DNA of 64,000 nt, taken from Tetradesmus obliquus (Eukaryota; Chlorophyta; Chlorophyceae; Sphaeropleales; Scenedesmaceae). Every line of letters starts with the position of its first letter. Positions within the stretch are counted from its first letter, which is position 1. The position numbers and the translations under genes are program-made. The stretch spans positions 4,740,716 to 4,804,715 of the forward strand of contig CP126204.1 in the NCBI GenBank assembly GCA_030272155.1, given 5' to 3'. Of the stretch, positions 1 to 64,000 are shown piece after piece. The notes beneath the pieces are model-generated. The model saw only the letters and a program-made list of their open reading frames with translations, did not search any database and was not told the origin of the DNA.

Positions 1-177
1 CCTGGCCAGCATGCTGTATGGCGCCTCCTGTGCCTTCTGCATGGGTTGCAGCAGGCCTTGGCTGTTCTAAATTGCCACTGACCAACCAAGCTGATGATTG
101 CTGCTCACGTGCTGCTTGCCTGCTGCTGCTGCTGCTGCTGCTGCCCCGCCTCCCCATACAACCACCTTGCTCATGCC

Positions 178-235
178 AGGCGACCCTGACCACCCCGGGC
201 TCTGCATCTCCTGGGGCTGCTGCTGCTGCTAGACT
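178..235 (+). repeat. Partial copy of the RING exon's 5' edge
   Basis: Positions 175-222 repeat the 3' splice site and first ~45 bases of the RING exon (295-342) with few changes, including the codons for Gly-Asp-Pro-Asp-His-Pro-Gly and Ile-Ser-Trp-Gly-Cys. The copy then runs into a CTG tract and a TAG. It offers a decoy acceptor upstream of the real exon. Confidence 0.75.
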
Positions 236-297
236 GACACACTGCCTGCTGCTGCTGCTGGCGCCCTCTATGCCGCCCCACCTTCACCCCTACTGCA

Positions 298-695
298 GGC
301 GACCCTGACCACCCTGGGCTGAGCATCTCCTGGGGCTGCTGCGGCCACGTGTTCCACCTGGACTGCATCCAGCGCTGGCTTAAGACGCGCTCCGCCTGCC
401 CGCTGTGCAACAAGGAGTGGGAGTTTGCAAAGATTGAGAAGATCCTGGCAGGTGGGGTGGTGTGGCACGGGCAGCAGGTGCCCTGCATCATAGGTGCTGC
501 GGTGTACCATAGCAGTGCCTCTGTGCATGTGCTTTGCATGTGCTGCAACAAGGGTTGGGAGTCTCCATGAAGATCTAGCTGAGGCTGGAGTACGTGCAGC
601 AGCGTGGGGGTAGGTTGCACCTGCGGCTGGCGCAAGCGATGCAGCTGGCGCAGTGCCGCTTCTTTCTGCAGCATTGCAGGCAAAGCAGCAGTTAG
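298..695 (+). CDS. RBX1/APC11-like RING-H2 finger protein, 3' end only
   Basis: The segment from about 299 to 451 encodes the second half of a RING-H2 finger: a Cys/His pair (CGHVFHLDC), the linker WLKTR and [10 protein letters not shown]. Spacing and the EWEF ending match RBX1/APC11, the small RING subunits of cullin-RING and anaphase-promoting ubiquitin ligases that recruit E2 enzymes. The linker between the second Cys and CPLC has RBX1 length, while the Gly-Asp just before the Trp-Gly resembles APC11, so I do not choose between them. A 3' splice site (CAG at 296-298) opens this exon and a GT donor follows at 452. The first zinc ligands must lie in exons I cannot identify or left of the window. 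The C-terminus is unresolved: a possible last exon at 579-695 does not match the donor phase. Seen: RING motif; inferred: family. Confidence 0.6.
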
Positions 696-1864
696 TGCTG
701 GGTGCGCTGCAACTTATGTGCAACCTGCTCGGCATTGTCTTCCCAGCATCCCTGACATTGCCTGCTGCCCACTGCGTGCTCTTCTGCTGCTGCAGGCAGC
801 TCCATGGCTGTGGACTAAGCAGGGCTGCAGGGCAGCGCCTGGGGGCTAGCGTGTGCGTGGCATGCACATAGCGTGGCGATGACATGGGAAAGCAGCAGCA
901 GCAGCAGCGCAACAGTACCGGGTACTAATGCGCGGTTGCATGGGAGCCGCCAGCAGCAGGCTGTGCTCAGCAGGTGGCTGGGAGATCCAGTCGCTGTCTG
1001 CTGGTGATTGTACAGTAGCATAGCATGGGCGATGTGTGGTAGTTGTGCTGCGTGCTGATGCTGCTTGCTGATGCTTATGTGTGCAGTTTGGGGCAAGCCT
1101 GCCAAAATGTCTGGCAGAACGGCCTCGCATACTGGCATTGTTAACAGGTCTTTGTGGTGTGAGTGGCTCGCTTCGGTGTTGCTCTTCAGTCACCTGGTGT
1201 TTGGCGGTGGGCCAATGAACCTGCCAGGTGTACTATCACATTGGGCTTGAAACAGCTCAGCGGTCTGTGGCAGTGTTGCGTGACAGGGCAACTTTCCTTA
1301 TATGACAGGGACTTGACCGGCAGTTGAAGCGTCACCCCCCACACACAGCGCTGCATGCTGCTGTGCGTTGCGCCCTGCACAATCCTACCCAGCAGCAGCA
1401 GTTTTAACAAGAAGCGCGACGGAACGCTGCCGTGTTCTCTGATAATCAATTTGTTGTGTTGCGCAACAGATTGTGGAAGAGCGCTGTCTCGAATGGTCTG
1501 ACCATGCAGCTGCAACGGAGTTGTCTGGAGTCACCACGACAAAGCCGTGGCTTGCCAAGCCCTATACCACTGCGCAGAGGTGGCAGTGTCTGTGAGCTTT
1601 GAAGTAAGCTGAAGTTCCCTGTCTGCACCTACGCTGCACAGTGTATGGCAGCTAGCACTTCTGAGCAGCGCTTGTGGATGGGGTTCTACGGGTGTGACAG
1701 GAGGATGCCCTGCACCACGTGTGTATGCCGAGCGATACATCAACCTTCAACCGGTGTCTGCACGAGCGTTGCCTATCTGTAGATGTTTATGTTTCGTTCC
1801 TGGTTCTGCGCGATGAGATAGCGCCACATCCGTAGCCAACGGTCAATGGGAGCTGATTGCCAGC
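696..1864. other. Intergenic region, no supported gene
   Basis: This holds the likely 3' UTR of the RING gene and the promoter of the next gene. Short ORFs here (for example an ATG at 1647 opening 45 codons) lack splice or family support. CAG/CTG triplets are frequent but no long tandem array is present. Confidence 0.5.
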
Positions 1865-4800
1865 ATGAATGCTTCCAGGGCTACAGCTGTTGACGATAAT
1901 ATAGGTGGCGGCGATGAAACAACGCATGAACTACTTGAGGCCGTCCTCGCAGGTGAAAGACGGTGGGGTTTCGGCCAGCAACACATTCCCTCCATGACTG
2001 GGACGCAGCTGAAAGATGTAACCGCTGCCTCTTCTTGTTGATGCAGCTGGCAGATGCAGCCCCCATGTTCTGTTCAGTTTATGCAGCAGCAGCAAGCAGA
2101 CGCATAAAGAGGTCCTGCAGTGGCTGAACCAGCAGGAAGCCCAAGTGACAGCGCTGCTAGAAGGAGTGAAAGAGGCTGCGTACGCTACCACAGCATCCAA
2201 GCAACAGAGGTCTGTCCAGGCATTGTGTTGGTTTCTGAATGAAGCTTTGCCCTCTGGTGCTGTTACCAAGCTGCTGCTGCACCCTGGCCTCATCAGTGGG
2301 CTACTGCGCCTCCCCAACTGCCCTCACTGGCTGGCTGCAAGCCTGTGCACGCGTGGCCTACGATGACATAGCAGCAGCTGCATGCGGCACAGACCGTGTA
2401 GCAGGTGCGGCTCCGCCTTGCAGCCTGCGCAAACTCCAGCAGAAATGCCCATGGCCAGCTTAGGACTTGCAGGAACCTTGTTCGGTGATGCAGCACTGGT
2501 GTTGCTGGTCTGTGCAGCCATAGGCACATACTCAAGTGCTCATTAACAACATGAGACGGTATGCACTGTCAATGCAACGTTGACAGCTGGTATGAATCAC
2601 ACGGGCATGCATGTGCAGCACGTCAGCAAGGTATGTCATGTTGCAACTGTACAGCCTTCAGGCGCCAGTACTACCCACACTGTACATGCTGCTGAAACGC
2701 TTGCAACCCTGTGTTTGCTGCTTTTCGCTATGTCTCATCAAAATGTACATGTACGCATGTGTGCAGGGGTTGAGGTGTGTGTCCTGGCACAGCCGGGCCA
2801 GAAAGGCATCGCAGCAGGCATACCAGAAGAAGCACAGCAGCTGCTGCGTCACGGCAAAACACCAGTTGCAGGCGCGCTGCAGGTGAGCTCCAGCACTATC
2901 GGCTGCTGGGTCGACAGCCAGCACCTCTGCTAGCATCCCAGGTCTGCTGCTCCTGGATGTGCTGATGCAACGGTTAAAATCCCCACACGCATTGTGTTGT
3001 CTCTTGCATGCAGTGACACCCCTTAGCGCTTGTTGCTTCAAGCACCAATATGCTGCTTGCTCTGATAGTATGTCGCTTCACTTGGTGCGACATACGTTGC
3101 TGGTGCCAACAACTGCTTCGGCTAGTAACGCTGCTGGTTTTTGGCCAATGCAGGATGCAGACATGGTGAAGTTGGTTCAGCTTGGGTTCAACTGCAGCAG
3201 CAGAACAACAGCAGCAGCAACAGCAGGGATGCTGCCTCAGCTGCCGTGCCTCACAACCGCTACAGTGGTGGAGCTGCTCGGTACAGCAATGGCGCGGCAC
3301 AAAGACAACAATGTGTTGATTCACCTGTGTGCGGCAGTAGCCATTGGCTGGCGCCCTTGTGTACCTTGTCCGCTGTCAGGAGAGCAGATATCGGTGAGCG
3401 GCATCACAAAGGCTTAGTGGGGTGAAGCCCAAACTCGTGCCAATCCTGTGTATGCGCTGCTACGTAGTTTGATGCAGAAGTACCAAAGCACATGTGCAGA
3501 ATTCAGAATGCACTGCCGACATGCAGACATGCATTGTAGCATTTGTTAGTTTGACTGATGTTACTAACGTATACAACCACTTACACAATTACAACTACGT
3601 TGGCTGCTGCTGCTGCCACCTCTGCTGATTTTAGGACGCTTGCATGTCCTCAATCATTCGGCTTAAGCTGAGCAGCAGCATGTCAGCAACAGCAGCAGCT
3701 GCAGCAAGCAAGCTGCTGTACCTGCCGCGTCTGAAAGCTGGTGAAGTGGTTCAGCTGCTGGACACAGCAGTAGCGCAGCACGCAATCAACCATGAGCTGG
3801 AGCACCTGGCTGCAGCAGCAGCCTATGGCTGGCGCCCTTGTCAGCTGTCAGGGGAGCAGCTGCTTCCGGTGCTGCAGCATGCAATAGCACTGGGTGTCCA
3901 AGCTCCACATAGTGCGCCCACCATGTTCTGCCACTTACAGAGGCTGCTCGATGTACTGCCAGTCAAACGGATCTCAGCAGACGCAGTGGCTGGCCTGTTG
4001 CACATAGCGATCAAGGCCGGCAGCCACAGCAGCCGCTATGTTCAGCTGGTCGAGCTCCCAGCGTTGCGAGATATCAGCAGATGGCAGTTGATAGACCTGC
4101 TGACAGCTGCTCTGCTGGCACCCAGCAGCAGCTGTGCGTGCGCCCTACACACACTTCGAAAGGTCCGTGCTTTCCGCCAGCTTGATTCAGCAGCAGTGAC
4201 CTCCATCTTTACGAAGGCATTCACAGGAGCAGCAGCTTCACAGACCAACAGCATGTTGCCCAACCTGAGTCGGCTGTGCCAGGACCTCCGCCAAGGACAT
4301 GTGCCTGCAGCAAGAAGCAGCCGTTCCATTACGCAGTGGCTTCTGCCAGTGCTGACTGTGGCATTACCAGCAGGCATGCTTGAAGAGGCAAGCATCCTCG
4401 TGAGCGTGGCAAGAGGGATCACCTTCAGCCCATATGATGTCACGGAGCTGCTGCAAGCAGCACTGCAGCTAGAGAAAACTGGCGCAGCTTTCATGGCAGT
4501 TCTTGAGCTACTGCCATGCACCTGCTTCGAACCTCCTGAGAACAACCTTTGCGACAAGGAAACACTGCAGCTGTTACGATATGTCAGCCCCCTGCTTGCA
4601 CAGAGGGTGAGGCACACGCTGGTGCACAGCAGGGGCTGGAGCAACATCAGTGCACAGGACAAGCTAGGTGAGCTGCTGCCGATGCTGCTGCCCTGGCTGG
4701 ATCAGACGGAGTGCAAACAGCGACTGCAAGCAGCCAGATTGCCGCCAGGGGCAGCAGCAATCATTGCAGACTCTGTCAGCCGCCTTTGGTCATCAGAGGA

Positions 4801-7800
4801 GCCCAGTGGTCTGACTGACTGTGGCTGCTGGGCACAGCTGCAGGCAGGCAGCCAGGTGCGCTACTGCATGGAGTCATGGTCACAGACGTGCGCAGCAGTG
4901 CAGCTCAGCGAGGTGTTGCTGCCGGCTGCATCAAGCCCAGGCCAAGATCTACATGTGACCTGCTGCCCAGCACAGCCAGCTGACAACACCACAACTACGC
5001 TAGGCAGCTGCATGCAGCATGCACCATTCAAGGCATGTCAGACACTCAATGTACCGTGTATGGGCGGCTCAGCAGTGCAGTCTAGCAAAGCAGCAAGGAC
5101 AACTGCCAGTTTTTGGGCTGTCAGCTGCCCAGCAGTCGGATTGCCAGTGTCGCAACAGCAGCAGCAGCAGCAGCAGCCTGCTGCAGCAGCTGGTGCTGTT
5201 TGCAGGTCAGCAGCTATGTTGGGCAGCATCAAGCAAGGTGCAAGGTACGCAGCACCACCACCAGCAGCAAGGGATGCGAGTACGAGGGATAATTGAAGCA
5301 GCGCTGCAGGTGGCATGGCAGCAGCAGCAACAGACAGCAGTGCAGAAACAGCCATGCTGCGCCGGCAGCTCTGCGTTGCGGAACACTGATACAGCTTCCT
5401 TCTGCACTGTTCGCTCAGCAGCGCCTGGCAGCGCACAGGAGGCAGCAGATGGGCAGCTGGTAACGGCACCAGGTGCAATGACAGCTGCCTTCGTTGCTCC
5501 AGCTGGTGGGACTGGCGCTGGTTTGGTTGCTACAGTCCTTGCAGAGGAGCAGGGTGAAGAGGATGCTGCTGGCATTGGCAGCAGCGCCAAGGTGGCGGCA
5601 CGTGAGCAGCCTCTACTGCAGGGTGCTGCCTGGGCAAGCGCAGCAGCCGCCTCTGATGGGCACGGTGCTGGCTGGCCGCTACTGCAGACAGCAGAGCTAG
5701 CATTGGCACCACCAGCAGCACCACCAACAGCAGTAGTACAGACTGCAGCATATAAGCCAGCAGCAGTTTGTGGTGTCATGCAGTGTATTGCTGGGCCTAG
5801 CACTGGCCAGCAGCTTGAGAGTGGAGCAGCAGCATCCCACCCTGCAGACGTTCAAGAAGCTAGCGTGCAGCAACCAGCATCCCATATGGACAGCATGTGG
5901 CTCAACCGGAGTGAGCTGTGCCAAAGCCTCCGCCTAGGACATGTGGCTTCAGCAAGGAGCAGCGTTGCAACCATGCAGTGGCTGCTGCCAAAGCTTACCG
6001 TGGCGTTACAAGCAGGCAGGCCTGAAGAGGCAAGCAGGTTGATCAGTAAGGCGAGAGGGGTGGTCTTCAGCACAGATGAAGTCATGGAGCTGCTGCAGGC
6101 AGCACTGCAGCTGGATCCAACTGGCACGGCTTGCCTGGAAGTGCTGGAGCTTCTGCCACGATTCGGCAGCGAACCTGCTGTGAGCAGCCTCAGTAACCAG
6201 CAAGTACTGCAGCTGCTGCGCTGTGCCAGCCCGCTGGTTGGGCAGAGGGTGAAGCACACACTGGTGAACAGCATTGGCTGGAGCATCATCAGCGCGCATG
6301 ACAAGCTGGACGAGATCCTGCCATTGCTGCTGCAGTGGCTGGAACCAATGGAGTGCAAGCAGTGCATGCAAGCAGCCGATTTGCCAGCTGAGACAGCAGC
6401 AGCATTTGCAGATTTTGTCAGCCGCCTGTGGGCAGCGGAGGAGCCCAGTCACCTGGCCGAATGTGGCTGCTGGGCACAGCTGCAGGCAGGCAGCCAGGTG
6501 CGCTGCTGCCCAGCAGCGTCAGGGCCAGTATCATTCTGGCAGCAGTGTGCAGCAGTTCAGCTCAGCAAGGTGTTGCTGCCTGCTTTTTCAAGCCCAGCCC
6601 CAGAGCATGCGACCTGCTGCACGGCACAGCCAGCCAGTGCAACTGCTGCTACGCTAGGCACCTGCATGCAGCAGTCGCCACACAAGGCACAGCATGGGAG
6701 CGGTGTGAAGAGTGTGAGTTATCCGACAGTGCAGTCCAGCAGAGCAGCAATGACAGCAGGAGATGTGGGGCCTGTAAGCTGCCCAGTGCTTGACTCACCA
6801 GCGCGACAGCAGCAGCAGCAGCAGGGAGTAGGCAGCGCGCTTTCATGCTCTGTGCTGGCACGTTTGCAGCTGCCTGAGGACCTTGCCCAGCTGTCGCAAA
6901 CAGATGTGATGTATGAACGTACTCCAAACAGCAGCATTGGCTCGCTCCAGAGTCAGCCGTCTCCTCATCAGCAGCACTAGCAACAGCAGCAGCAGCTGCA
7001 CGGCATGATGAACTGGGCAGGGGGGAGTTAGAAGCTGCAGCGGCAGCCAACCTGGTTGCTGCTTGGGCTGCTGGTAGCAGCAGCAGTGTTAACGGTCCTG
7101 CTTCTGCAGCACCTGCAGCAGCTGGCTCTGGGCGCAGGTCACCAGCATCCTTGAGCTGCAGCAATCAAGAGCTCCCAGCTCCGCAGCATCACCAGCAGCA
7201 GCAAGGAATGTCAGCGCCAGGGAGCCTCAATGCAGCGCTGCAGGTGGCACGGCAGCAGCAGGCTGGCTGCGCCAGCGGCTCTGCATTCTTCAACAGTGAG
7301 ACATCCTCCATCTGCACAGTCAGCTCAACAGCGCATAGCAACGCACAGGTGTCAGCAGACGGACAGCTGTTGACGGCACCGGGCGCATCGGCAGCTGCCA
7401 TTGTCGCTCTTGCTGGTGCGGCTGGCCGTGCGCTTGTTGCTACGGCCATTGCAGAGCAGCAGGGAGAACAGGATGCTGCTGGCGTAGATGACAGCACCAA
7501 GGTTGAGGCAGCAGAGCCGACAGTGAGGCACCTGACTGCTTTTCAAGGCGTGCCAGGCGCATGTGCCCTCTACAGCCAGTGCAATGTTGAGCAGCCACTA
7601 CTGCAGGGCGCTGGCTCAGCAAGAACAGCAGCGGCCTTCTACAGCTCGTATGGTGGTGATCGGCCACCGCAGGGTGCTGGCTTGGCAAGCACAGCACCTA
7701 CTTCACTCAGCTGTCATGGTGGTAATCGGCTGCTACTGCATGGTGCTGGCTCGGCAAGCACAGCAGCTGCCTTCTACAGCTCGTACGGTGGTGATCAGCT

Positions 7801-8266
7801 GCTATTGCATGGTGCTGGCTCGGCAAGCACAGCAGCTGCCTTCTACCGCCCGTACGGTGGAGATCAGCCGCTACAGCAGGCAGCAGAGCCAGCCGTGGTA
7901 CCACCAGCATCATCATCAGTACCAGGGCCAGCACCAATAGAGGCTGCAGCATCCAAGCCAGCAGCAGTGGTGGAGCCGACAGCGCCAGCGGCAGAAGATG
8001 AAGAAGACACTGCACCCGCAGCAGCAGAAAGAGAAGATGATGCCAGCGTGCCTGCTGCCAGCGCTGTTCATGGTGCTGGTGGGTCAGCAATCGGCGGCCT
8101 GCTGGAGTCCTTGCTGAAGCCTCTGCTGCAGAAGGGGCAGAAGCAGCAGCAGCAGCAGCAGCAGGTGGCGGGTGAATCTGTACTAGCAGGCGGCGTGCTG
8201 GACAGCGTGGGAGCAGCAAGCACGGCGGCAGTTGCCAGCGCAGCAGTGCAGCACCTGGGCCACTGA
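1865..8266 (+). CDS. Internally duplicated helical, Gln/Ala-rich protein; reading frame disturbed
   Basis: I do not recognise the family. Exons that join in phase are 1865-1952 (ATG start), 2047-about 2290, 2767-2882, 3154-3393 and 3635 onward. Exons 4 and 5 are diverged copies of each other (both start Asp-Ala and share GWRPC and LSGEQ). The long part is built of predicted amphipathic helices with Leu-Leu-Gln-Ala-Ala motifs, then poly-Gln. A block of about 1.3 kb (4254-5600) is repeated at 5884-7510. The open frame changes twice, within 5019-5296 and within 6917-6980; no convincing short intron explains either, so indels or pseudogene decay are likely. The last ~60 codons resemble the tail of the neighbouring VPS9 gene on the other strand. 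Function unknown; the helical repeats suggest a protein- or RNA-binding scaffold only by analogy. Confidence 0.55.
4254..5600 (+). repeat. Segmental tandem duplication, copy 1
   Basis: Encodes a helical block starting near Leu-Cys-Gln-Asp-Leu-Arg, a Gln tract and an Ala/Gly-rich block. Copy 2 lies at 5884-7510. The helical parts are offset by about 1.64 kb (4271 matches 5913). The part after the Gln tract is offset by about 1.93 kb (5255 matches 7188), because copy 2 carries roughly 0.3 kb extra. Confidence 0.85.
5884..7510 (+). repeat. Segmental tandem duplication, copy 2
   Basis: Second copy of the 4254-5600 block with clear but diverged protein similarity (for example CGCWAQLQAGSQVR occurs in both). 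It contains an additional Ala-rich spacer between about 6840 and 7150 and the second frame change. Confidence 0.85.
7607..7880 (+). repeat. 69-bp coding minisatellite, four units
   Basis: Units start at 7607, 7673, 7742 and 7811 (spacings 66, 69, 69) and encode about 23 residues each with the core GAGSASTAAAFYSSYGGD. A single related unit is recognisable in the earlier duplicate near 5610-5690. The spacing preserves the reading frame. Confidence 0.8.
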
Positions 8267-9324
8267 GCTGTGCCAGTGCACATTGGCGGCGTGTGGTGGC
8301 CTTCAACAGCTGTGCCACACCTGCAGGTGATGGCTGCCATAGCACTGGTGGCATTATGCATTGCATGGGCGGTGCTGGCCCCAAGCAGGATGTCTCTGAC
8401 TGCGCCGTAAGCATTCATTGTCAGACTAGCAGCTCAAGTGCCTGTTGAACATATGAGATGTGAGACAGCATGCGCGGTATGGTTGTAGGTTCGATGAGGT
8501 TGCTACTGGTACTAGTATTTGTAGCATACTGTAGTGTCACCTCGCAGCATGATGGGTTAAGACACGAGGGTTGTGCAGATTTAAATTTGCATAATTGTCT
8601 TCAGATCATTTCAGGCTTCTGTGAGTAGGCCGGGGGGTTGCATGTACCGTACAGGAGGCTCCTGTAGCTCGCACTTCAGGGCCCTTGATGGCTGAGATGC
8701 CTCAGCGTTATAACGTAATCACCATGTTACAACAGTCCAGACTGATCACTTTGGCCATCAAAGTCTGACGGCTTGCCAGCAGGTATTGCTGCTGGGTATG
8801 CTGTGTGCATGTATGCCGGTAGGTCACGACTGGCGGTGTTGCCTGAACCATTCAAGGGGAGGTACGTAACCTCTACAGTCACAAGAGCTGCAGTGCTGAA
8901 TTGCACGTCGACGTGCGACCGCAGCAGACGTCTGCTTGTTGCCCACCCTCCCAGATGATGAGTGAGCGCCACTGGCTGTGACAGTTCACGCCAGGCAATA
9001 CACACACTTGCAGGGGTACACCAAATCAGTCGCGGAAATGGCATTTCGCCCAAAGCCCATTTCCCAGCCACGGAGAAAAGAATCACATTTGTAGGTTACA
9101 TCTGTACGTGGACTCGCCTGTATAAGCAATTGATACATGCCCATCAAGCAATGGGCGTACGTGTAAAACATATGTTGTTGTTGATTGTACAGGCAATATG
9201 CCCTGCACCAGTTACTATGCACCACGCATAACCACCATTGAGCACACCACTAGTAGCGCCCAGCCCGCAGCAGCTGCACCAGCGCAAACATCAGCAGCTC
9301 GAAATCCACACCAAGCTACACAGT
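8267..9324. other. Intergenic region between convergent genes
   Basis: Contains the 3' UTRs of the helical gene (+) and the VPS9 gene (-). A TTACA at 9096-9100 reads TGTAA on the minus strand and is a good polyadenylation signal for the VPS9 gene. No supported coding region. Confidence 0.6.
9096..9100 (-). terminator. TGTAA polyadenylation signal of the VPS9 gene
   Basis: TGTAA is the usual green-algal polyadenylation motif; this one lies about 225 bases after the minus-strand stop codon at 9325. Confidence 0.45.
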
Positions 9325-11309
9325 TCAGTCTAGAAGAGATGGTGCAGCCTGCACTGCACCACCTGCAGCTGCTGCTGGCGCTGGGACTGCAGATGCAGTC
9401 GTCACAAAGTCACCAAACAAGTCGTCGTCGTCGTCAGCTGCTGCTGCTGCTGCAGCAGCCTCTGCAGCGCCAGTGCCAGGAGGTGCTGCTGCCGCCGTGC
9501 TGCCTGCTGGCCCCAAGCTGTCCAGCAAGTCTCCTGCTGCTGCAGCATCACCAGCCACCTGCTGCTGCTGCTGCTGCCCCTCCAGCAGAGACTCCAGCAG
9601 GGCATCCACTGCTGACTCGCCAGCAGCACCTGCAGCAACTGCAGCAGGCACATCGGCAGCGCCTGCTGCTGCTGCCGCTGGTGGTGGAGGTGCAGCGCCC
9701 TCTGCTGCTGGCACTCCAGGCCCTAATGCTGCTGCTGCCTCGGCCATTGCAGCAGGCGCTGGCGGCTGCTCGCCTGTGTGCGTGGCCGTGTCTGGCGCTA
9801 CAGCACTTGCTGCAGCTGCTGGCAGTGCTGCTGCCTGCTGCGCGTCAGCTTCGTGTGCCTCTGCAGGAAGGGCTGCTGCAGCTTCCTCTTGAATTTGCGC
9901 CTGATGGTCAGTGCTGGGCCCAGCAATAGGCTCCACAGGGTCAACGGCTGTTGCTGGCTGGAATGCTGCAGCCGCTACTGCTGCTGCTGGTGGTGCTGCA
10001 AATGCTGCTGGTGCCTCTGCTGCAGTAGGCGCTGCGTCCTGTTGCTGCTGCCACTCCGGCTGCGCGGGCTGCGCAGCAGGTGCTGCAGGTTGAGACACAG
10101 GCTCTGCAGACCGAGCAGCCGCCGCAACAGATGCCTCAACAGCAGCAGGCTCCACGGCAGCTACGTGGACCGCAGCCGGCACAGCAGGTGGCTCAGCTGG
10201 CGGCGGTGGCGGTGGAGGCGGTGCTGCTGCTGCTGCTGCCGGCTGTGGTGGCATTGATGGTGCGACGGCTGCTGCTGGCACTGCCACCACTGGTGCTGCA
10301 GGCACCACTGCTGCAGGTGGCGGCCCTGGCGGTGGCGGCGGCACCCACTCGCCAGCAGCAGCAGCAGCGACTCCATGTCCACCATGCTGCTGCTGCTGCT
10401 GCTGCTGCTGTACATGCTGTGTGTGCTGCTCCAGTGCTGCCGTGAGCGCCTCATGCCGCAGCACCAGCTCCTTATAAGCAGCCAGCAGCCGCGCCACATC
10501 ACCCAGGCTGAGGCTGTCCAGGCTGCTGCAGCTGAGGGGGTGGCGGCTGGCCAGGCCCTGAGTGGCGGCAGCAGCGCCACGGGACGCCAGCAGCGCAACG
10601 CCTTGAGCTTCTAGTTCGGCGATGCTAGGCAGCGGCGCGGGGACTAATGCGATGCGCTGCTGCTGCTGCTGTGGTGGTGGCGGTGCAGGTGGCTGGGGCG
10701 GTGGGATCGCCTGCTGCTGCTGAGCGTAGTATGGCTGCTGCTGCTGATACTGCTGCTGCTGCTGATACTGCTGCTGTTGGTACTGCTGCTGCTGGTACAG
10801 CGCCGGCGCGGCCGCGTGCTGCTGGTGAGCCTGCTGGTAGGGTTGCTGGTAGACCTGCTGCGGCTGCAGCACCTGCGGCGGTTGATAGGCCTGCCCCTGC
10901 TGTGGCTGCTGGTACTGCTGGGCTGCTGGCTGCTGCTGCTGCTGCTGCCAGCCAGGTGCGGAGTTGCCACTGGTGCTTGGCGCAGCTGGTGGCAACGCCT
11001 GCATCTGCAGCTGCTGCTCGCCCTGCTGGTGCTGCCAGCCGGACGCCGGCTGCACAATGCCTGCTGCTGCCGCTGCTGAAGCCGCCTGTGCAGTGGACTT
11101 GGCCACTCCATTGCGTGTCGAGTGCCTGGGCGAACCCGCAGCTGCTGCTGCCGCTGAGCCATCTGCGCTGTTGCTGTTACTGCTCTGCATCATTGCCAGC
11201 TGCTCGTCGCTCATGGCTCCTGCTGCCAGCATGTGTGCGATGAACTCGTCGGGGTGCACCTTGAGGCTGGTGGCGTCCATCATCTCAATGAAGGTGGCAG
11301 CAGAGCACT

Positions 11310-11344
<35 letters not shown>

Positions 11345-14094
11345 GCAGAGGGAAGCTATGAGCTGTGCAGAGATGATGATGCGCAAAGTAAAGTCACAGG
11401 CACAAACTGCAATTTCACAGCGCTGGCCGCCTGCCGCACCAGCTGTATGCGGTGCTACTGTGCACTGTGCCTCACCAGCTGTATGTGGCATGGTGAGATC
11501 TTGAGACGCGACGATGCCACAGCATTGCCGCATATACTGAGCACTGCTACCCACCAACTGAATGTAGTAGTACTGCGCCTCGTTGAACAGCTGCATGCTA
11601 TTTGACAAAAACCTCTCACAAAAGCCCGCAAAACAGCAGTTCCCCAAGGCATTGCGTGCCCCGCCGCTCACCAGCTGTATGTAGTACTAGTAGTACTGCG
11701 CCTCGTTGACCAGCAACATGCTATTTGACAAAGACCTCTCACAAATGCCCGCGAAACAGTATTTCCCGAAGGCACCGCATGCCCCGCCGCTCACCAGCTG
11801 TATGTAGTAGTACTGCGCCTCGCTGACGAGGCGTGCGTGGTAGCGGTAGCGCTCGATGTAGGCCAGGTTGCTGGCCAGGCAGGTGGGGCGCGCACGAATG
11901 ACCGCCAGGATGAGCAGCGGCGTGAAGTCGTCAGCGCCTGAGGGCCCCAGCAGCAGCAGCAGCAGCAGCAGCGGCGGCGGCGGATCACTTTAGGTTTGAA
12001 GCGATGAGGTGCACTGCTGCTGAGCCAGTGACACTTACACGTACTTGGACACGTACACACATGATGCAGGCAGCGGCAGCACAGTGGAAATGCAACTGCT
12101 GCAGCTCGCAAGGCAGCACACAAAATGCAGCAAGCCACAGCACGCGCTGCAAGGCCTGAGTGTATAGGCAGCTGCAGGTACAGCTGTGCTTGAAGGTTGT
12201 TGGCTGTGCTGCACAGTGCTTTGTAACACAGCAGCCTGTGGTCGTCCATCAGGCCGACCAGAGGGGCAAGCGAGGAGCACATGACCTGCAGGCAGCGTCC
12301 CTGCAGCATTACTCACCGATGCCGTCTGCCGTGCTGCGCGATGTGAGCAGGTTGTTGAGCATGCGGCAGCAGTTGAGGATGCACACCAGCTTGTCGCGAG
12401 GAGCCTGGCAGCAGCAGCAGCAAGCAGGGCAGCAGCGCAGTCTCAGCGCCTGTTGCTAGGGCTGAGCTGATGCCAAGCATGGCCATCGCACCTTGCCAAT
12501 GAATTGCACAGCAAGCACTGTACTTGGATCGCTGCTTGATTCCACCTGCAGGCATGCTCACTCATCGCACTGACACATCACTCTTACTGAATGGCCAGCC
12601 GTTTCCCCCCACCTCAACCCTCCCCCACCTCAACGCATGGCTGGCCATACACAGCACACTCAGATCTTGGCAACCCCTCTCCTCCAATGCCCCACCCACC
12701 TTGAAGTTGTTCATCCTGTTGAGCTCCGCAGCAGCGCGTGCCAGGCAGCCCTCATCCACGATGCCATCAGGCACCTCCAGGTGCTGCGGCTGCACAAAGC
12801 CCAGCCCTGTGCAGCGCACCGCCAGCAGCTCATCTCGCTCCACGTCATCGGGGGCCGCCCTGAAGGTGCGCTCATGCAGCTTGGTCATCAAGTACTTCTC
12901 CATGGCCTGCAGGGGCAGTGCAATGAGACACAGCAACGCAACATGCAGTGAGCCACACAGCAGTACACCACTACACGTCAGCTTGGTCGTCAAGTACTTC
13001 TCCATGGCCTGCAGGCGTCAGTTGAAAAACACATTTGTTGCTAGCCTGCCTGCATGTCGTGATGTGTATCCTCTCTCCGTTTGACACAGAGCCGCGGCGC
13101 ACACATCATGGCCATAATGTACTGTGCTTCATGGCGTGCAGGGCACTCCTTCAATGGCAGCGCATTACAATGTAAGCAACCATGCTCTCTGTTTGTTTGC
13201 ATCTCAGCAGCAGCTGTGGCTGCTGCTGCTGCTGTTGCTGTTACGTGCGACACACAGCACTCAAGACACACATGTCATGCTGCCTGTGGGGTTGCATTTG
13301 GGCCGCGCATATGTTGCTGCTGCCGCCGGGCGCACCTCAGTCGCCGCGTCCAGCTCAGCGGGGCTGCTGGCCGCGAACAGTGGGTGCTTGGCCATGGCCG
13401 TCTCCATCTGCTGCAGGAAGCCCTGCGGGGTGAGCAGCAAGCAGCAGCAGCAGCAGCAACAGCAGCAACAGCAGCAACAACAGCAGCAGCAGGCACGTGC
13501 GTGTGTCACTGCCTGGGCCTGCCAATGTTGTGCAGGGTGTTTAGAGCTGTGCTGTACAGCAGGGCAGTTTCGATTACAGCAGGCATCATGATGTACAGCT
13601 GACATGGAGTCACAATCATGTAAACTTCCAAAGCAAGGGTCAACATGCATGCATTTGCATTCTGCTGCCGCAGCTGTTGCCGCTGTCCTCACTGGTGCTG
13701 CTGCTGTGCTCAGCTGCTGCTGCAGGTGGTTGCACGCACCTGCACTGCCTGGCTGTCAGCCTCCGCATTTGGTGTGCGGTGCTTGAAATCCTTCATAAAA
13801 CTGCAGCAGCAGTACCAACAAGCACAGCAGCAGCAGGGGGCTCCATACTTTCAATGCACAGTGCAACAGCAGCGGGACTGAACTGGGGTTGTGTGGGTGG
13901 GATGCAGAAAGTCCCAGCAGCTGCCTCTGGATGCACTGCCGGCTTTGACTGCTGTGCTAAGGCACTCTTGCTCCTCCAACTTACGTGTTGATGGCTCGCA
14001 CCAAGTCCTTCGCCTGGTCCATGTTCATGACTTCAATGAACTGGTTGAAAGCCAAAGGCACAGCCGCGTTCTGTGCCGTATCCGGGTCGGCCAT
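9325..14094 (-). CDS. VPS9A: VPS9-domain Rab5 guanine nucleotide exchange factor (VPS9a/Rabex-5 type)
   Basis: Seven exons join in phase: 14094-13985, 13800-13740, 13422-13336, 12906-12700, 12404-12317, 11937-11795 and 11307-9325, giving 892 residues. Residues 1-155 match the helical bundle of plant VPS9a (METAMAKHPLF, MEKYLMTKLHERTF, PQHLEVPD). Residues 156-265 are the VPS9 catalytic core (APRDKLVCILNCC, ADDFTPLLILAVI, SNLAYIERY, SEAQYYYIQL, SAATFIEMMDA). This family loads GTP on Rab5-type GTPases at endosomes. The Asp and Pro of ADDFTP are present, but the Thr normally found in the YYFTN motif is Ile. Residues 266-892 are a long Gln/Ala/Pro-rich tail not typical of plant VPS9a, with an acidic DDDDDLFGDF segment and a Leu-Leu-Asp end that resemble clathrin-adaptor peptides (inference). 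The ATG follows the conserved start of the bundle. The gene is divergent from the orphan gene at 14498. Confidence 0.9.
11551..11815 (-). repeat. Three copies of the VPS9 exon 6 donor edge
   Basis: The last ~20 bases of exon 6 plus about 100 bases of intron recur at spacings of 117 and 123 bp (the core tactgcgcct starts at 11571, 11694 and 11811 on the plus strand). Each copy ends in a usable minus-strand GT donor. The middle copy has an extra in-frame TAG; the outer intronic copy is open. Confidence 0.85.
12979..13014 (-). repeat. Copy of the VPS9 exon 4 acceptor edge
   Basis: About 36 bases at 12979-13014 repeat the exon 4 start and its CAG acceptor (12876-12909), encoding Ala-Met-Glu-Lys-Tyr-Leu again with few changes. 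It lies in intron 3, about 103 bp upstream of the real exon. Confidence 0.8.
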
Positions 14095-14497
14095 GGTTTA
14101 TTCGTTTCGATCTTGAAAATTCACAGGTCAAACGTCGGCAGACGCCCGGGCTAGTGCCTCTGCGCTCTGATCAGGGGACTGTGGGAACAGCAGCAGGAAC
14201 CTCCCATGGCGTGAGGCACAGCCAGCAAGAAGCAGAGCTTGATGTTCGCTTTAGAGTCCTGCTGCTTGCAGTCGACGCACGTGCTGGTTGCCTAGGGCTC
14301 AAGGCTGGACGGGTGTGTTACCTCGGCTTGAATTTCTGTTTGCGTCAGGCGATCCATATGCATCCCTGCGGCTGCAATGATTGTATTGCTGCTCGGTAAC
14401 ATAGGCTGTTAGCAAGACTTTGAGCAGCTCCTGCCAGTCAGATGCACATCACCAACCACCTGGCGCGCCCTCACAACGCAATCAGCAGTTGTCGCGA
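14095..14497. promoter_or_regulatory. Bidirectional promoter region
   Basis: Only about 400 bases separate the VPS9 start (minus) from the orphan gene start (plus). No TATA box at a usual distance is obvious. I see no other feature. Confidence 0.45.
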
Positions 14498-15896
14498 ATG
14501 TTTGCAGCAGTAGGTGTAGCAGGACTCTACCTGCTTCAAGCAGCCGGTGGAGGGCGCCTGACGGAGTTTGGCCGCGGCAGTCAGCACACCCAGGAGCAGC
14601 AGGCGCACCAGCCACAGCAGCAACACAAGCAGACAGCAGATGCCCTGCCCAGCTCTCCTGCAAAGCTCAGGCCGCAGCAGTTGCCTCAGGCACGTATCAG
14701 GCATGGCTCAGTTGTGTTCTTCCAGGACAAGCGCGGCCAGACAGCACTGGTACAGCCATGCGGCACAGGCCGCAGCACCTGGCAGATGGCAGTGACGTGC
14801 GCTGCCAGCGGCAGTAGCAGCATGCTGAAAGGTTAGTGGAGAGGGGATATGTGCATGGTTGATATTTGGCCGGCATGCACACAGAGCATTGTAGCTGACA
14901 GTAACGGTGCATTGTTGCGTCCAGTGGCTGCAGTTTTGGTGGAGCAAGCGAGCAAGTGGATAACAGCACAGCGCGAAAGGTGCATTGCTGCAGAACATCT
15001 GTGTCTCTGCATGTCAGCCAGCAGCAGCGGCATCTGGTGTCTTGGTGCGTGCTCACCACCATCCACACCGCATTGCAATCGAATGAGTACACTTGCACTG
15101 CTTGCCTGCGCATCCTGCTGACTTCTGTTATACCATACACTGCTGTGCTGCTGCAGGCGAGGCTGAGCTGTGCTATGTGCCAGCAGAGGCGCTGTTCTTG
15201 GCAGTGCAGGTCGACAGTGACAGCGGCAGCAGCAACAGCAGCAACATGTTTGCATTCAGGAGCCTGGGGTGAGCAGAGCATTCTGCGCAAGGCCTCAGCA
15301 TGCACTGCCATTGCTTGCTGCGCCTGCAGCTGCACTTTTGGACTCGCGCGCGGCTGATGCCACCTTTGGTGCTGACATGTACCACCGCAGCTGCACTTGG
15401 CCCATGCAGTCAATTGCATTCATTAAGCTGACCGTGTCATGCACCTAGGGCACGTCAACTGCTGCAGCAGGTTTCCTCATGCGCTATGCAATGCTGCATG
15501 TGCTGTGCTGTGTTGTGTGTGCCTGCGCGCAGCGCTGAGGGGCGCTACCCATCTGCCGGGCAGCCCATGCTGCCAGTTGCATGCATAACTCCAACTGACT
15601 ATGTCGTACAAGCAGGGGGACCTCGCTGCTGTAGCGAGCATTTGTCAGCCGTTGCCCCCTGCATCTGCTGCTCTCTGCGGTGTGTGCCTTGCTGCAGCGC
15701 TGAGGGGCGTTACCTGGCAGCCAGCCGCGACCTCTCCCAACCGCCAGTGCTGGAGGCGCAGCGAGTGACAACGGCAGGGCAGTGGCGGCTGACGCCTGGC
15801 GGCCTTGTCAACGTGCAGCACAGCCACAAGGTGCGGCATGGGCGCTCCACATCTGAGGGCAGCAGAGTGCTCGCAGTGGAGTCACGTGTGACCTAA
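14498..15896 (+). CDS. Three-exon orphan protein with hydrophobic N-terminus
   Basis: Exons 14498-14831, 15157-15268 and 15698-15896 join in phase and encode 214 residues. The first ~16 residues (MFAAVGVAGLYLLQAA) form a short hydrophobic segment, then a His/Gln-rich linker, then a compact region with VVFFQDKRGQTALVQP, GEAELCYVPAEALFLAVQVD and GQWRLTPGGLVNVQHSHKV that looks like a beta-rich fold. The ATG is the first in the frame after the promoter. I do not recognise the family. The N-terminus could be a membrane anchor or part of an organelle leader. Exon 3 has an upstream partial copy of its acceptor edge. It is head-to-head with the VPS9 gene, so the two may share regulation. Confidence 0.65.
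15527..15556 (+). repeat. Copy of the orphan gene exon 3 acceptor edge
   Basis: The acceptor and first ~20 bases of exon 3 (15692-15716, CGCTGAGGGGCGTTACC) occur earlier at 15527-15551 with one change. The upstream copy is a possible alternative acceptor. Confidence 0.7.
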
Positions 15897-16227
15897 ATGG
15901 CTTAAAAGTGATGGTCACACAACAACCTTGCCAGCTGCAAGTCCCACGAACATATACAGCATTGCGGCAGCTCATGGCGCTGTAGCAGTGGCGGCTGTGT
16001 GCTGTGCAGGCATGGGTATGCCAGGCATGTGGGGCCAGCTCAGGGCTTTCCCAGGACTCACTTTGAGTCGCAAAAGCCTATGCCACACACTAGACGCGCC
16101 AGCTTTGGGTGCAAGCATACGTGCAGTACATTCCTGCAGCTCGTTGATGCCGCAGCATTGGCTGCGGTGCGCTGTGCGGCACTTGGCTGGTTGGCACCTG
16201 GTGCGGCTGTTGTGCTGTGCGTGCCGT
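15897..16227. other. Spacer before the coiled-coil gene
   Basis: Contains the 3' UTR of the orphan gene and probably the promoter or first exon of the coiled-coil gene. One possible small exon (about 16138-16165) cannot be confirmed. Confidence 0.4.
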
Positions 16228-19200
16228 ATGCGTCTTGAGCAGATGTCCTGCGCATGCTTGCATCTGAAGCTGCTGCTGCTGCTGCTGCTGCCGCAGAAGC
16301 TGGGCTACAGCGTGCACGAGGCCAAGGCGGTGCCGCTGGAGGGGGCTGGGTCCCTGGCAGGGCTGGAGCGTGTCTGTGAGGGCCAGCAGGCCCGGCAACA
16401 GGCGCAGGTGCGTGGCCTGCTGGCAGCCGGCAGCCTGGCTGTGCAAGCATATGTTGAGTCTAGCTTGGATGCTCAAGCCAGACCGCAAATGATCCAGTGT
16501 TTGCAGAGCACATGTGGGGCGCATGGCCGGTGTTAGGCCTGCAGCTGTTGTTGACAATTTAGATCAAAACAGCCGGTGTGTGCGTGCTGGCTGCGCTGTG
16601 CTGTGCCTGCAGGCGTCCGCCAACGAGGCTGCCTGCAAGCAGCTGGAGCGCACGCTGCAGGACATCACCGCCAAGCTGGTGGCAGATAGGCAGGAGCACG
16701 CAGACAAGGTGCGGCGGCCACTGAAGGCAGTAACTTGTTGCTGTTGGACTGTGCTGTGCAGCATGGCGGTGGGTGACAGGCGGCTGCGTCAGACAGGCTG
16801 CGGCATGCAGTGAGCCGGCTGCTGGCGGTAGGGGTGAATGCGTTGGTTGATGTGTAGTAGCGTTGTGTGGCTGCAGGGCGTGCCCAGCAGGGCCTCACAA
16901 AGCAGCTGCATGGTGCATTGGAGATCCTCACAACACATGCAAATGCAGCCTATCATGCTGACAGTGTAGGGCTCATGTGCAGCTCATGCCATGGAAGTTG
17001 ATGTCGTGTCATTTGGCGTGTTGAAACTGTGTGTGCTGCTGTCGCTGCCGCAGGTAGAGCATCTTACAGAGCAGTTGTGTGTCTGGAAGGACCGCGCGCG
17101 GCGGCTGGATGCGGAGCTGCGGCAGCAGCAGCAGGCGCAGCAGCAGGCCAGCCAGCAGCTTCAGGAGCTGCAGGCGCAGCACCAGGTGCGGCTCCAGTGC
17201 TGGCATGGTAGCGTCACCAGCACTGCTTGGCTGAATGCAAAAATCACGATGTGTCTTTGTTGGCCTCCTGTCACTGGGATGGGCTGTAGATGACTATCCT
17301 TCTCTCCAGCAGCATGTGCCTGTGCATCCGGCTGTCATTTGTGGGCGTTTTGATTCCATGTGCCAGGTTGTGTGTGTTGGCGCTCCCCACTCCGCCTGCC
17401 CCTGCTTGCCATGCGCACAAAACACAATTGTGCTTCCTGCTGGCCTGCACATGCTGCTGCTGCTGCTGCTGCTGCAGCGTGACGAGTCTGAGCTGGGGTC
17501 GGCCTACCAGGAGGTGGCAGCACTGCAGCAGCAGCTAGCGGAGCAGCAGCAGCATGCGCTGCAGCAGCGCCAGGCGATGCAGGACGCGCTGGCCAGGTGG
17601 GGTGGCTGCTGCAGGGGTGGCAGCCGCCTGCGGCAGCACGAGTGTCGGCTGTGGCAGTGATGCATCCTCAGCAGCATTTGGGCCTGGCTGTTGTGGCTGC
17701 CTAAGATGCTTTGTGTAGCATGCATGGCACCAACAGGATATGCGCGATTCACATCCCCAGCATGGCAAGCCACAGCCATATGCAAACTCTCTGTGAACAG
17801 CGCAACAACGGTCCTGATCTTGCATGTAAGTGTGCTGCTGGGACACTTGTTTTCTGCTGCTGCTCCTGCTGCCAGGGAGCTTGCTGCGCGTGATGCGGAG
17901 CTGGCTGAGGCGGCGGCTGCGCAGCAGGCGCGGCTGGAGCAGCAGGCGCTGCGGCACGCCAAGGAGAGCCGGCAGTGGGTGAGGGACATGGGGCTGGCGC
18001 CGGGGACTCACCGGATGTGTGCAGAGGGCTGCGTTTGCATGGTACTCAATGGACTAGCTTGCTTTGCAGACGCACTTGCTGCTGCGCATATGTGTGGCCA
18101 GCCAGCTTGACAGCCATCATGTGTTGGCTGCATTGCCGTGCTGCCCGCTCTTGTTGCTGCTGCTGCCTCCTGGTCTGCCAGGCTGAGGTGCGCAGCCGGC
18201 TGGAGCACCACCTCCATGGCAAGGACGACGACATCGCGGCGCTGAGCGGGCAGGTCACGCGCCTGGACCACGCGCTCAAGGTGGGTGGCGGGTGTTGGTG
18301 TGCAGCTGGCTGGCTGTTCTGCAGTGGGAAGTGATAAGGGAGTGGCTGCTGTATGATGCTGCCACACTGCCGGTGAAGACTAACCGCCTACAGCCATGGC
18401 ACTGGCTCTTGAACAGGATGCAGATATGTGCAGGTGCCTAGTAGGTACATGTTCCCCATCTCAGCTTGTGTCCATGGGCTGACTGCTTCTGGCGTTGGTG
18501 ATGTTGCTGTGCCTGCCGCCTGGGCTCCTGTGTGCCTGCTGCAGCAAGTGCAGCGGCTGATGGGCGGCAACAGCAGGCGGCAGCAGCTGGACCGCGCCTC
18601 GCTGGACGCGGTGTCCATCCAGCAGCTGCAGGCCGCGGTGGCGCAGTTTGCGCAGGGCGAGGTGATGCTGCCGCCGCCCTCGCCCGGCTACAGGTGGGTT
18701 GGTGCTGCTGGGCTACACGGCTGCAGCAGAGGTATTGCTGGTTTGAGGTGGCTGTGCTGTGCAGATAACGAAGTTGCATTGAGGCCCTTGAAGCTTTGCT
18801 TGGTCTTGGCATGGCGATTGGTAATGGCAGTCTGGGGCAAAAGGGTGCACTGCATGTTTGTGTTGATGTGACCAACATAAGTCAAGTGCGATGGCTTGAG
18901 GTGCAGGTAATGGGCGACGTGGTGCTTGTTATGCATTGTGTGCATGCTGCAACCTGGCTGGCAGCCGTGTGGAAGGCTGGCTGCCGCACTTGTTAGCACT
19001 GCTGATGGATGTCCTGCAAGCGCTGCTGCCGCCGTGACTGCTGCTGCAAGACCTACCACTGCGTTTGTGCTAGCTTCTGCTACTGATGTGCTTTCCTGCT
19101 TGTTTTCTTTTGCTGCTGCAGCTCACTGCACGAGTCGCGTGCACTGCATGCACTGCTGGTCAGCAGCCAGGCCAGCGATGGCAGCGCAGCAAGCACCCAC

Positions 19201-20506
19201 GAGCAGGACGCAGTGCCGCAGCTGACGCTGCCGCTGCAGGACGCGCCCCACCACAGCAGCCAGCAGCAGCAGCACCGGCGGCCGCTCAGTGCGCAGGCCT
19301 ACTACGGCAGCAGCGGGGGCGACCTGGGCCCAGCAGCTGACCAGAGCCCAGGCGGCAGCATACAGGTGCGGCAGCTGCAGCAGAGCATGCCTTGTGCTGC
19401 CGGCTGGCACGCGCTCTGGATGTGTGGCAAGATATGCCGCAAAAGGATTATCTTCTGCTGACGCCCCCGTATGATGTGCTGCTGCGTGGCGTTCTGGTGT
19501 GCCGTGGATGAAGAGCCTGGCGGCTAAGCTGTCTGTACTTGTGTCTCTTTGTGCTTTTGTGTTGCAATGCTGCTTGATATGCAGGAGTCGCCTCGCCCAG
19601 CGCTGGGCTCTGTGGGTGCGCTGACCAGCACCTGCGAGGCGCACGACTCGCCCCTGCTCAAGCTGGCAGCAAGCGCCAGCGCATCAAGCACTGGTGCTCT
19701 GCTGAGGGGCAGCCAGCAGCAGCAGCGTGTAGGCGCGCTGGGCAGCAGCAGGGTGGGCGGCATGAGCCAGCGCAGCAGGTGAGGCGCGCCATGTGATGTG
19801 TGCAGCCGTGATGACTGCTGACAGACGCCATCCACCAGCTACAAGGGGAGCACTGCACAGCTTCCTGAGCAACAGGAGGTCATGCAGCAGGAGCTTGTGT
19901 GCACATGTGCTGATACCCACTTGCTGTGCGCGTGTGGCAGGCGCTCAGGCAAAGCTTGTACTGTGTCACGTTGTTGATTGCCGCAGGCCGCCTGTGCCTA
20001 CTTCCAGCAGTACGTCTGCTGGCGCCAACTGGCTGGCGGCAGCTGCAGCTGCAGGCAAGGAAGCGGCAGGCAGCAGCAGCTGGGCGGGAAGCTCAGGTGG
20101 GCAAGGGCAGGGGGCTGTGCTGGCTGCACCAGTAGTGGGGCCACCGTTGCTTGTGGCTGGCAGCTTGTCCGTTGCCAGCAATTGGCCTGTCATGGAAGCT
20201 GACCCAGCCGGCTGCAAAGCAGCTTGCAGGAGCTCAGCTCAGCTCACAAAAAGTGACGGCTACTCGCGCTGCTCGCCGTTCAACCTGTCACTGCATCGCC
20301 CTGCAGGCACTCCTGGACGGCATGGCATGCGCACTGGCAGCAACAGCAGCAGCGTCGGCGGCAGCCGCATCGCTGCGCCGGGTGCTGCAGACGAGGCGGT
20401 GCTGCCAGCTGGCGGCGTGTGGGGCATGGCTGATGTGGGCGCCAGCGGCGGCAGCAGGCGGGCAGCCAGCTCGGCAGCCAGCGAGGAGCATGCCGGAGGG
20501 TGAGGC

Positions 20507-20544
<38 letters not shown>

Positions 20545-21033
20545 GAGTCTGGTGTGGGGTTGTGCGCAGCTCCTCAACACATGCTGCATGCTGCTGCTGG
20601 TGCTGCTGCAGGCATTGCAAAGCAGTCCCAATTTAAGCAATTGGCATGCCTTATGTCAGTCGTCCTCGACGCATCCCCTGCAAGCTGTACCTGTATCTGC
20701 AACACAAGAGCAGAGCACACCCTTATAATCATACATGTATGGAACGTTTGTTGGTTCCCTCCTGTGACGGCGCTGCTCTGCTTGCTTTGGCTGCACTGCT
20801 GCTCTGCAGCCACCGATACTCCTGCTCAGACCTGTCAGACGCAGACAGCGGCAGCACCGCAGGCGGCGACGCTGACGCAGACGCCACCAGCAGCAGCCAG
20901 CAGCAGGGGCCTGCTGGCAGGAGTGAGGCACGGCAGCACAGGCGCAGGAGTAAGGCTGCTGCAGGCCAGCAGCAGGATGATGCAGCAGATGCGTCAGCCA
21001 TTGGTGATGCTGATGCAGACACAGCCAGGTACC

Positions 21034-21070
<37 letters not shown>

Positions 21071-22502
21071 CGATGATGATGATGATGATGAGGATGATAT
21101 GGATGCTATCCACAGCCTGGGGCAAAGCATGGAGGAGGACGTGCTGCGGCAGCAACTGCGCATCAGCAGCCAGCAGCTGCAGAAGCAGCAGCGCGGCGAG
21201 GCGGCCAGCAGCAGCCCGCGGCTGTCTCCTCGCGTGGCGCTGGCGATGCGCGCAGCGGCAGCAGCGGCGACAATAGCAGCCAGCGGTGCGGCGCGGCGCA
21301 GCAGCGGCAGCGGCCTGCTGCCAGTGAGGGAGGAGGAGCAGCATGGCGAGGTGCAGGTGGGTGGCCTTCGCTGCGCGCAGCAGCAGGGCAGGGGGAGGGG
21401 GGAGGGAGTGTGTATTGCGGAAGGGTCGGTGCAGCTGGATCACACTGACACGCCGGGGTGATGAAGGAACTGATGGCACTGGGGGCCATGCAAGCAGACT
21501 AGCAACACACCTTGTTGTGTGCGTGGCTGCTTTATCAGTACGAGGGGACCGTACAGTGTTCACCGTGCTGGCTGCTGTGCGCATCACGTGCTGCTGCCGT
21601 CACTCTGCCACTCTTGTTGCAACAGTCTCACGTGCGTTGTTTTGTGTCTTGCTGCTTTCTGTTTGACCTCCTTTGCAGGCAAACACTACATGTGCGCCTG
21701 CCACACAAGCAGCTGCTGCAACAGCGTTGTGATGAGACCAGTGCATCCGCTGCCTGTGAGGTGCAGCGCGCCATGGCGGCTCTTTACGCCTGGCGCTGCT
21801 AGATGGCGAGTACTGCATGCGGGCCAGCACCTGGTGTTGACGTCGTTGAAACAGCCGGTAGAGTGGCTGGAATGTACGCTGTGCTTGGCAGCCGAATAAC
21901 AGCAAACGCTGCTGGGGCTGACCACGCACGTGCCAGGCATAGGCAGCTGTGTGCGTTGAAAAGCAGACCTGGCCCCACCGTTCATGTGCACGCCGGCTTG
22001 CGTGCCGAACTGTATTTTACACAGGCGGGGCCAGCACACTGCAGCAGAGTATGGAGATGCTGTGTCTTCTGTGCATTGTCTTTGCTGATCGTCAAGTCCG
22101 CAACAGATGTGTTCATGTGGATATATTGACTTAATGGGGAGCAGCTGACGCTTGCCTAGGCACTGCAGGCAAGCTTGGGCCATGCTAGCATGCGCGGTCA
22201 CCCCACCGGGTGCTGTGCAGTCTGCAGTAGGTGGATTGCCACTTCCTACGAAGTAAGAGGTTCTGAACATCTGCTTGGACATGACCGAACCTCACTACCA
22301 CGGCGATACCTGCATGGTTTGTTGCAATTGGCTGGGGGTGCGCTGTGGCAGGGTGGCAGTTGTGATTGTAGTTGTTTGCCAAAACGTTGACTGTGAAAGC
22401 AACAACTGCCGCACAGATCAGCCCCTATTATGATGATTTCATTGTGTTTTGCAGATCTCGCAGACATCCTCTCCACACACGCCGATGACAGACGTGCTTT
22501 GA
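16228..22502 (+). CDS. Coiled-coil protein, about 12 exons, acidic and Ser-rich C-terminal half
   Basis: In-phase exons: 16297-16407 (with an in-frame ATG at 16228), 16613-16708, 17054-17185, 17478-17596, 17876-17978, 18182-18280, 18545-18693, 19122-19365, 19585-19778, 19987-20499 and 20810-21356. The first seven encode a nearly continuous heptad-like coiled coil rich in Leu, Gln, Glu and Arg (for example KQLERTLQDITAKLVADRQE). The rest is low complexity, including about 18 consecutive Asp from a GAT tract near 21034-21090. I do not recognise the family; a cytoskeletal, centrosomal or Golgi-tether role would be usual for such architecture but is inference. The last exon is unresolved: 22455-22502 (phase-compatible, ends MTDVL), about 21679-21731, or read-through to 21461. 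The start is also uncertain. Confidence 0.6.
21034..21093 (+). repeat. GAT/GAC trinucleotide tract encoding poly-Asp
   Basis: Nearly pure GAT repeats with one GAC encode about 18 consecutive aspartates inside the coiled-coil gene's penultimate exon. Confidence 0.9.
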
Positions 22503-23023
22503 CCGCGTGGGGGTTCTATGAGCCACTTGCACCCGTCTAAGTGCCTGCCGCCGTGCACGTACGGACGTCAATCAGACCACTAGATCTCAACGTGCTTTGA
22601 ACAGACGCTGCTGCTTGATTCTGCTGTGTGGTGCTAGCTGTTGCTGACGTTCCAAGCAATCAGACAGCATGCTGGCTCGTGGAGTAAGTCGCACATGCGT
22701 TAGGTGAGCTCAAGCAGAACGCTAGAGTGCACGCAGGTTCGGTAGCACGCTTTTGCCACCCACCAGTGCCTGTCGCACTGCCAGCCCTTGTTCGTTTAGG
22801 CTCTCTCAACGGCCTGAGCGTTGACACACGTCGCTAAAAAGCTGGAAATGTGCACTGTCCAGCAGCAAGCAAGCTTTTGAGCGATCACAGGTGTCACCTC
22901 GGCCTTTCCTGGCGCTGTCTGTCTCCCTAGCAGCCTGATCACACACAGCTAGCTCATTGGAGGCACTGGAACAGCAGACTGTATCACTGAATAGCGATGC
23001 TGCGCCGCTGCTGTGCTGCGCAG
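22503..23023. promoter_or_regulatory. Promoter and unresolved first exon of the peroxiredoxin gene
   Basis: The peroxiredoxin frame has no ATG before a stop at 22992-22994, so the start lies in an upstream exon. An ATG at 22669 followed by a consensus GTAAGT donor at 22684 is a candidate, but its phase does not match the CAG acceptors at 23021-23035. Confidence 0.4.
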
Positions 23024-24910
23024 GGGCAGCAGCAGGCTGGTGCAGCAGGGCATCTTGGCCCGACCAGCAGCTGCCTCCAGGGCCAGCAGCGTGCGTGCGT
23101 ACGCGCTGTCGGTGGGGGACAAGCTGCCGGAAACAAAGTTCCGCTACTTTGACAGCGAGGGTAACATGAAGGAGCTGGGCACTGAGCAGCTGTGCAAGGG
23201 CAAGAAGGTGGTGCTGTTTGCTGTGCCTGGCGCGTTCACGCCCACCTGCAGCATGAAGCACCTGCCGGGCTTCATTGAGAAGGCGGAGGAGATCAAGGTG
23301 GGGCGGCTGGCTGGCTGTCTTGGGAGGGGTGAAAGGTGGCCTGGGATGCAGCGTGCTCCTGCAGCTGTGAAAGAGGCAAGGGAGGGGAGGGGAACAGGGA
23401 AGGTTGTCTGGGGCGCAACAATGAAGGTGGGAGAGTCGGAGGGGCTGCCTCAGCTGCAGCATGGTGGCGGCCTGGGACGTGGCATGCTGTGGCAGGCAGT
23501 GTTGTCATGCTGATTGCACTACAACACAGCGGTGACGGCAGCAGCAGCAGCGGTGCCAGGCAGCAGGGTATGAGCAGGGATCGCCTGCTTGCTAGTCTGG
23601 CAGGCGAACCAGCAGGGTGTGCTGGACGTACAGCAGTGCATGCTTGCAGGATAAGGATATGCAATGCATGCACAGCAATTGCACAAGTGAGCTGTACGAT
23701 GCTGCTGTGGCACAGCAGCTTGCGCCGCCTCTGCACAGAGCCTGCAGCCGCGCTCTGTCCCTTCCTGGCTTGCAGCAAGCCGCCTCAGCTCCTGCTGGCT
23801 CCATGGTCTGCCAGGCTGCTGCCTCCATGCCTGTGTGCACATTCATGTTGCCATGCTCTACTGCCTGGCACCTGCACATACTTGATCCGGCGCTTGCCTT
23901 GCTGACACACATGTAACCTTCCCTTGCACTGCTGGCTCCCTCCGCAGTCTCGCGGCGTGGACGCCATCGGCTGCGTGAGCGTGAACGACGCGTTTGTGAT
24001 GGACGCGTGGGGCAAAAGCGTGGGCGCGGGCGACAAGGTGCTCATGCTGGCGGACGGCAACGGCCAGTTTGCCAAGGCCCTTGGGGTGGAGCTGGACCTT
24101 GCCGACAAGGGCCTGGGGCTGCGCAGCAGGCGCTACGCGCTGCTGGCCGAGGACCAGGTGGGTTGATTTTGGGGGATGCTGCAGCTGCTGATGGGGAATG
24201 GAACACGGCATTGGTGGGAGTGGTGTGCGAGCTGTTGCATAAGGTTTGGCATCTGTGGCGGTGGCAGTGGCAGCAGATGGCGCTACGCGCTGCTGGCTGA
24301 GGACCAGGTGGGGGCTGCTGGCAAGTTGGTAGTACACCTGGTAACAAAGGGTGTAATGGAAGGCGGTTAGACTGGTGGTGGATGAGCATCGTGGACAGCG
24401 GCAGTGGCAGGCGCTACGCTGTGCTGGGCGAGGACCAGGTGGGTCAGCTGATGCTTGGGCCGTCTGCTGCTGCTGTTGCTGCTGTGGAGCAGAACAAAAG
24501 TACAGCGGGGTTTGGGGTGGGCTGTTGCGTGGCGGGTTTCAGGGTTGGCTTTTGTGGCGGTGACAGCGAAGCAGATGATGTAATTTCGTGATGGTGTGGG
24601 GCTGGGGCTGCTAGCAACCAGTGAAGGTGTGCTATGCTGCATCTGCACTGCTGGTGGTCCATCGCCATCCAGTGCTGGCGATGATGGCTGTGCGTGGCCG
24701 CTCATCGTTGCTTGCAGGAACTGCGCACAGCTGGCTCTGAGGTTCTTTATGTTGCTGCTGGGTGATACAAGGCACTCACACCTGTTGTCGCTGCTGCCGC
24801 CGCTGCTGCTGCTGCTGCTGCCGCCTCAGGTGGTCAAGGTGCTCAACCTGGAGGAGGGCGGCGCCTTCACAGTCAGCAGCGCAGACGCCATCCTGGAGGC
24901 GCTGGCTTGA
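23024..24910 (+). CDS. PRXII: Type II peroxiredoxin, organelle type (PrxIIE-like)
   Basis: Exons: ?-23297, 23948-24157 and 24830-24910. The enzyme reduces hydrogen peroxide and organic hydroperoxides using glutaredoxin or thioredoxin. The peroxidatic Cys sits in PGAFTPTC and the second Cys in [12 protein letters not shown], the spacing typical of type II enzymes. Other hallmarks are [17 protein letters not shown] and the C-terminal [22 protein letters not shown], very close to plant chloroplast PrxIIE. The N-terminal stretch before SVGDKLPE is rich in Arg, Ser and Ala and looks like a plastid or mitochondrial transit peptide. The ATG exon is unresolved. The last intron contains two decoy copies of the exon 2 donor edge. 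Sense CTG repeats precede the last acceptor. A TGTAA lies at 25700. Confidence 0.92.
24279..24438 (+). repeat. Two copies of the peroxiredoxin exon donor edge
   Basis: The end of exon 2 (24129-24157, coding [10 protein letters not shown], followed by GTGGGT) is repeated at 24279-24307 and 24410-24438, each followed by GTGGG. All three have usable donors; only the first leads directly to the conserved protein. Confidence 0.85.
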
Positions 24911-25699
24911 GCAGCAGCAGCAGCTGGTGAAGCTGGCGAGGGTGGCAGCAGCAGGCAGTGATTCAGCAGTCCAGTGACTGGCTGGCTGACTGCAGCAGCA
25001 GGGCGCTGCCAGGCCAGCGGCGCAGACATTGCTGGAGCTTGCAGAGCGCAGTGGCATTGCGGCAGCAGCCAGCGCGGCATGGCACCGGCGCAATGCACTG
25101 CAGGTTTCTGTCTGCTGGGGGCGATGCCATGCTGATGTGCAGTGACAACTATTCAGAGGGTTGGTCGCGCCAGCAGCATCTGGCCAGCGCACACCTGTGT
25201 CCACTGCATCATGCTGCACACGCTGTCATGCATGGACTGCAGCCAGTCAGCCCGCTGCTGTCGTACTCGTAGTTACAGCAGCAGCAGCAGCAGCAGTGCG
25301 GCGCAGCGCTCTTTGGGGTGATGGAAGTGCCTGTGGTGCACCAACAGGCTGCCCACAGTTGCGTGTGCGGTTTGTGAGTAGGGTTGGCCATCAGGATAGG
25401 CACAGGCCAGTGTGTGTGAACAACATGCCAGTGACGAGTTGTATTCTGGTGCAACCAGCACTTTGGGTGATTTGCATGTGCAGCTGCGGCAGCAGGTCGG
25501 GAGTGACATCACCATGTTTGAATGTTGATCAGGCAGCACAGGGACGGAGTGTGCATCAGCCGCTGGCAGTGGATGGTTGTATTTCTAGCGACACTGTGAC
25601 TGCACTATGCCTCATTTTGTATGGCAGATGCGTGCATCATGATATTGTGCTACAGCATAGTAGTACTTGCTATCGCTGACTTGGTCAAGGCAGGAAAGT

Positions 25700-25704
25700 T
25701 GTAA
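25700..25704 (+). terminator. TGTAA polyadenylation signal candidate (peroxiredoxin)
   Basis: First clear TGTAA after the peroxiredoxin stop codon. Confidence 0.35.
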
Positions 25705-25780
25705 GCATCACACATTTCAACCGCTGTAGTCCTCCTGTAAGGCGGCTACGCGTGCTGGGGCAATCTGGCTAGGGGTCGAT

Positions 25781-25801
25781 GTCGATAACATGGTTATCGA
25801 C
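25781..25801. promoter_or_regulatory. Perfect short inverted repeat
   Basis: GTCGATAAC at 25781-25789 and its reverse complement at 25793-25801 form a hairpin or a dyad binding site. No adjacent coding region; role unknown. Confidence 0.4.
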
Positions 25802-26350
25802 TTGTGAGGCAGAGTTGGTGCTTACATGAGCAGCTGGCTAGTCAGCAACAGCAGCAAAACAAACTCTGGGTAAGGCCGATGGCGACGTTAGCTATGGCTT
25901 ACATGGTAACATGGTTGGCAGGCAGCAGCAAGCACCGGCCATTTGCCTTTATGTAAGTCTCTTGGGTGCATGAGTCAACTCATGCTGGCTGGTTGACCCG
26001 CCCAGCAGATGCCGCTGCATGCGGAGCAAACAGCCACTGACAACATACCCAGTAGGAACAATCAACGCATCAGACTAGGCTTTCAACGCAACCACTTTAA
26101 TTGGGTTGTTGGATCATGCGGTGTCAGCGATCATCCGGGTGCAGGGCGTACTGTCATGTTACTTGTTTTTGAATGAGTGCGCACGAACGCCGCTTTGAGC
26201 GTCTAAGAGTAGGTGACGATAAATGTTTGGTTGTATCTTCACATACTAGGTAGCCCAAAGATAACGAGCTTGAATTGCCACCATATTGGACTGGAGCACC
26301 ACAGCCCACAGTGAATCCACTTGTGTGTTGCCGCAGCTCAATCCCTCGGG

Positions 26351-27953
26351 ATGTTGGCGTTCATTGTTGCAGCGTACCAGCGCTCAGTGGACCTTGTGCA
26401 GCAGTTGCTTGACAGAGGGCAGCCAGTGGCAGCAGCAGATGTGCAGCGCCCCCCACCACTCCACCATGCAGCAGATGCTGAAGGCTGGACTCCGCTGGCC
26501 GATGCAGCCTTAGAAGGAGATGTGGACCGGGTGCGACTGCTGCTTGAGGAGGGGGCACCAGCGGCGGCAACAGATGCTGAAGGCTGGACGCCACTGCACC
26601 TCGCAGCTAGAGCTGGCCATGGCAGTGTGGTGGAACTGCTGCTACAGCATGGCGCCATAGTAGCAGCAGCAACAACAACCGGCATCATGCCTCTGCACAA
26701 AGCAGCCCAGCATGGTCATGCTGGCGTGGTGCAGCAGCTGCTGGCCGCAGGCGCGCCAGAGGCAGCTGCAGCAGCAGCGCACACCGACACTGCTGCTGCT
26801 GCAGATGCTGAAGGCTTGACACCCTGCACTGGGCATCCGCACAAGGGCATGTTGGTGTTATGCAGCTTCTGCTGCACCACGACAGGTCAGCAGCGGCAGC
26901 AGCAGTGGCAGCAGCAGATGTATATGGCCGGACATCACTGCACCTTGCAGCTGAAGCTGGCTATGCCAGTGCTGTGGAACTGCTGCTACAGCACGGTGCG
27001 GCAGTGGCAGCAGCAACCGCACATGGCCTGACATCACTGCACCTTGCAGCTGAAGCTGGCTATGCCAGTGTGGTGGAACTGCTGCTGCAGCACGGTACGG
27101 CAGCGGCAGCAGCAGATGAACACCACCGCACGCCGCTGTTTGAAGCAGTCAGGCATGGGCATGCTGGTGTGGTACAGCAGCTGCTGGCAGCAGGTGGGGC
27201 AGTGGCAGCTGCAGATTTTGAAGGTTGGACGCCGCTTAGCCTAGCCGCGTACTGTGGGCATGCTGCTGTGGTGCAGCAGCTGCTGGCTGGTGGAGCAGGA
27301 GCTGCAGTTGCAGATCTGGAGGCAGGACGCCACTGCATGAAGCAGCGCGTAAAGGCCATCTCGAAGTAGTGGTGCTGCTGCTGGGGCAGGGTGCATCAGT
27401 GGCAGCTACGAATGCAGCAGGCAAACCGCCAATCCACCAGGCAGCTGCAGGAGGCCATGCTGAAGTTGTGAGCCTGCTGCTAGAGCATGGCGCTTCCATG
27501 GCAGCAGCAGATTCCCGACGCCGCACACCCCTCCACTATGCAGCCCATCATGGTCATGTCAGTGTCGTGCGTCTGCTGCTGGAGAGGAGCGCGGCAGTGG
27601 AAGGCCGGACACTGCTGCACTTCGCTCAGCACTGGAGTTACTTTGGCGCCGCTGCCAGGCTGCTGACTGCCATGGAGCCTGAGCACGCGGCCCTGGTCGT
27701 GGAGGTGCTGCGCCAGTCCCCACAAGGCGCACAGGAGGAAGGTGTGTACAAGGCGTTTGCAGAATGTGTAACAGCCATGCAGGCGCTGGCACAGCAGCAG
27801 CAGGAGCAGCTGGACAGGCAGCGGCTGGCAGCGGAGCGCGCGGCAGTTCAAGAGCTGCTTGTTGCGGTGTACCTGGAGAGAAAGGCTCAGGCCGCTGAGT
27901 CCGATGATTCTGAGGAGTACTTTTCCGCTGGTTCCTCTGACGTTGATGAGTAG
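26351..27953 (+). pseudogene. Ankyrin-repeat protein with two single-base frame breaks
   Basis: Three consecutive frames encode about 12 ankyrin repeats of roughly 33 residues (for example GWTPLHLAARAGHGSVVELLLQ), followed by a Gln/Glu-rich helical tail and an acidic Ser-rich end (DDSEEYFSAGSSDVDE). Full length would be about 535 residues with no intron. The frame shifts by one base at 26822-26824 (CCC where neighbouring repeats predict CCCC) and at 27320-27322 (GG where GGG is expected). Repeat similarity is uninterrupted across both points. Since both sites are homopolymers, sequencing error is as likely as a real pseudogene. Ankyrin repeats mediate protein binding; the partner is unknown. 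ATG 26351 is the first in the repeat frame. If the breaks are errors this is a normal gene. Confidence 0.8.
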
Positions 27954-30297
27954 TCAACATGTAGCGCTCTGGAGGGCTCTGATGCTTCCTTCCTTGGGGC
28001 TCACAGGCTGAGCCACTAGTTGGCTGGTGAATGATGAATGGAAATGACTACATGCTGATGGCCACTGTATGAGGCTCTGCTTTGCTGAATGAACCTTTGC
28101 TGAATGAAGTATTTGATGTGATTGAGGGCTACTGAGCCTGAGACTTGAATTAAGCAGCGTTGGCGGTGTACAGCTTGCAGGCGTACTGCTGAAGGTTTAA
28201 AGTGGCTCTGTCGCACGGCCACTGCTGCCCGCCATGCTGGTTTGCTGGAAATGTTTAGTAAGCATGCTGGTGTGATTGAAATGGTTAGTCAGGCTGGCAC
28301 TGATTGGGCTGGCTGTGAATCCTTGAACTTTTGGCTTTTGCTTAGTCTTGGCACTTGAATATTAGAAAAGAGGGTATGAGCAGTGACATATGGGCAATCA
28401 ACAACTAGGCTAGAAGCTCTGCCAGTGGTAGTCACATGTGTCTGGTTATGGATGCGAGTTCTGTGTGCGGTATGCTGGGCAAGCATGCAGGTACGTTGCT
28501 GCAGCCTGGTGCGGTAGCAGGTAGGGGAGGTAGCCCTTTGTGCTCTACTTAACTCCTTGCAACCTCCGGGTGTTCAAGCGCTGCTGTATCCGAGTATTTT
28601 GAAGGTTCAATTGTGCACTCCAGGATGCGCAGGGGATCTATGCATTGGATGGCGGCTGACAGGCGAAGTTGGGGTTCGTTACTGCTGTGACTGTATTATG
28701 TGAATGTACGTGCCATCGTGCGTTTTTGATGTACTCAAGTGTGTGCAGCCTGAGAACGGTTCTCATGTCGTGCATTCTGTCATGCACCTTGTGCATGTTG
28801 TAGTGCTAGACAACAACGTCTTTCGAGCAAAGAACTGTATTTGGTGGGCATGTACAGCAGCAGTATTGTGGGTGGCTGAGCTGTCAGGCGGTCAGGTGGC
28901 CTGTTGCGTGCCACGGTGTGTGCCTGATGCGTGGTGATTCTTCTAACAGCGGCTGGACTGAGCCGGCTGTCGTTTCCAGCTGGACCCAGTGTAACATGCA
29001 TGTTGGCATATGCAACTATGCTGCATTTGGCACAGTATGATCACGAATTCCATAGTTTGCAGTCGGGACAGCAGGCAGCATAGACTTAAGCAGAATTGCC
29101 TGCTTCTGTTGCATATGACTTGTGAACTTGTGAAAGCAGGCACAAAGTTAAGCGATGCACTGTGTAGACGTAAGATTTGCAATGAGACAAGTGCCGCTTA
29201 TAGATAGAGGGGTTACACGGTGTGTTCATGCGGCATACGCCACCACAGACACCTGGTAAAATAGGAAGCTGCAAGCAGTGCCGCTTGCAGTGCAGCCCAG
29301 TGTCTCAAAGCTGAGGATGAATTGCAGAAAAACGTCAACTGCAGCATCGGTTGTGATGAACACTCGGTTGAGCTCAGCCTTGCTGGTTTTACTAAGAGGG
29401 GGCTATGATGGTGCCGGACCAAACCAACCACGCAATACCTTGCAAGTTAATCGCCTTCAACGATAATCTTGGCGCACCCTTGTCGGGTAGCAGTGGTTAT
29501 GTATCCAGCTAAGCAGCGTTGCCGCCTTGCTGTGATCGGCCAAAACACCACAACTCACACTGCTGCAAGCTGACAGCAGTCTTGCGTAGCACTGCTGAAA
29601 CACAATGCATGGCACACGTGATGACGCCTGCACCTCAGCCAGCAGTCCACTGTTTGCGGCTAAGCCACAGCAACCGGTACCGCTCTCACATACAAAGCCT
29701 CAGCGCCGTACAAGCATACAAGCCGCACCATTGTAGCCCCTATCGCCAGCCAGCATGCAATTGTAATGCCGGTCAATTACGTGCTTCTTCTCTACTCATC
29801 CAACTGAACTGCAAGCAGCAACTGCTGCATGCATCGCCTAAGCATGCACCAAAACCTGTGGCTGCACAGGCCAGACGGCAACGGGCAAGGTCCCGCAGCC
29901 GGCGAGTTCAAAGTAAATATGCAACGGCACGCCTACAGAACCAATTGAAAACTATCGTGTGCGCTACAACTGTAACAGACAGCTGCTGACTGCTGCTGAT
30001 TGACCATCACAGCCTGGCTGCAGCAGCAGTGCATTGCAGCACCCAGCAGAAACAACAGCCTGCGCCTGCTGCCATGCCTCTTAGCAGACACACCCTTAAC
30101 GCATGCGGCTGCTCACCAGCTTTCAAACAACCAACCTACCATGCCACCCCACTGGCATGGACGTCAGAATGGATGTAGACCTTTGCTGCTCCAACAACCA
30201 CAGCTGCCATCACAGCAAAACACAGGCTCGTGTGCACCAGCAGGAGGCTCCTCTGCACCGACACCAGGCTCAGCAGCCGGCTGTGGCGGCAGCTGGG
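27954..30297. other. Intergenic region between convergent genes
   Basis: Downstream of the ankyrin gene (TGTAA at 28990-28994) and downstream of the acidic Ser-rich gene on the minus strand (TTACA at 29213). AT content is somewhat higher than in genes and CAG triplets are rarer. ORFs such as 29519-29989 have no family resemblance. Confidence 0.45.
28990..28994 (+). terminator. TGTAA polyadenylation signal candidate (ankyrin gene)
   Basis: First TGTAA I find after the ankyrin stop codon, about 1 kb downstream. Confidence 0.25.
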
Positions 30298-32476
30298 TCA
30301 GCGGGCAGCACAGTAGCTGGGCACTGCTGTACGCAGCTGCTGAAGCGCACACGTGGCTGCACCTGACGGCCGCCAGGCAGCTGACTGCTGCAACCTGCTG
30401 CTGCTGGGCGGTGTGTGGTGAGCTGCCAGGCTGGGAACTCGCTGGGGGGTGGCGGGCGCCGCAGGATGCCCTGCAGGCAGCAAAACACAGTGCAGCAAGG
30501 CAGCAGTCGACAGCACCAATGTCAGCTGAAAGAGAATGACACAGCAGCGGTGTAGCACAGAACTGGAAGGCAGCAGTGCTGCATGTGCTGTTACTGGCTC
30601 ACTGTTCATCTGCCATTCAACAGCCATGGGTTGACCCGAGCTGAGCAAGTAGTGCAGCGCAGTCTGCTGGCGCACAAACTCGGCACAGCGTAGGTGCCAA
30701 TCATGATGCTGAGTTAAAGGCAGCGCTCCAGGGGCATGTGCCCCACTGCCCAGCAACCCGACAGTGCACGGCACCTACCTGCTTGCTGCAGCTGCTGGCT
30801 GCTGCCGTCGCTGCCATGCGCACGCGCCGCAGCCAGGTCCACTCTGCTGTCATGGCCGCCTCCTGGCGGGCCACCTCAGCTGGGGGGCGGCAGCGCTGCA
30901 GGCGGCAGCGCGCTGCGTCGTAGCTGCAGGCGCAGCAGCAATACAGGGGGCATGCGTCAGCAGAGCTTGAAATATGGAGCAAAGTGCGGCTTGAGGTACG
31001 TGCAGTTGTGCGCTGCGGTGTGAATGCGTGCATCTGCAGTAGCGGGAGCCTCCAGCACAGCATCAACTGCACTACGTCAGTAGATATTCATCTGCTCCTG
31101 CAGCTGTCGTCTTATTGCACTGCATGCACCAGTGCAATTGCCAGTCATCTGCTGCTGAATCATGCGCAGCACCTCAGCATGCACACTTCCGCACACCATC
31201 CCACAGCCCCACTCCTGCCACTCACTCCTGCCTGTACTGTGCCAGCTGCTGCGCCCCAGCCGCCCGGGGCAGCCCAGCCAGGTCCAGCCCCGCCCAGGCC
31301 GCCCCCTCAGCAGCAGCAGCAGCCAGCTGCAGCTCCAGGAAGGCCTCCCGCAGCTGCTGCTCCAGCGTGTCGGCTGTTGGTGCGTTGCCGGCGCCATCCA
31401 GGCGGGCCATGGTCAGCATGCCGCTGCTGCTGCCCGATGAATACGCCTGCAGGGAGACAGGAAGCATTAGAAGATTCCATGGGGTGGATGCAGTACATAG
31501 GCAACCCCTCATGCTGCTTGCTGATGGCAGCAGCTTGCAGGCACTCGCGGCTAGTGCTGTCACGTCGTTTTGAACCAACACCGCTGCCACCGCCGCACTT
31601 GACCCCAGCTAGCAAACATGCCCTCACTCCCAGCATGGCAACTGCAGAGCACACCAGCCGCTCACCTGCTTGGCAGAGCCTGCTGACCAGCTGCTGCTGC
31701 TGCCGCCAGCGTTGACCAGCGACTTGGGCACGCGCACGTACGCCATGCGCCGCGTCACCCCCAGCAGCGATGATGGCGGCACGTCCCACAGCACAGGGCC
31801 AGCAGCAGCAGCAGCAGTTGCTGCTGGGCTCGGCTGCACGTTGACTGCTGCCGATGACGGCGCCGCAGCTGCTGCTGCTTCCAGTGCTGTTGCTTGCGGT
31901 TCCTGTGCCTCCCTACTGTGCTGCTGGTGACTTGCACAGTGCACAGCTGTGGCAGCTTCAGCCCTGCATGTCGCTGCTGGGTGCGCCTTGAGTGCACCAG
32001 CCAGCGCCGGCTGCTGCTGCTGCTGCAGCTGCGGAGTGTTAGTGCGCTCTGCCAGTGGCTGCTTGACGTGACAGCACACTGCCACATCAACATCCTCCAC
32101 TGCTGCTGCTGCTGGCATGCAGGCGTGCTGCTCTGCAGGATCAGCTTGCTCCTGATCAGGCAGCGAAGCAGCAGCAGGTTGCTGCTCGCCCTGGTCACCT
32201 GCACTGTCCTGGCTGCGATTGCCCCACAGTGCTGCTGCGTCATGCTCGCCACCAGCAGCTGCTGTGTCACCTGTTATGGAAACACTGAGCACTGCATGAG
32301 CCTGCTGCTGCTTGTGACCTGGATGGCTGTCTGAGAGCTGCAGTGGCGGCAGCAGCCGTCGGCTGCCAGCGCTGCTGCTGCTGTGGTGCAGCCAGCTGTC
32401 CAGCAGGCTCATCATGCCGCTGCTGCCTGCTGCATCAACTGCTGCTGCTGCGCTGCCCTCAGCAGCCTGCTCCGCT

Positions 32477-32528
<52 letters not shown>

Positions 32529-35207
32529 CGAGCGCTGGCGACATCAGCAGCACAGCCCGCCGCTGTGCGACGCTGCTCAAGCTGCGGCTGCCACGTTGCT
32601 GGCTGCGCTGGCCTGACCCGTGCTGCTGCTGCTGCTGCTGCTGCTGCTGCAGCTGCTGCTTATTGTCAGCCTGCCCTGACAGTGAAGCAGACGGTGTGCA
32701 CTCAGGCGTGCAGGGGGCGGCAGCCACAGCAGGTGCAGCCTGACCGTCTGTCGCTTGGTCCTGCCCTTGCTGTGTATCTGCCTGGCTGCTGCTGTTGATG
32801 CGGCTGGCTGTGTTGGATGCATGTGGCGGTGTCAGCATCAGCCAGTCGGCTGCAGCAGTCTGGCCATCTGCTGCTGCGCCAGCTGCACTGCCTGCCAGCG
32901 TCCTGCTTGTGACTACTGGCGAGTCAGCAGACAGCATGCTGCCCAGAGCTCTGCACCCCTGCTGCTCTGTCGCTGCTGCTGCATCAGGCTCAACCGCAGC
33001 AGCAGCTGCTGCCGCAGCTGCAGCAGCAGGTGCCTGCAGCAGGCCCAGCAGCTGGGGCGTGCCGGGGCTGCGGCAGGCACGCTGCCTGCGCGACAACTCG
33101 CGCTGCTGCTCAGTCAGCACAGGCGTCTCCTGCAGCTGCTGTTGCTGCTGAGCAGGCTGGCTGCTGGCAGCTCTCTGAGCATGGCTGGCTGTGCAGGGTG
33201 GCGTGCGCTGCCGCCGCTGAGCAGCAGCAGGCGTGAGCGTAGCCTGCGCTCGCCTTGGTGGCGCTATATGCCACTGTGGCTGCTGCTGCTGCATGTGCAG
33301 TTGCAGGCGTACTGGAGATGGTGAGTCATCAGCGGCAACTGTGCTGCTGTCAGTGTCCTCACTGCTGCTGGAGCCTTCACTGCTGCTGGTGTCTTTGCTG
33401 CTGCTGCTTGCACTGCTGCTAGACTCCTCACTGCTGCTCACGTCACTTCCACTGGTGTCACTACTGCTTGACGTGCACTGCCCACCCTGCTGGGTAGGCA
33501 CCTGCTGCTGCTGCTGCTGCTGCTGCAGCTGCGGCTGGTCGGGTTGCGCTGGCCGCAGCGATGATGCAGCCTCAAGTGCGGCATCAGGCGCATCACTGTC
33601 GCCTTGCTGCTGACTGCTGCCACTGTCAGCGCTGCTGGCAATGTTGTCACTGCTGCTGGTGTCACTACTGCTTGTGTCGCTGCTGCTTGTTTCACTACTG
33701 CTTGTGTCACTGCTACTGCTGCTTGTAGCATCACTGTCCTGTGCAGCGGCAGCAGCCACAGCAGCAGCATCTGGCGGCTGCTGGGTTGTGACTATAGCAC
33801 CGCCAGCATTCTGCTTGTCAGCAGCTGCTGCAACTGCTGCTGCCTGTAGTGCTGTGCCTGCCACACTCACAGCAGGTTTGGCTGCAACCACATCTTGCAT
33901 GTTGCCCTGTCTGCGCTGTGATGGTTGCAGTGGTGCCAGCAGCCGCCTGCGGCCTGCGCTGCTGTTGCAGCTGCTGCCACGCAGCGCCTTGCTGGCGGGG
34001 CTGCCCACAGCCCCAGCCTGGCTGCCGCCGCCACCTGCTGCAAGGCCGGCAAGGCCGCCTGCCATTGCAGTGCCAGCGCCAGCAGCAGCTGCTGCAGCAG
34101 TGGCTGTCGTCATCAGCAGCGCAGCTCGCCGCTGTGCGATGCTGCTCAAGGAGCGCTGCTGGCTGCGCTGAGCTGGCAGCTGCTGCTGCTGGGGCGGCAG
34201 CAGCTGCTTGGCCTGCTGGGCTGGCAGCGGCACAGCCAGTGCCACTTTAGGGTGGGGGGCATCCGGCTCAGCGTCGCTGCTGTCAGTGTCGTCACTGCTG
34301 CTGGTGTCTTCGCTGCTGCTCGACTCCTCACTGCTGCTGCTGCTGCTGCTGGAGTCGCTGCCACTGCTGACGTCGCTGCTGCTGGCATCAGTGCTGCTGT
34401 CACCACTGCTGCTCGTGCTGCCACTGCTGCAGCTGCTTGTGTCACCGTCTGTGTCACCTGACTGCACAGGGTCAGCAGCCGAAGCATTGGGCGGCGTGCT
34501 TGCAGGAGTCGTGTCACAATCCATCGCATCGTTGCTGGCTGCAGGCAGCACAGTCTGCTGGCTGGCCTGGCTGCAGCCCTGCCCAGCAGAACGAATGGTG
34601 CCTTTTGCTGCTGCTGAGTGTAATGCTTGGACTGCAGCTTTTGGCGATGCTCCTTGCGGCACTGCTGCTGCTGCTGCTGCATCCGGCCCTGTGGCGTGCG
34701 CCTGTGTGGCAAGGGCAGGCCCAGCATCAGCACCAGCAGCTGCGCGGCCGTGCATGAGCTGCAGCAGACTTGGTAGCAGACGCTGCTGCTGCTGCCGCAG
34801 TGTGCTGCTGTGGCTGGCCAGCTGCTGTGCTGCCTGCCAGGGCTGCTGCAGTTGTGTGAGGCGCTGCAGCGGCACGCCAGGTGGCCCCTGCTGCGCCCTG
34901 AGGGCAGCTGCCTGCTGCAACACCTCAAGTTTGCACACCTGCAGCAGACGAGCGAGGTGAACTAATATGCATCTGAAATGAAGGCAGCAGTGTTGTATGC
35001 ATGCCAGTAGGTCAGCCGGCACATCTGCACATGTCTGAATTGATCAGCATGCCATGCTGGCTGGGTGTTGGTGACCTGGGCAGCTCAACAACAGGCACGC
35101 ACCTCCAAGCTGCGCAGGGCGGCAGCCATCGGGCCAGAAGGCTCTGGCCTCATCTTCCTGGCGACACATCGCGCCTGCTGCTGCGGCTGCTGCCTCTTTC
35201 GCTTCAT
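30298..35207 (-). CDS. Large acidic Ser/Asp/Glu-rich protein with an internal repeat; unknown function
   Basis: Exons join in phase: 35207-35103 (start MKRKRQQPQQQ, a basic, nuclear-signal-like N-terminus), 34938-31666, 31446-31226, 30923-30779 and 30708 onward. The protein exceeds 1250 residues. The giant exon 2 contains three phosphoserine-like blocks of Ser runs broken by Asp/Glu (codons about 34460-34260, 33730-33640 and 33480-33330), which would be casein kinase 2 targets. It also contains two copies of a module beginning SLSSVAQRRAVLLM / SLSSIAQRRAALLM and ending in RRLL(A/P)PLQ. The last exons are conventional helical sequence (YDAARCRLQRC, AEWTWLRRVRMAATAA, HDWHLRCAEFVRQQTALHYLLSS) and probably hold the conserved domain, which I cannot name. 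The C-terminus is unresolved beyond about 30600. Nuclear localisation is inference. Confidence 0.65.
32479..32525. repeat. CAG/GCA microsatellite, poly-Ala coding on the minus strand
   Basis: Pure triplet tract in exon 2 of the acidic protein gene, encoding about 16 Ala on the minus strand next to the second SLSS module. Confidence 0.85.
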
Positions 35208-38200
35208 GCCCAGCAGTGCAGCTGCTGGGCTGGGATGCTGCTTGCTGCCGACCCAGCTAGCCCCAAGTCGTGATCTTATAAATCATACACATTCACAAGA
35301 AGGCAAGAAATGTCTGCAAGCAACAGGCGATGGTGCTATCCCGAGCTTGCCGTGTTGTTGCGTCTGTGTTGTCGTTGTGAGGGAGACAGACACGATAGCC
35401 AACCGATTATGATCTGCACAGATCTTCGCAGAATGTGCCAACGGCGAGCATTGGGTTCCGTGGTTGTCACGGGCCAGCCGATCCGTTTCAAATAATTTGA
35501 AATTAGGTCTTCTCAAGCAGACAGCACCACGCGTGCATGTGCAAACAGTCTCACAACAATTCTTCGCTCTGAAACTTCCATATTATTTTATTTGCTCCTT
35601 TGTCACGGCTCAGCTGTCTTGTTTCTCAGTGAGTGACTCGCTGACAGTGACCACCTCAGCTAGCTGATTGTGCGGCAGCCTGGGCGCGCACACAATGCTG
35701 CATCATCGGCTTAGCGCTCTGTTTACATCGTTGATGAGAACTGTCAACACAGTGCACGGGCCGCACCAGAGATAGGCAGCTGCAGTCACAGCAGGGCCAG
35801 CAGCAACAGCAGCAGCATCATTTGTTGAATCGTCCACAGGCTCCATCCGTCGATGTGCTTGTTGTCACATACATGGGCGCTGCATGACATCATAGACTTG
35901 CAAAGACACTCTTTGATGCCGCCGCCTGCAGTGCACTTTAGCAGCGCAGTGCTGGTGTGCGTGACATGCAAAATCATGGCCAGCAACCAACTGCTGCTGA
36001 ACACGTTTGCTTGCCTGTTTTTGCTGCCCAGCTGTCAACCGGCCAGCCACAGCATGCGCCTGCACAGTAGCTGCTGACCATCTGTGCTGGGCAGCTTTGC
36101 AGCAGCACTGAGCATGGCAGGACAGCAGCAGCAAGTCGACCAGACATCCCGCACTGCTGCTGGCACATGCCATTTGCAGTGCTTCTTTGCAAAGGTGTCA
36201 AGACATGACTGTCATCAACTGTGCAGCCTTCACCATATACAGGCGAATGAACAATATACTCAGCCGCTGGCGCATAGCGCTTCTAGCTTTGCAGCACAGC
36301 AGAGCACTCTGCTAGCCCAGCATGTGCTTGGCTGGTTGCCATACACGAGTGGTGCTCCGACTCTAAGCAGTAGTAGCAGCGATGCCTTCCTGCGAAACTC
36401 GCGGTGCCTGCAGGCTGGGAAGCCACACTACTGTCATCACGATTTGTGTGTTACACGACGGGAACACAGACCGGTTTTGAGCCAATGCCAGGCTCATTGG
36501 GCAACCACTTGATCCATCAGCCATCCACTGGATTTCACATGAGCGGCACGTTGCTGCAGCCAGTGCTTGACTGCTGGCAGCTCAGCCGCTCACATGTATG
36601 CAAGGGGTTGCCTACTGCATCAGTGGGTGCGTCAAGAGTGATGTAAACATGTGGGGACTGCAGGTATTAGCTTCTGCACCTGCACAGCTAGTAAGTCTGT
36701 ATGGCATCATCATGTTACCCATCAAGTCTGTAAGACCTGTGCAGTATGAGGATAGGGCGGCTGTGGCGTTGTGCATGCTCTTGTAGCGCTGCAGTTGAGC
36801 TAGCCCTCTGCGGAAGCGTGACCCGAGTCACGCTCGGAGGTCGGGTGCTTCTGCCCTTACTTTTGTTGCTGCACTTGCCAAGTGATGTAGTAGGAGCTGT
36901 CCTGGTTTCCTGCCTTAGCTGATGTCCAGCTGGCTGCTGTTTGTCAAAGCGCGTGTGTTGCAGGGTGCACAGGGTGCAGTGGAGCTCGTGTGTCATCATC
37001 AGCAGCATTTGGTGCACTGCACCGTGCACTGAGTGACTCAGTGCCAGTAACTGGCAGCCGCCGCTGCAGCAAGGTGGTGGCCACTATGGTCATGCTAATC
37101 AGGAGCAGCACCTCTTGAACTTTGCATGCTCACTTGAGGTCATGCTTTTGCCAGCAACATACTCCTGATCACGCGGCACTGTGCTCTGGTGGCATCAGAA
37201 GCTACATGCATAGCCAGCTGGTCACCAGCCATGACAGTCATGGCTCGCACTGTTCGGGTCGTGCCCTATACAGTCTGGGCCTACCTGCCTGAAGTTGTGG
37301 GGATCATAGGCAAGTATACACATGCAGTCAGGTCTCAAGCAACTTGTAGCTCTGCTGAACATCCGTACGAGCAACAGCTGTCGTGCCAGCAGTGCTGCAT
37401 GGCTGACATCAAGGCACTGGCTTGTCACAAGCCTGAGGCTCAGGCTGGAAGCTTCACGAGGCAGCATCTTTGCTTCCTCCGTGGACAAAGCAAGATGCGA
37501 GGCGGCATCTGCGCTCCAACACTCACTGTATTATGCTCAGTTACGCGAGGTGGCGAAGCTACTGGCGGAGCTACTGCAGCGCCACGTGGCACAGGCACGT
37601 GTACATTGCCGTGGAATACGAGGCATCGCTACGGGTACTGCCACAGCAACGAGCCTTATCTAAGCCCGTTTGTGTTTGAGAGCAAGCACTTCTCCGGCTG
37701 GTCGGGCCATCCCCTCAACAACATCCATTTCGGACACACAGGTGATCACCTCATGAGGCAAGACGAAGCTTGCTTCAGCGTGCAGCATGCGCCATTGCTT
37801 AGCTGCAACATACGATCATACAGCCTTTTACTCGCATTCCTCCCTGAAGTAGTTTTGATTGGCTTTCCTGCTTTCAGGTGTTTTCGCGCGCACGCTCCTC
37901 ACTTCCCGTCACCCCGCAGCTGCGGTAAGTCGAGGCAGCCAAGCAGCCATTGCGAAAACTATTTTTTGCTGACTTAATGAGCGCAACTGCATGTGCGAGG
38001 CATTGAGCGGCGCTGGTTCGTGCATATGCTGCGTTGCATGCATGCTGGTAGTATTTAAGCCGGCGCCAGCTGGGAAGCTGCAGCATGCAGCACAGCGCAG
38101 CAGGCAGGCAAAAACCTTGCAGCAGCTATACGGCAGCGTGCGTGACTGCCTTTTCCTCACAAGCATGTTTCCTGCTGCTGCCTACCGTTGCAGGCCAAAC

Positions 38201-38232
38201 ACCCTCCGCCTGCCTGCCTCACCACATCCAAG
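35208..38232. other. About 3 kb without a supported gene
   Basis: Holds the promoter of the acidic gene (left) and that of the secreted-protein gene (right). An ATG-initiated 113-codon ORF at 37322-37663 has a Leu/Ala-rich, helix-like composition but no recognisable domain, and an overlapping 262-codon frame covers the same place; neither can be supported. No repeat arrays, tRNA-like clover or transposon ends are seen. Confidence 0.4.
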
Positions 38233-39468
38233 ATGAAGCCTGCTGCGACGCTGCTGGCCCTAGCGCTGGCCCTGTGCCTGGGCGCCGCCCTGGCCAACGA
38301 CCTGCAGATCACCGTCAAGGTTTACGACTGCAAGGGGAAGTGAGTGTCCCAGCTGCTGTGGGCAGCATGCACCATTCAGCAGTGCTGCTCACTTGGCAGT
38401 GCTGGCTGCTGCTTGCACGCGTTCCTCCACATTGCGTGCATGCCAGGACTGTGACCCACAGCGGCTGCAATGACGTTCTTGTCATGCTGCATTGTGCTAC
38501 ACTTAGGTTTGAAGCTGATGTGCACGGCCAGTCACGAGCTACGCATGTTGATGCAGCACATGCAGCACACAACAGCTTGCACAGATGCTTGGTAGGGCCA
38601 TCCAGCATCGATTGAAATCCGCTGCTGCTGCTGCTGCTGCCGTCGCTCCTGCTCCCTCCTTGCAGCCTGCTGCCTGGCGCGTCTGTGCGCATCTCCGGTT
38701 GCGTTGATGACGGCCTGCAGGGCCGCGGCTCCATCGGCATCACCGCCACCACCAACGCCAGCGGCATAGCCTACTTCAAGGAGCACGCTGAGAACAGCAT
38801 CCAGTACTGCTGGTGAGGCACGCCACCCTGACAGCTGCAGGCTATCTGTTAGGCTGTGCCACATTGCTTGTTTAGGCCGCTGTGCCAGCTGTGTTTCTCG
38901 TACTGCATGACGCTGCATGCCTGAGGCTGCATGCACAAAGTATGTATAGTCCTGACAGCCTGTTCAAAGTGATGCATGTGGCCAGCTCAGGTGCATGCAT
39001 ACAGCACTCGAAAGCAGTCCAGTTGCAGGACTGTAAATCCTGCATATGCAGTATGCCTTGCATGCCATGGAAGATGGACTTGTGGCTTGCAACCCATCGG
39101 CACATGCTGTGCTGCTGTTGCCTGCAGGGGCTCAGCCAGGGACAAGTGCAAGATCGAGGTCGTGAGCGGTGCAGGCAGCGCCACCTACTCCACACTGGTG
39201 AGTGGGGCGGCCCGCTGCGGCAGCCAGGCACTGTTAGCTTGCCATGCGCTGCCAGTGCTGCAGCACTCACAATACTCAACCCTCCGCACATCTCCTACCT
39301 ATGTACTCAACACACATCTCTCAGCCTAGGCTGCAGGCATGCATATGCAACGTGAAGGCAGCCATGCATTGCCATGCGTTGCCATGCTTTGCCACGTGTT
39401 GCCATGAGTTGCCATGCGCCGTTGTCGGTGCTGACCAAAGCTCCATGCTGTGCTCCATGTCACTCTCC

Positions 39469-39501
<33 letters not shown>

Positions 39502-40030
39502 GTGCATGCAGGGCCTGGTGCACAACTACTGCCTGGTGTCGCCCCTCGAGTGGATCTGCCAGGCCAAGGGCTGCTGCCACCCCTGCGCGCCCGAGAACCG
39601 CGCCGAGGTGCAGTGTACGAAGTTTATCGACTACGGCACACTGGAGTTCAGGCCCACCGGCAACTGCCCCCGCAGCTGCTGCGCCGGCGAGTGCAGGGTG
39701 CTGTGGACTGAGCCCGGCTCCCGCTCTGCCCAGTGGGCCAGCGGCACCTGCTCCAGCCACTTTGATGAGGAGGATGACGACCGCAGGCGCTCCCTGCTGC
39801 AGGTGGCTGAGGAGGCTGCTGCTGCCCCTGACAACGAGCTGCCAGTCTCTGAGGTGCCTGAGGACGCCATCTTCCTGAATGATGACGGCAGCATGCGTGA
39901 GGTCCCTGCCAGCAGCCCCGGCAGGCGCCTGCTGACTGATGACAATGAGTGCCCCAGCGGCTGGCGCGACAGCGGCAAGTCCTGCAGCCTGCGCGGCTGC
40001 GGTACGTGCTGCATCAGGAGGAGGCGCTAG
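38233..40030 (+). CDS. Secreted Cys-rich protein with signal peptide and Ig-like N-terminal domain
   Basis: Exons 38233-38339, 38666-38812, 39128-39197 and 39512-40030 join in phase and encode 280 residues. Residues 1-21 (MKPAATLLALALALCLGAALA) are a classical signal peptide. Residues 22-100 show the pattern of a small beta-sandwich (ITVKVYDCKGN, LPGASVRISGC, TTNASGIAYF), like transthyretin/carboxypeptidase-regulatory or Ole e 1-type domains; this is inference. Then comes a Cys-dense module (ICQAKGCCHPCAPENR, CPRSCCAGECRVLW, SGTCSSH), an acidic linker with RRRSLLQ and GRRLL dibasic sites of the kind common in algal extracellular proteins, and a last Cys cluster (CSLRGCGTCCIRRRR). Likely a cell-wall or extracellular-matrix protein, possibly proteolytically processed. 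No named family recognised. TGTAA follows at 40541. Confidence 0.8.
39361..39420 (+). repeat. 10-bp tandem repeat, six units
   Basis: Six consecutive 10-mers related to GCCATGCGTT lie in the last intron of the secreted-protein gene; each contains the near-palindrome GCCATGC or a variant. Confidence 0.9.
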
Positions 40031-41127
40031 GCGGCCAGCACCCTCGCTTGAACCAGAGCCTGGCCAAGATTTAACGGCCATCCTCTCTCTATTTTCCCCA
40101 TTTACATGTTCGCTTCTGGTGTCACTGCTATTGGTGTGGCGGCCCAGCACTGCACTGTGTTGCTGCTTCCCATGATTCCACCTCTGGCAGCCAGTGCAGC
40201 CAGGTGTACCATGATGTCTTCTATATGAGTGAATGTGCTGAGGGCATAGTCCGGCACTTTCACATTTAACGATTGTTTTCACATGATGCTATTGTTGGCG
40301 CTTTATCACATGATGCCAAAGTGTTTTGCATCTGCACCCAAGGTGCGGTGCTGGGCCGTAACTGACATTGATTGTCTGGTATGGTATCGCCTGTGGCGTA
40401 CCTGCTCTTGTGTGGCGGGCCTTGAGATGTGCCTGCAACAGCTGTTGTGTCAGCTGGTTGGATGCCCATTATTATTTTGTCTGCAGCTTTGATTCTGCAC
40501 GCATCCTGCAAGCTGTGCTGTTGGTGCCACAAAAAAACAGTGTAAAATGTTATTTCAAGCCATGACAGCCAGCGGCACTGGGCTGTTAGCATTATACAAG
40601 GGTTCTCAAATCATAACAGCCTTCTCCAGTACCTCGGCAGCTGTGCAGTACTATAAATTGGAGGTTGTACTGCACATCTGCTGTACAGATTGCAGCCCGC
40701 AAGCGGCTTGTCCGTGCCCTGCCCATGGGCAACGTTAGTGCGGGTGCCGCTTGCACATGAGTGAGTTGCTGAGACATGATAATCCGAAGCAAGTGTCATG
40801 ATATGCATCACAGGATGGATTCTGGCTGGGTCCTGAGCTGCCTTGACTTACTAGTTCAAGCCCATATGCTGACTGTGCTGCACACACTTGCAGCAACAGC
40901 ATCATTGTTACAGTGCTGCCTGTTCGCCTGACCTCTGCTCCCTTCAGGCAAATTCTGCGAGCATCTTCGCATGTCAAACGTATATTGATTATGATGAAAC
41001 GGTTGCTAGCGTCGGTTTGATCTCGGGTGACCAGCGTCAACCTCTCAGTGTTCGTGTTGGGCGCTGCACAGGAGGCACAAGGTCTCGTCAGGCGTCCGTT
41101 ACGCTGTTGAGTGGCGTGCGGCTTGGG
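40031..41127. other. Intergenic region
   Basis: 3' UTR of the secreted-protein gene (TGTAA at 40541-40545) followed by the promoter of the BASS transporter gene. No supported coding region. Confidence 0.55.
40541..40545 (+). terminator. TGTAA polyadenylation signal (secreted-protein gene)
   Basis: TGTAA about 510 bases after the stop codon, preceded by an A-run. Confidence 0.45.
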
Positions 41128-41328
41128 ATGAAGCCTGCGTTGCTGCAGCGTAGGCTGTCTGGGCCCCGGACACACCTGCTGCTGCCAGCAGCACCGCGTC
41201 CTGCTGCTTGTAACCCTAGCATCAGGAAACGGAGCAAGAGCTGCGTCGAAGCAGCATGCAGGAGGCTTAGCAAGCAGGTGCGTCTGTCTGATCAGCGCTG
41301 TTGCCAGCAGTGGTGATAGGGGGTGTTG

Positions 41329-41414
<86 letters not shown>

Positions 41415-42694
41415 ACTGCTCCTCCTCCTCCGCGTTGCAATGTGTTAGAGTTCAGCAGCATGTCAATGGATAGGGACATTTAGCTGAACATATTAAGATT
41501 GGTTTGGTGGTGTGCCTTGACTGCAGGGCAAGAGCAGGCAGCCCCTCGTATGTGCTGCCAGCGCTGCAGGCGCAGTGCCAGGCGACAGCAGCGGCAGCAG
41601 CAGCGAGCCTGGGGTGTTCAGCCCCCTGGAGCAGCGGCTGGGCAGCATCTGCAAGACGCTGACCACGCTGTTCCCGCTGTGGGTGGTGGGCGCGGCGCTG
41701 TTGGGCTTCCACCACCCGCCCGCCTTCCTGTGGTTCACTGACACCTACGTGACCTGGAGCCTCATCTTCTGCATGCTGGCCATGGTGGGTGGCTGCGAGC
41801 AGCTGCAGCTGAGCGGATGGTGTGTGCTCATGGCTTTGTGGTTAGTTATTTGTCCATGCTGCTTTAAGTGCCTTGGTTTGGTTCAGGTGCCTTGGTTTGC
41901 AGGCAGTTGCCGGCTGGTGCGTGCAGCTGTGTGCCGACCTGCTGCTGGGGTGCAAGGGCGGGGTTGGCATGTGTGCCGAGTTGCCTCGGATGCACGGCAC
42001 TGCTGAAAATGCCACTTTGCTGCAGTTACCGTGTTTCCCATGCATCTTTCGGGCGTGCACCTGCTGCTGCATTCCCATTTTCTGCCTCACAACTGCCTGC
42101 CTTCCTATGCTGCTGCCGCTGCAGGGGCTCACGCTGACCTTTGAGGAGATTGCCAGTGTGTTCACACGCAGCCCGCAGCTGCTGCTGCTGGGCATGGTGA
42201 GGGGACGCTGGCAGATACAGCAGCAGCGCAGCAACAGCAGGAATGGCAGCTGACATGTGCGGTAGTGTGGCTTCAGTGTTACTCATCCTACTGCTTGCTG
42301 CATCCATGCCGGCTGTAGCAGCAGCAATGTATGTACGGCGTCTCCCTTGCGCGCCAGACAGCAGGTGGCAGTGCCTTCAGCCGGCCTGGCCCATATGTGA
42401 CACAGGCACACAGTGCTCATAGAGTGCTGCAATGCTGCGGCAGTTGTCAGGACACTTCCTGCACTGCATGGGGTGCTCTACTGTGGCTTGCGCTATCAGA
42501 GTTGCAGCAGCAAGCAACCAGCACCTCCGTCACACAGCTATGATAGAGCGCTGCGGTTTGTTTTTCAGACGTGCTGCTGCCGTGTGTGCTGTGCTACAGG
42601 TGCTGCAGTACTCAGTGCTGCCGCTGATTGGCTTTGCCATCAGCCGCCACTGGGGGCTGTCCTCAAGCCTGGCCATTGGAGTGGCGCTGGTGAG

Positions 42695-42725
<31 letters not shown>

Positions 42726-43527
42726 AGGGTGGTGCGCACACACCAGCAGACCGATGGCAGCTGCAGCAGCAACAGCAGCACAGGGCAGGACGTTATTGCG
42801 CCTGAGCATGTTGACCAGCCTGACAAATGACAGGGCTGTAGTGTCTGACGGGGAGGAAGCAGCATCAACAACAAGGGCAGCAGCTGCTTCCTTCTGTGGA
42901 TCGCCACAGTCACGCGCCTGCTGCGCTGACGCTGCCATCCTGCCCAACCTGCATGTCCTGCCTGCCGCACTGCAGGTGTCTTGCATGCCTGGCGGCACCG
43001 CGTCCAACATCGTGGCCTACATTGCGCGTGGCGACATGCCGCTGTCCATCATGATGACCACAGCAAGCACCATCATGGCGGTCTTCACCACGCCGCTGCT
43101 GACGAGTTTGTTGGTGGGCACGCTGGTGCCTGTTGACGCGCGTGCCATGTTCCTGAGCGTGCTGCAGCTGGTGCTGGCGCCTGTCATTGTGGGCACGGCA
43201 GCCAACCAGCTCTTCCCCCGGGTGAGTGACGTCCAGTGTGGGGTGGTGCGGGCAGTAGATTGGGGGCGGGGTGGCTTTTGGATTATGTCTGTAAATACAA
43301 AAGTGGTGCTGACACCAGCTGACGTTAAGCGGCAGCCGGCGTGGAGTGCAGGGGACGTGGGGCGTTTGCAAGTTGTTTGACATGTAGGGTGCAGGGAGAC
43401 ATGCCAGCGGCAGGGCTGATGCGTGTGCTGCAACTACACAAGGGCTGCTAGGTGCCAGCCGCAATGCTGGGCGTGTGTCGAAGCCGTGCCTTTGTGTCTG
43501 CAAGCAAGCCTGATCATCCTGCTGGCA

Positions 43528-43584
<57 letters not shown>

Positions 43585-44821
43585 TCCCATCCCTGCAGGC
43601 CGTGCAGCGGCTGCGCATCTACACGCCGCTGGCCGCCACCGCTGCTGTGGTCATGATCGTGGGCAGCATGATCGCCACCAACGTGTCTGTGGTGGCTGCC
43701 AGTGGGCTGGCCATCATCACTGCCGTGCTGACGCTGCACAGCTGCGGCTTTGGGCTGGGTTACTTCATCAGCAAGGGCCTGGGGCTCAGCGACAGAGTGT
43801 GCAGGACCAACGCCATAGAGGTGGGTGTGGGGTGGTGTGCCAGGGGGTGGGCTCGCAAGGGGTCAGCGGGAGGGTTAGATTGGGTGCTGATGGTGCTGGT
43901 GTGGTGGCGTGCGGGTGTGTTAGTGAACATGAAGCAGCAGTTGCGGCAGGGTAATCTCACCAGTCGGCTCAGCGACAGAGTGTGCAGGACCAACGCCATA
44001 GAGGTGGGGAGGGTGGTGTGCTGGAGGCGAGGACACTCAAGGCGCAACAGCAGTGGCAGATGTAGGGTGCTGAAGTTTCTGACTGCTGTTTCTCTGGTCT
44101 GCCTCTGCTGGATGTTGTGCTGCTGACCAGCGCAGCAGCAACGCGCAAGGCACATGCGCATTCGTGCTGTGATGCATTCATTGGCGTGCCTGCTCATGTT
44201 GTTACCACCTCTGTTGTGTTGCTTGCCACCGTTCCGTTCACGACACGTATCCTGCCACCGTTCCGTTCACGACACGTATCCTGCCACCGTTCCGTTCACG
44301 ACACGTATCCTGCCGCCTGCTCTTCTCTGAACGCTGCAGGTGGGCATGCAGAACTCAGCACTGGCTGCTGTGTTAGCAAGGGCCCACTTTGGTGACGCGC
44401 ACATGGCAGTGGTGCCTTGCGTGCTGTCCGCCTGTACACACGCCACACTGGGTTCCCTGCTGGCTGGCTACTGGAATGCACAGCTAGAGCGGCAGGAGAG
44501 CCAGCAGCAGCAGCAGGCGTAGCAGCAGCAGCAGGCATAGCCGCTGCAGCGGCAGGTGGCAGCAGCAGGCGTAGGCGCTAGCAGTAGGCTGTCCTAGTCC
44601 CTAGGGTTGCTTGCTGAGCCCTGCATGCCTGCTGCTGCTGCTGCTGCTGCTGCCAGGTGGGCATGCAGTCCAGTGCGCTGGCTGCTGTGCTGGCGCGCAA
44701 GCACTTCCCGCATGACCCCATGATCGTGGCGCCCTGCGTGCTGTCGGCCTGTACACACGCCACGCTGGGCTCGCTACTGGCAGGCTACTGGAACCTCACC
44801 TCAAAGGACGAGGAGCAGTAA
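41128..44821 (+). CDS. Bile acid:sodium symporter (BASS) family transporter, plastid-type
   Basis: Exons 41128-41277, 41527-41784, 42125-42196, 42600-42689, 42976-43221, 43599-43820, then either 44340-44522 or 44657-44821. All joins are in phase; the products are 406 or 400 residues. Residues 1-50 are basic and Ser/Ala-rich with few acids, like a chloroplast transit peptide. The rest has the hydrophobic segments of the BASS fold with family motifs LTLTFEE, CMPGGTASNIVAYIARGD, LAPVIVGTAANQLFP and VGMQNSALA..LA..HF. In plants this family moves pyruvate, 2-keto acids or glucosinolate intermediates across the plastid envelope with sodium; the substrate here cannot be told. The two last exons are tandem copies, each with its own acceptor and stop. 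Intron 1 carries about 27 pure CTG triplets. Exon 6 has an exact donor-edge copy in the next intron. Confidence 0.9.
41328..41413. repeat. CTG microsatellite in BASS intron 1
   Basis: About 27 uninterrupted CTG triplets (roughly 41333-41413) in sense orientation, the longest pure tract in the window. Confidence 0.95.
43966..44003 (+). repeat. Exact copy of the BASS exon 6 donor edge
   Basis: The last 38 bases of exon 6 (43783-43820) recur without a mismatch at 43966-44003, again followed by GTGGG. The distance (183 bp) is a multiple of three and the intervening sequence is open, so use of the second donor would add 61 residues in frame. Confidence 0.9.
44225..44311 (+). repeat. 29-bp tandem repeat, three units
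   Basis: Three identical copies of a 29-mer beginning GCCACCGTTCCG and ending CGTATCCT, in the intron just before the first alternative last exon of the BASS gene. Confidence 0.95.
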
Positions 44822-45783
44822 GGGTATTAAAAGGACAGCAGCAGCGCGGCTAGGGCGGCTGGCGCAGCAGCGGAGGCAGCAGGGGAGCGGCTGTGGCAGC
44901 GACAGCAACACAGCAGCGGCGGCAGCAGCAGCGTCAGCTTGGGTGCTCCCTGGCCCCTGACATGTTCCCCTGCAGTGGCTGGTTCCGGCCCTTGTGTGGT
45001 GTTGTGCTGCACGTCTGATGGGTAGCTTGCACATCTGCAGCTTACTCTCCCTCACTGTGCTCTACGCAGTCATCATTTCATGCTTCACCAAAGATTGTGG
45101 TTGCACATTGAATGTGGTTCACCACAGGCAGCAGCAGAGAGGTCGTTGTATCAACAGAGCATTTGTCACACTTGATGCTTTCCAAGCCATCAGCAGATGC
45201 TGATGAAGTGAGGGTCTTGCATAATCACAATTGTGGTCTGGTGGTTGGGGAGTCTTTTGTTCCACGCATGTCGCAGCAAGCTGGTTGGTGGTCATCGTGC
45301 ACAACTGCAGCTTGCATCAAAGATTGGGCGCCATGCAGACATGTGCTGCTCCATTTTTGTGCCGTAGCTCAAGTGGATCGTGTAATGCAGGCAGCATGAC
45401 GAAGTGGTGTTATTGCCTTGAGCAGCAGGACTGCCAAACCCTACTGCCAGCCTGGCAGTGAGCCTGGCAGCCTGCTCAGTGAGCAGGAGGACTGAGGTTG
45501 GCCCAGGCAGGAATGAAACACGGAGACAATTGAGAAAGAGCACATCTAGACGGTGGCGCTGGCTGTTCAGAAGCGCACGCATCAACCCCCAGGGGCGCGG
45601 TACCTGACAGACAAGATCTGTCACACGCCACCGAGTGATTAGTCACGTGAAGCAAGTGCCATCTGCAGCTCGAAAAGTGCACGCGCAGCCAAGAAAGCAT
45701 TTTTGAATGAATATGGTTGCGGTTGCGTGATTCACGAGCTGCAGCTTGTCGGCCGGATCTGCAGCAGCAGGGCGAACAGCAGC
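44822..45783. other. Intergenic region between BASS and methyltransferase genes
   Basis: Contains a TGTAA at 45381-45385 as BASS polyadenylation signal and the methyltransferase promoter. No supported coding region. Confidence 0.55.
45381..45385 (+). terminator. TGTAA polyadenylation signal (BASS gene)
   Basis: TGTAA 560 bases after the distal BASS stop codon. Confidence 0.4.
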
Positions 45784-46945
45784 ATGAAGGTGGTCTCCCT
45801 GTTCACAGGAGCGGGGGGGCTGGACCTCGGCCTGCACCAGGTTGGCTTCACAATTAAATGTTTACTGTGATTGTTAGCTTCAAAACAGTGATCTGCACGG
45901 CGAACACGGGCCAGCTTCGCTGCTGCCTAACTCCCAAGGCAGCGCCAGCACAGCACCTCCCCACCCCTGACCGCTGCTCACCCAACGACGCTGCGCTGTC
46001 CTGCAGGCCGGACACGAGATTATATTGCAATGTGAGATTGATCCAGGCGCGCAGCAGGTGCGGATGTGCAGCGCACGGCTGCCAAGGTCCCACTGCAAGC
46101 ATACTACCCTGCGCCTGCACTGCCTGCGCCAGGATGTACACGCCAGGCAGCAGCAACATTCGGACGCCCCAACAGCTGTGGTTTTTTTCTCGCAGGTGCT
46201 GCGCAAGGCGTTCCCTGGCACGCTGCTGGTGCCTGACGTGTGTGGCCTGCAGGCGCTGCCCAAGGTAAGGCTTTGCGCCTGGCTGGCTCCCTGCCTGGAT
46301 CCTCACGCATTGGCGGCGCTACAGCGCTCTTCCTGCACATAAGATGTTGATGACTAATCGTGTCTGTGCACGAGGAAGAAAAGCTGGTATAGGAGGGAAA
46401 TTGCAGACTGCACTGCTGGCGCTGCTGCTGCTGCTCCCAGGCTGCAGCCAGCCATGGGACACACGCCTCTGCTGGGCAGCCACTCGCTGTGATCAGTGTT
46501 TGTGGTTTTCGAACATGAACGTGTGCAGCATCGAGCATGCATGCAATGCAGTGCAAGAGTGCACTTTGCTCGCCTGGCACTGCCTGCTACCTTGTTTCCT
46601 ACTGAGTAGCTCACAGCCCTTATCACTGTATGCAGTGACGCACTGGCCTACACGGAGGCTGCCACATCAACCACACAGCAAATCTGGACGACGGCTCTCC
46701 TGATCCCCTGTGTCTTCACACAGCTGTATGTGTGCCTCACCACTCAACCAGGACTGCATGTCCCGCTGCCTGCCCTCTCGTTTGTATCACTGCTGCTGCT
46801 GATGCAGGAGACTGACGTGCTGGCTGCTGGCGCTCTGTGCAACGCTGGCATATGCAGCATGCCTGCAAAACGTACCATCATGTTTGCAGCACTGCCTGAC
46901 CACAGCTCTGGCCCCTTGGGCCCGTGCTGCTGCTGCTGCCGCCGC

Positions 46946-46976
<31 letters not shown>

Positions 46977-46982
46977 ACTGAC

Positions 46983-47050
<68 letters not shown>

Positions 47051-50000
47051 GCCTGCAGGAGACTGAGCTGCTGGCTGCTGGCTTCCCCTGCATCGACGTC
47101 AGCAGGGCAGGGCTGCGTGCAGGGCTGGAGGGAGTGGTGAGGGGGTGGCCTGCTGGGGGTGCTTCACGCCTGCATACACAGCGGCAGCAGCCTGCTGTAT
47201 GCCACCTGGCATGCTGGTTGTTGTCACAACAGCAGCAGCCGATCAAAGCCAGCTGCTGCTGAATAACATACTGCTGTGAGCGTGCTCTTATACTTGTATT
47301 TTCTAGGCTGATTCATTTTCACCAGCCTGACAGATCATTTCTGCACCTGCACTTGCTGCTGCTGCTGCTACTGCTGCTGTGGCGTGCAGTCCACGGGCCT
47401 GGTGCGTCATGTGTTCAGGCTGCTGGCGCAGGCCAGGAGCGACCAGCGGTCCGTGCCCTGGGTGCTGCTGGAGAACGTGAGCGGGGCTTGTGTGTGGTGT
47501 GGTGTGGTGTGGGGTGGAGTAGGGTGTTGTGGGGTGAGGGGGAAGGCGATGCTGCCAGCTGGTGCTGCCTCAGCTGCGGCTACGCTCAACTGCACTGTGG
47601 CAACACTTGTGCTGCCAACCCTTGCCATGTAGCTGCTAGTGCCACGCGCTCCAATCTGCTTGTCACGAAATGGCTATGGACTGTGGCGCTGTGCCTCCAC
47701 TGCGCTTTTGTAAGCTTGATGTGCTGCATTATGCTGCTGCTGCTGCTGCTGGCCCCGCCGCACCCTCCAGGTTGAGGCGCTGCTGGACCGCTGCCATGGC
47801 GGGCCTCCGCTGGTGTCCTGGGTGGTGGGCCAGCTGGAGGCGCTGGGCTACAGCAGCTGGGCACACCGCGTGGTCAGCTCAGCAGGTACGGGGTTATTGG
47901 GTTTGTGTGCATGCGGCCGTGCATGTAATGCCTTGCGCTTATGTTCCAGAGCCGATTGTGTTGGGCTACAGCAGCTGGGCACACCGCGTGGTCAGCTCAG
48001 CAGGTGGGGTGGGTGCTGGGCATGGTGGGGGTTGGGCCCTAAGCTAAGCACGTTGCAGTTGCGAGAGCATTTGTGCTTCTGCCCCTCATGGTGACACAGC
48101 TGTGCCAAGGCCGCTGCAGAGGCCCATCGGGGCAGCAGGCTGCATGCGGGAATCAATGGCATATGAGCGTCCTGCCTGCACCTGGCAATATGTCTAACTT
48201 GGAGTTGTTAAGCTGCTTTACTGTGAAAGGGAGCATTCTGCTACCTGCCGCTGCCGCTGCTGCTGCGCCTGGCCAGGCTTTGGCGTGCCCAACAGGCGGC
48301 GCCGCATCTTCATCCTTGCTTCCATGCACGGCGATGCGCGCGATGTGCTGCTGGGCCAGGTGGGGGCAAAGGCGTCTGGGTTGTCGGTGGACGGAGCTGT
48401 TGCATGCTGCACACGCGCAATACATGCCAGCTGCTTGGCAGGCAAAGTCAAGTGCAAGCATACATGTGCAACACATGTGACATTGTAACCTGCTGATGGC
48501 TGTGCTGCTGTTGGGTGAGCTGGCAGCTACATGGCAGTAAGCTGCGCTGCTCTGCTGGAATGTGGTCATGACCTACATCAGCTCATCAGCAGTCGCCCTG
48601 CATCTCAACCTCCACTACTGCTGCTGCTGCTGCTGCTGCTGCCGCTGCTGCTGCCGCTGCAGGGGCTGCAGCGCTGCATGGGCTCCTGCCTGTCAGCCGT
48701 TGGGGGTGACTGCTGGGAGTGCTTCGACCCTGATGACGACCCCGCCACTGGCAGCAGGAGCGAGGCGGCCATGCTGCGCTGCAGCTACGCACTGGACCTG
48801 GGCAATGCACGGTGCGTGGTAACGGAGAAGCTGCGTTTGCAGGCTCGCTTGCGGTTGGTGCGCTGGTCAGGGAGACAGCTGCGTGTGTTGAAGCTTGCTG
48901 GAGGCTGCAGCAGTGCTTGCAAACGCACCGTGGCACTTCACATCCTCAGCCAGCCATTGCTGCTGTGGGATGTGCACAAAAGGCAACTGGCTACAAAGAT
49001 GCATGACAGGCAGCACAATGGCTTCGCTTTCCGCTGAGGAATGCTACCTTCAAGCTGCTGCTGCTGCCCCGCAGGTCTGCTGCTGGCGTGGACGTGGTGC
49101 CCACCTTCACCACCAGCAACGCGCGCATCTGCCTGCTGCTGTCAAGCGGCAAGTACGGAGCGCTGCGCATTGAGGACGCTGAGCGGCTGCAGGTGGGGCG
49201 TGCATGTGTGTGGATGGCGGTGTTGCGGCCTGACAGCTGTTTGTTGCAGGATGTGGAGGGTGGATGAGTGATGCGCGTGTGGATCAAAGCATGGCAGCTT
49301 GCCGACTTGCAGTATAGGCTGATTGCGTTGCAACTGCAAGCAGATGTGAGGCAGAAGCAGGACCATGAGGGCCAGTCAGCCTTCTCTTGCTTTGGGCATC
49401 ACGGCGTGGATGTCGCTTGGATCACAGCAAAGCCTTTGGCATGTAATACGTGCTGGTCCCGCTGTTGAGCTGCCTGCTGCTGACTGCTGCTGCCTGCTCT
49501 GCTGCTGCCAGGGCCTGCCAGTGGGCCACACTGCTGCCTGCTACCCGGTGGCCAGCCCAGGCATACGCCAGCACAGGGGCCCTGCGCTGCGTGACAGTGA
49601 TTCTGATGCGCAGGCGCGCACCCGCTTTGCGCTGCTGGGCAACGCAGTCACAGTGCAGGTGGGAGCGGCCTTTTCTTTGAAGGCAAAAAGTGAAGTCAGC
49701 GATAGGAGGGACCAGAGACTGGGTGCAGGTTGAGTTGTTTGAGCTGATGTCTGGGTCAGTCTGGCAGGAACAGGTGCCTCCTGTGTTGCATGCAAGCGCA
49801 TAAACAGGGACGCATGCTGGCACCTTCAGTCGTCATCTAAAGCAGAGTGAAAACTAGCGGGCTGCAGCATGTGTGGCCACCAATCAGGCTCCAGTTCCCA
49901 GCTTGGACTTTGTCATAATATATTCAAAACACACGGGTGCAATGTCCCTCCTGCCGCATGTTGTAGCGCCAGTTCATGTCTGCTGCCTTGCTTGCTGCTG

Positions 50001-50702
50001 CGCCAGGTTGCGCGCTGGCTTGGTGAGCGGCTGGCTGACCCGTACCGCTTCAAGTACATGGCCACTGACAACGACATGCCGCTCATGAGGGCCTTCCAGC
50101 CCACAGCACTGGAGGACAGGTGGGGAGAGGGGTGGTGGTGTCAGTGCGGCAGCACACACCCTAGGGTGTGTTTGCAGGACAGCCCATGAGGGCCCTCCAG
50201 CCCACAGCCCTGGAGGACAGGTGGGTATCTTTGGGAAGCAGGCACAGCCCAAGGCAGGCTGGAGAATGGTTTCTTTTGGCATGGCTTCTTGGGGCCTTTG
50301 GCCGCTAGCCCTGGACGGCAGGTGGGGTAAGGGGGTTGGTTCCAGTGCGGCAGCAAGAGCCCTGGGATGTTGGGGGTGTGTTTGACTTTGCAGGACAGCT
50401 CATGAGGGCCTTCAGGCCGACATCCCTGGACGACGGGTGGTGGGAGGGATGGAGGCCTGTCTCAGTAGGTCACCCCCCGGGTGATGGCTGCATGGGTGAC
50501 GTTGCAGGACAGCTCCTTGGGTGTGACGCTGACACCACTTACAGGTGTGACATTGTGGCAGCGCATGGCTGTGGGCCGCAGTGACTGCAGGCAGCTGGTC
50601 AGACGTTGCCCCTGTGTTTGGTGCCTGGGGAGTATGTTCATTGATGGGCTTGGGATGCTTGGCAGTGTGAACTCTCCTACAATTTTAACATGCTTGTTCC
50701 TC

Positions 50703-50740
<38 letters not shown>

Positions 50741-53653
50741 TGTCGCCTGTGCGTGCTGCTGCAGCACCTGGCAGGCGCTGCGTGAGGTGCGGCTGGACGC
50801 GCTGCGCGGTGACGGCGCGGCAGGCGGCCAAGCGCGGCTGGTCAGCAGGGGCCAGGATGGCTGGGAGGCAACAGCAGGGGCACCCGGCAGGGAGCCGGGC
50901 CAGGATGACGGCAGCGGCAGCGGCAGTGAGAATGAAGATGTTGCGGCAGCTGATGAAGGTCCAGGGGCAGCTGCTGCTGCTGCTGCTGACGATGAGGAAG
51001 CTGCAGACAAGAATGACGATGATGCTGACGATGTGGTCGTGACATATGACAGCAACGCATCACAGCAACGGCAGCAGGCCTCAGCAGCTGGCACAAAGCC
51101 GCAGCGCGCTGCTGCTGCTGGCGTGGCTAGCCTGGTGGCTGCTGTTGGTGACGAGGAGGAGGAAGAGGCTGCAGCAGCAGCAGTTGCTGCTCAGGATGCA
51201 GCAGCAAATGGCAAGGTGAGGCTGGCGCAATGCAGGCTTGCCTGCTGCTTTGTGAGGCAACCATGTACATAAGCAAAACCACTTGATACTATGCCGCATG
51301 CACAGCCAGGCCAGCCCGGCTGGCACCTGCAAGCATTTCCTGCAAGCTGAACAGGCAGTGCTGTGTTGTCATGCTTGCCTCCACTTCTCAGCTGCTGCGG
51401 GCATGGGTTGAGTCAATACACGCCTGCTGCATCTACAATAGAGCCACCGCACTGTGCGCCATCCCTGCCCTGGCATGCATGTCTTGCCTTTTAATAAACC
51501 ATCAGGTGGTCACCACGCGCTACCGCCCCGCGCGGCTGTCCACCGCCTGGCCCAAGGCGGCCTGGTTTGTGGCAGGCCATGGGCGTTGGGGCTTGAAGGA
51601 GGCCAGCGACAGCCCACTCAAGGTGAGGAAGTGAAGGAGGGGGGCAGAAGTGGTGGTTTGGGCCATGTATGTGCAAATGACCGCAGCAGTGGTGTCTGGA
51701 GGTTGGGGCTTGCCTGTGCAGCAGCATCAGTCTTCTCATTGGCTCTGCACTTTTTTTGGAGACTGCCTTCACTGCCACTGCTGCTGCTGCCGCCGCTGCT
51801 GCCAGGTGCGCTTCCACCCCTTGGGTGAGTTCATCCGCCGTGTGGGGCCAGCGCCATCTGATGTGGCCCTTGTCACATACCTGCAGGTGGGCACACGCTG
51901 TGCTGCATATGCATGTTTGTCCTGAACCGGCCGCCTTTCTTGCTTGCATATGTCTGGCTCCAGTCAGGCCGATACGATAACACTCAAGCAGGGCACATTG
52001 TGCACCCCAGCCTGCCCGCAACACACCTCCTTAGTACATGTTGCATATGCCACACAGCACCGTCGTGCGCTGTACGTGCTTTGTTGCACACCCTGAGCAT
52101 GCTGGTCTGGTGGCTCCTCAGCCTCCTTAGCATACATCATCACCACCACCACCACATCAACAACAACAACAACCTCACCAGCATTTCCTGCCTTACATCC
52201 TTTGCTGCCGCAGCGCCTGAAGGAGCAGGGCTGGAACGTGGACCGCACCGAGCGCAAGATGCTCATGTGCGGCGTGGCGGGGCTGCAGGCGGGCGGCACT
52301 GGCGCTGGTGCTGATGGCCTGCAGGACTTGCTGGCTGGTGCGTGGCTGGGGGAAGGGCAGGGTGGGGTTTGGCGTAGATGGGTGGCACTGCTGGTGTCAG
52401 CTATGCAGGTGGTTGGCCTGCAGGGTGTGGCGCTTTGCTGCTTGCAGGACCAGTACATGCCGCGACTCTGACATCCTGAGGTGTGTGCTGCCTGTGGGTG
52501 TGAAGCTGCTGTGTGCCAGCAATGCATAAAGTGCTATCCCCAGACCTGCACTTGTGGCTCTCAGCATGAGGCAACCGTGCGGCAATGTCACCTGTACCTC
52601 AAAGCGGTGTTTCTCAACACCATACTGCTGTGGAAAGCTGGTTACGGCACGCTGACCACGCCTGGTCAGCTCGTCAATGCACCCCTGGCGCATTTCAGCA
52701 GTAGCCAAAGCTGGCCTCAGCCGCCATGCATGGCAGTCATCAAGGCAGACAGGCAGCCACAGGTTGCTTGTTCCACTCTTCAAAAAGTGCACTAGACAAT
52801 GCTGCGATGCAGCAGGTGGGAAGCAACCGCATTATATGACTGCCTGCTGTCGCTGGTGAACATCATCACTCACAGCCCGCTGCTGCTGCTGCTATTGCTC
52901 GTGTGTGCCTTCATCGATCTGCTGTGCTACCGCTGCTGCTGCCTGCATTCTGCTGCTGCCAGGTGTGCTGGACCCCACCCACACCGACTCAGCAGCAGAC
53001 AGCATCGGCCGCCTGGTGTGGGCCCCACTCTGGACAGACGAGCGAGCAGCAGGCAGCAGCAGCAGCGGCCCCAGCCAGGTCATGTGGCCCTGCGAGGCCA
53101 TCGACCCCTTCAACCCGCCGAGGGGTTTCACGCTGCTGCCTGAGCACAAGCTGGCACTGCCGGCTGCGGAGCGGCGGCTGCACCTGCCTGGCGAGGGCGG
53201 GGCACCCGGCAGCACTGCTGGCACTTCTGCTGCTGCTGCTGCTGCAGAAGCAGGCACTGCTCAGGATGGTGATGCTGGCAGCCCGTCAGAGTCAGCAGCA
53301 GCCGGAGTCGGCAGCAGTGCTGCTGCTGCTGCTGGTGGCGATGGCGCTGCAGGGCGTCGCAAGCTGCTGCTGGTGTGGTTCCACAGCAACCAGTACGAGT
53401 GGCGCTGGGGTGATGAGCTGAAGCCCTTCAGGCAGCACAAGGCGCAGTACAAACGTGAGCGGGGTTGGGGGACAACAGCTTGGCGGGAGAAGGAAGCGTT
53501 GAGCTTAATTTGTGCTGCAGCATTTCATCTGCGCTGTAGCCTTTAGTCATCATCTTTCAGGGTTCCAGGAGACATCACTACTGTGCGGCTTGCATGCCTG
53601 CTGCACTTCCCAGAACTGGGCATGCTCCGCCTCTCAACTGCTACAGCTCAAAG

Positions 53654-53694
<41 letters not shown>

Positions 53695-56538
53695 GCCACT
53701 GTGCCTGTTTGTAGATGAGGCCGCGGAGCTGGCTGAGGCAGGCAAGCTGCCCCGCCCGCACGAGTGGAAACGCGCCTACAGGGAGGCCAAGCATTGCTCC
53801 ACCATCCTGGCGCGAGCTGCCAAGCTGCGGGCCAAGGCTGCTGCGCTGGCTCCCCTAGCAGGGCCTGGCGCGGTGCAGATGGCTGCTGCCAACCTCAGCA
53901 GCAGTGGCAGCGACAGCAGCGGCAGTGATGGTGATGGCGAGGAGCGTGACCACAGGGCTGCCGTGGCTGGGCGGGCAGCCAAGCAGGCCCTGGCTGTCAA
54001 CATGCGCATGCCACGGTGAGAGGCCCGTGGTTGTAAGCAAAATTTACCTGTGAATGTCACACCAGACATCGCTAAGCAAGCTGCGCCGCCATGGTAGGTT
54101 ACTTGCATGTAAAATAACAATTTAGACATTGACCGAGGCCCTTGGACAACTGTGGATGCATAAGTGCACATTCGAGCAAGCTAGGCCCGCGAGCGTCTTG
54201 TTCGTGTTATTCGTGGGGGGGTGGGGGCAGTGCAGTTGAGTGGGGTTGCGTTACCTGCTAGACGAGGCAGGACTGGGCTGCTCCTGCACCTCAACTGCTG
54301 CACTTCAATGTTTACAAGCTCGCCTGGCGCAGGCTGATAGCTGTGTGCATGCTCACATATCCCGCCATGCCCCGCTTTGCTTGCTCCATGTCGGGCCCCC
54401 AGGTGCAAGGTGTGTGAAACGTGCACACAGAGCACCGGCAGCAGCAGCCGCCGCTGCCTGCTGGTGCGCGCCACCGCTGCCGCTGCCTCTGGCCACGCTG
54501 GCGCGCAGCTGTCAGTGCTGGGTGACAAGGCCGTGGGCGCTGAGATCGACGTGTGGTGGCCGCTGGACCAGGCCTGGTACAAGGGGCTGGTGAGGAGCCG
54601 AGAAGGCCAGCAGTAGCCAGCATAGCAGCCAAATGTCAGCCAGCAGTTGCCAGCCCGTCAGCTAAATGTCAGCGTCTGCATGCTGCGGGAGCAAATGCAC
54701 AACTATTTGCTAAGGTTTGATGTGGGGTTGCTGGCAGCGCTTGCGCAGTAGTCACCTGGCCACAACACACACTGCACGCTGTTTCACGCAAGTGTTAAGC
54801 GTGGTGTGCGTCTCCACAACAACAGACCAGCCAAGACAATCGCCTTGCTTCGACACTGCTTGTGTGATGCTGCTGCTCTGCCTGCTGCCTGGGCACTGCC
54901 TGCATGTCCTCCTGCCCCCCGCCAGCTCACGTCATACGACTCGCTGCGTGTGCGGCACACTGTGGCCTACGAGGACGGTGACGTGGAGATCATCCCGCTG
55001 TGGGCACCACAGCAGGTGGGGGCTGTGGTGGAGTGTGTGGTGGTGACGAGGCCTGCCTGCATGGGCTGGAGCTGCTGCTGCTGGTGGTGGTGGTGCTGGT
55101 GTGTGCTGGTCAGCAGGCATGTGACGGTGGCTGCAGTTGCAGCTGCGCTTGCTGCGGATGCCGGTCAGCAGCTGCAGCCACTGCGTGTGTGCATCAAGCT
55201 GCCTAGTAGCCAAACTCAACCTCCTGCAGCCGTTTTGCTGTATCCGACCCCAGTTGTTTTGGCAGATGTTGCCTGGTCACCAGTAGTTCAGCGGGGTCAC
55301 AACTTTTAAGCCTGCAGCTGTATACACCTGTGCCATGTCACTGACCATGCACCTGCCCGCTGCCTGCTGTGCTCCTGGCACTCTTTTACGTTGCGCAGCG
55401 TGTAAAGCTGCGCAGCCAGCCAGCGCAGTGGGTGGCCAAGGCTGCAGAGCTGCAGCGCGCGAGGGAGGAGGCGCGCAAGGAGGTGGCGCAGACGCGGCTG
55501 CGCGTGGCGGGCGCGGTGCGTGCGGCGGGCTGCGGCAGCGAAACCACATGCAAGCTTGAGGATTGCAGTGGCAGCAGCTGCAGTCGGTGCAGTGCTGTGC
55601 ATCCAGCAGCAGCACATCCATGTCACGTTGTGCCAGTGCAGGCTGTCACTACCAGGAAATCTTCACACGCTGCACTACATGCCACATCCGCTATATGGCT
55701 TGCACTAATGACAACACCCCTGCCTCTGCGCCGTCATGCCCTGCTCCTGCAGCCCGGCCTGGCGGACGCGCCGGCTGCGCCACTGACTGCGCTAGAGCAG
55801 GAGCGCGCGGACAACATTGCACGCAACAAGCAGGCGCTGCAGCGCTACATGGACCTTAACACACTGGCGGGGGCACCACCTGCAAGCGCAACGCCTCCAG
55901 GCGCAGCAGGGCAGGCGCCACCAGCCACGCCTGTGCGGGCTGATGCACCAGCGGCAGCTGCAGGGGCTGCCAGCCCAGCCACCCCTGGCACTGCTGCTAG
56001 CACGCCGGAGGCCTCGGTTGCGGCTGCTGCTGCTGCTGCTGCTGCTGGGCTGGATGGCAGGGGTGCGCCCCATGCGGCTCAGAAGCCTCACAAGCGCCCC
56101 AGGGCCCGCCCACCCAAGGCAGAAAAGGCGGCGGCGGCAGCAGCGGCAGCAGCAGACAGCACAGCACTGGCTGATAGCAGTGGCGCCGGGGCGGCAGACA
56201 CAGATGGCGCCGCAGCAGCAGCTGCAGGTAAGCCAGCAGCTGCAAGGGCAGCAGTGCAGCCCTCAGACCCTTTCAGTGTGCGTGAGAGTGCGCTGGGCGT
56301 AAAGCGCACCGCTGCTGCTGTGGCTGGCTGCAAGATAAAGGACCAGATGGTGGTGCTGCTCAACGCTAGCAGCAGGGGCCCTGCAGGCAAAAAGCGCAAG
56401 CCCAGCAAGCCGCCGAGCACTGGCGGTGCGGCAGCAGCAGCATCGGCAGCGGAAGGTGCAGAAGGCCTGGCTGCTGGTGTGGCGCTGAAGGCAGAGGACG
56501 ATGGCGGTGTTGCAGCGCTGGCTGTGGACTACTCATGA
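45784..56538 (+). CDS. DNA (cytosine-5) methyltransferase with C-terminal PWWP-like, CXXC-like and Tudor-like segments
   Basis: Twenty-one exons join in phase for 1270 residues: 45784-45840, 46007-46057, 46196-46264, 47059-47136, 47390-47476, 47771-47885, 48277-48359, 48663-48811, 49075-49192, 49512-49658, 50007-50119, 50765-51215, 51506-51622, 51806-51886, 52214-52337, 52963-53454, 53715-54015, 54403-54589, 54926-55015, 55399-55515, 55753-56538. The catalytic domain comes first: [13 protein letters not shown] (motif I, SAM binding), AAGFPC (motif IV, nucleophile Cys about residue 70), VLLEN (motif VI), [15 protein letters not shown] (motif VIII) and GNAVTV (motif X). Then follow an acidic region, a PWWP-like block ([18 protein letters not shown]), a Cys cluster (CKVCETC, RRC) and a Tudor-like block ([24 protein letters not shown]). 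It should methylate nuclear cytosines and read histone marks. I cannot place it in MET1, CMT, DRM or DNMT2. Confidence 0.85.
46805..46853 (+). repeat. Degenerate copy of the methyltransferase catalytic exon
   Basis: An acceptor followed by GAGACTGACGTGCTGGCTGC repeats the start of exon 4 (47059), but the catalytic Phe-Pro-Cys codons read Ala-Leu-Cys and the similarity then stops. It lies in intron 3, upstream of the real exon. Confidence 0.85.
46922..47055. repeat. Long imperfect CTG tract before the catalytic exon
   Basis: About 40 sense CTG triplets with minor interruptions (CCG, CTA, ACC) run to the acceptor of methyltransferase exon 4. Confidence 0.9.
47961..48003 (+). repeat. Copy of the methyltransferase exon 6 donor edge
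   Basis: The last 43 bases of exon 6 (47843-47885) recur at 47961-48003 with a single mismatch and a GTGGG donor. Confidence 0.9.
50173..50450 (+). repeat. Two to three copies of the methyltransferase exon 11 donor edge
   Basis: The end of exon 11 (about 50082-50119, coding [12 protein letters not shown]) recurs at about 50180-50220 and 50395-50436, with a shorter degenerate copy at about 50290-50322. Each is followed by a GTGGG donor-like sequence. Confidence 0.85.
52136..52184. repeat. CAT/CAC then AAC trinucleotide tract
   Basis: A short mixed tract of CAT/CAC triplets followed by CAACAACAACAACAAC in the intron before methyltransferase exon 15; unlike the CTG tracts elsewhere. Confidence 0.8.
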
Positions 56539-57431
56539 GCACGAGCATGCTGCTACAGCCACTGCACATAACCATGATGCACAGGCCCAGCTTTGCTTGA
56601 AATGCGCAATTGCGCATCCGCCGTAGTCCTCAGGACTCGTAGGGTGTGTAGAGTCGTGCTTATACATCAGCAAGATGGGCATGGTGTTCAGCGCATGTCA
56701 GCTTGGCCTGTCACAGGCCCCACAGTGTGGGCGGCGCCCAGCCGCCTGAGGCAGTGGCCTGGCAGCGCAATGGCGTCCTTTGAGATGTTTGAAGTTTTCT
56801 GTGGTTCTATCATGCCGTGAAGCTCATTGTTGGAGGTGGTTCAAAGTCGTCTAGCCTTTTGAGACTCTGCATTGCAGGGTTGAATGTCCCAGCAAGCCAA
56901 ATGTAACGAACAGCAGGTGAACCTCCTGGCCCGTTGCAGCGTTCGTACGGATCTTTCATTCTTGTTCGTTTCATCCTGACAATGTTTAGTCTCTATATGG
57001 TGATCCTACCGTGCCAGCCCGTGCGAGAACTTCATCACTGCTTTCGCAAGGCCCGTTTGCCAGAAGCACAAGCACGTGGTGCCTATCCTTTACGTCCGAA
57101 ATGTTAGCTTGCTGCGTTGTTTAGCTGTTGTACTGTCAAGGTGTGGTGTCCGGAAGCACACGCAAGCCCGGGTTGCGAGGCAGGAGGATACGAGGGCCGA
57201 TGCGGCATGAACGCAGCGGCAGGTGGGATATGTGGCAAAGCTTAATGCACTGAGTGCTTCTCCAACCGATGAGCGTGCGTGCTGCTGTCATGAAGGCCCG
57301 TGATGCTGGCTTGCCTACGGCTCACTGCTACGTGCAATCTGTCGCTAATTGATTTTGCACGGGCTTTTTGAATCATTTGCTGTGTGAACACGTGCTTTTC
57401 ACCTCGCTAGCGGGTCTTTTTGCCACCATAA

Positions 57432-57462
<31 letters not shown>

Positions 57463-57587
57463 TGGTGTCCCTGCCACTGCTTCTGCTGGCGGCACTGCTG
57501 CTGCTGCTGCCTGCTTGTATAGTGAGCCACAAGGATTGCACCGAGAAGTCATGCAGCGACAGCAGAGCATCACCAGCCATCCAGCAC
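56539..57587. other. Intergenic region
   Basis: Methyltransferase 3' UTR with TGTAA at 56902-56906, then the promoter of the OPR/RAP gene. A CTG-rich stretch at 57436-57515 could be the end of an unrecognised 5' intron of that gene. Confidence 0.5.
56902..56906 (+). terminator. TGTAA polyadenylation signal (methyltransferase)
   Basis: TGTAA about 365 bases after the stop codon. Confidence 0.5.
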
Positions 57588-59783
57588 ATGCAGGGGCCTG
57601 AGCAGAAGCACAGCCAGGGCCAGCCGCAACAGGCTCCGCCCCAAGCAGGCCAGCAGGCTGTGCAGCTGTCACCAGCAGCGGTGCTGCCCCAGCCGGGCCT
57701 CAGGCGGCAGTATTCTGGACAATCCTTTCAGCCAGTGGCAGTGGCACTGCAGCGTGGGCCGCAGCTAGGCTGCCGCGTGCTGCCAGTGTGGGCCCAGGCA
57801 GGCAGTGGCGAGTGGGTGCCGCGGTATCATGTGTGGTGGTTGGATGCGCAGTCAGACACAACGGCTACAGCAGGCGCAGCAGCATCAACACCAAAGGTGG
57901 CTGTAGGCAAGCCGTCAGCGCCTACCACGGCAGGTGGCACCATCCAGCTGGCCAGAATCAGCACTGGGTGTGTTGGTTCGCCTGAGCATCTGGGCAGCAG
58001 CAGCAGCCAGCAGCACAGGATCGCAGGCTGGCTCGGCCATCTACCCAGCAGCCAGCATGGGCAGCCCCACAGCAGGAACGGCAGCAGCAGCAGCAGCCAT
58101 GGCGGCAACAACAGCAGCAGCAGCACTGGCAGCAACAGTGTTGTGCAAGCACTGGGGCACCTCCAGCTGGCTTCCATGCCTGCTGCTTCCAGGAGGCCTT
58201 GGGCTGACACCAGCACACGCCACAGGCGCGACCAGGTCAGTAGTGCTGCAGCAAATCAGCCGAACGCTAATCCTACAATCCAGGCTGCCCAAGCCTAGCA
58301 TGCCTGCCTTGGTTGTTTTGGCTCTCATTTTGCAGCTGAAACCTTGCCTACCCACTGTACATGTCTTGAACAATCAACACCCGAGCACGATTGAGCTGTG
58401 GCTGCTGCTGTTTGCTGCGCGTGCCAGGCTGTGCATGACTCCCGCTGGGTGAAGAATGCCGTCAAATCGGCCTACAGCCTGCCCACGCTGCAGCAGGCCC
58501 TGCAGCAGCACGGCGCAGCCATGGATGCAGCATGCTGTGCGGCAGCAGTGGCCAAGCTGGCACACCTCGCAGCCGCAGCGCAGGATCCTGCCATGACAGG
58601 TCAGCTGCTGGCGCGCCTGTGGCAGCTGCTGCGGCTGCACCTGCAGCAGCTCACATGCAGCCAGCTGTCCACTGTGGTGTGGGCGTGTGGGAAGCTGCAG
58701 GTGCATGGCAGCGAGATGTACATGAGGTGCCTGGCAGCATTCATGCAGCAGCTGCCAAGCGGCCAGGCCACTGCGCAGGACGTGTCAAACATGCTGTATG
58801 CTTTAGCTAAGGGTGAAGCTGCGCAGGCGCAGCTGCACCTGCCGCACCTCATGGCGGTGCTGCTGCAGCAACAGCAGCACGCCAGCTCTCAGGCAGTGTC
58901 CAATGCGCTGTGGGCAGCTGCCACCTTAGGGGAGCGCTTGCAGCCAGAGCAGCTGCAGCAGCTTGTTGGTGCTTTTGTGCACACTTTGCAGCAGGCCAAG
59001 CCTCAGCAGGCGGCCAGCACCATGTGTGCAGCAGCTAGCATGGGACATTCCATGCCGCTGGCAGACATGCAGCTGCTGCTTCAAGGCGTGGCAGGCATGG
59101 CTCAGGCGGCCAAGCCGCGTGAAGTTGTCAACGTGCTGTGGGCGGCAGCCAGCATGGCGCAGCAGCTGGCGCCAGGGCAGCTGCAGCAGCTGCTGGACTC
59201 CTTCATCGGCATGCTGCCACAGGCCAAGCCGCACGAGGTGTCAAATGTACTGTGGGTGGTGGCGCGTATGGAGCAGCAAGTGGAGGAACAGCAGCTGCAG
59301 CAGCTGCTGCACTCGCTGCTCTGCCAGCTGCCGACAGCTGCAGCACAGGACGTCTCGAACACGCTGTGGGCGGTGGCAAGCATGGGGCAGCAGCTTGAGC
59401 CTGACCAGCGACAGCAACTGCTGGCCACGCTGATGCAGCTGGTGCCCAATGCTGGCCCTCAGTGCATTGCCAACACGCTGTGGGCAGTGGTGACGATGGG
59501 ACAGGAGGTGCCAACAGAGCAGCTGCAGCACCTGCTGGCGCGCCTTGTCAGCGTTGCGCCGCAGGCCAGCTCACAAGACGTGTGCAACGCGCTGTGGGCA
59601 TGTGGCAAGCTGGGCTTCATCCCCAAGCAGTTGCTGAGCTGCCCTGCCATGGCGGGCCAGCTACAGGCGGCCACAGCGCAGCAGCTGGCGCATGCTGGCT
59701 GGGCGTGTGCGCAGCTGGGCCACCGCCATGAGCAGGTGGTGGGCGTGGTGCTGCAGGAGGCAGCGCGCAGGATGGCTGGCCCT

Positions 59784-59815
<32 letters not shown>

Positions 59816-60524
59816 CCCAGCAGCTGCAGCGCCAGCAGCAGCAGCAGTAGCGGCAGGGTCAGCGGCATGCGTTAGTGATGCCAGCAGCTTCAGTGCAGAC
59901 AACCTGTGCAACCTGTGCTGGTGTGTGGCAGTGCTGGACCTGCAGCACCATGCCGGCCTCACACTGCAGTTTGCCTGCTGCTGCAGTGAGCAGTGGGACA
60001 AGGTGGGCCCTGAGGGCATGCAGCAGCTGCACCAGGTGCACTGCTGGCTGCTGACCTTCCAGCTGGCTGGCGGGTCAGGCCTGGCAGGCAGCCTCAGCTG
60101 TGAGCAGCTGCAGCAGTGCAGGGAGGCCTGGCAGGCAGCGCTGGAGCTAGCAGCAGATGCTGCTCACACCTCACAGCTGCTGCAGTCGGTGCTGCACGCT
60201 ATGCAGCAATTGCCAGTTGAATGGGCCGAGCCTCCCGCCATTGCGCAGGGCAGTGTGGGCACAGACGGCGCACCTGATGGTGTGCTGCTGGTGGATGTTG
60301 CTGCGCGCACGTCTGCTGGGGTGCTGCTGGCAGTGGAGGTTGACGGCCCTGGCCACTTCAGGCAGCCTGACGGGGGCCTGATGGGTGTGGTGCTGTGGCG
60401 CAACAAGGCGCTGGCGGCCCGCGGCTACAAGCTGGTCAGCATCCCCTGTGCGACTTGGGAGAAGCTGGCTGGGGATGAGCAGCAGCAGCAGTACCTGCTG
60501 GGACGGCTGCAGCCATACAAATGA
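57588..60524 (+). CDS. OPR (octotricopeptide-like) repeat protein with C-terminal RAP domain
   Basis: Exons 57588-58235 and 58428-60524 join in phase for 914 residues (ATG 57588 chosen as first in the frame; the true start could be further upstream). Residues 1-216 are Ser/Gln-rich. From about residue 230 there are roughly nine 38-residue helical repeats with the core DVSNTLWAVASMGQ and a following LQQLL helix, the pattern of OPR proteins. The C-terminus (LLAVEVDGPGHF, LWRNKALAARGYKLVSIP) is a RAP domain, a predicted nuclease-like RNA-binding module. In green algae such proteins act in chloroplasts or mitochondria on maturation, stability or translation of specific organelle transcripts. The target cannot be told from sequence. 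The N-terminus is not a clear transit peptide, which supports a missing 5' exon. Confidence 0.88.
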
Positions 60525-63480
60525 TGGTGAGTGGTGCTTCCTTGGTCTCCGTAGGTATCTACCTCAGGCTGATACGGCAGTCTGGTGGAGTCTGTTGCTT
60601 CATTGTTCGGCAGTGTAGAGCTGTACCTGCCAACCATCAGCAGCTGTGCTTGCCGACCATTAAATGCCTAGCCAACATGCCTAGGGGGTTGCAACATCAC
60701 GCATTCAGGTGCAGATGCGACTATCCCCAACAATGGTGTAGCTGGGGACGGAACATAAGCATCATGCAGGTACACGCATGCATGTGTGCCACGATCACTC
60801 ATGCATTTCATGCAAGGACTAACTGCTGCGCATGCTGCTTGATGCTGTGTGACAGCGTGTGCAGCAGCGAGGCGATTTGATGGACAACATCTTCCAATAA
60901 TGACCAGCCTGGGCTCCTGATTTGACGGCCTGACACACTATTGTGTATCAGCTGGTCAGGAATCTGGTCCGTCCAAGATTACACCCTATGTGCAGGTGAC
61001 CTACTTACCAAGCACATGCACACAGCAATGTCGTTTCGTGTTGTGTCACATGGCACAACTGCCAAGTCTTGGTTGCTTGGTCATTTTCCGCAGATTGCTT
61101 GCATTGCAGATAGCTGTGCTGCTGCTCGGCAACGAATTGCATGGCACCTTGCCACATGACACACCGATGTCTGACACGTATGCGCACTGCAACCTGCTGC
61201 AGAAATGGTAGCAGCCAGTGCTGGAGGAACACTGGGCAAGCCAGCCAGGCAGAAGGGCAGCAACAGTAGCAGCAGCAGCAGCAGCAGCAGCGGCAGCAGC
61301 GCTATGCATGAGATGCTTGCCGCTGTGGGGTTGATGTGGATCTCGAATGGGTGGTGCAAAGCCAAGGGCGGTGCTGTACAGCATGCTGTACATGTGCTGC
61401 AACAGCGCTGGGCCTGGCCAAACGCCATGCCATACGCAACGCTTGGCATATGTCTGTGTGCGGAGCATCCTGGTTTACAACTGCCTGGCAGGCGCGAGGG
61501 CTGGGCAGAGTGGCGCGTCATGGTGCGTTAATGTTAACATAATGATGACTGTGCTGTTTTCAAAGTCTTGAGGATGGCACTTGGCCATGTGTGTGCAGAG
61601 TGTTGCAGCAATCCTGCCACGTGGCTTGTGTTTCCCTGACTGATCAGTCATGAGTGCATCAGGTTGCATCCTAGCACACGAGAGACCACCTCTGGTTGTT
61701 TCCTTCTGGAGTGATGAAGATGTGAATGTGTATGTAAATATGCATCATTGTGGCTTGTTTGTAAAGAACCGTGCGAACGGAGTGCAGCCTGTGACAAGCC
61801 CTTGCGCTTGCAGAAGCAGCATGCACAACCGTTGTTGCTGGCAGCCATGCACTACCCTGGCACCCCCCCTTGTTTACTAAGGGTACCCCCTTAGTGGTGC
61901 CGGATTGCCCATGTCAGTAAGCCCTGACCTTAGTGACAAGCCCCTTAGCAGGCCAGACCTTAGTGACACCCTTAGCTGTTGGTGCTGCCACACTGCTAAG
62001 CCCCTTAGCAGGGCAGGTCAGCACTGCTGGAAAAGCCCATGTAGTGTGTCTGTTACATTTAAATTGTTGCACAACCATCACTATGGCGAGGCAGGCATCC
62101 CTAACCCGTCCCTAAGCTGTCCCTAGCTGTCCCTAAATGCTGCAGCTGTATCCCTAAACCTGATGACTGGCTTAGTAACTAGGGTTAAGGCTTAGTAAAT
62201 CAGGGGGGTTGCCAGGGTAGTGATGGTGACCATTGAAGGGACCCGACATCTAGCCATGTAACACACCGTGTGTTACATTGATCACATGTGTTGTTACATT
62301 GATTACATGTGTTGTGTTGTTACATTGATTAAATCGTGAGTGACCCAATATGCTGCTTTGTCTACTGCAATGTGTGTTGCCTGCCTTCTTTATGATGCAG
62401 CAGGTAAGTAGGTGTTCAAAACAAGCCCGGCGACTCAAACATGTTTCTGGTGAATATCCTTGGAGGCAATGTGTTCTGGCATACATATATGCTGTGGCTT
62501 TCAGCCCTGGGTTTGTGCGGAGAGGGGAAGGAGCCGGTGATGGGACCATGCTGCCAGACGAATATCGCTCGAGCCTAAAACCCATCACCCGAACCCCGAC
62601 ACTCCCAGTGAGCAGCCCCAACTCGCCTCAACTTTCTGCTGTAACCCGCATCGCCCCAACCCCGCATGCTGAAACACGGCCAGACTCACATTACGGAGAT
62701 TACACAAGTAACCTCGCGTCATTGCGACGCTTGCAAGAGGAAAGCCACGCCAGTAATGCCAATGGCACACCTGCCGTTCCAAGTGTTGTCTACCTAGCTG
62801 GGGATGAGCCCAGCTAGGGTTCACGTGCAACCTGTGCCTGCGAGGAGCATCAGGCATGGGCCACAAAATAGACAGTCTCCTCCCAGCAGGCTGGGGCATA
62901 CACCTCACCCCAGCCGTTCCAAGCTTAACAAAACTCATGCACCCTCAACATAACCCTGCCGACCTGCCATCCTCATAGAAACCCTCCAACCCCTGCCAGT
63001 GGGTGGCGGCCCTACAGCCTCCACCCCTGAAGCCCTTAGCCCTTGCCACCCTTGCCCTTGCCTTCTGAGATGCTGCCTACACAGGTAGGTGCAGCTGCTG
63101 CAGCAGCCTCAAGCCTGCTGAGACAGGCGCTGCTGGCGCTTGGTGGTACGCCGGGTTTGCTGCTGACTGCCCAGCTGGCTGCTCCCTTCAATATGCTGGC
63201 TCCTAGCCTTTTGAACCCCCTACTTCATCTTCTTCTGCTTGGTGAGCTGCTTGAGCTGCTCAGCATCAGATGTCGCTGCTGCTGCTGTTGCTGCTGTGTT
63301 GGCTCATCACCAGCAGCCTGCTCATCACCAGCTGCTGCAGCAACATGCTCGCCAGCAGCATCGCTGCTGCAAGCAGCATTAGCAGACTCAGAAATCACCT
63401 ACTTCTCATGCTGCTGCCTTAGCCACTGGCTGCCATGGGAGCCCGGCAGCTGCCTTAGCCACTGACGCCCCTACACGCGC
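60525..63480. other. Subtelomeric, gene-poor region
   Basis: No supported gene. 61880-62200 is rich in CCCTTAG/CCCTAA-like words and repeats a CTTAGTGACAAGCCCCTTAG phrase (61931 and later). 62260-62330 has short tandem repeats. An ORF-rich stretch at 62549-62817 and a C-rich, purine-poor strand from 62820 to 63060 are unexplained. On the minus strand, 63220-63290 encodes a plausible C-terminus ending QLKQLTKQKKMK, perhaps from a decayed subtelomeric gene. Confidence 0.5.
62272..62330. repeat. Short tandem repeat, about 21-26 bp units
   Basis: GTTACATTGAT starts at 62272, 62293 and 62319 and is followed each time by a variant of TACATGTGTTGT. Confidence 0.8.
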
Positions 63481-63506
63481 GGCAGTTGCCCAGGACCCCG
63501 GCTGCC

Positions 63507-63577
63507 TTTAGGGTTAAGGGTTTAGGTTTAGGGTTTTAGGTTTTTAGTTTTTCAGTTTTTAGTTTTTCAGTTTTTAG
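63507..63577 (+). repeat. Degenerate telomere-proximal repeat
   Basis: Irregular TTTAGGG variants followed by repeats of a TTTTTAGTTTTTCAG 15-mer. Confidence 0.85.
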
Positions 63578-63640
63578 CTTTAGGCTTTAGGCTTTAGGCT
63601 TTAGGCTTTAGGCTTTAGGCTTTAGGCTTTAGGCTTTAGG
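63578..63640 (+). repeat. Variant telomeric block (TTTAGGC), nine units
   Basis: Exactly nine head-to-tail CTTTAGG units (equivalent to TTTAGGC) sit between the degenerate zone and the canonical telomere. Confidence 0.95.
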
Positions 63641-63650
63641 TTTTTCTAGG

Positions 63651-64000
63651 TTTAGGGTTTAGGGTTTAGGGTTTAGGGTTTAGGGTTTAGGGTTTAGGGT
63701 TTAGGGTTTAGGGTTTAGGGTTTAGGTTTAGGGTTCAGGGTTTAGGTTTTAGGGTTTAGGGTTTAGGGTTTAGGGTTTAGGGTTTAGGGTTTAGGGTTTA
63801 GGGTTTAGGGTTTAGGGTTTAGGGTTTAGGGTTTAGGGTTTAGGGTTTAGGGTTTAGGGTTTAGGGTTTAGGGTTTAGGGTTTAGGGTTTAGGGTTTAGG
63901 GTTTAGGGTTTAGGGTTTAGGGTTTAGGGTTTAGGGTTTAGGGTTTAGGGTTTAGGGTTTAGGGTTTAGGGTTTTAGGGTTTAGGGTTTAGGGTTTAGGG
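63651..64000 (+). repeat. Telomere, (TTTAGGG)n
   Basis: About 50 units of the plant-type telomere repeat with a few variants (TTCAGGG, TTTTAGGG) near 63721-63752 and 63971. The G-rich strand runs toward the right end, so the chromosome terminus is to the right. Confidence 0.98.

Follow-up and report, generated by a model that had tools for sequence, protein, structure and literature searches.

Results

Exon-edge echoes at a chromosome end

The window, by which we mean the whole stretch of 64,000 nucleotides of Tetradesmus obliquus DNA that was analysed (C14:4740716-4804715), reaches the end of a 4.8-Mb chromosome, and a TTTAGGG telomere array at 63507-64000 closes the contig. Its predicted genes include those for a RING protein, a VPS9 protein, a peroxiredoxin, a BASS-family protein and a C5 DNA methyltransferase, as well as an unnamed gene. 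Pfam backs the names RING, VPS9, peroxiredoxin (Redoxin) and methyltransferase, and the BASS-family protein predicted from the window matches T. obliquus proteins, including P0002 (OEZ86_008852). In these genes the edge of an exon recurs, with its splice site, in a neighbouring intron; we call such a copy an echo of the exon edge (Table 1). The initial annotation had named cases in all six genes, and every one of them is present at its window coordinates. In the VPS9 array at 11552..11827 the unit is 123 bp long and the match still extends over 122 bp of it.

Repeats of other kinds occur in the window as well. A BASS intron holds a 29-bp unit in three exact copies (44224-44314), and coding repeats at 26468-27558 and 58877-59691 inflate the local repeat counts; these are ankyrin-like (as judged by eye) with a 99-bp period, and a second family with a 114-bp period.

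Table 1. Exon edges and their echoes in the window (d, spacing between copies).
Feature	Position in window	Strand	Remarks
RING gene, echo of exon 5' edge	177..214	+	Exon copy 296-333; predicted exon start 299; d=119; RING Pfam
VPS9, exon 3' edge and two downstream copies	11552..11827	-	Predicted exon 11795-11987; d=117, 123, 240; VPS9 Pfam
VPS9, exon 5' edge (12877-12913) and echo (12979-13015)	12877..13015	-	d=102; 36/37 identical
Unnamed gene, echo and exon 5' edge	15529-15549 (echo); 15694-15714 (edge)	+	d=165; predicted exon start 15698
Peroxiredoxin, exon 3' edge and donor	24129..24162	+	Exon end 24157; Redoxin Pfam
Peroxiredoxin, first echo with donor	24279..24312	+	33/34 identical to exon copy
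Peroxiredoxin, second echo with donor	24407..24444	+	Match at 24410
BASS, exon 3' edge and donor	43783..43825	+	Exon end 43820
BASS, echo with donor	43966..44008	+	43/43 identical; intron halves z=3.1
BASS last exon, first tandem copy	44341..44522	+	Ends TAG; C-terminus found in P0001
BASS last exon, second tandem copy	44657..44821	+	Ends TAA; C-terminus in P0002-P0004 and relatives
C5 DNA methyltransferase, exon 3' edge	47844..47887	+	Exon 47771-47885
Methyltransferase, echo	47962..48005	+	44/44 identical; intron homology not found
Methyltransferase, exon 3' edge and donor	50084..50124	+	Exon end 50119
Methyltransferase, first echo of the 50084..50124 edge, with donor	50185..50225	+	
Methyltransferase, second, more diverged echo of the same edge	50387..50452	+	Match at 50398
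Methyltransferase, acceptor-side repeat, 5' edge	50383-50401 / 50497-50515	+	TTTGCAG and following bases

Echoes are frequent, local and concentrated at predicted junctions

The genome assembly comprises 104.66 Mb (104.7 Mb) in 17 contigs. For the statistics reported below we combined the window with 25 stretches of 10 kb taken at arbitrary positions, which gives a sample of 314 kb, or 0.3% of the genome; simple repeats were masked before local copies were sought. Splice junctions were mostly predicted ab initio, by a gene finder that we wrote and trained on T. obliquus sample sequence. The donor motif of the trained finder is close to CAG|GTG and its acceptor motif close to TGCAG, and it predicts 475 introns in the sample. 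Proteins support the models of BASS, the C5 DNA methyltransferase (Scenedesmus P0121) and glutamate-cysteine ligase; for the last of these an echo-free spliced model, assembled partly by eye, matches a database protein of Scenedesmus acutus with 100% identity. Two array-rich loci, L017 and L023, are dropped from the counts where stated.

The sample contains 169 non-redundant direct pairs at spacings of 50-599, that is, roughly one for every 1.9 kb, and 2 inverted local pairs within 700 bp. Orientation is therefore in effect direct only (2 inverted among 171 local pairs). Templated insertion at breaks is expected to leave copies in both orientations, and the 2 of 171 rule against it. In the 25 sampled stretches, spacings of d=100-149 yield 105 segments scoring at least 20 and spacings of d=150-249 yield 132, where arrays are counted repeatedly, as compared with 13 for d=2000-2499 and none for d=5000-5499. 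The near-empty distant diagonals, together with the masking of simple repeats, rule out chance or low complexity as the source of the copies.

Pairs are present in 21 of the 25 sampled stretches, with 19 in L024 alone and none in L002, L003, L008 and L021. When L017 and L023 are left out, 81 of 147 pairs have one or both copies of the matched segment lying across a predicted junction, against 38.7 expected. The claim of the initial annotation that such copies are local, more common than chance and found elsewhere in the genome is thus borne out. We count 57 donor-type and 44 acceptor-type pairs (against 475 predicted introns), and the counts are not additive since the two lists share some pairs. 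The spacing of junction-type pairs has a median of 152 bp and quartiles of 118-261.

The edges of the matches, tested per copy against the gene models, are placed unevenly around the junctions. Right edges fall 0 to +11 nt past donors in 42 cases and +12 to +23 nt past them in 20 cases, against 7.2 expected for each interval, and 28 left edges lie in the interval -12 to -1 ahead of acceptors, against 7.5 expected. In the same test across the sample, left edges do not pile up at donors, and right edges do not pile up at acceptors except in one bin, 19-24 nt before acceptors (13 against 3.6), which lies outside the reading proposed below. An annotation-free motif profile finds donors inside right edges 57 times against 26.8 at -5 to -1, and 38 times against 25.6 at -10 to -6. 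The profile shows scarcely any enrichment of acceptors at left edges (54 against 47.8), and the gene-model test is clearer.

Some genes are unusually rich in such copies. A gene with a Tra1-like domain in L024 has an edge copy at most of its predicted exons, and the glutamate-cysteine ligase gene (L006 1687-5590) has an echo at most exons, a 151-bp unit repeated in an array around 3767-4463, and a copy of its last exon that includes the stop codon.

Duplication does not seem to be aimed at splice junctions

The concentration of match edges at donors and acceptors is what would be expected if exon edges and their splice signals were copied as such, whether from an RNA template or at R-loops, and the initial annotation had raised a duplication process of this kind. 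To the intronic part of each donor-type pair we applied a gapped alignment with low complexity masked, over up to 200 nt, with a separate control for each pair. Significant residual similarity was found in 38 of 57 pairs (33 of 52 without L017 and L023) and was lacking in 19. In those 38 pairs the intron remains similar past the junction, and the copied unit therefore did not stop there. When only 50 intron nucleotides are considered, z exceeds 3 in 19 of 41 pairs, and in 12 of 33 after removal of 8 arrays or coding repeats that were chosen after the values had been seen. Ungapped identity (44 pairs) declines gradually, from 0.86-1.0 over the last 6 exon bases to 0.77-0.93 at +1 to +6 and to 0.48-0.55 at +9 to +14 past the donor; unrelated donors give 0.25-0.31. 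RNA or cDNA was rejected as the source of the copies, given the intron nucleotides that follow the donor in the pairs printed out.

We also compared the placement of the duplicated units with random placement. The number of units crossing junctions, divided by the number that cross or are intron-only, is 0.64, 0.68 and 0.66 under three ways of drawing the units. Random placement gives 0.59-0.60 +/- 0.05, and the observed values were reached in 57, 11 and 30 of 300 simulations, respectively. The surviving match, as opposed to the unit, crosses a junction in 0.47-0.50 against 0.27 +/- 0.04 at random. Raw counts are higher than random both for crossing units (72-75 against 54-56) and for whole footprints (95 against 64.6), and exon-only units are depleted (16-18 against 29-30). 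We read the excess of crossing units as arising because exon-only units have been lost, as purifying selection predicts, although a modest preference of duplication for junctions may remain compatible with the raw counts.

Duplication itself, then, does not seem to be aimed at splice sites, and a process tied to splicing or R-loops finds no support as the main one, given the placement of units, which is near random among the surviving classes, and the intron homology. The last-exon match in the glutamate-cysteine ligase gene points the same way, since it stops 2 nt beyond the stop codon, at a place without a splice signal. Identical pairs lacking intron homology, such as 47844/47962 and L024 1370/1651, do agree with splice-tied copying, and pairs of this sort could be insertions of the exon edge alone; as a general account, we consider such copying very unlikely.

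The echoes carry a coding type of constraint

Differences between exon and echo were classified by their effect on the exon's codons. The 52 donor-type pairs show 120 synonymous differences, 76 nonsynonymous differences and 3 stops, a synonymous share of 0.60, and the 39 acceptor-type pairs show 63, 37 and 0, a share of 0.63; neutral change would be expected to be 27-28% synonymous. An echo might, however, be no more than neutral debris of tandem duplication, in which the exon is conserved while the intron copies diverge by ordinary decay. We therefore ran simulations of tandem duplication in which the exon is constrained, and passed the products through the same detection procedure as the observed pairs. 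When the echo is neutral, the synonymous share comes to 0.43, and matches run at least 60 nt into the intron in 121 of 278 cases (44 of 174 with more indels). With an echo at omega 0.36 the share is 0.61 and such runs occur in 114 of 749, and with omega 0.1 these values are 0.77 and 31 of 852. The observed matches run at least 60 nt into the intron in 2 of 52. From the observed share of 0.60-0.63 and the scarcity of long intron runs it follows that the echo is constrained in a coding sense.

As far as these comparisons of sequence reach, the echoes are under coding-type constraint, though an incomplete one, with stops in 3 of 52 and GT lost in 8 of 52 donor-type pairs. Decayed echoes do exist, such as that of L006 2722/2873, with an in-frame stop and a lost GT. 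The echo's GT is kept in 44 of 52 donor-type pairs, close to the neutral expectation, and the loss in the other 8 is near the level predicted by overall divergence. Selection keeping spare splice sites had been suggested in the initial annotation; the selective part of that suggestion stands, since the echoes are constrained, but in a coding sense, and the rate of GT loss gives the splice sites themselves no distinction. Neutral debris shares its tandem origin with the explanation that we favour below and is in keeping with the decayed echoes and the GT counts, but it falls short on both the synonymous share and the intron runs, and we regard it as quite unlikely.

Most echoes look unsuited to use as exons

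The main rival explanation of a coding-type constraint is that the echoes are functional alternative exons or splice sites, kept by selection on the isoforms that they encode. The BASS gene conforms to this explanation: it has two complete tandem last exons with different C-termini, and both C-termini are found among T. obliquus database proteins. The annotated glutamate-cysteine ligase P0175 (OEZ86_012514) likewise runs on across the intron as far as the donor of the L006 3376 echo. In addition, acceptor-type echoes, measured to the best donor, have a length divisible by 3 in 19 of 40 cases against 13.3 expected, which is a weak hint of use.

The remaining evidence tells against alternative exons. 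Duplication of a whole exon with both splice sites was found for the BASS last exon, and the other pairs printed out are partial exon ends. Measured from the best acceptor, only 17 of 52 donor-type echoes have a length divisible by 3, the acceptors near these echoes are by rank no better than elsewhere, and an open, in-frame read-through reaches the echo in 3 of 46. With no frame signal in either count, donor-type echoes were rejected as cassette or read-through exons. P0177 (OEZ85) and P0172 (S. acutus) do not use the glutamate-cysteine ligase echo at L006 3376. Most echoes thus do not look like usable exons, being partial, mostly out of frame when donor-type and rarely open to read-through, and we hold selection on isoforms to be an unlikely general explanation, although one to be taken seriously.

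The same proteins bear upon the possibility that the echoes are artefacts of assembly, such as interleaved haplotypes. Differences of a synonymous type between copies do look like allelic ones. Nevertheless, the assembly consists of only 17 contigs, and that of the window ends in a telomere array; the duplicated BASS last exon has a counterpart in P0001, a protein from another T. obliquus record; and P0175, which encodes the glutamate-cysteine ligase echo, lies on a contig (6749178 bases) separate from C5 (6747500), which holds L006. We consider an artefact extremely unlikely.

Exon/echo identity is uncoupled from intron decay

If exon and echo diverged in a clock-like manner, pairs with more similar exonic parts should also retain more intron homology. 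Over the 41 pairs of the intron z-score set, whose values were entered by hand, the correlation is rho -0.13, whereas four simulated clock-like models give 0.66-0.79, and the observed value was reached in 0 of 1000 draws per model. Simulated neutral debris, in particular, gives 0.76. Without arrays and coding repeats (33 pairs) rho is -0.06, and it is 0.08 for the 23 pairs at 90% identity or more. That is, identity is uncoupled from flank divergence, the behaviour looked for under gene conversion.

Among the 28 pairs with little intron homology, 7 have at least 97% identity, for which the models give 0.4, 0.5, 3 and 8%, and 11 have at least 94%. Under the most constrained model, in which synonymous sites are half constrained in both copies, the excess has p=0.13 at the 94% threshold and p=0.006 at the 97% threshold. 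Some pairs combine identical exon parts with decayed yet recognisable intron halves: BASS 43783/43966, where the exon part is identical at 38 of 38 positions and the intron gives z=3.1, a pair in L009, and L024 2764. This is the pattern that homogenisation would leave.

Discussion

A proposed origin by tandem duplication and homogenisation

The explanation that we favour, and to which we give roughly an even chance, is that tandem duplication came first and that exon and echo were then homogenised, through gene conversion, under coding constraint. Short direct tandem duplications, mostly of about 120-260 bp, are frequent in this genome, and in genes they take little account of where the splice sites lie. 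Where a unit spans an exon-intron boundary, the original outer site would still splice the normal mRNA, so that the duplication could survive, leaving a second exon edge inside the intron. In line with this, the methyltransferase and glutamate-cysteine ligase echoes are missing from the spliced proteins of relatives. The intronic halves then diverge, until the visible match shrinks to the exon edge and its splice signal. At the level of sequence statistics, these steps, from tandem duplication to the shrunken match, are supported by the results above.

Over their exonic half the copies stay more similar than drift would permit; the similarity is of a coding kind and does not depend on age. In the proposed mechanism, exon and echo would swap sequence by short gene conversion, and those changes in the echo that damage the exon when copied back would be weeded out. 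Homogenisation with second-hand selection of this kind would explain why the matches end at functional limits, including the limit 2 nt past a stop codon. We infer the exchange between exon and echo from such patterns, and some of the donor-type pairs that lack significant intron homology (19/57) may instead be edge-only insertions. A stronger version, in which frequent gene conversion with the exon exposes untranslated echoes to purifying selection and so preserves them as shadow exon ends, is a tentative suggestion that we think more probably wrong than right by a good measure. If it were true, non-coding DNA would gain a second-hand constraint at the level of codons, and introns would fill with conversion-locked exon edges.

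The echoes of T. obliquus illustrate a way in which exon edges can enlarge introns, and the genome offers a natural test of the interplay between spare splice sites, gene conversion and selection. They also mislead gene prediction: our gene finder called several of them as exons, and the annotated P0175 runs to an echo donor.

Relation to known systems

A search of the open-access PMC literature brought up no report that we recognised of exon-edge copies in Tetradesmus or Scenedesmus. Splice variants have been reported for a gene of Scenedesmus acutus (PMC12899622), in an article whose main text contains no word starting with duplicat- or repeat-.

Tandem exon duplication and mutually exclusive exons are known (PMC9013439; PMC5740500). 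The echoes resemble them in that a direct copy of exon sequence lies nearby in the intron with splice signals of its own, and the BASS last exon is a full case. Here, however, the copies are mostly partial exon ends, which are mostly incompatible in frame when donor-type, and they are so common that nearly every exon in some genes has one.

In the potato RdRp gene a tandem genomic duplication over an exon-intron boundary gave rise to a new intron (PMC4974935). That duplication, like ours, crosses a boundary and inherits its splice signals from the parent structure. In the three genes checked here (BASS, methyltransferase and glutamate-cysteine ligase), by contrast, the spliced proteins join the exons that flank the whole intron; no new intron is gained, and the extra edge lies inside an existing one. 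Human OCT1 is likewise reported to have bases duplicated at an exon-intron junction, a small duplication of 8 bp (PMC8137991). It differs from the echoes in affecting a single site, whereas here tens of bp are copied at many junctions.

Gene conversion between duplicates, or concerted evolution, leaves copies that are more alike than their age would imply. Exon and echo are alike in this same way, but here homogenisation is proposed only for the exonic half of junction-spanning duplications.
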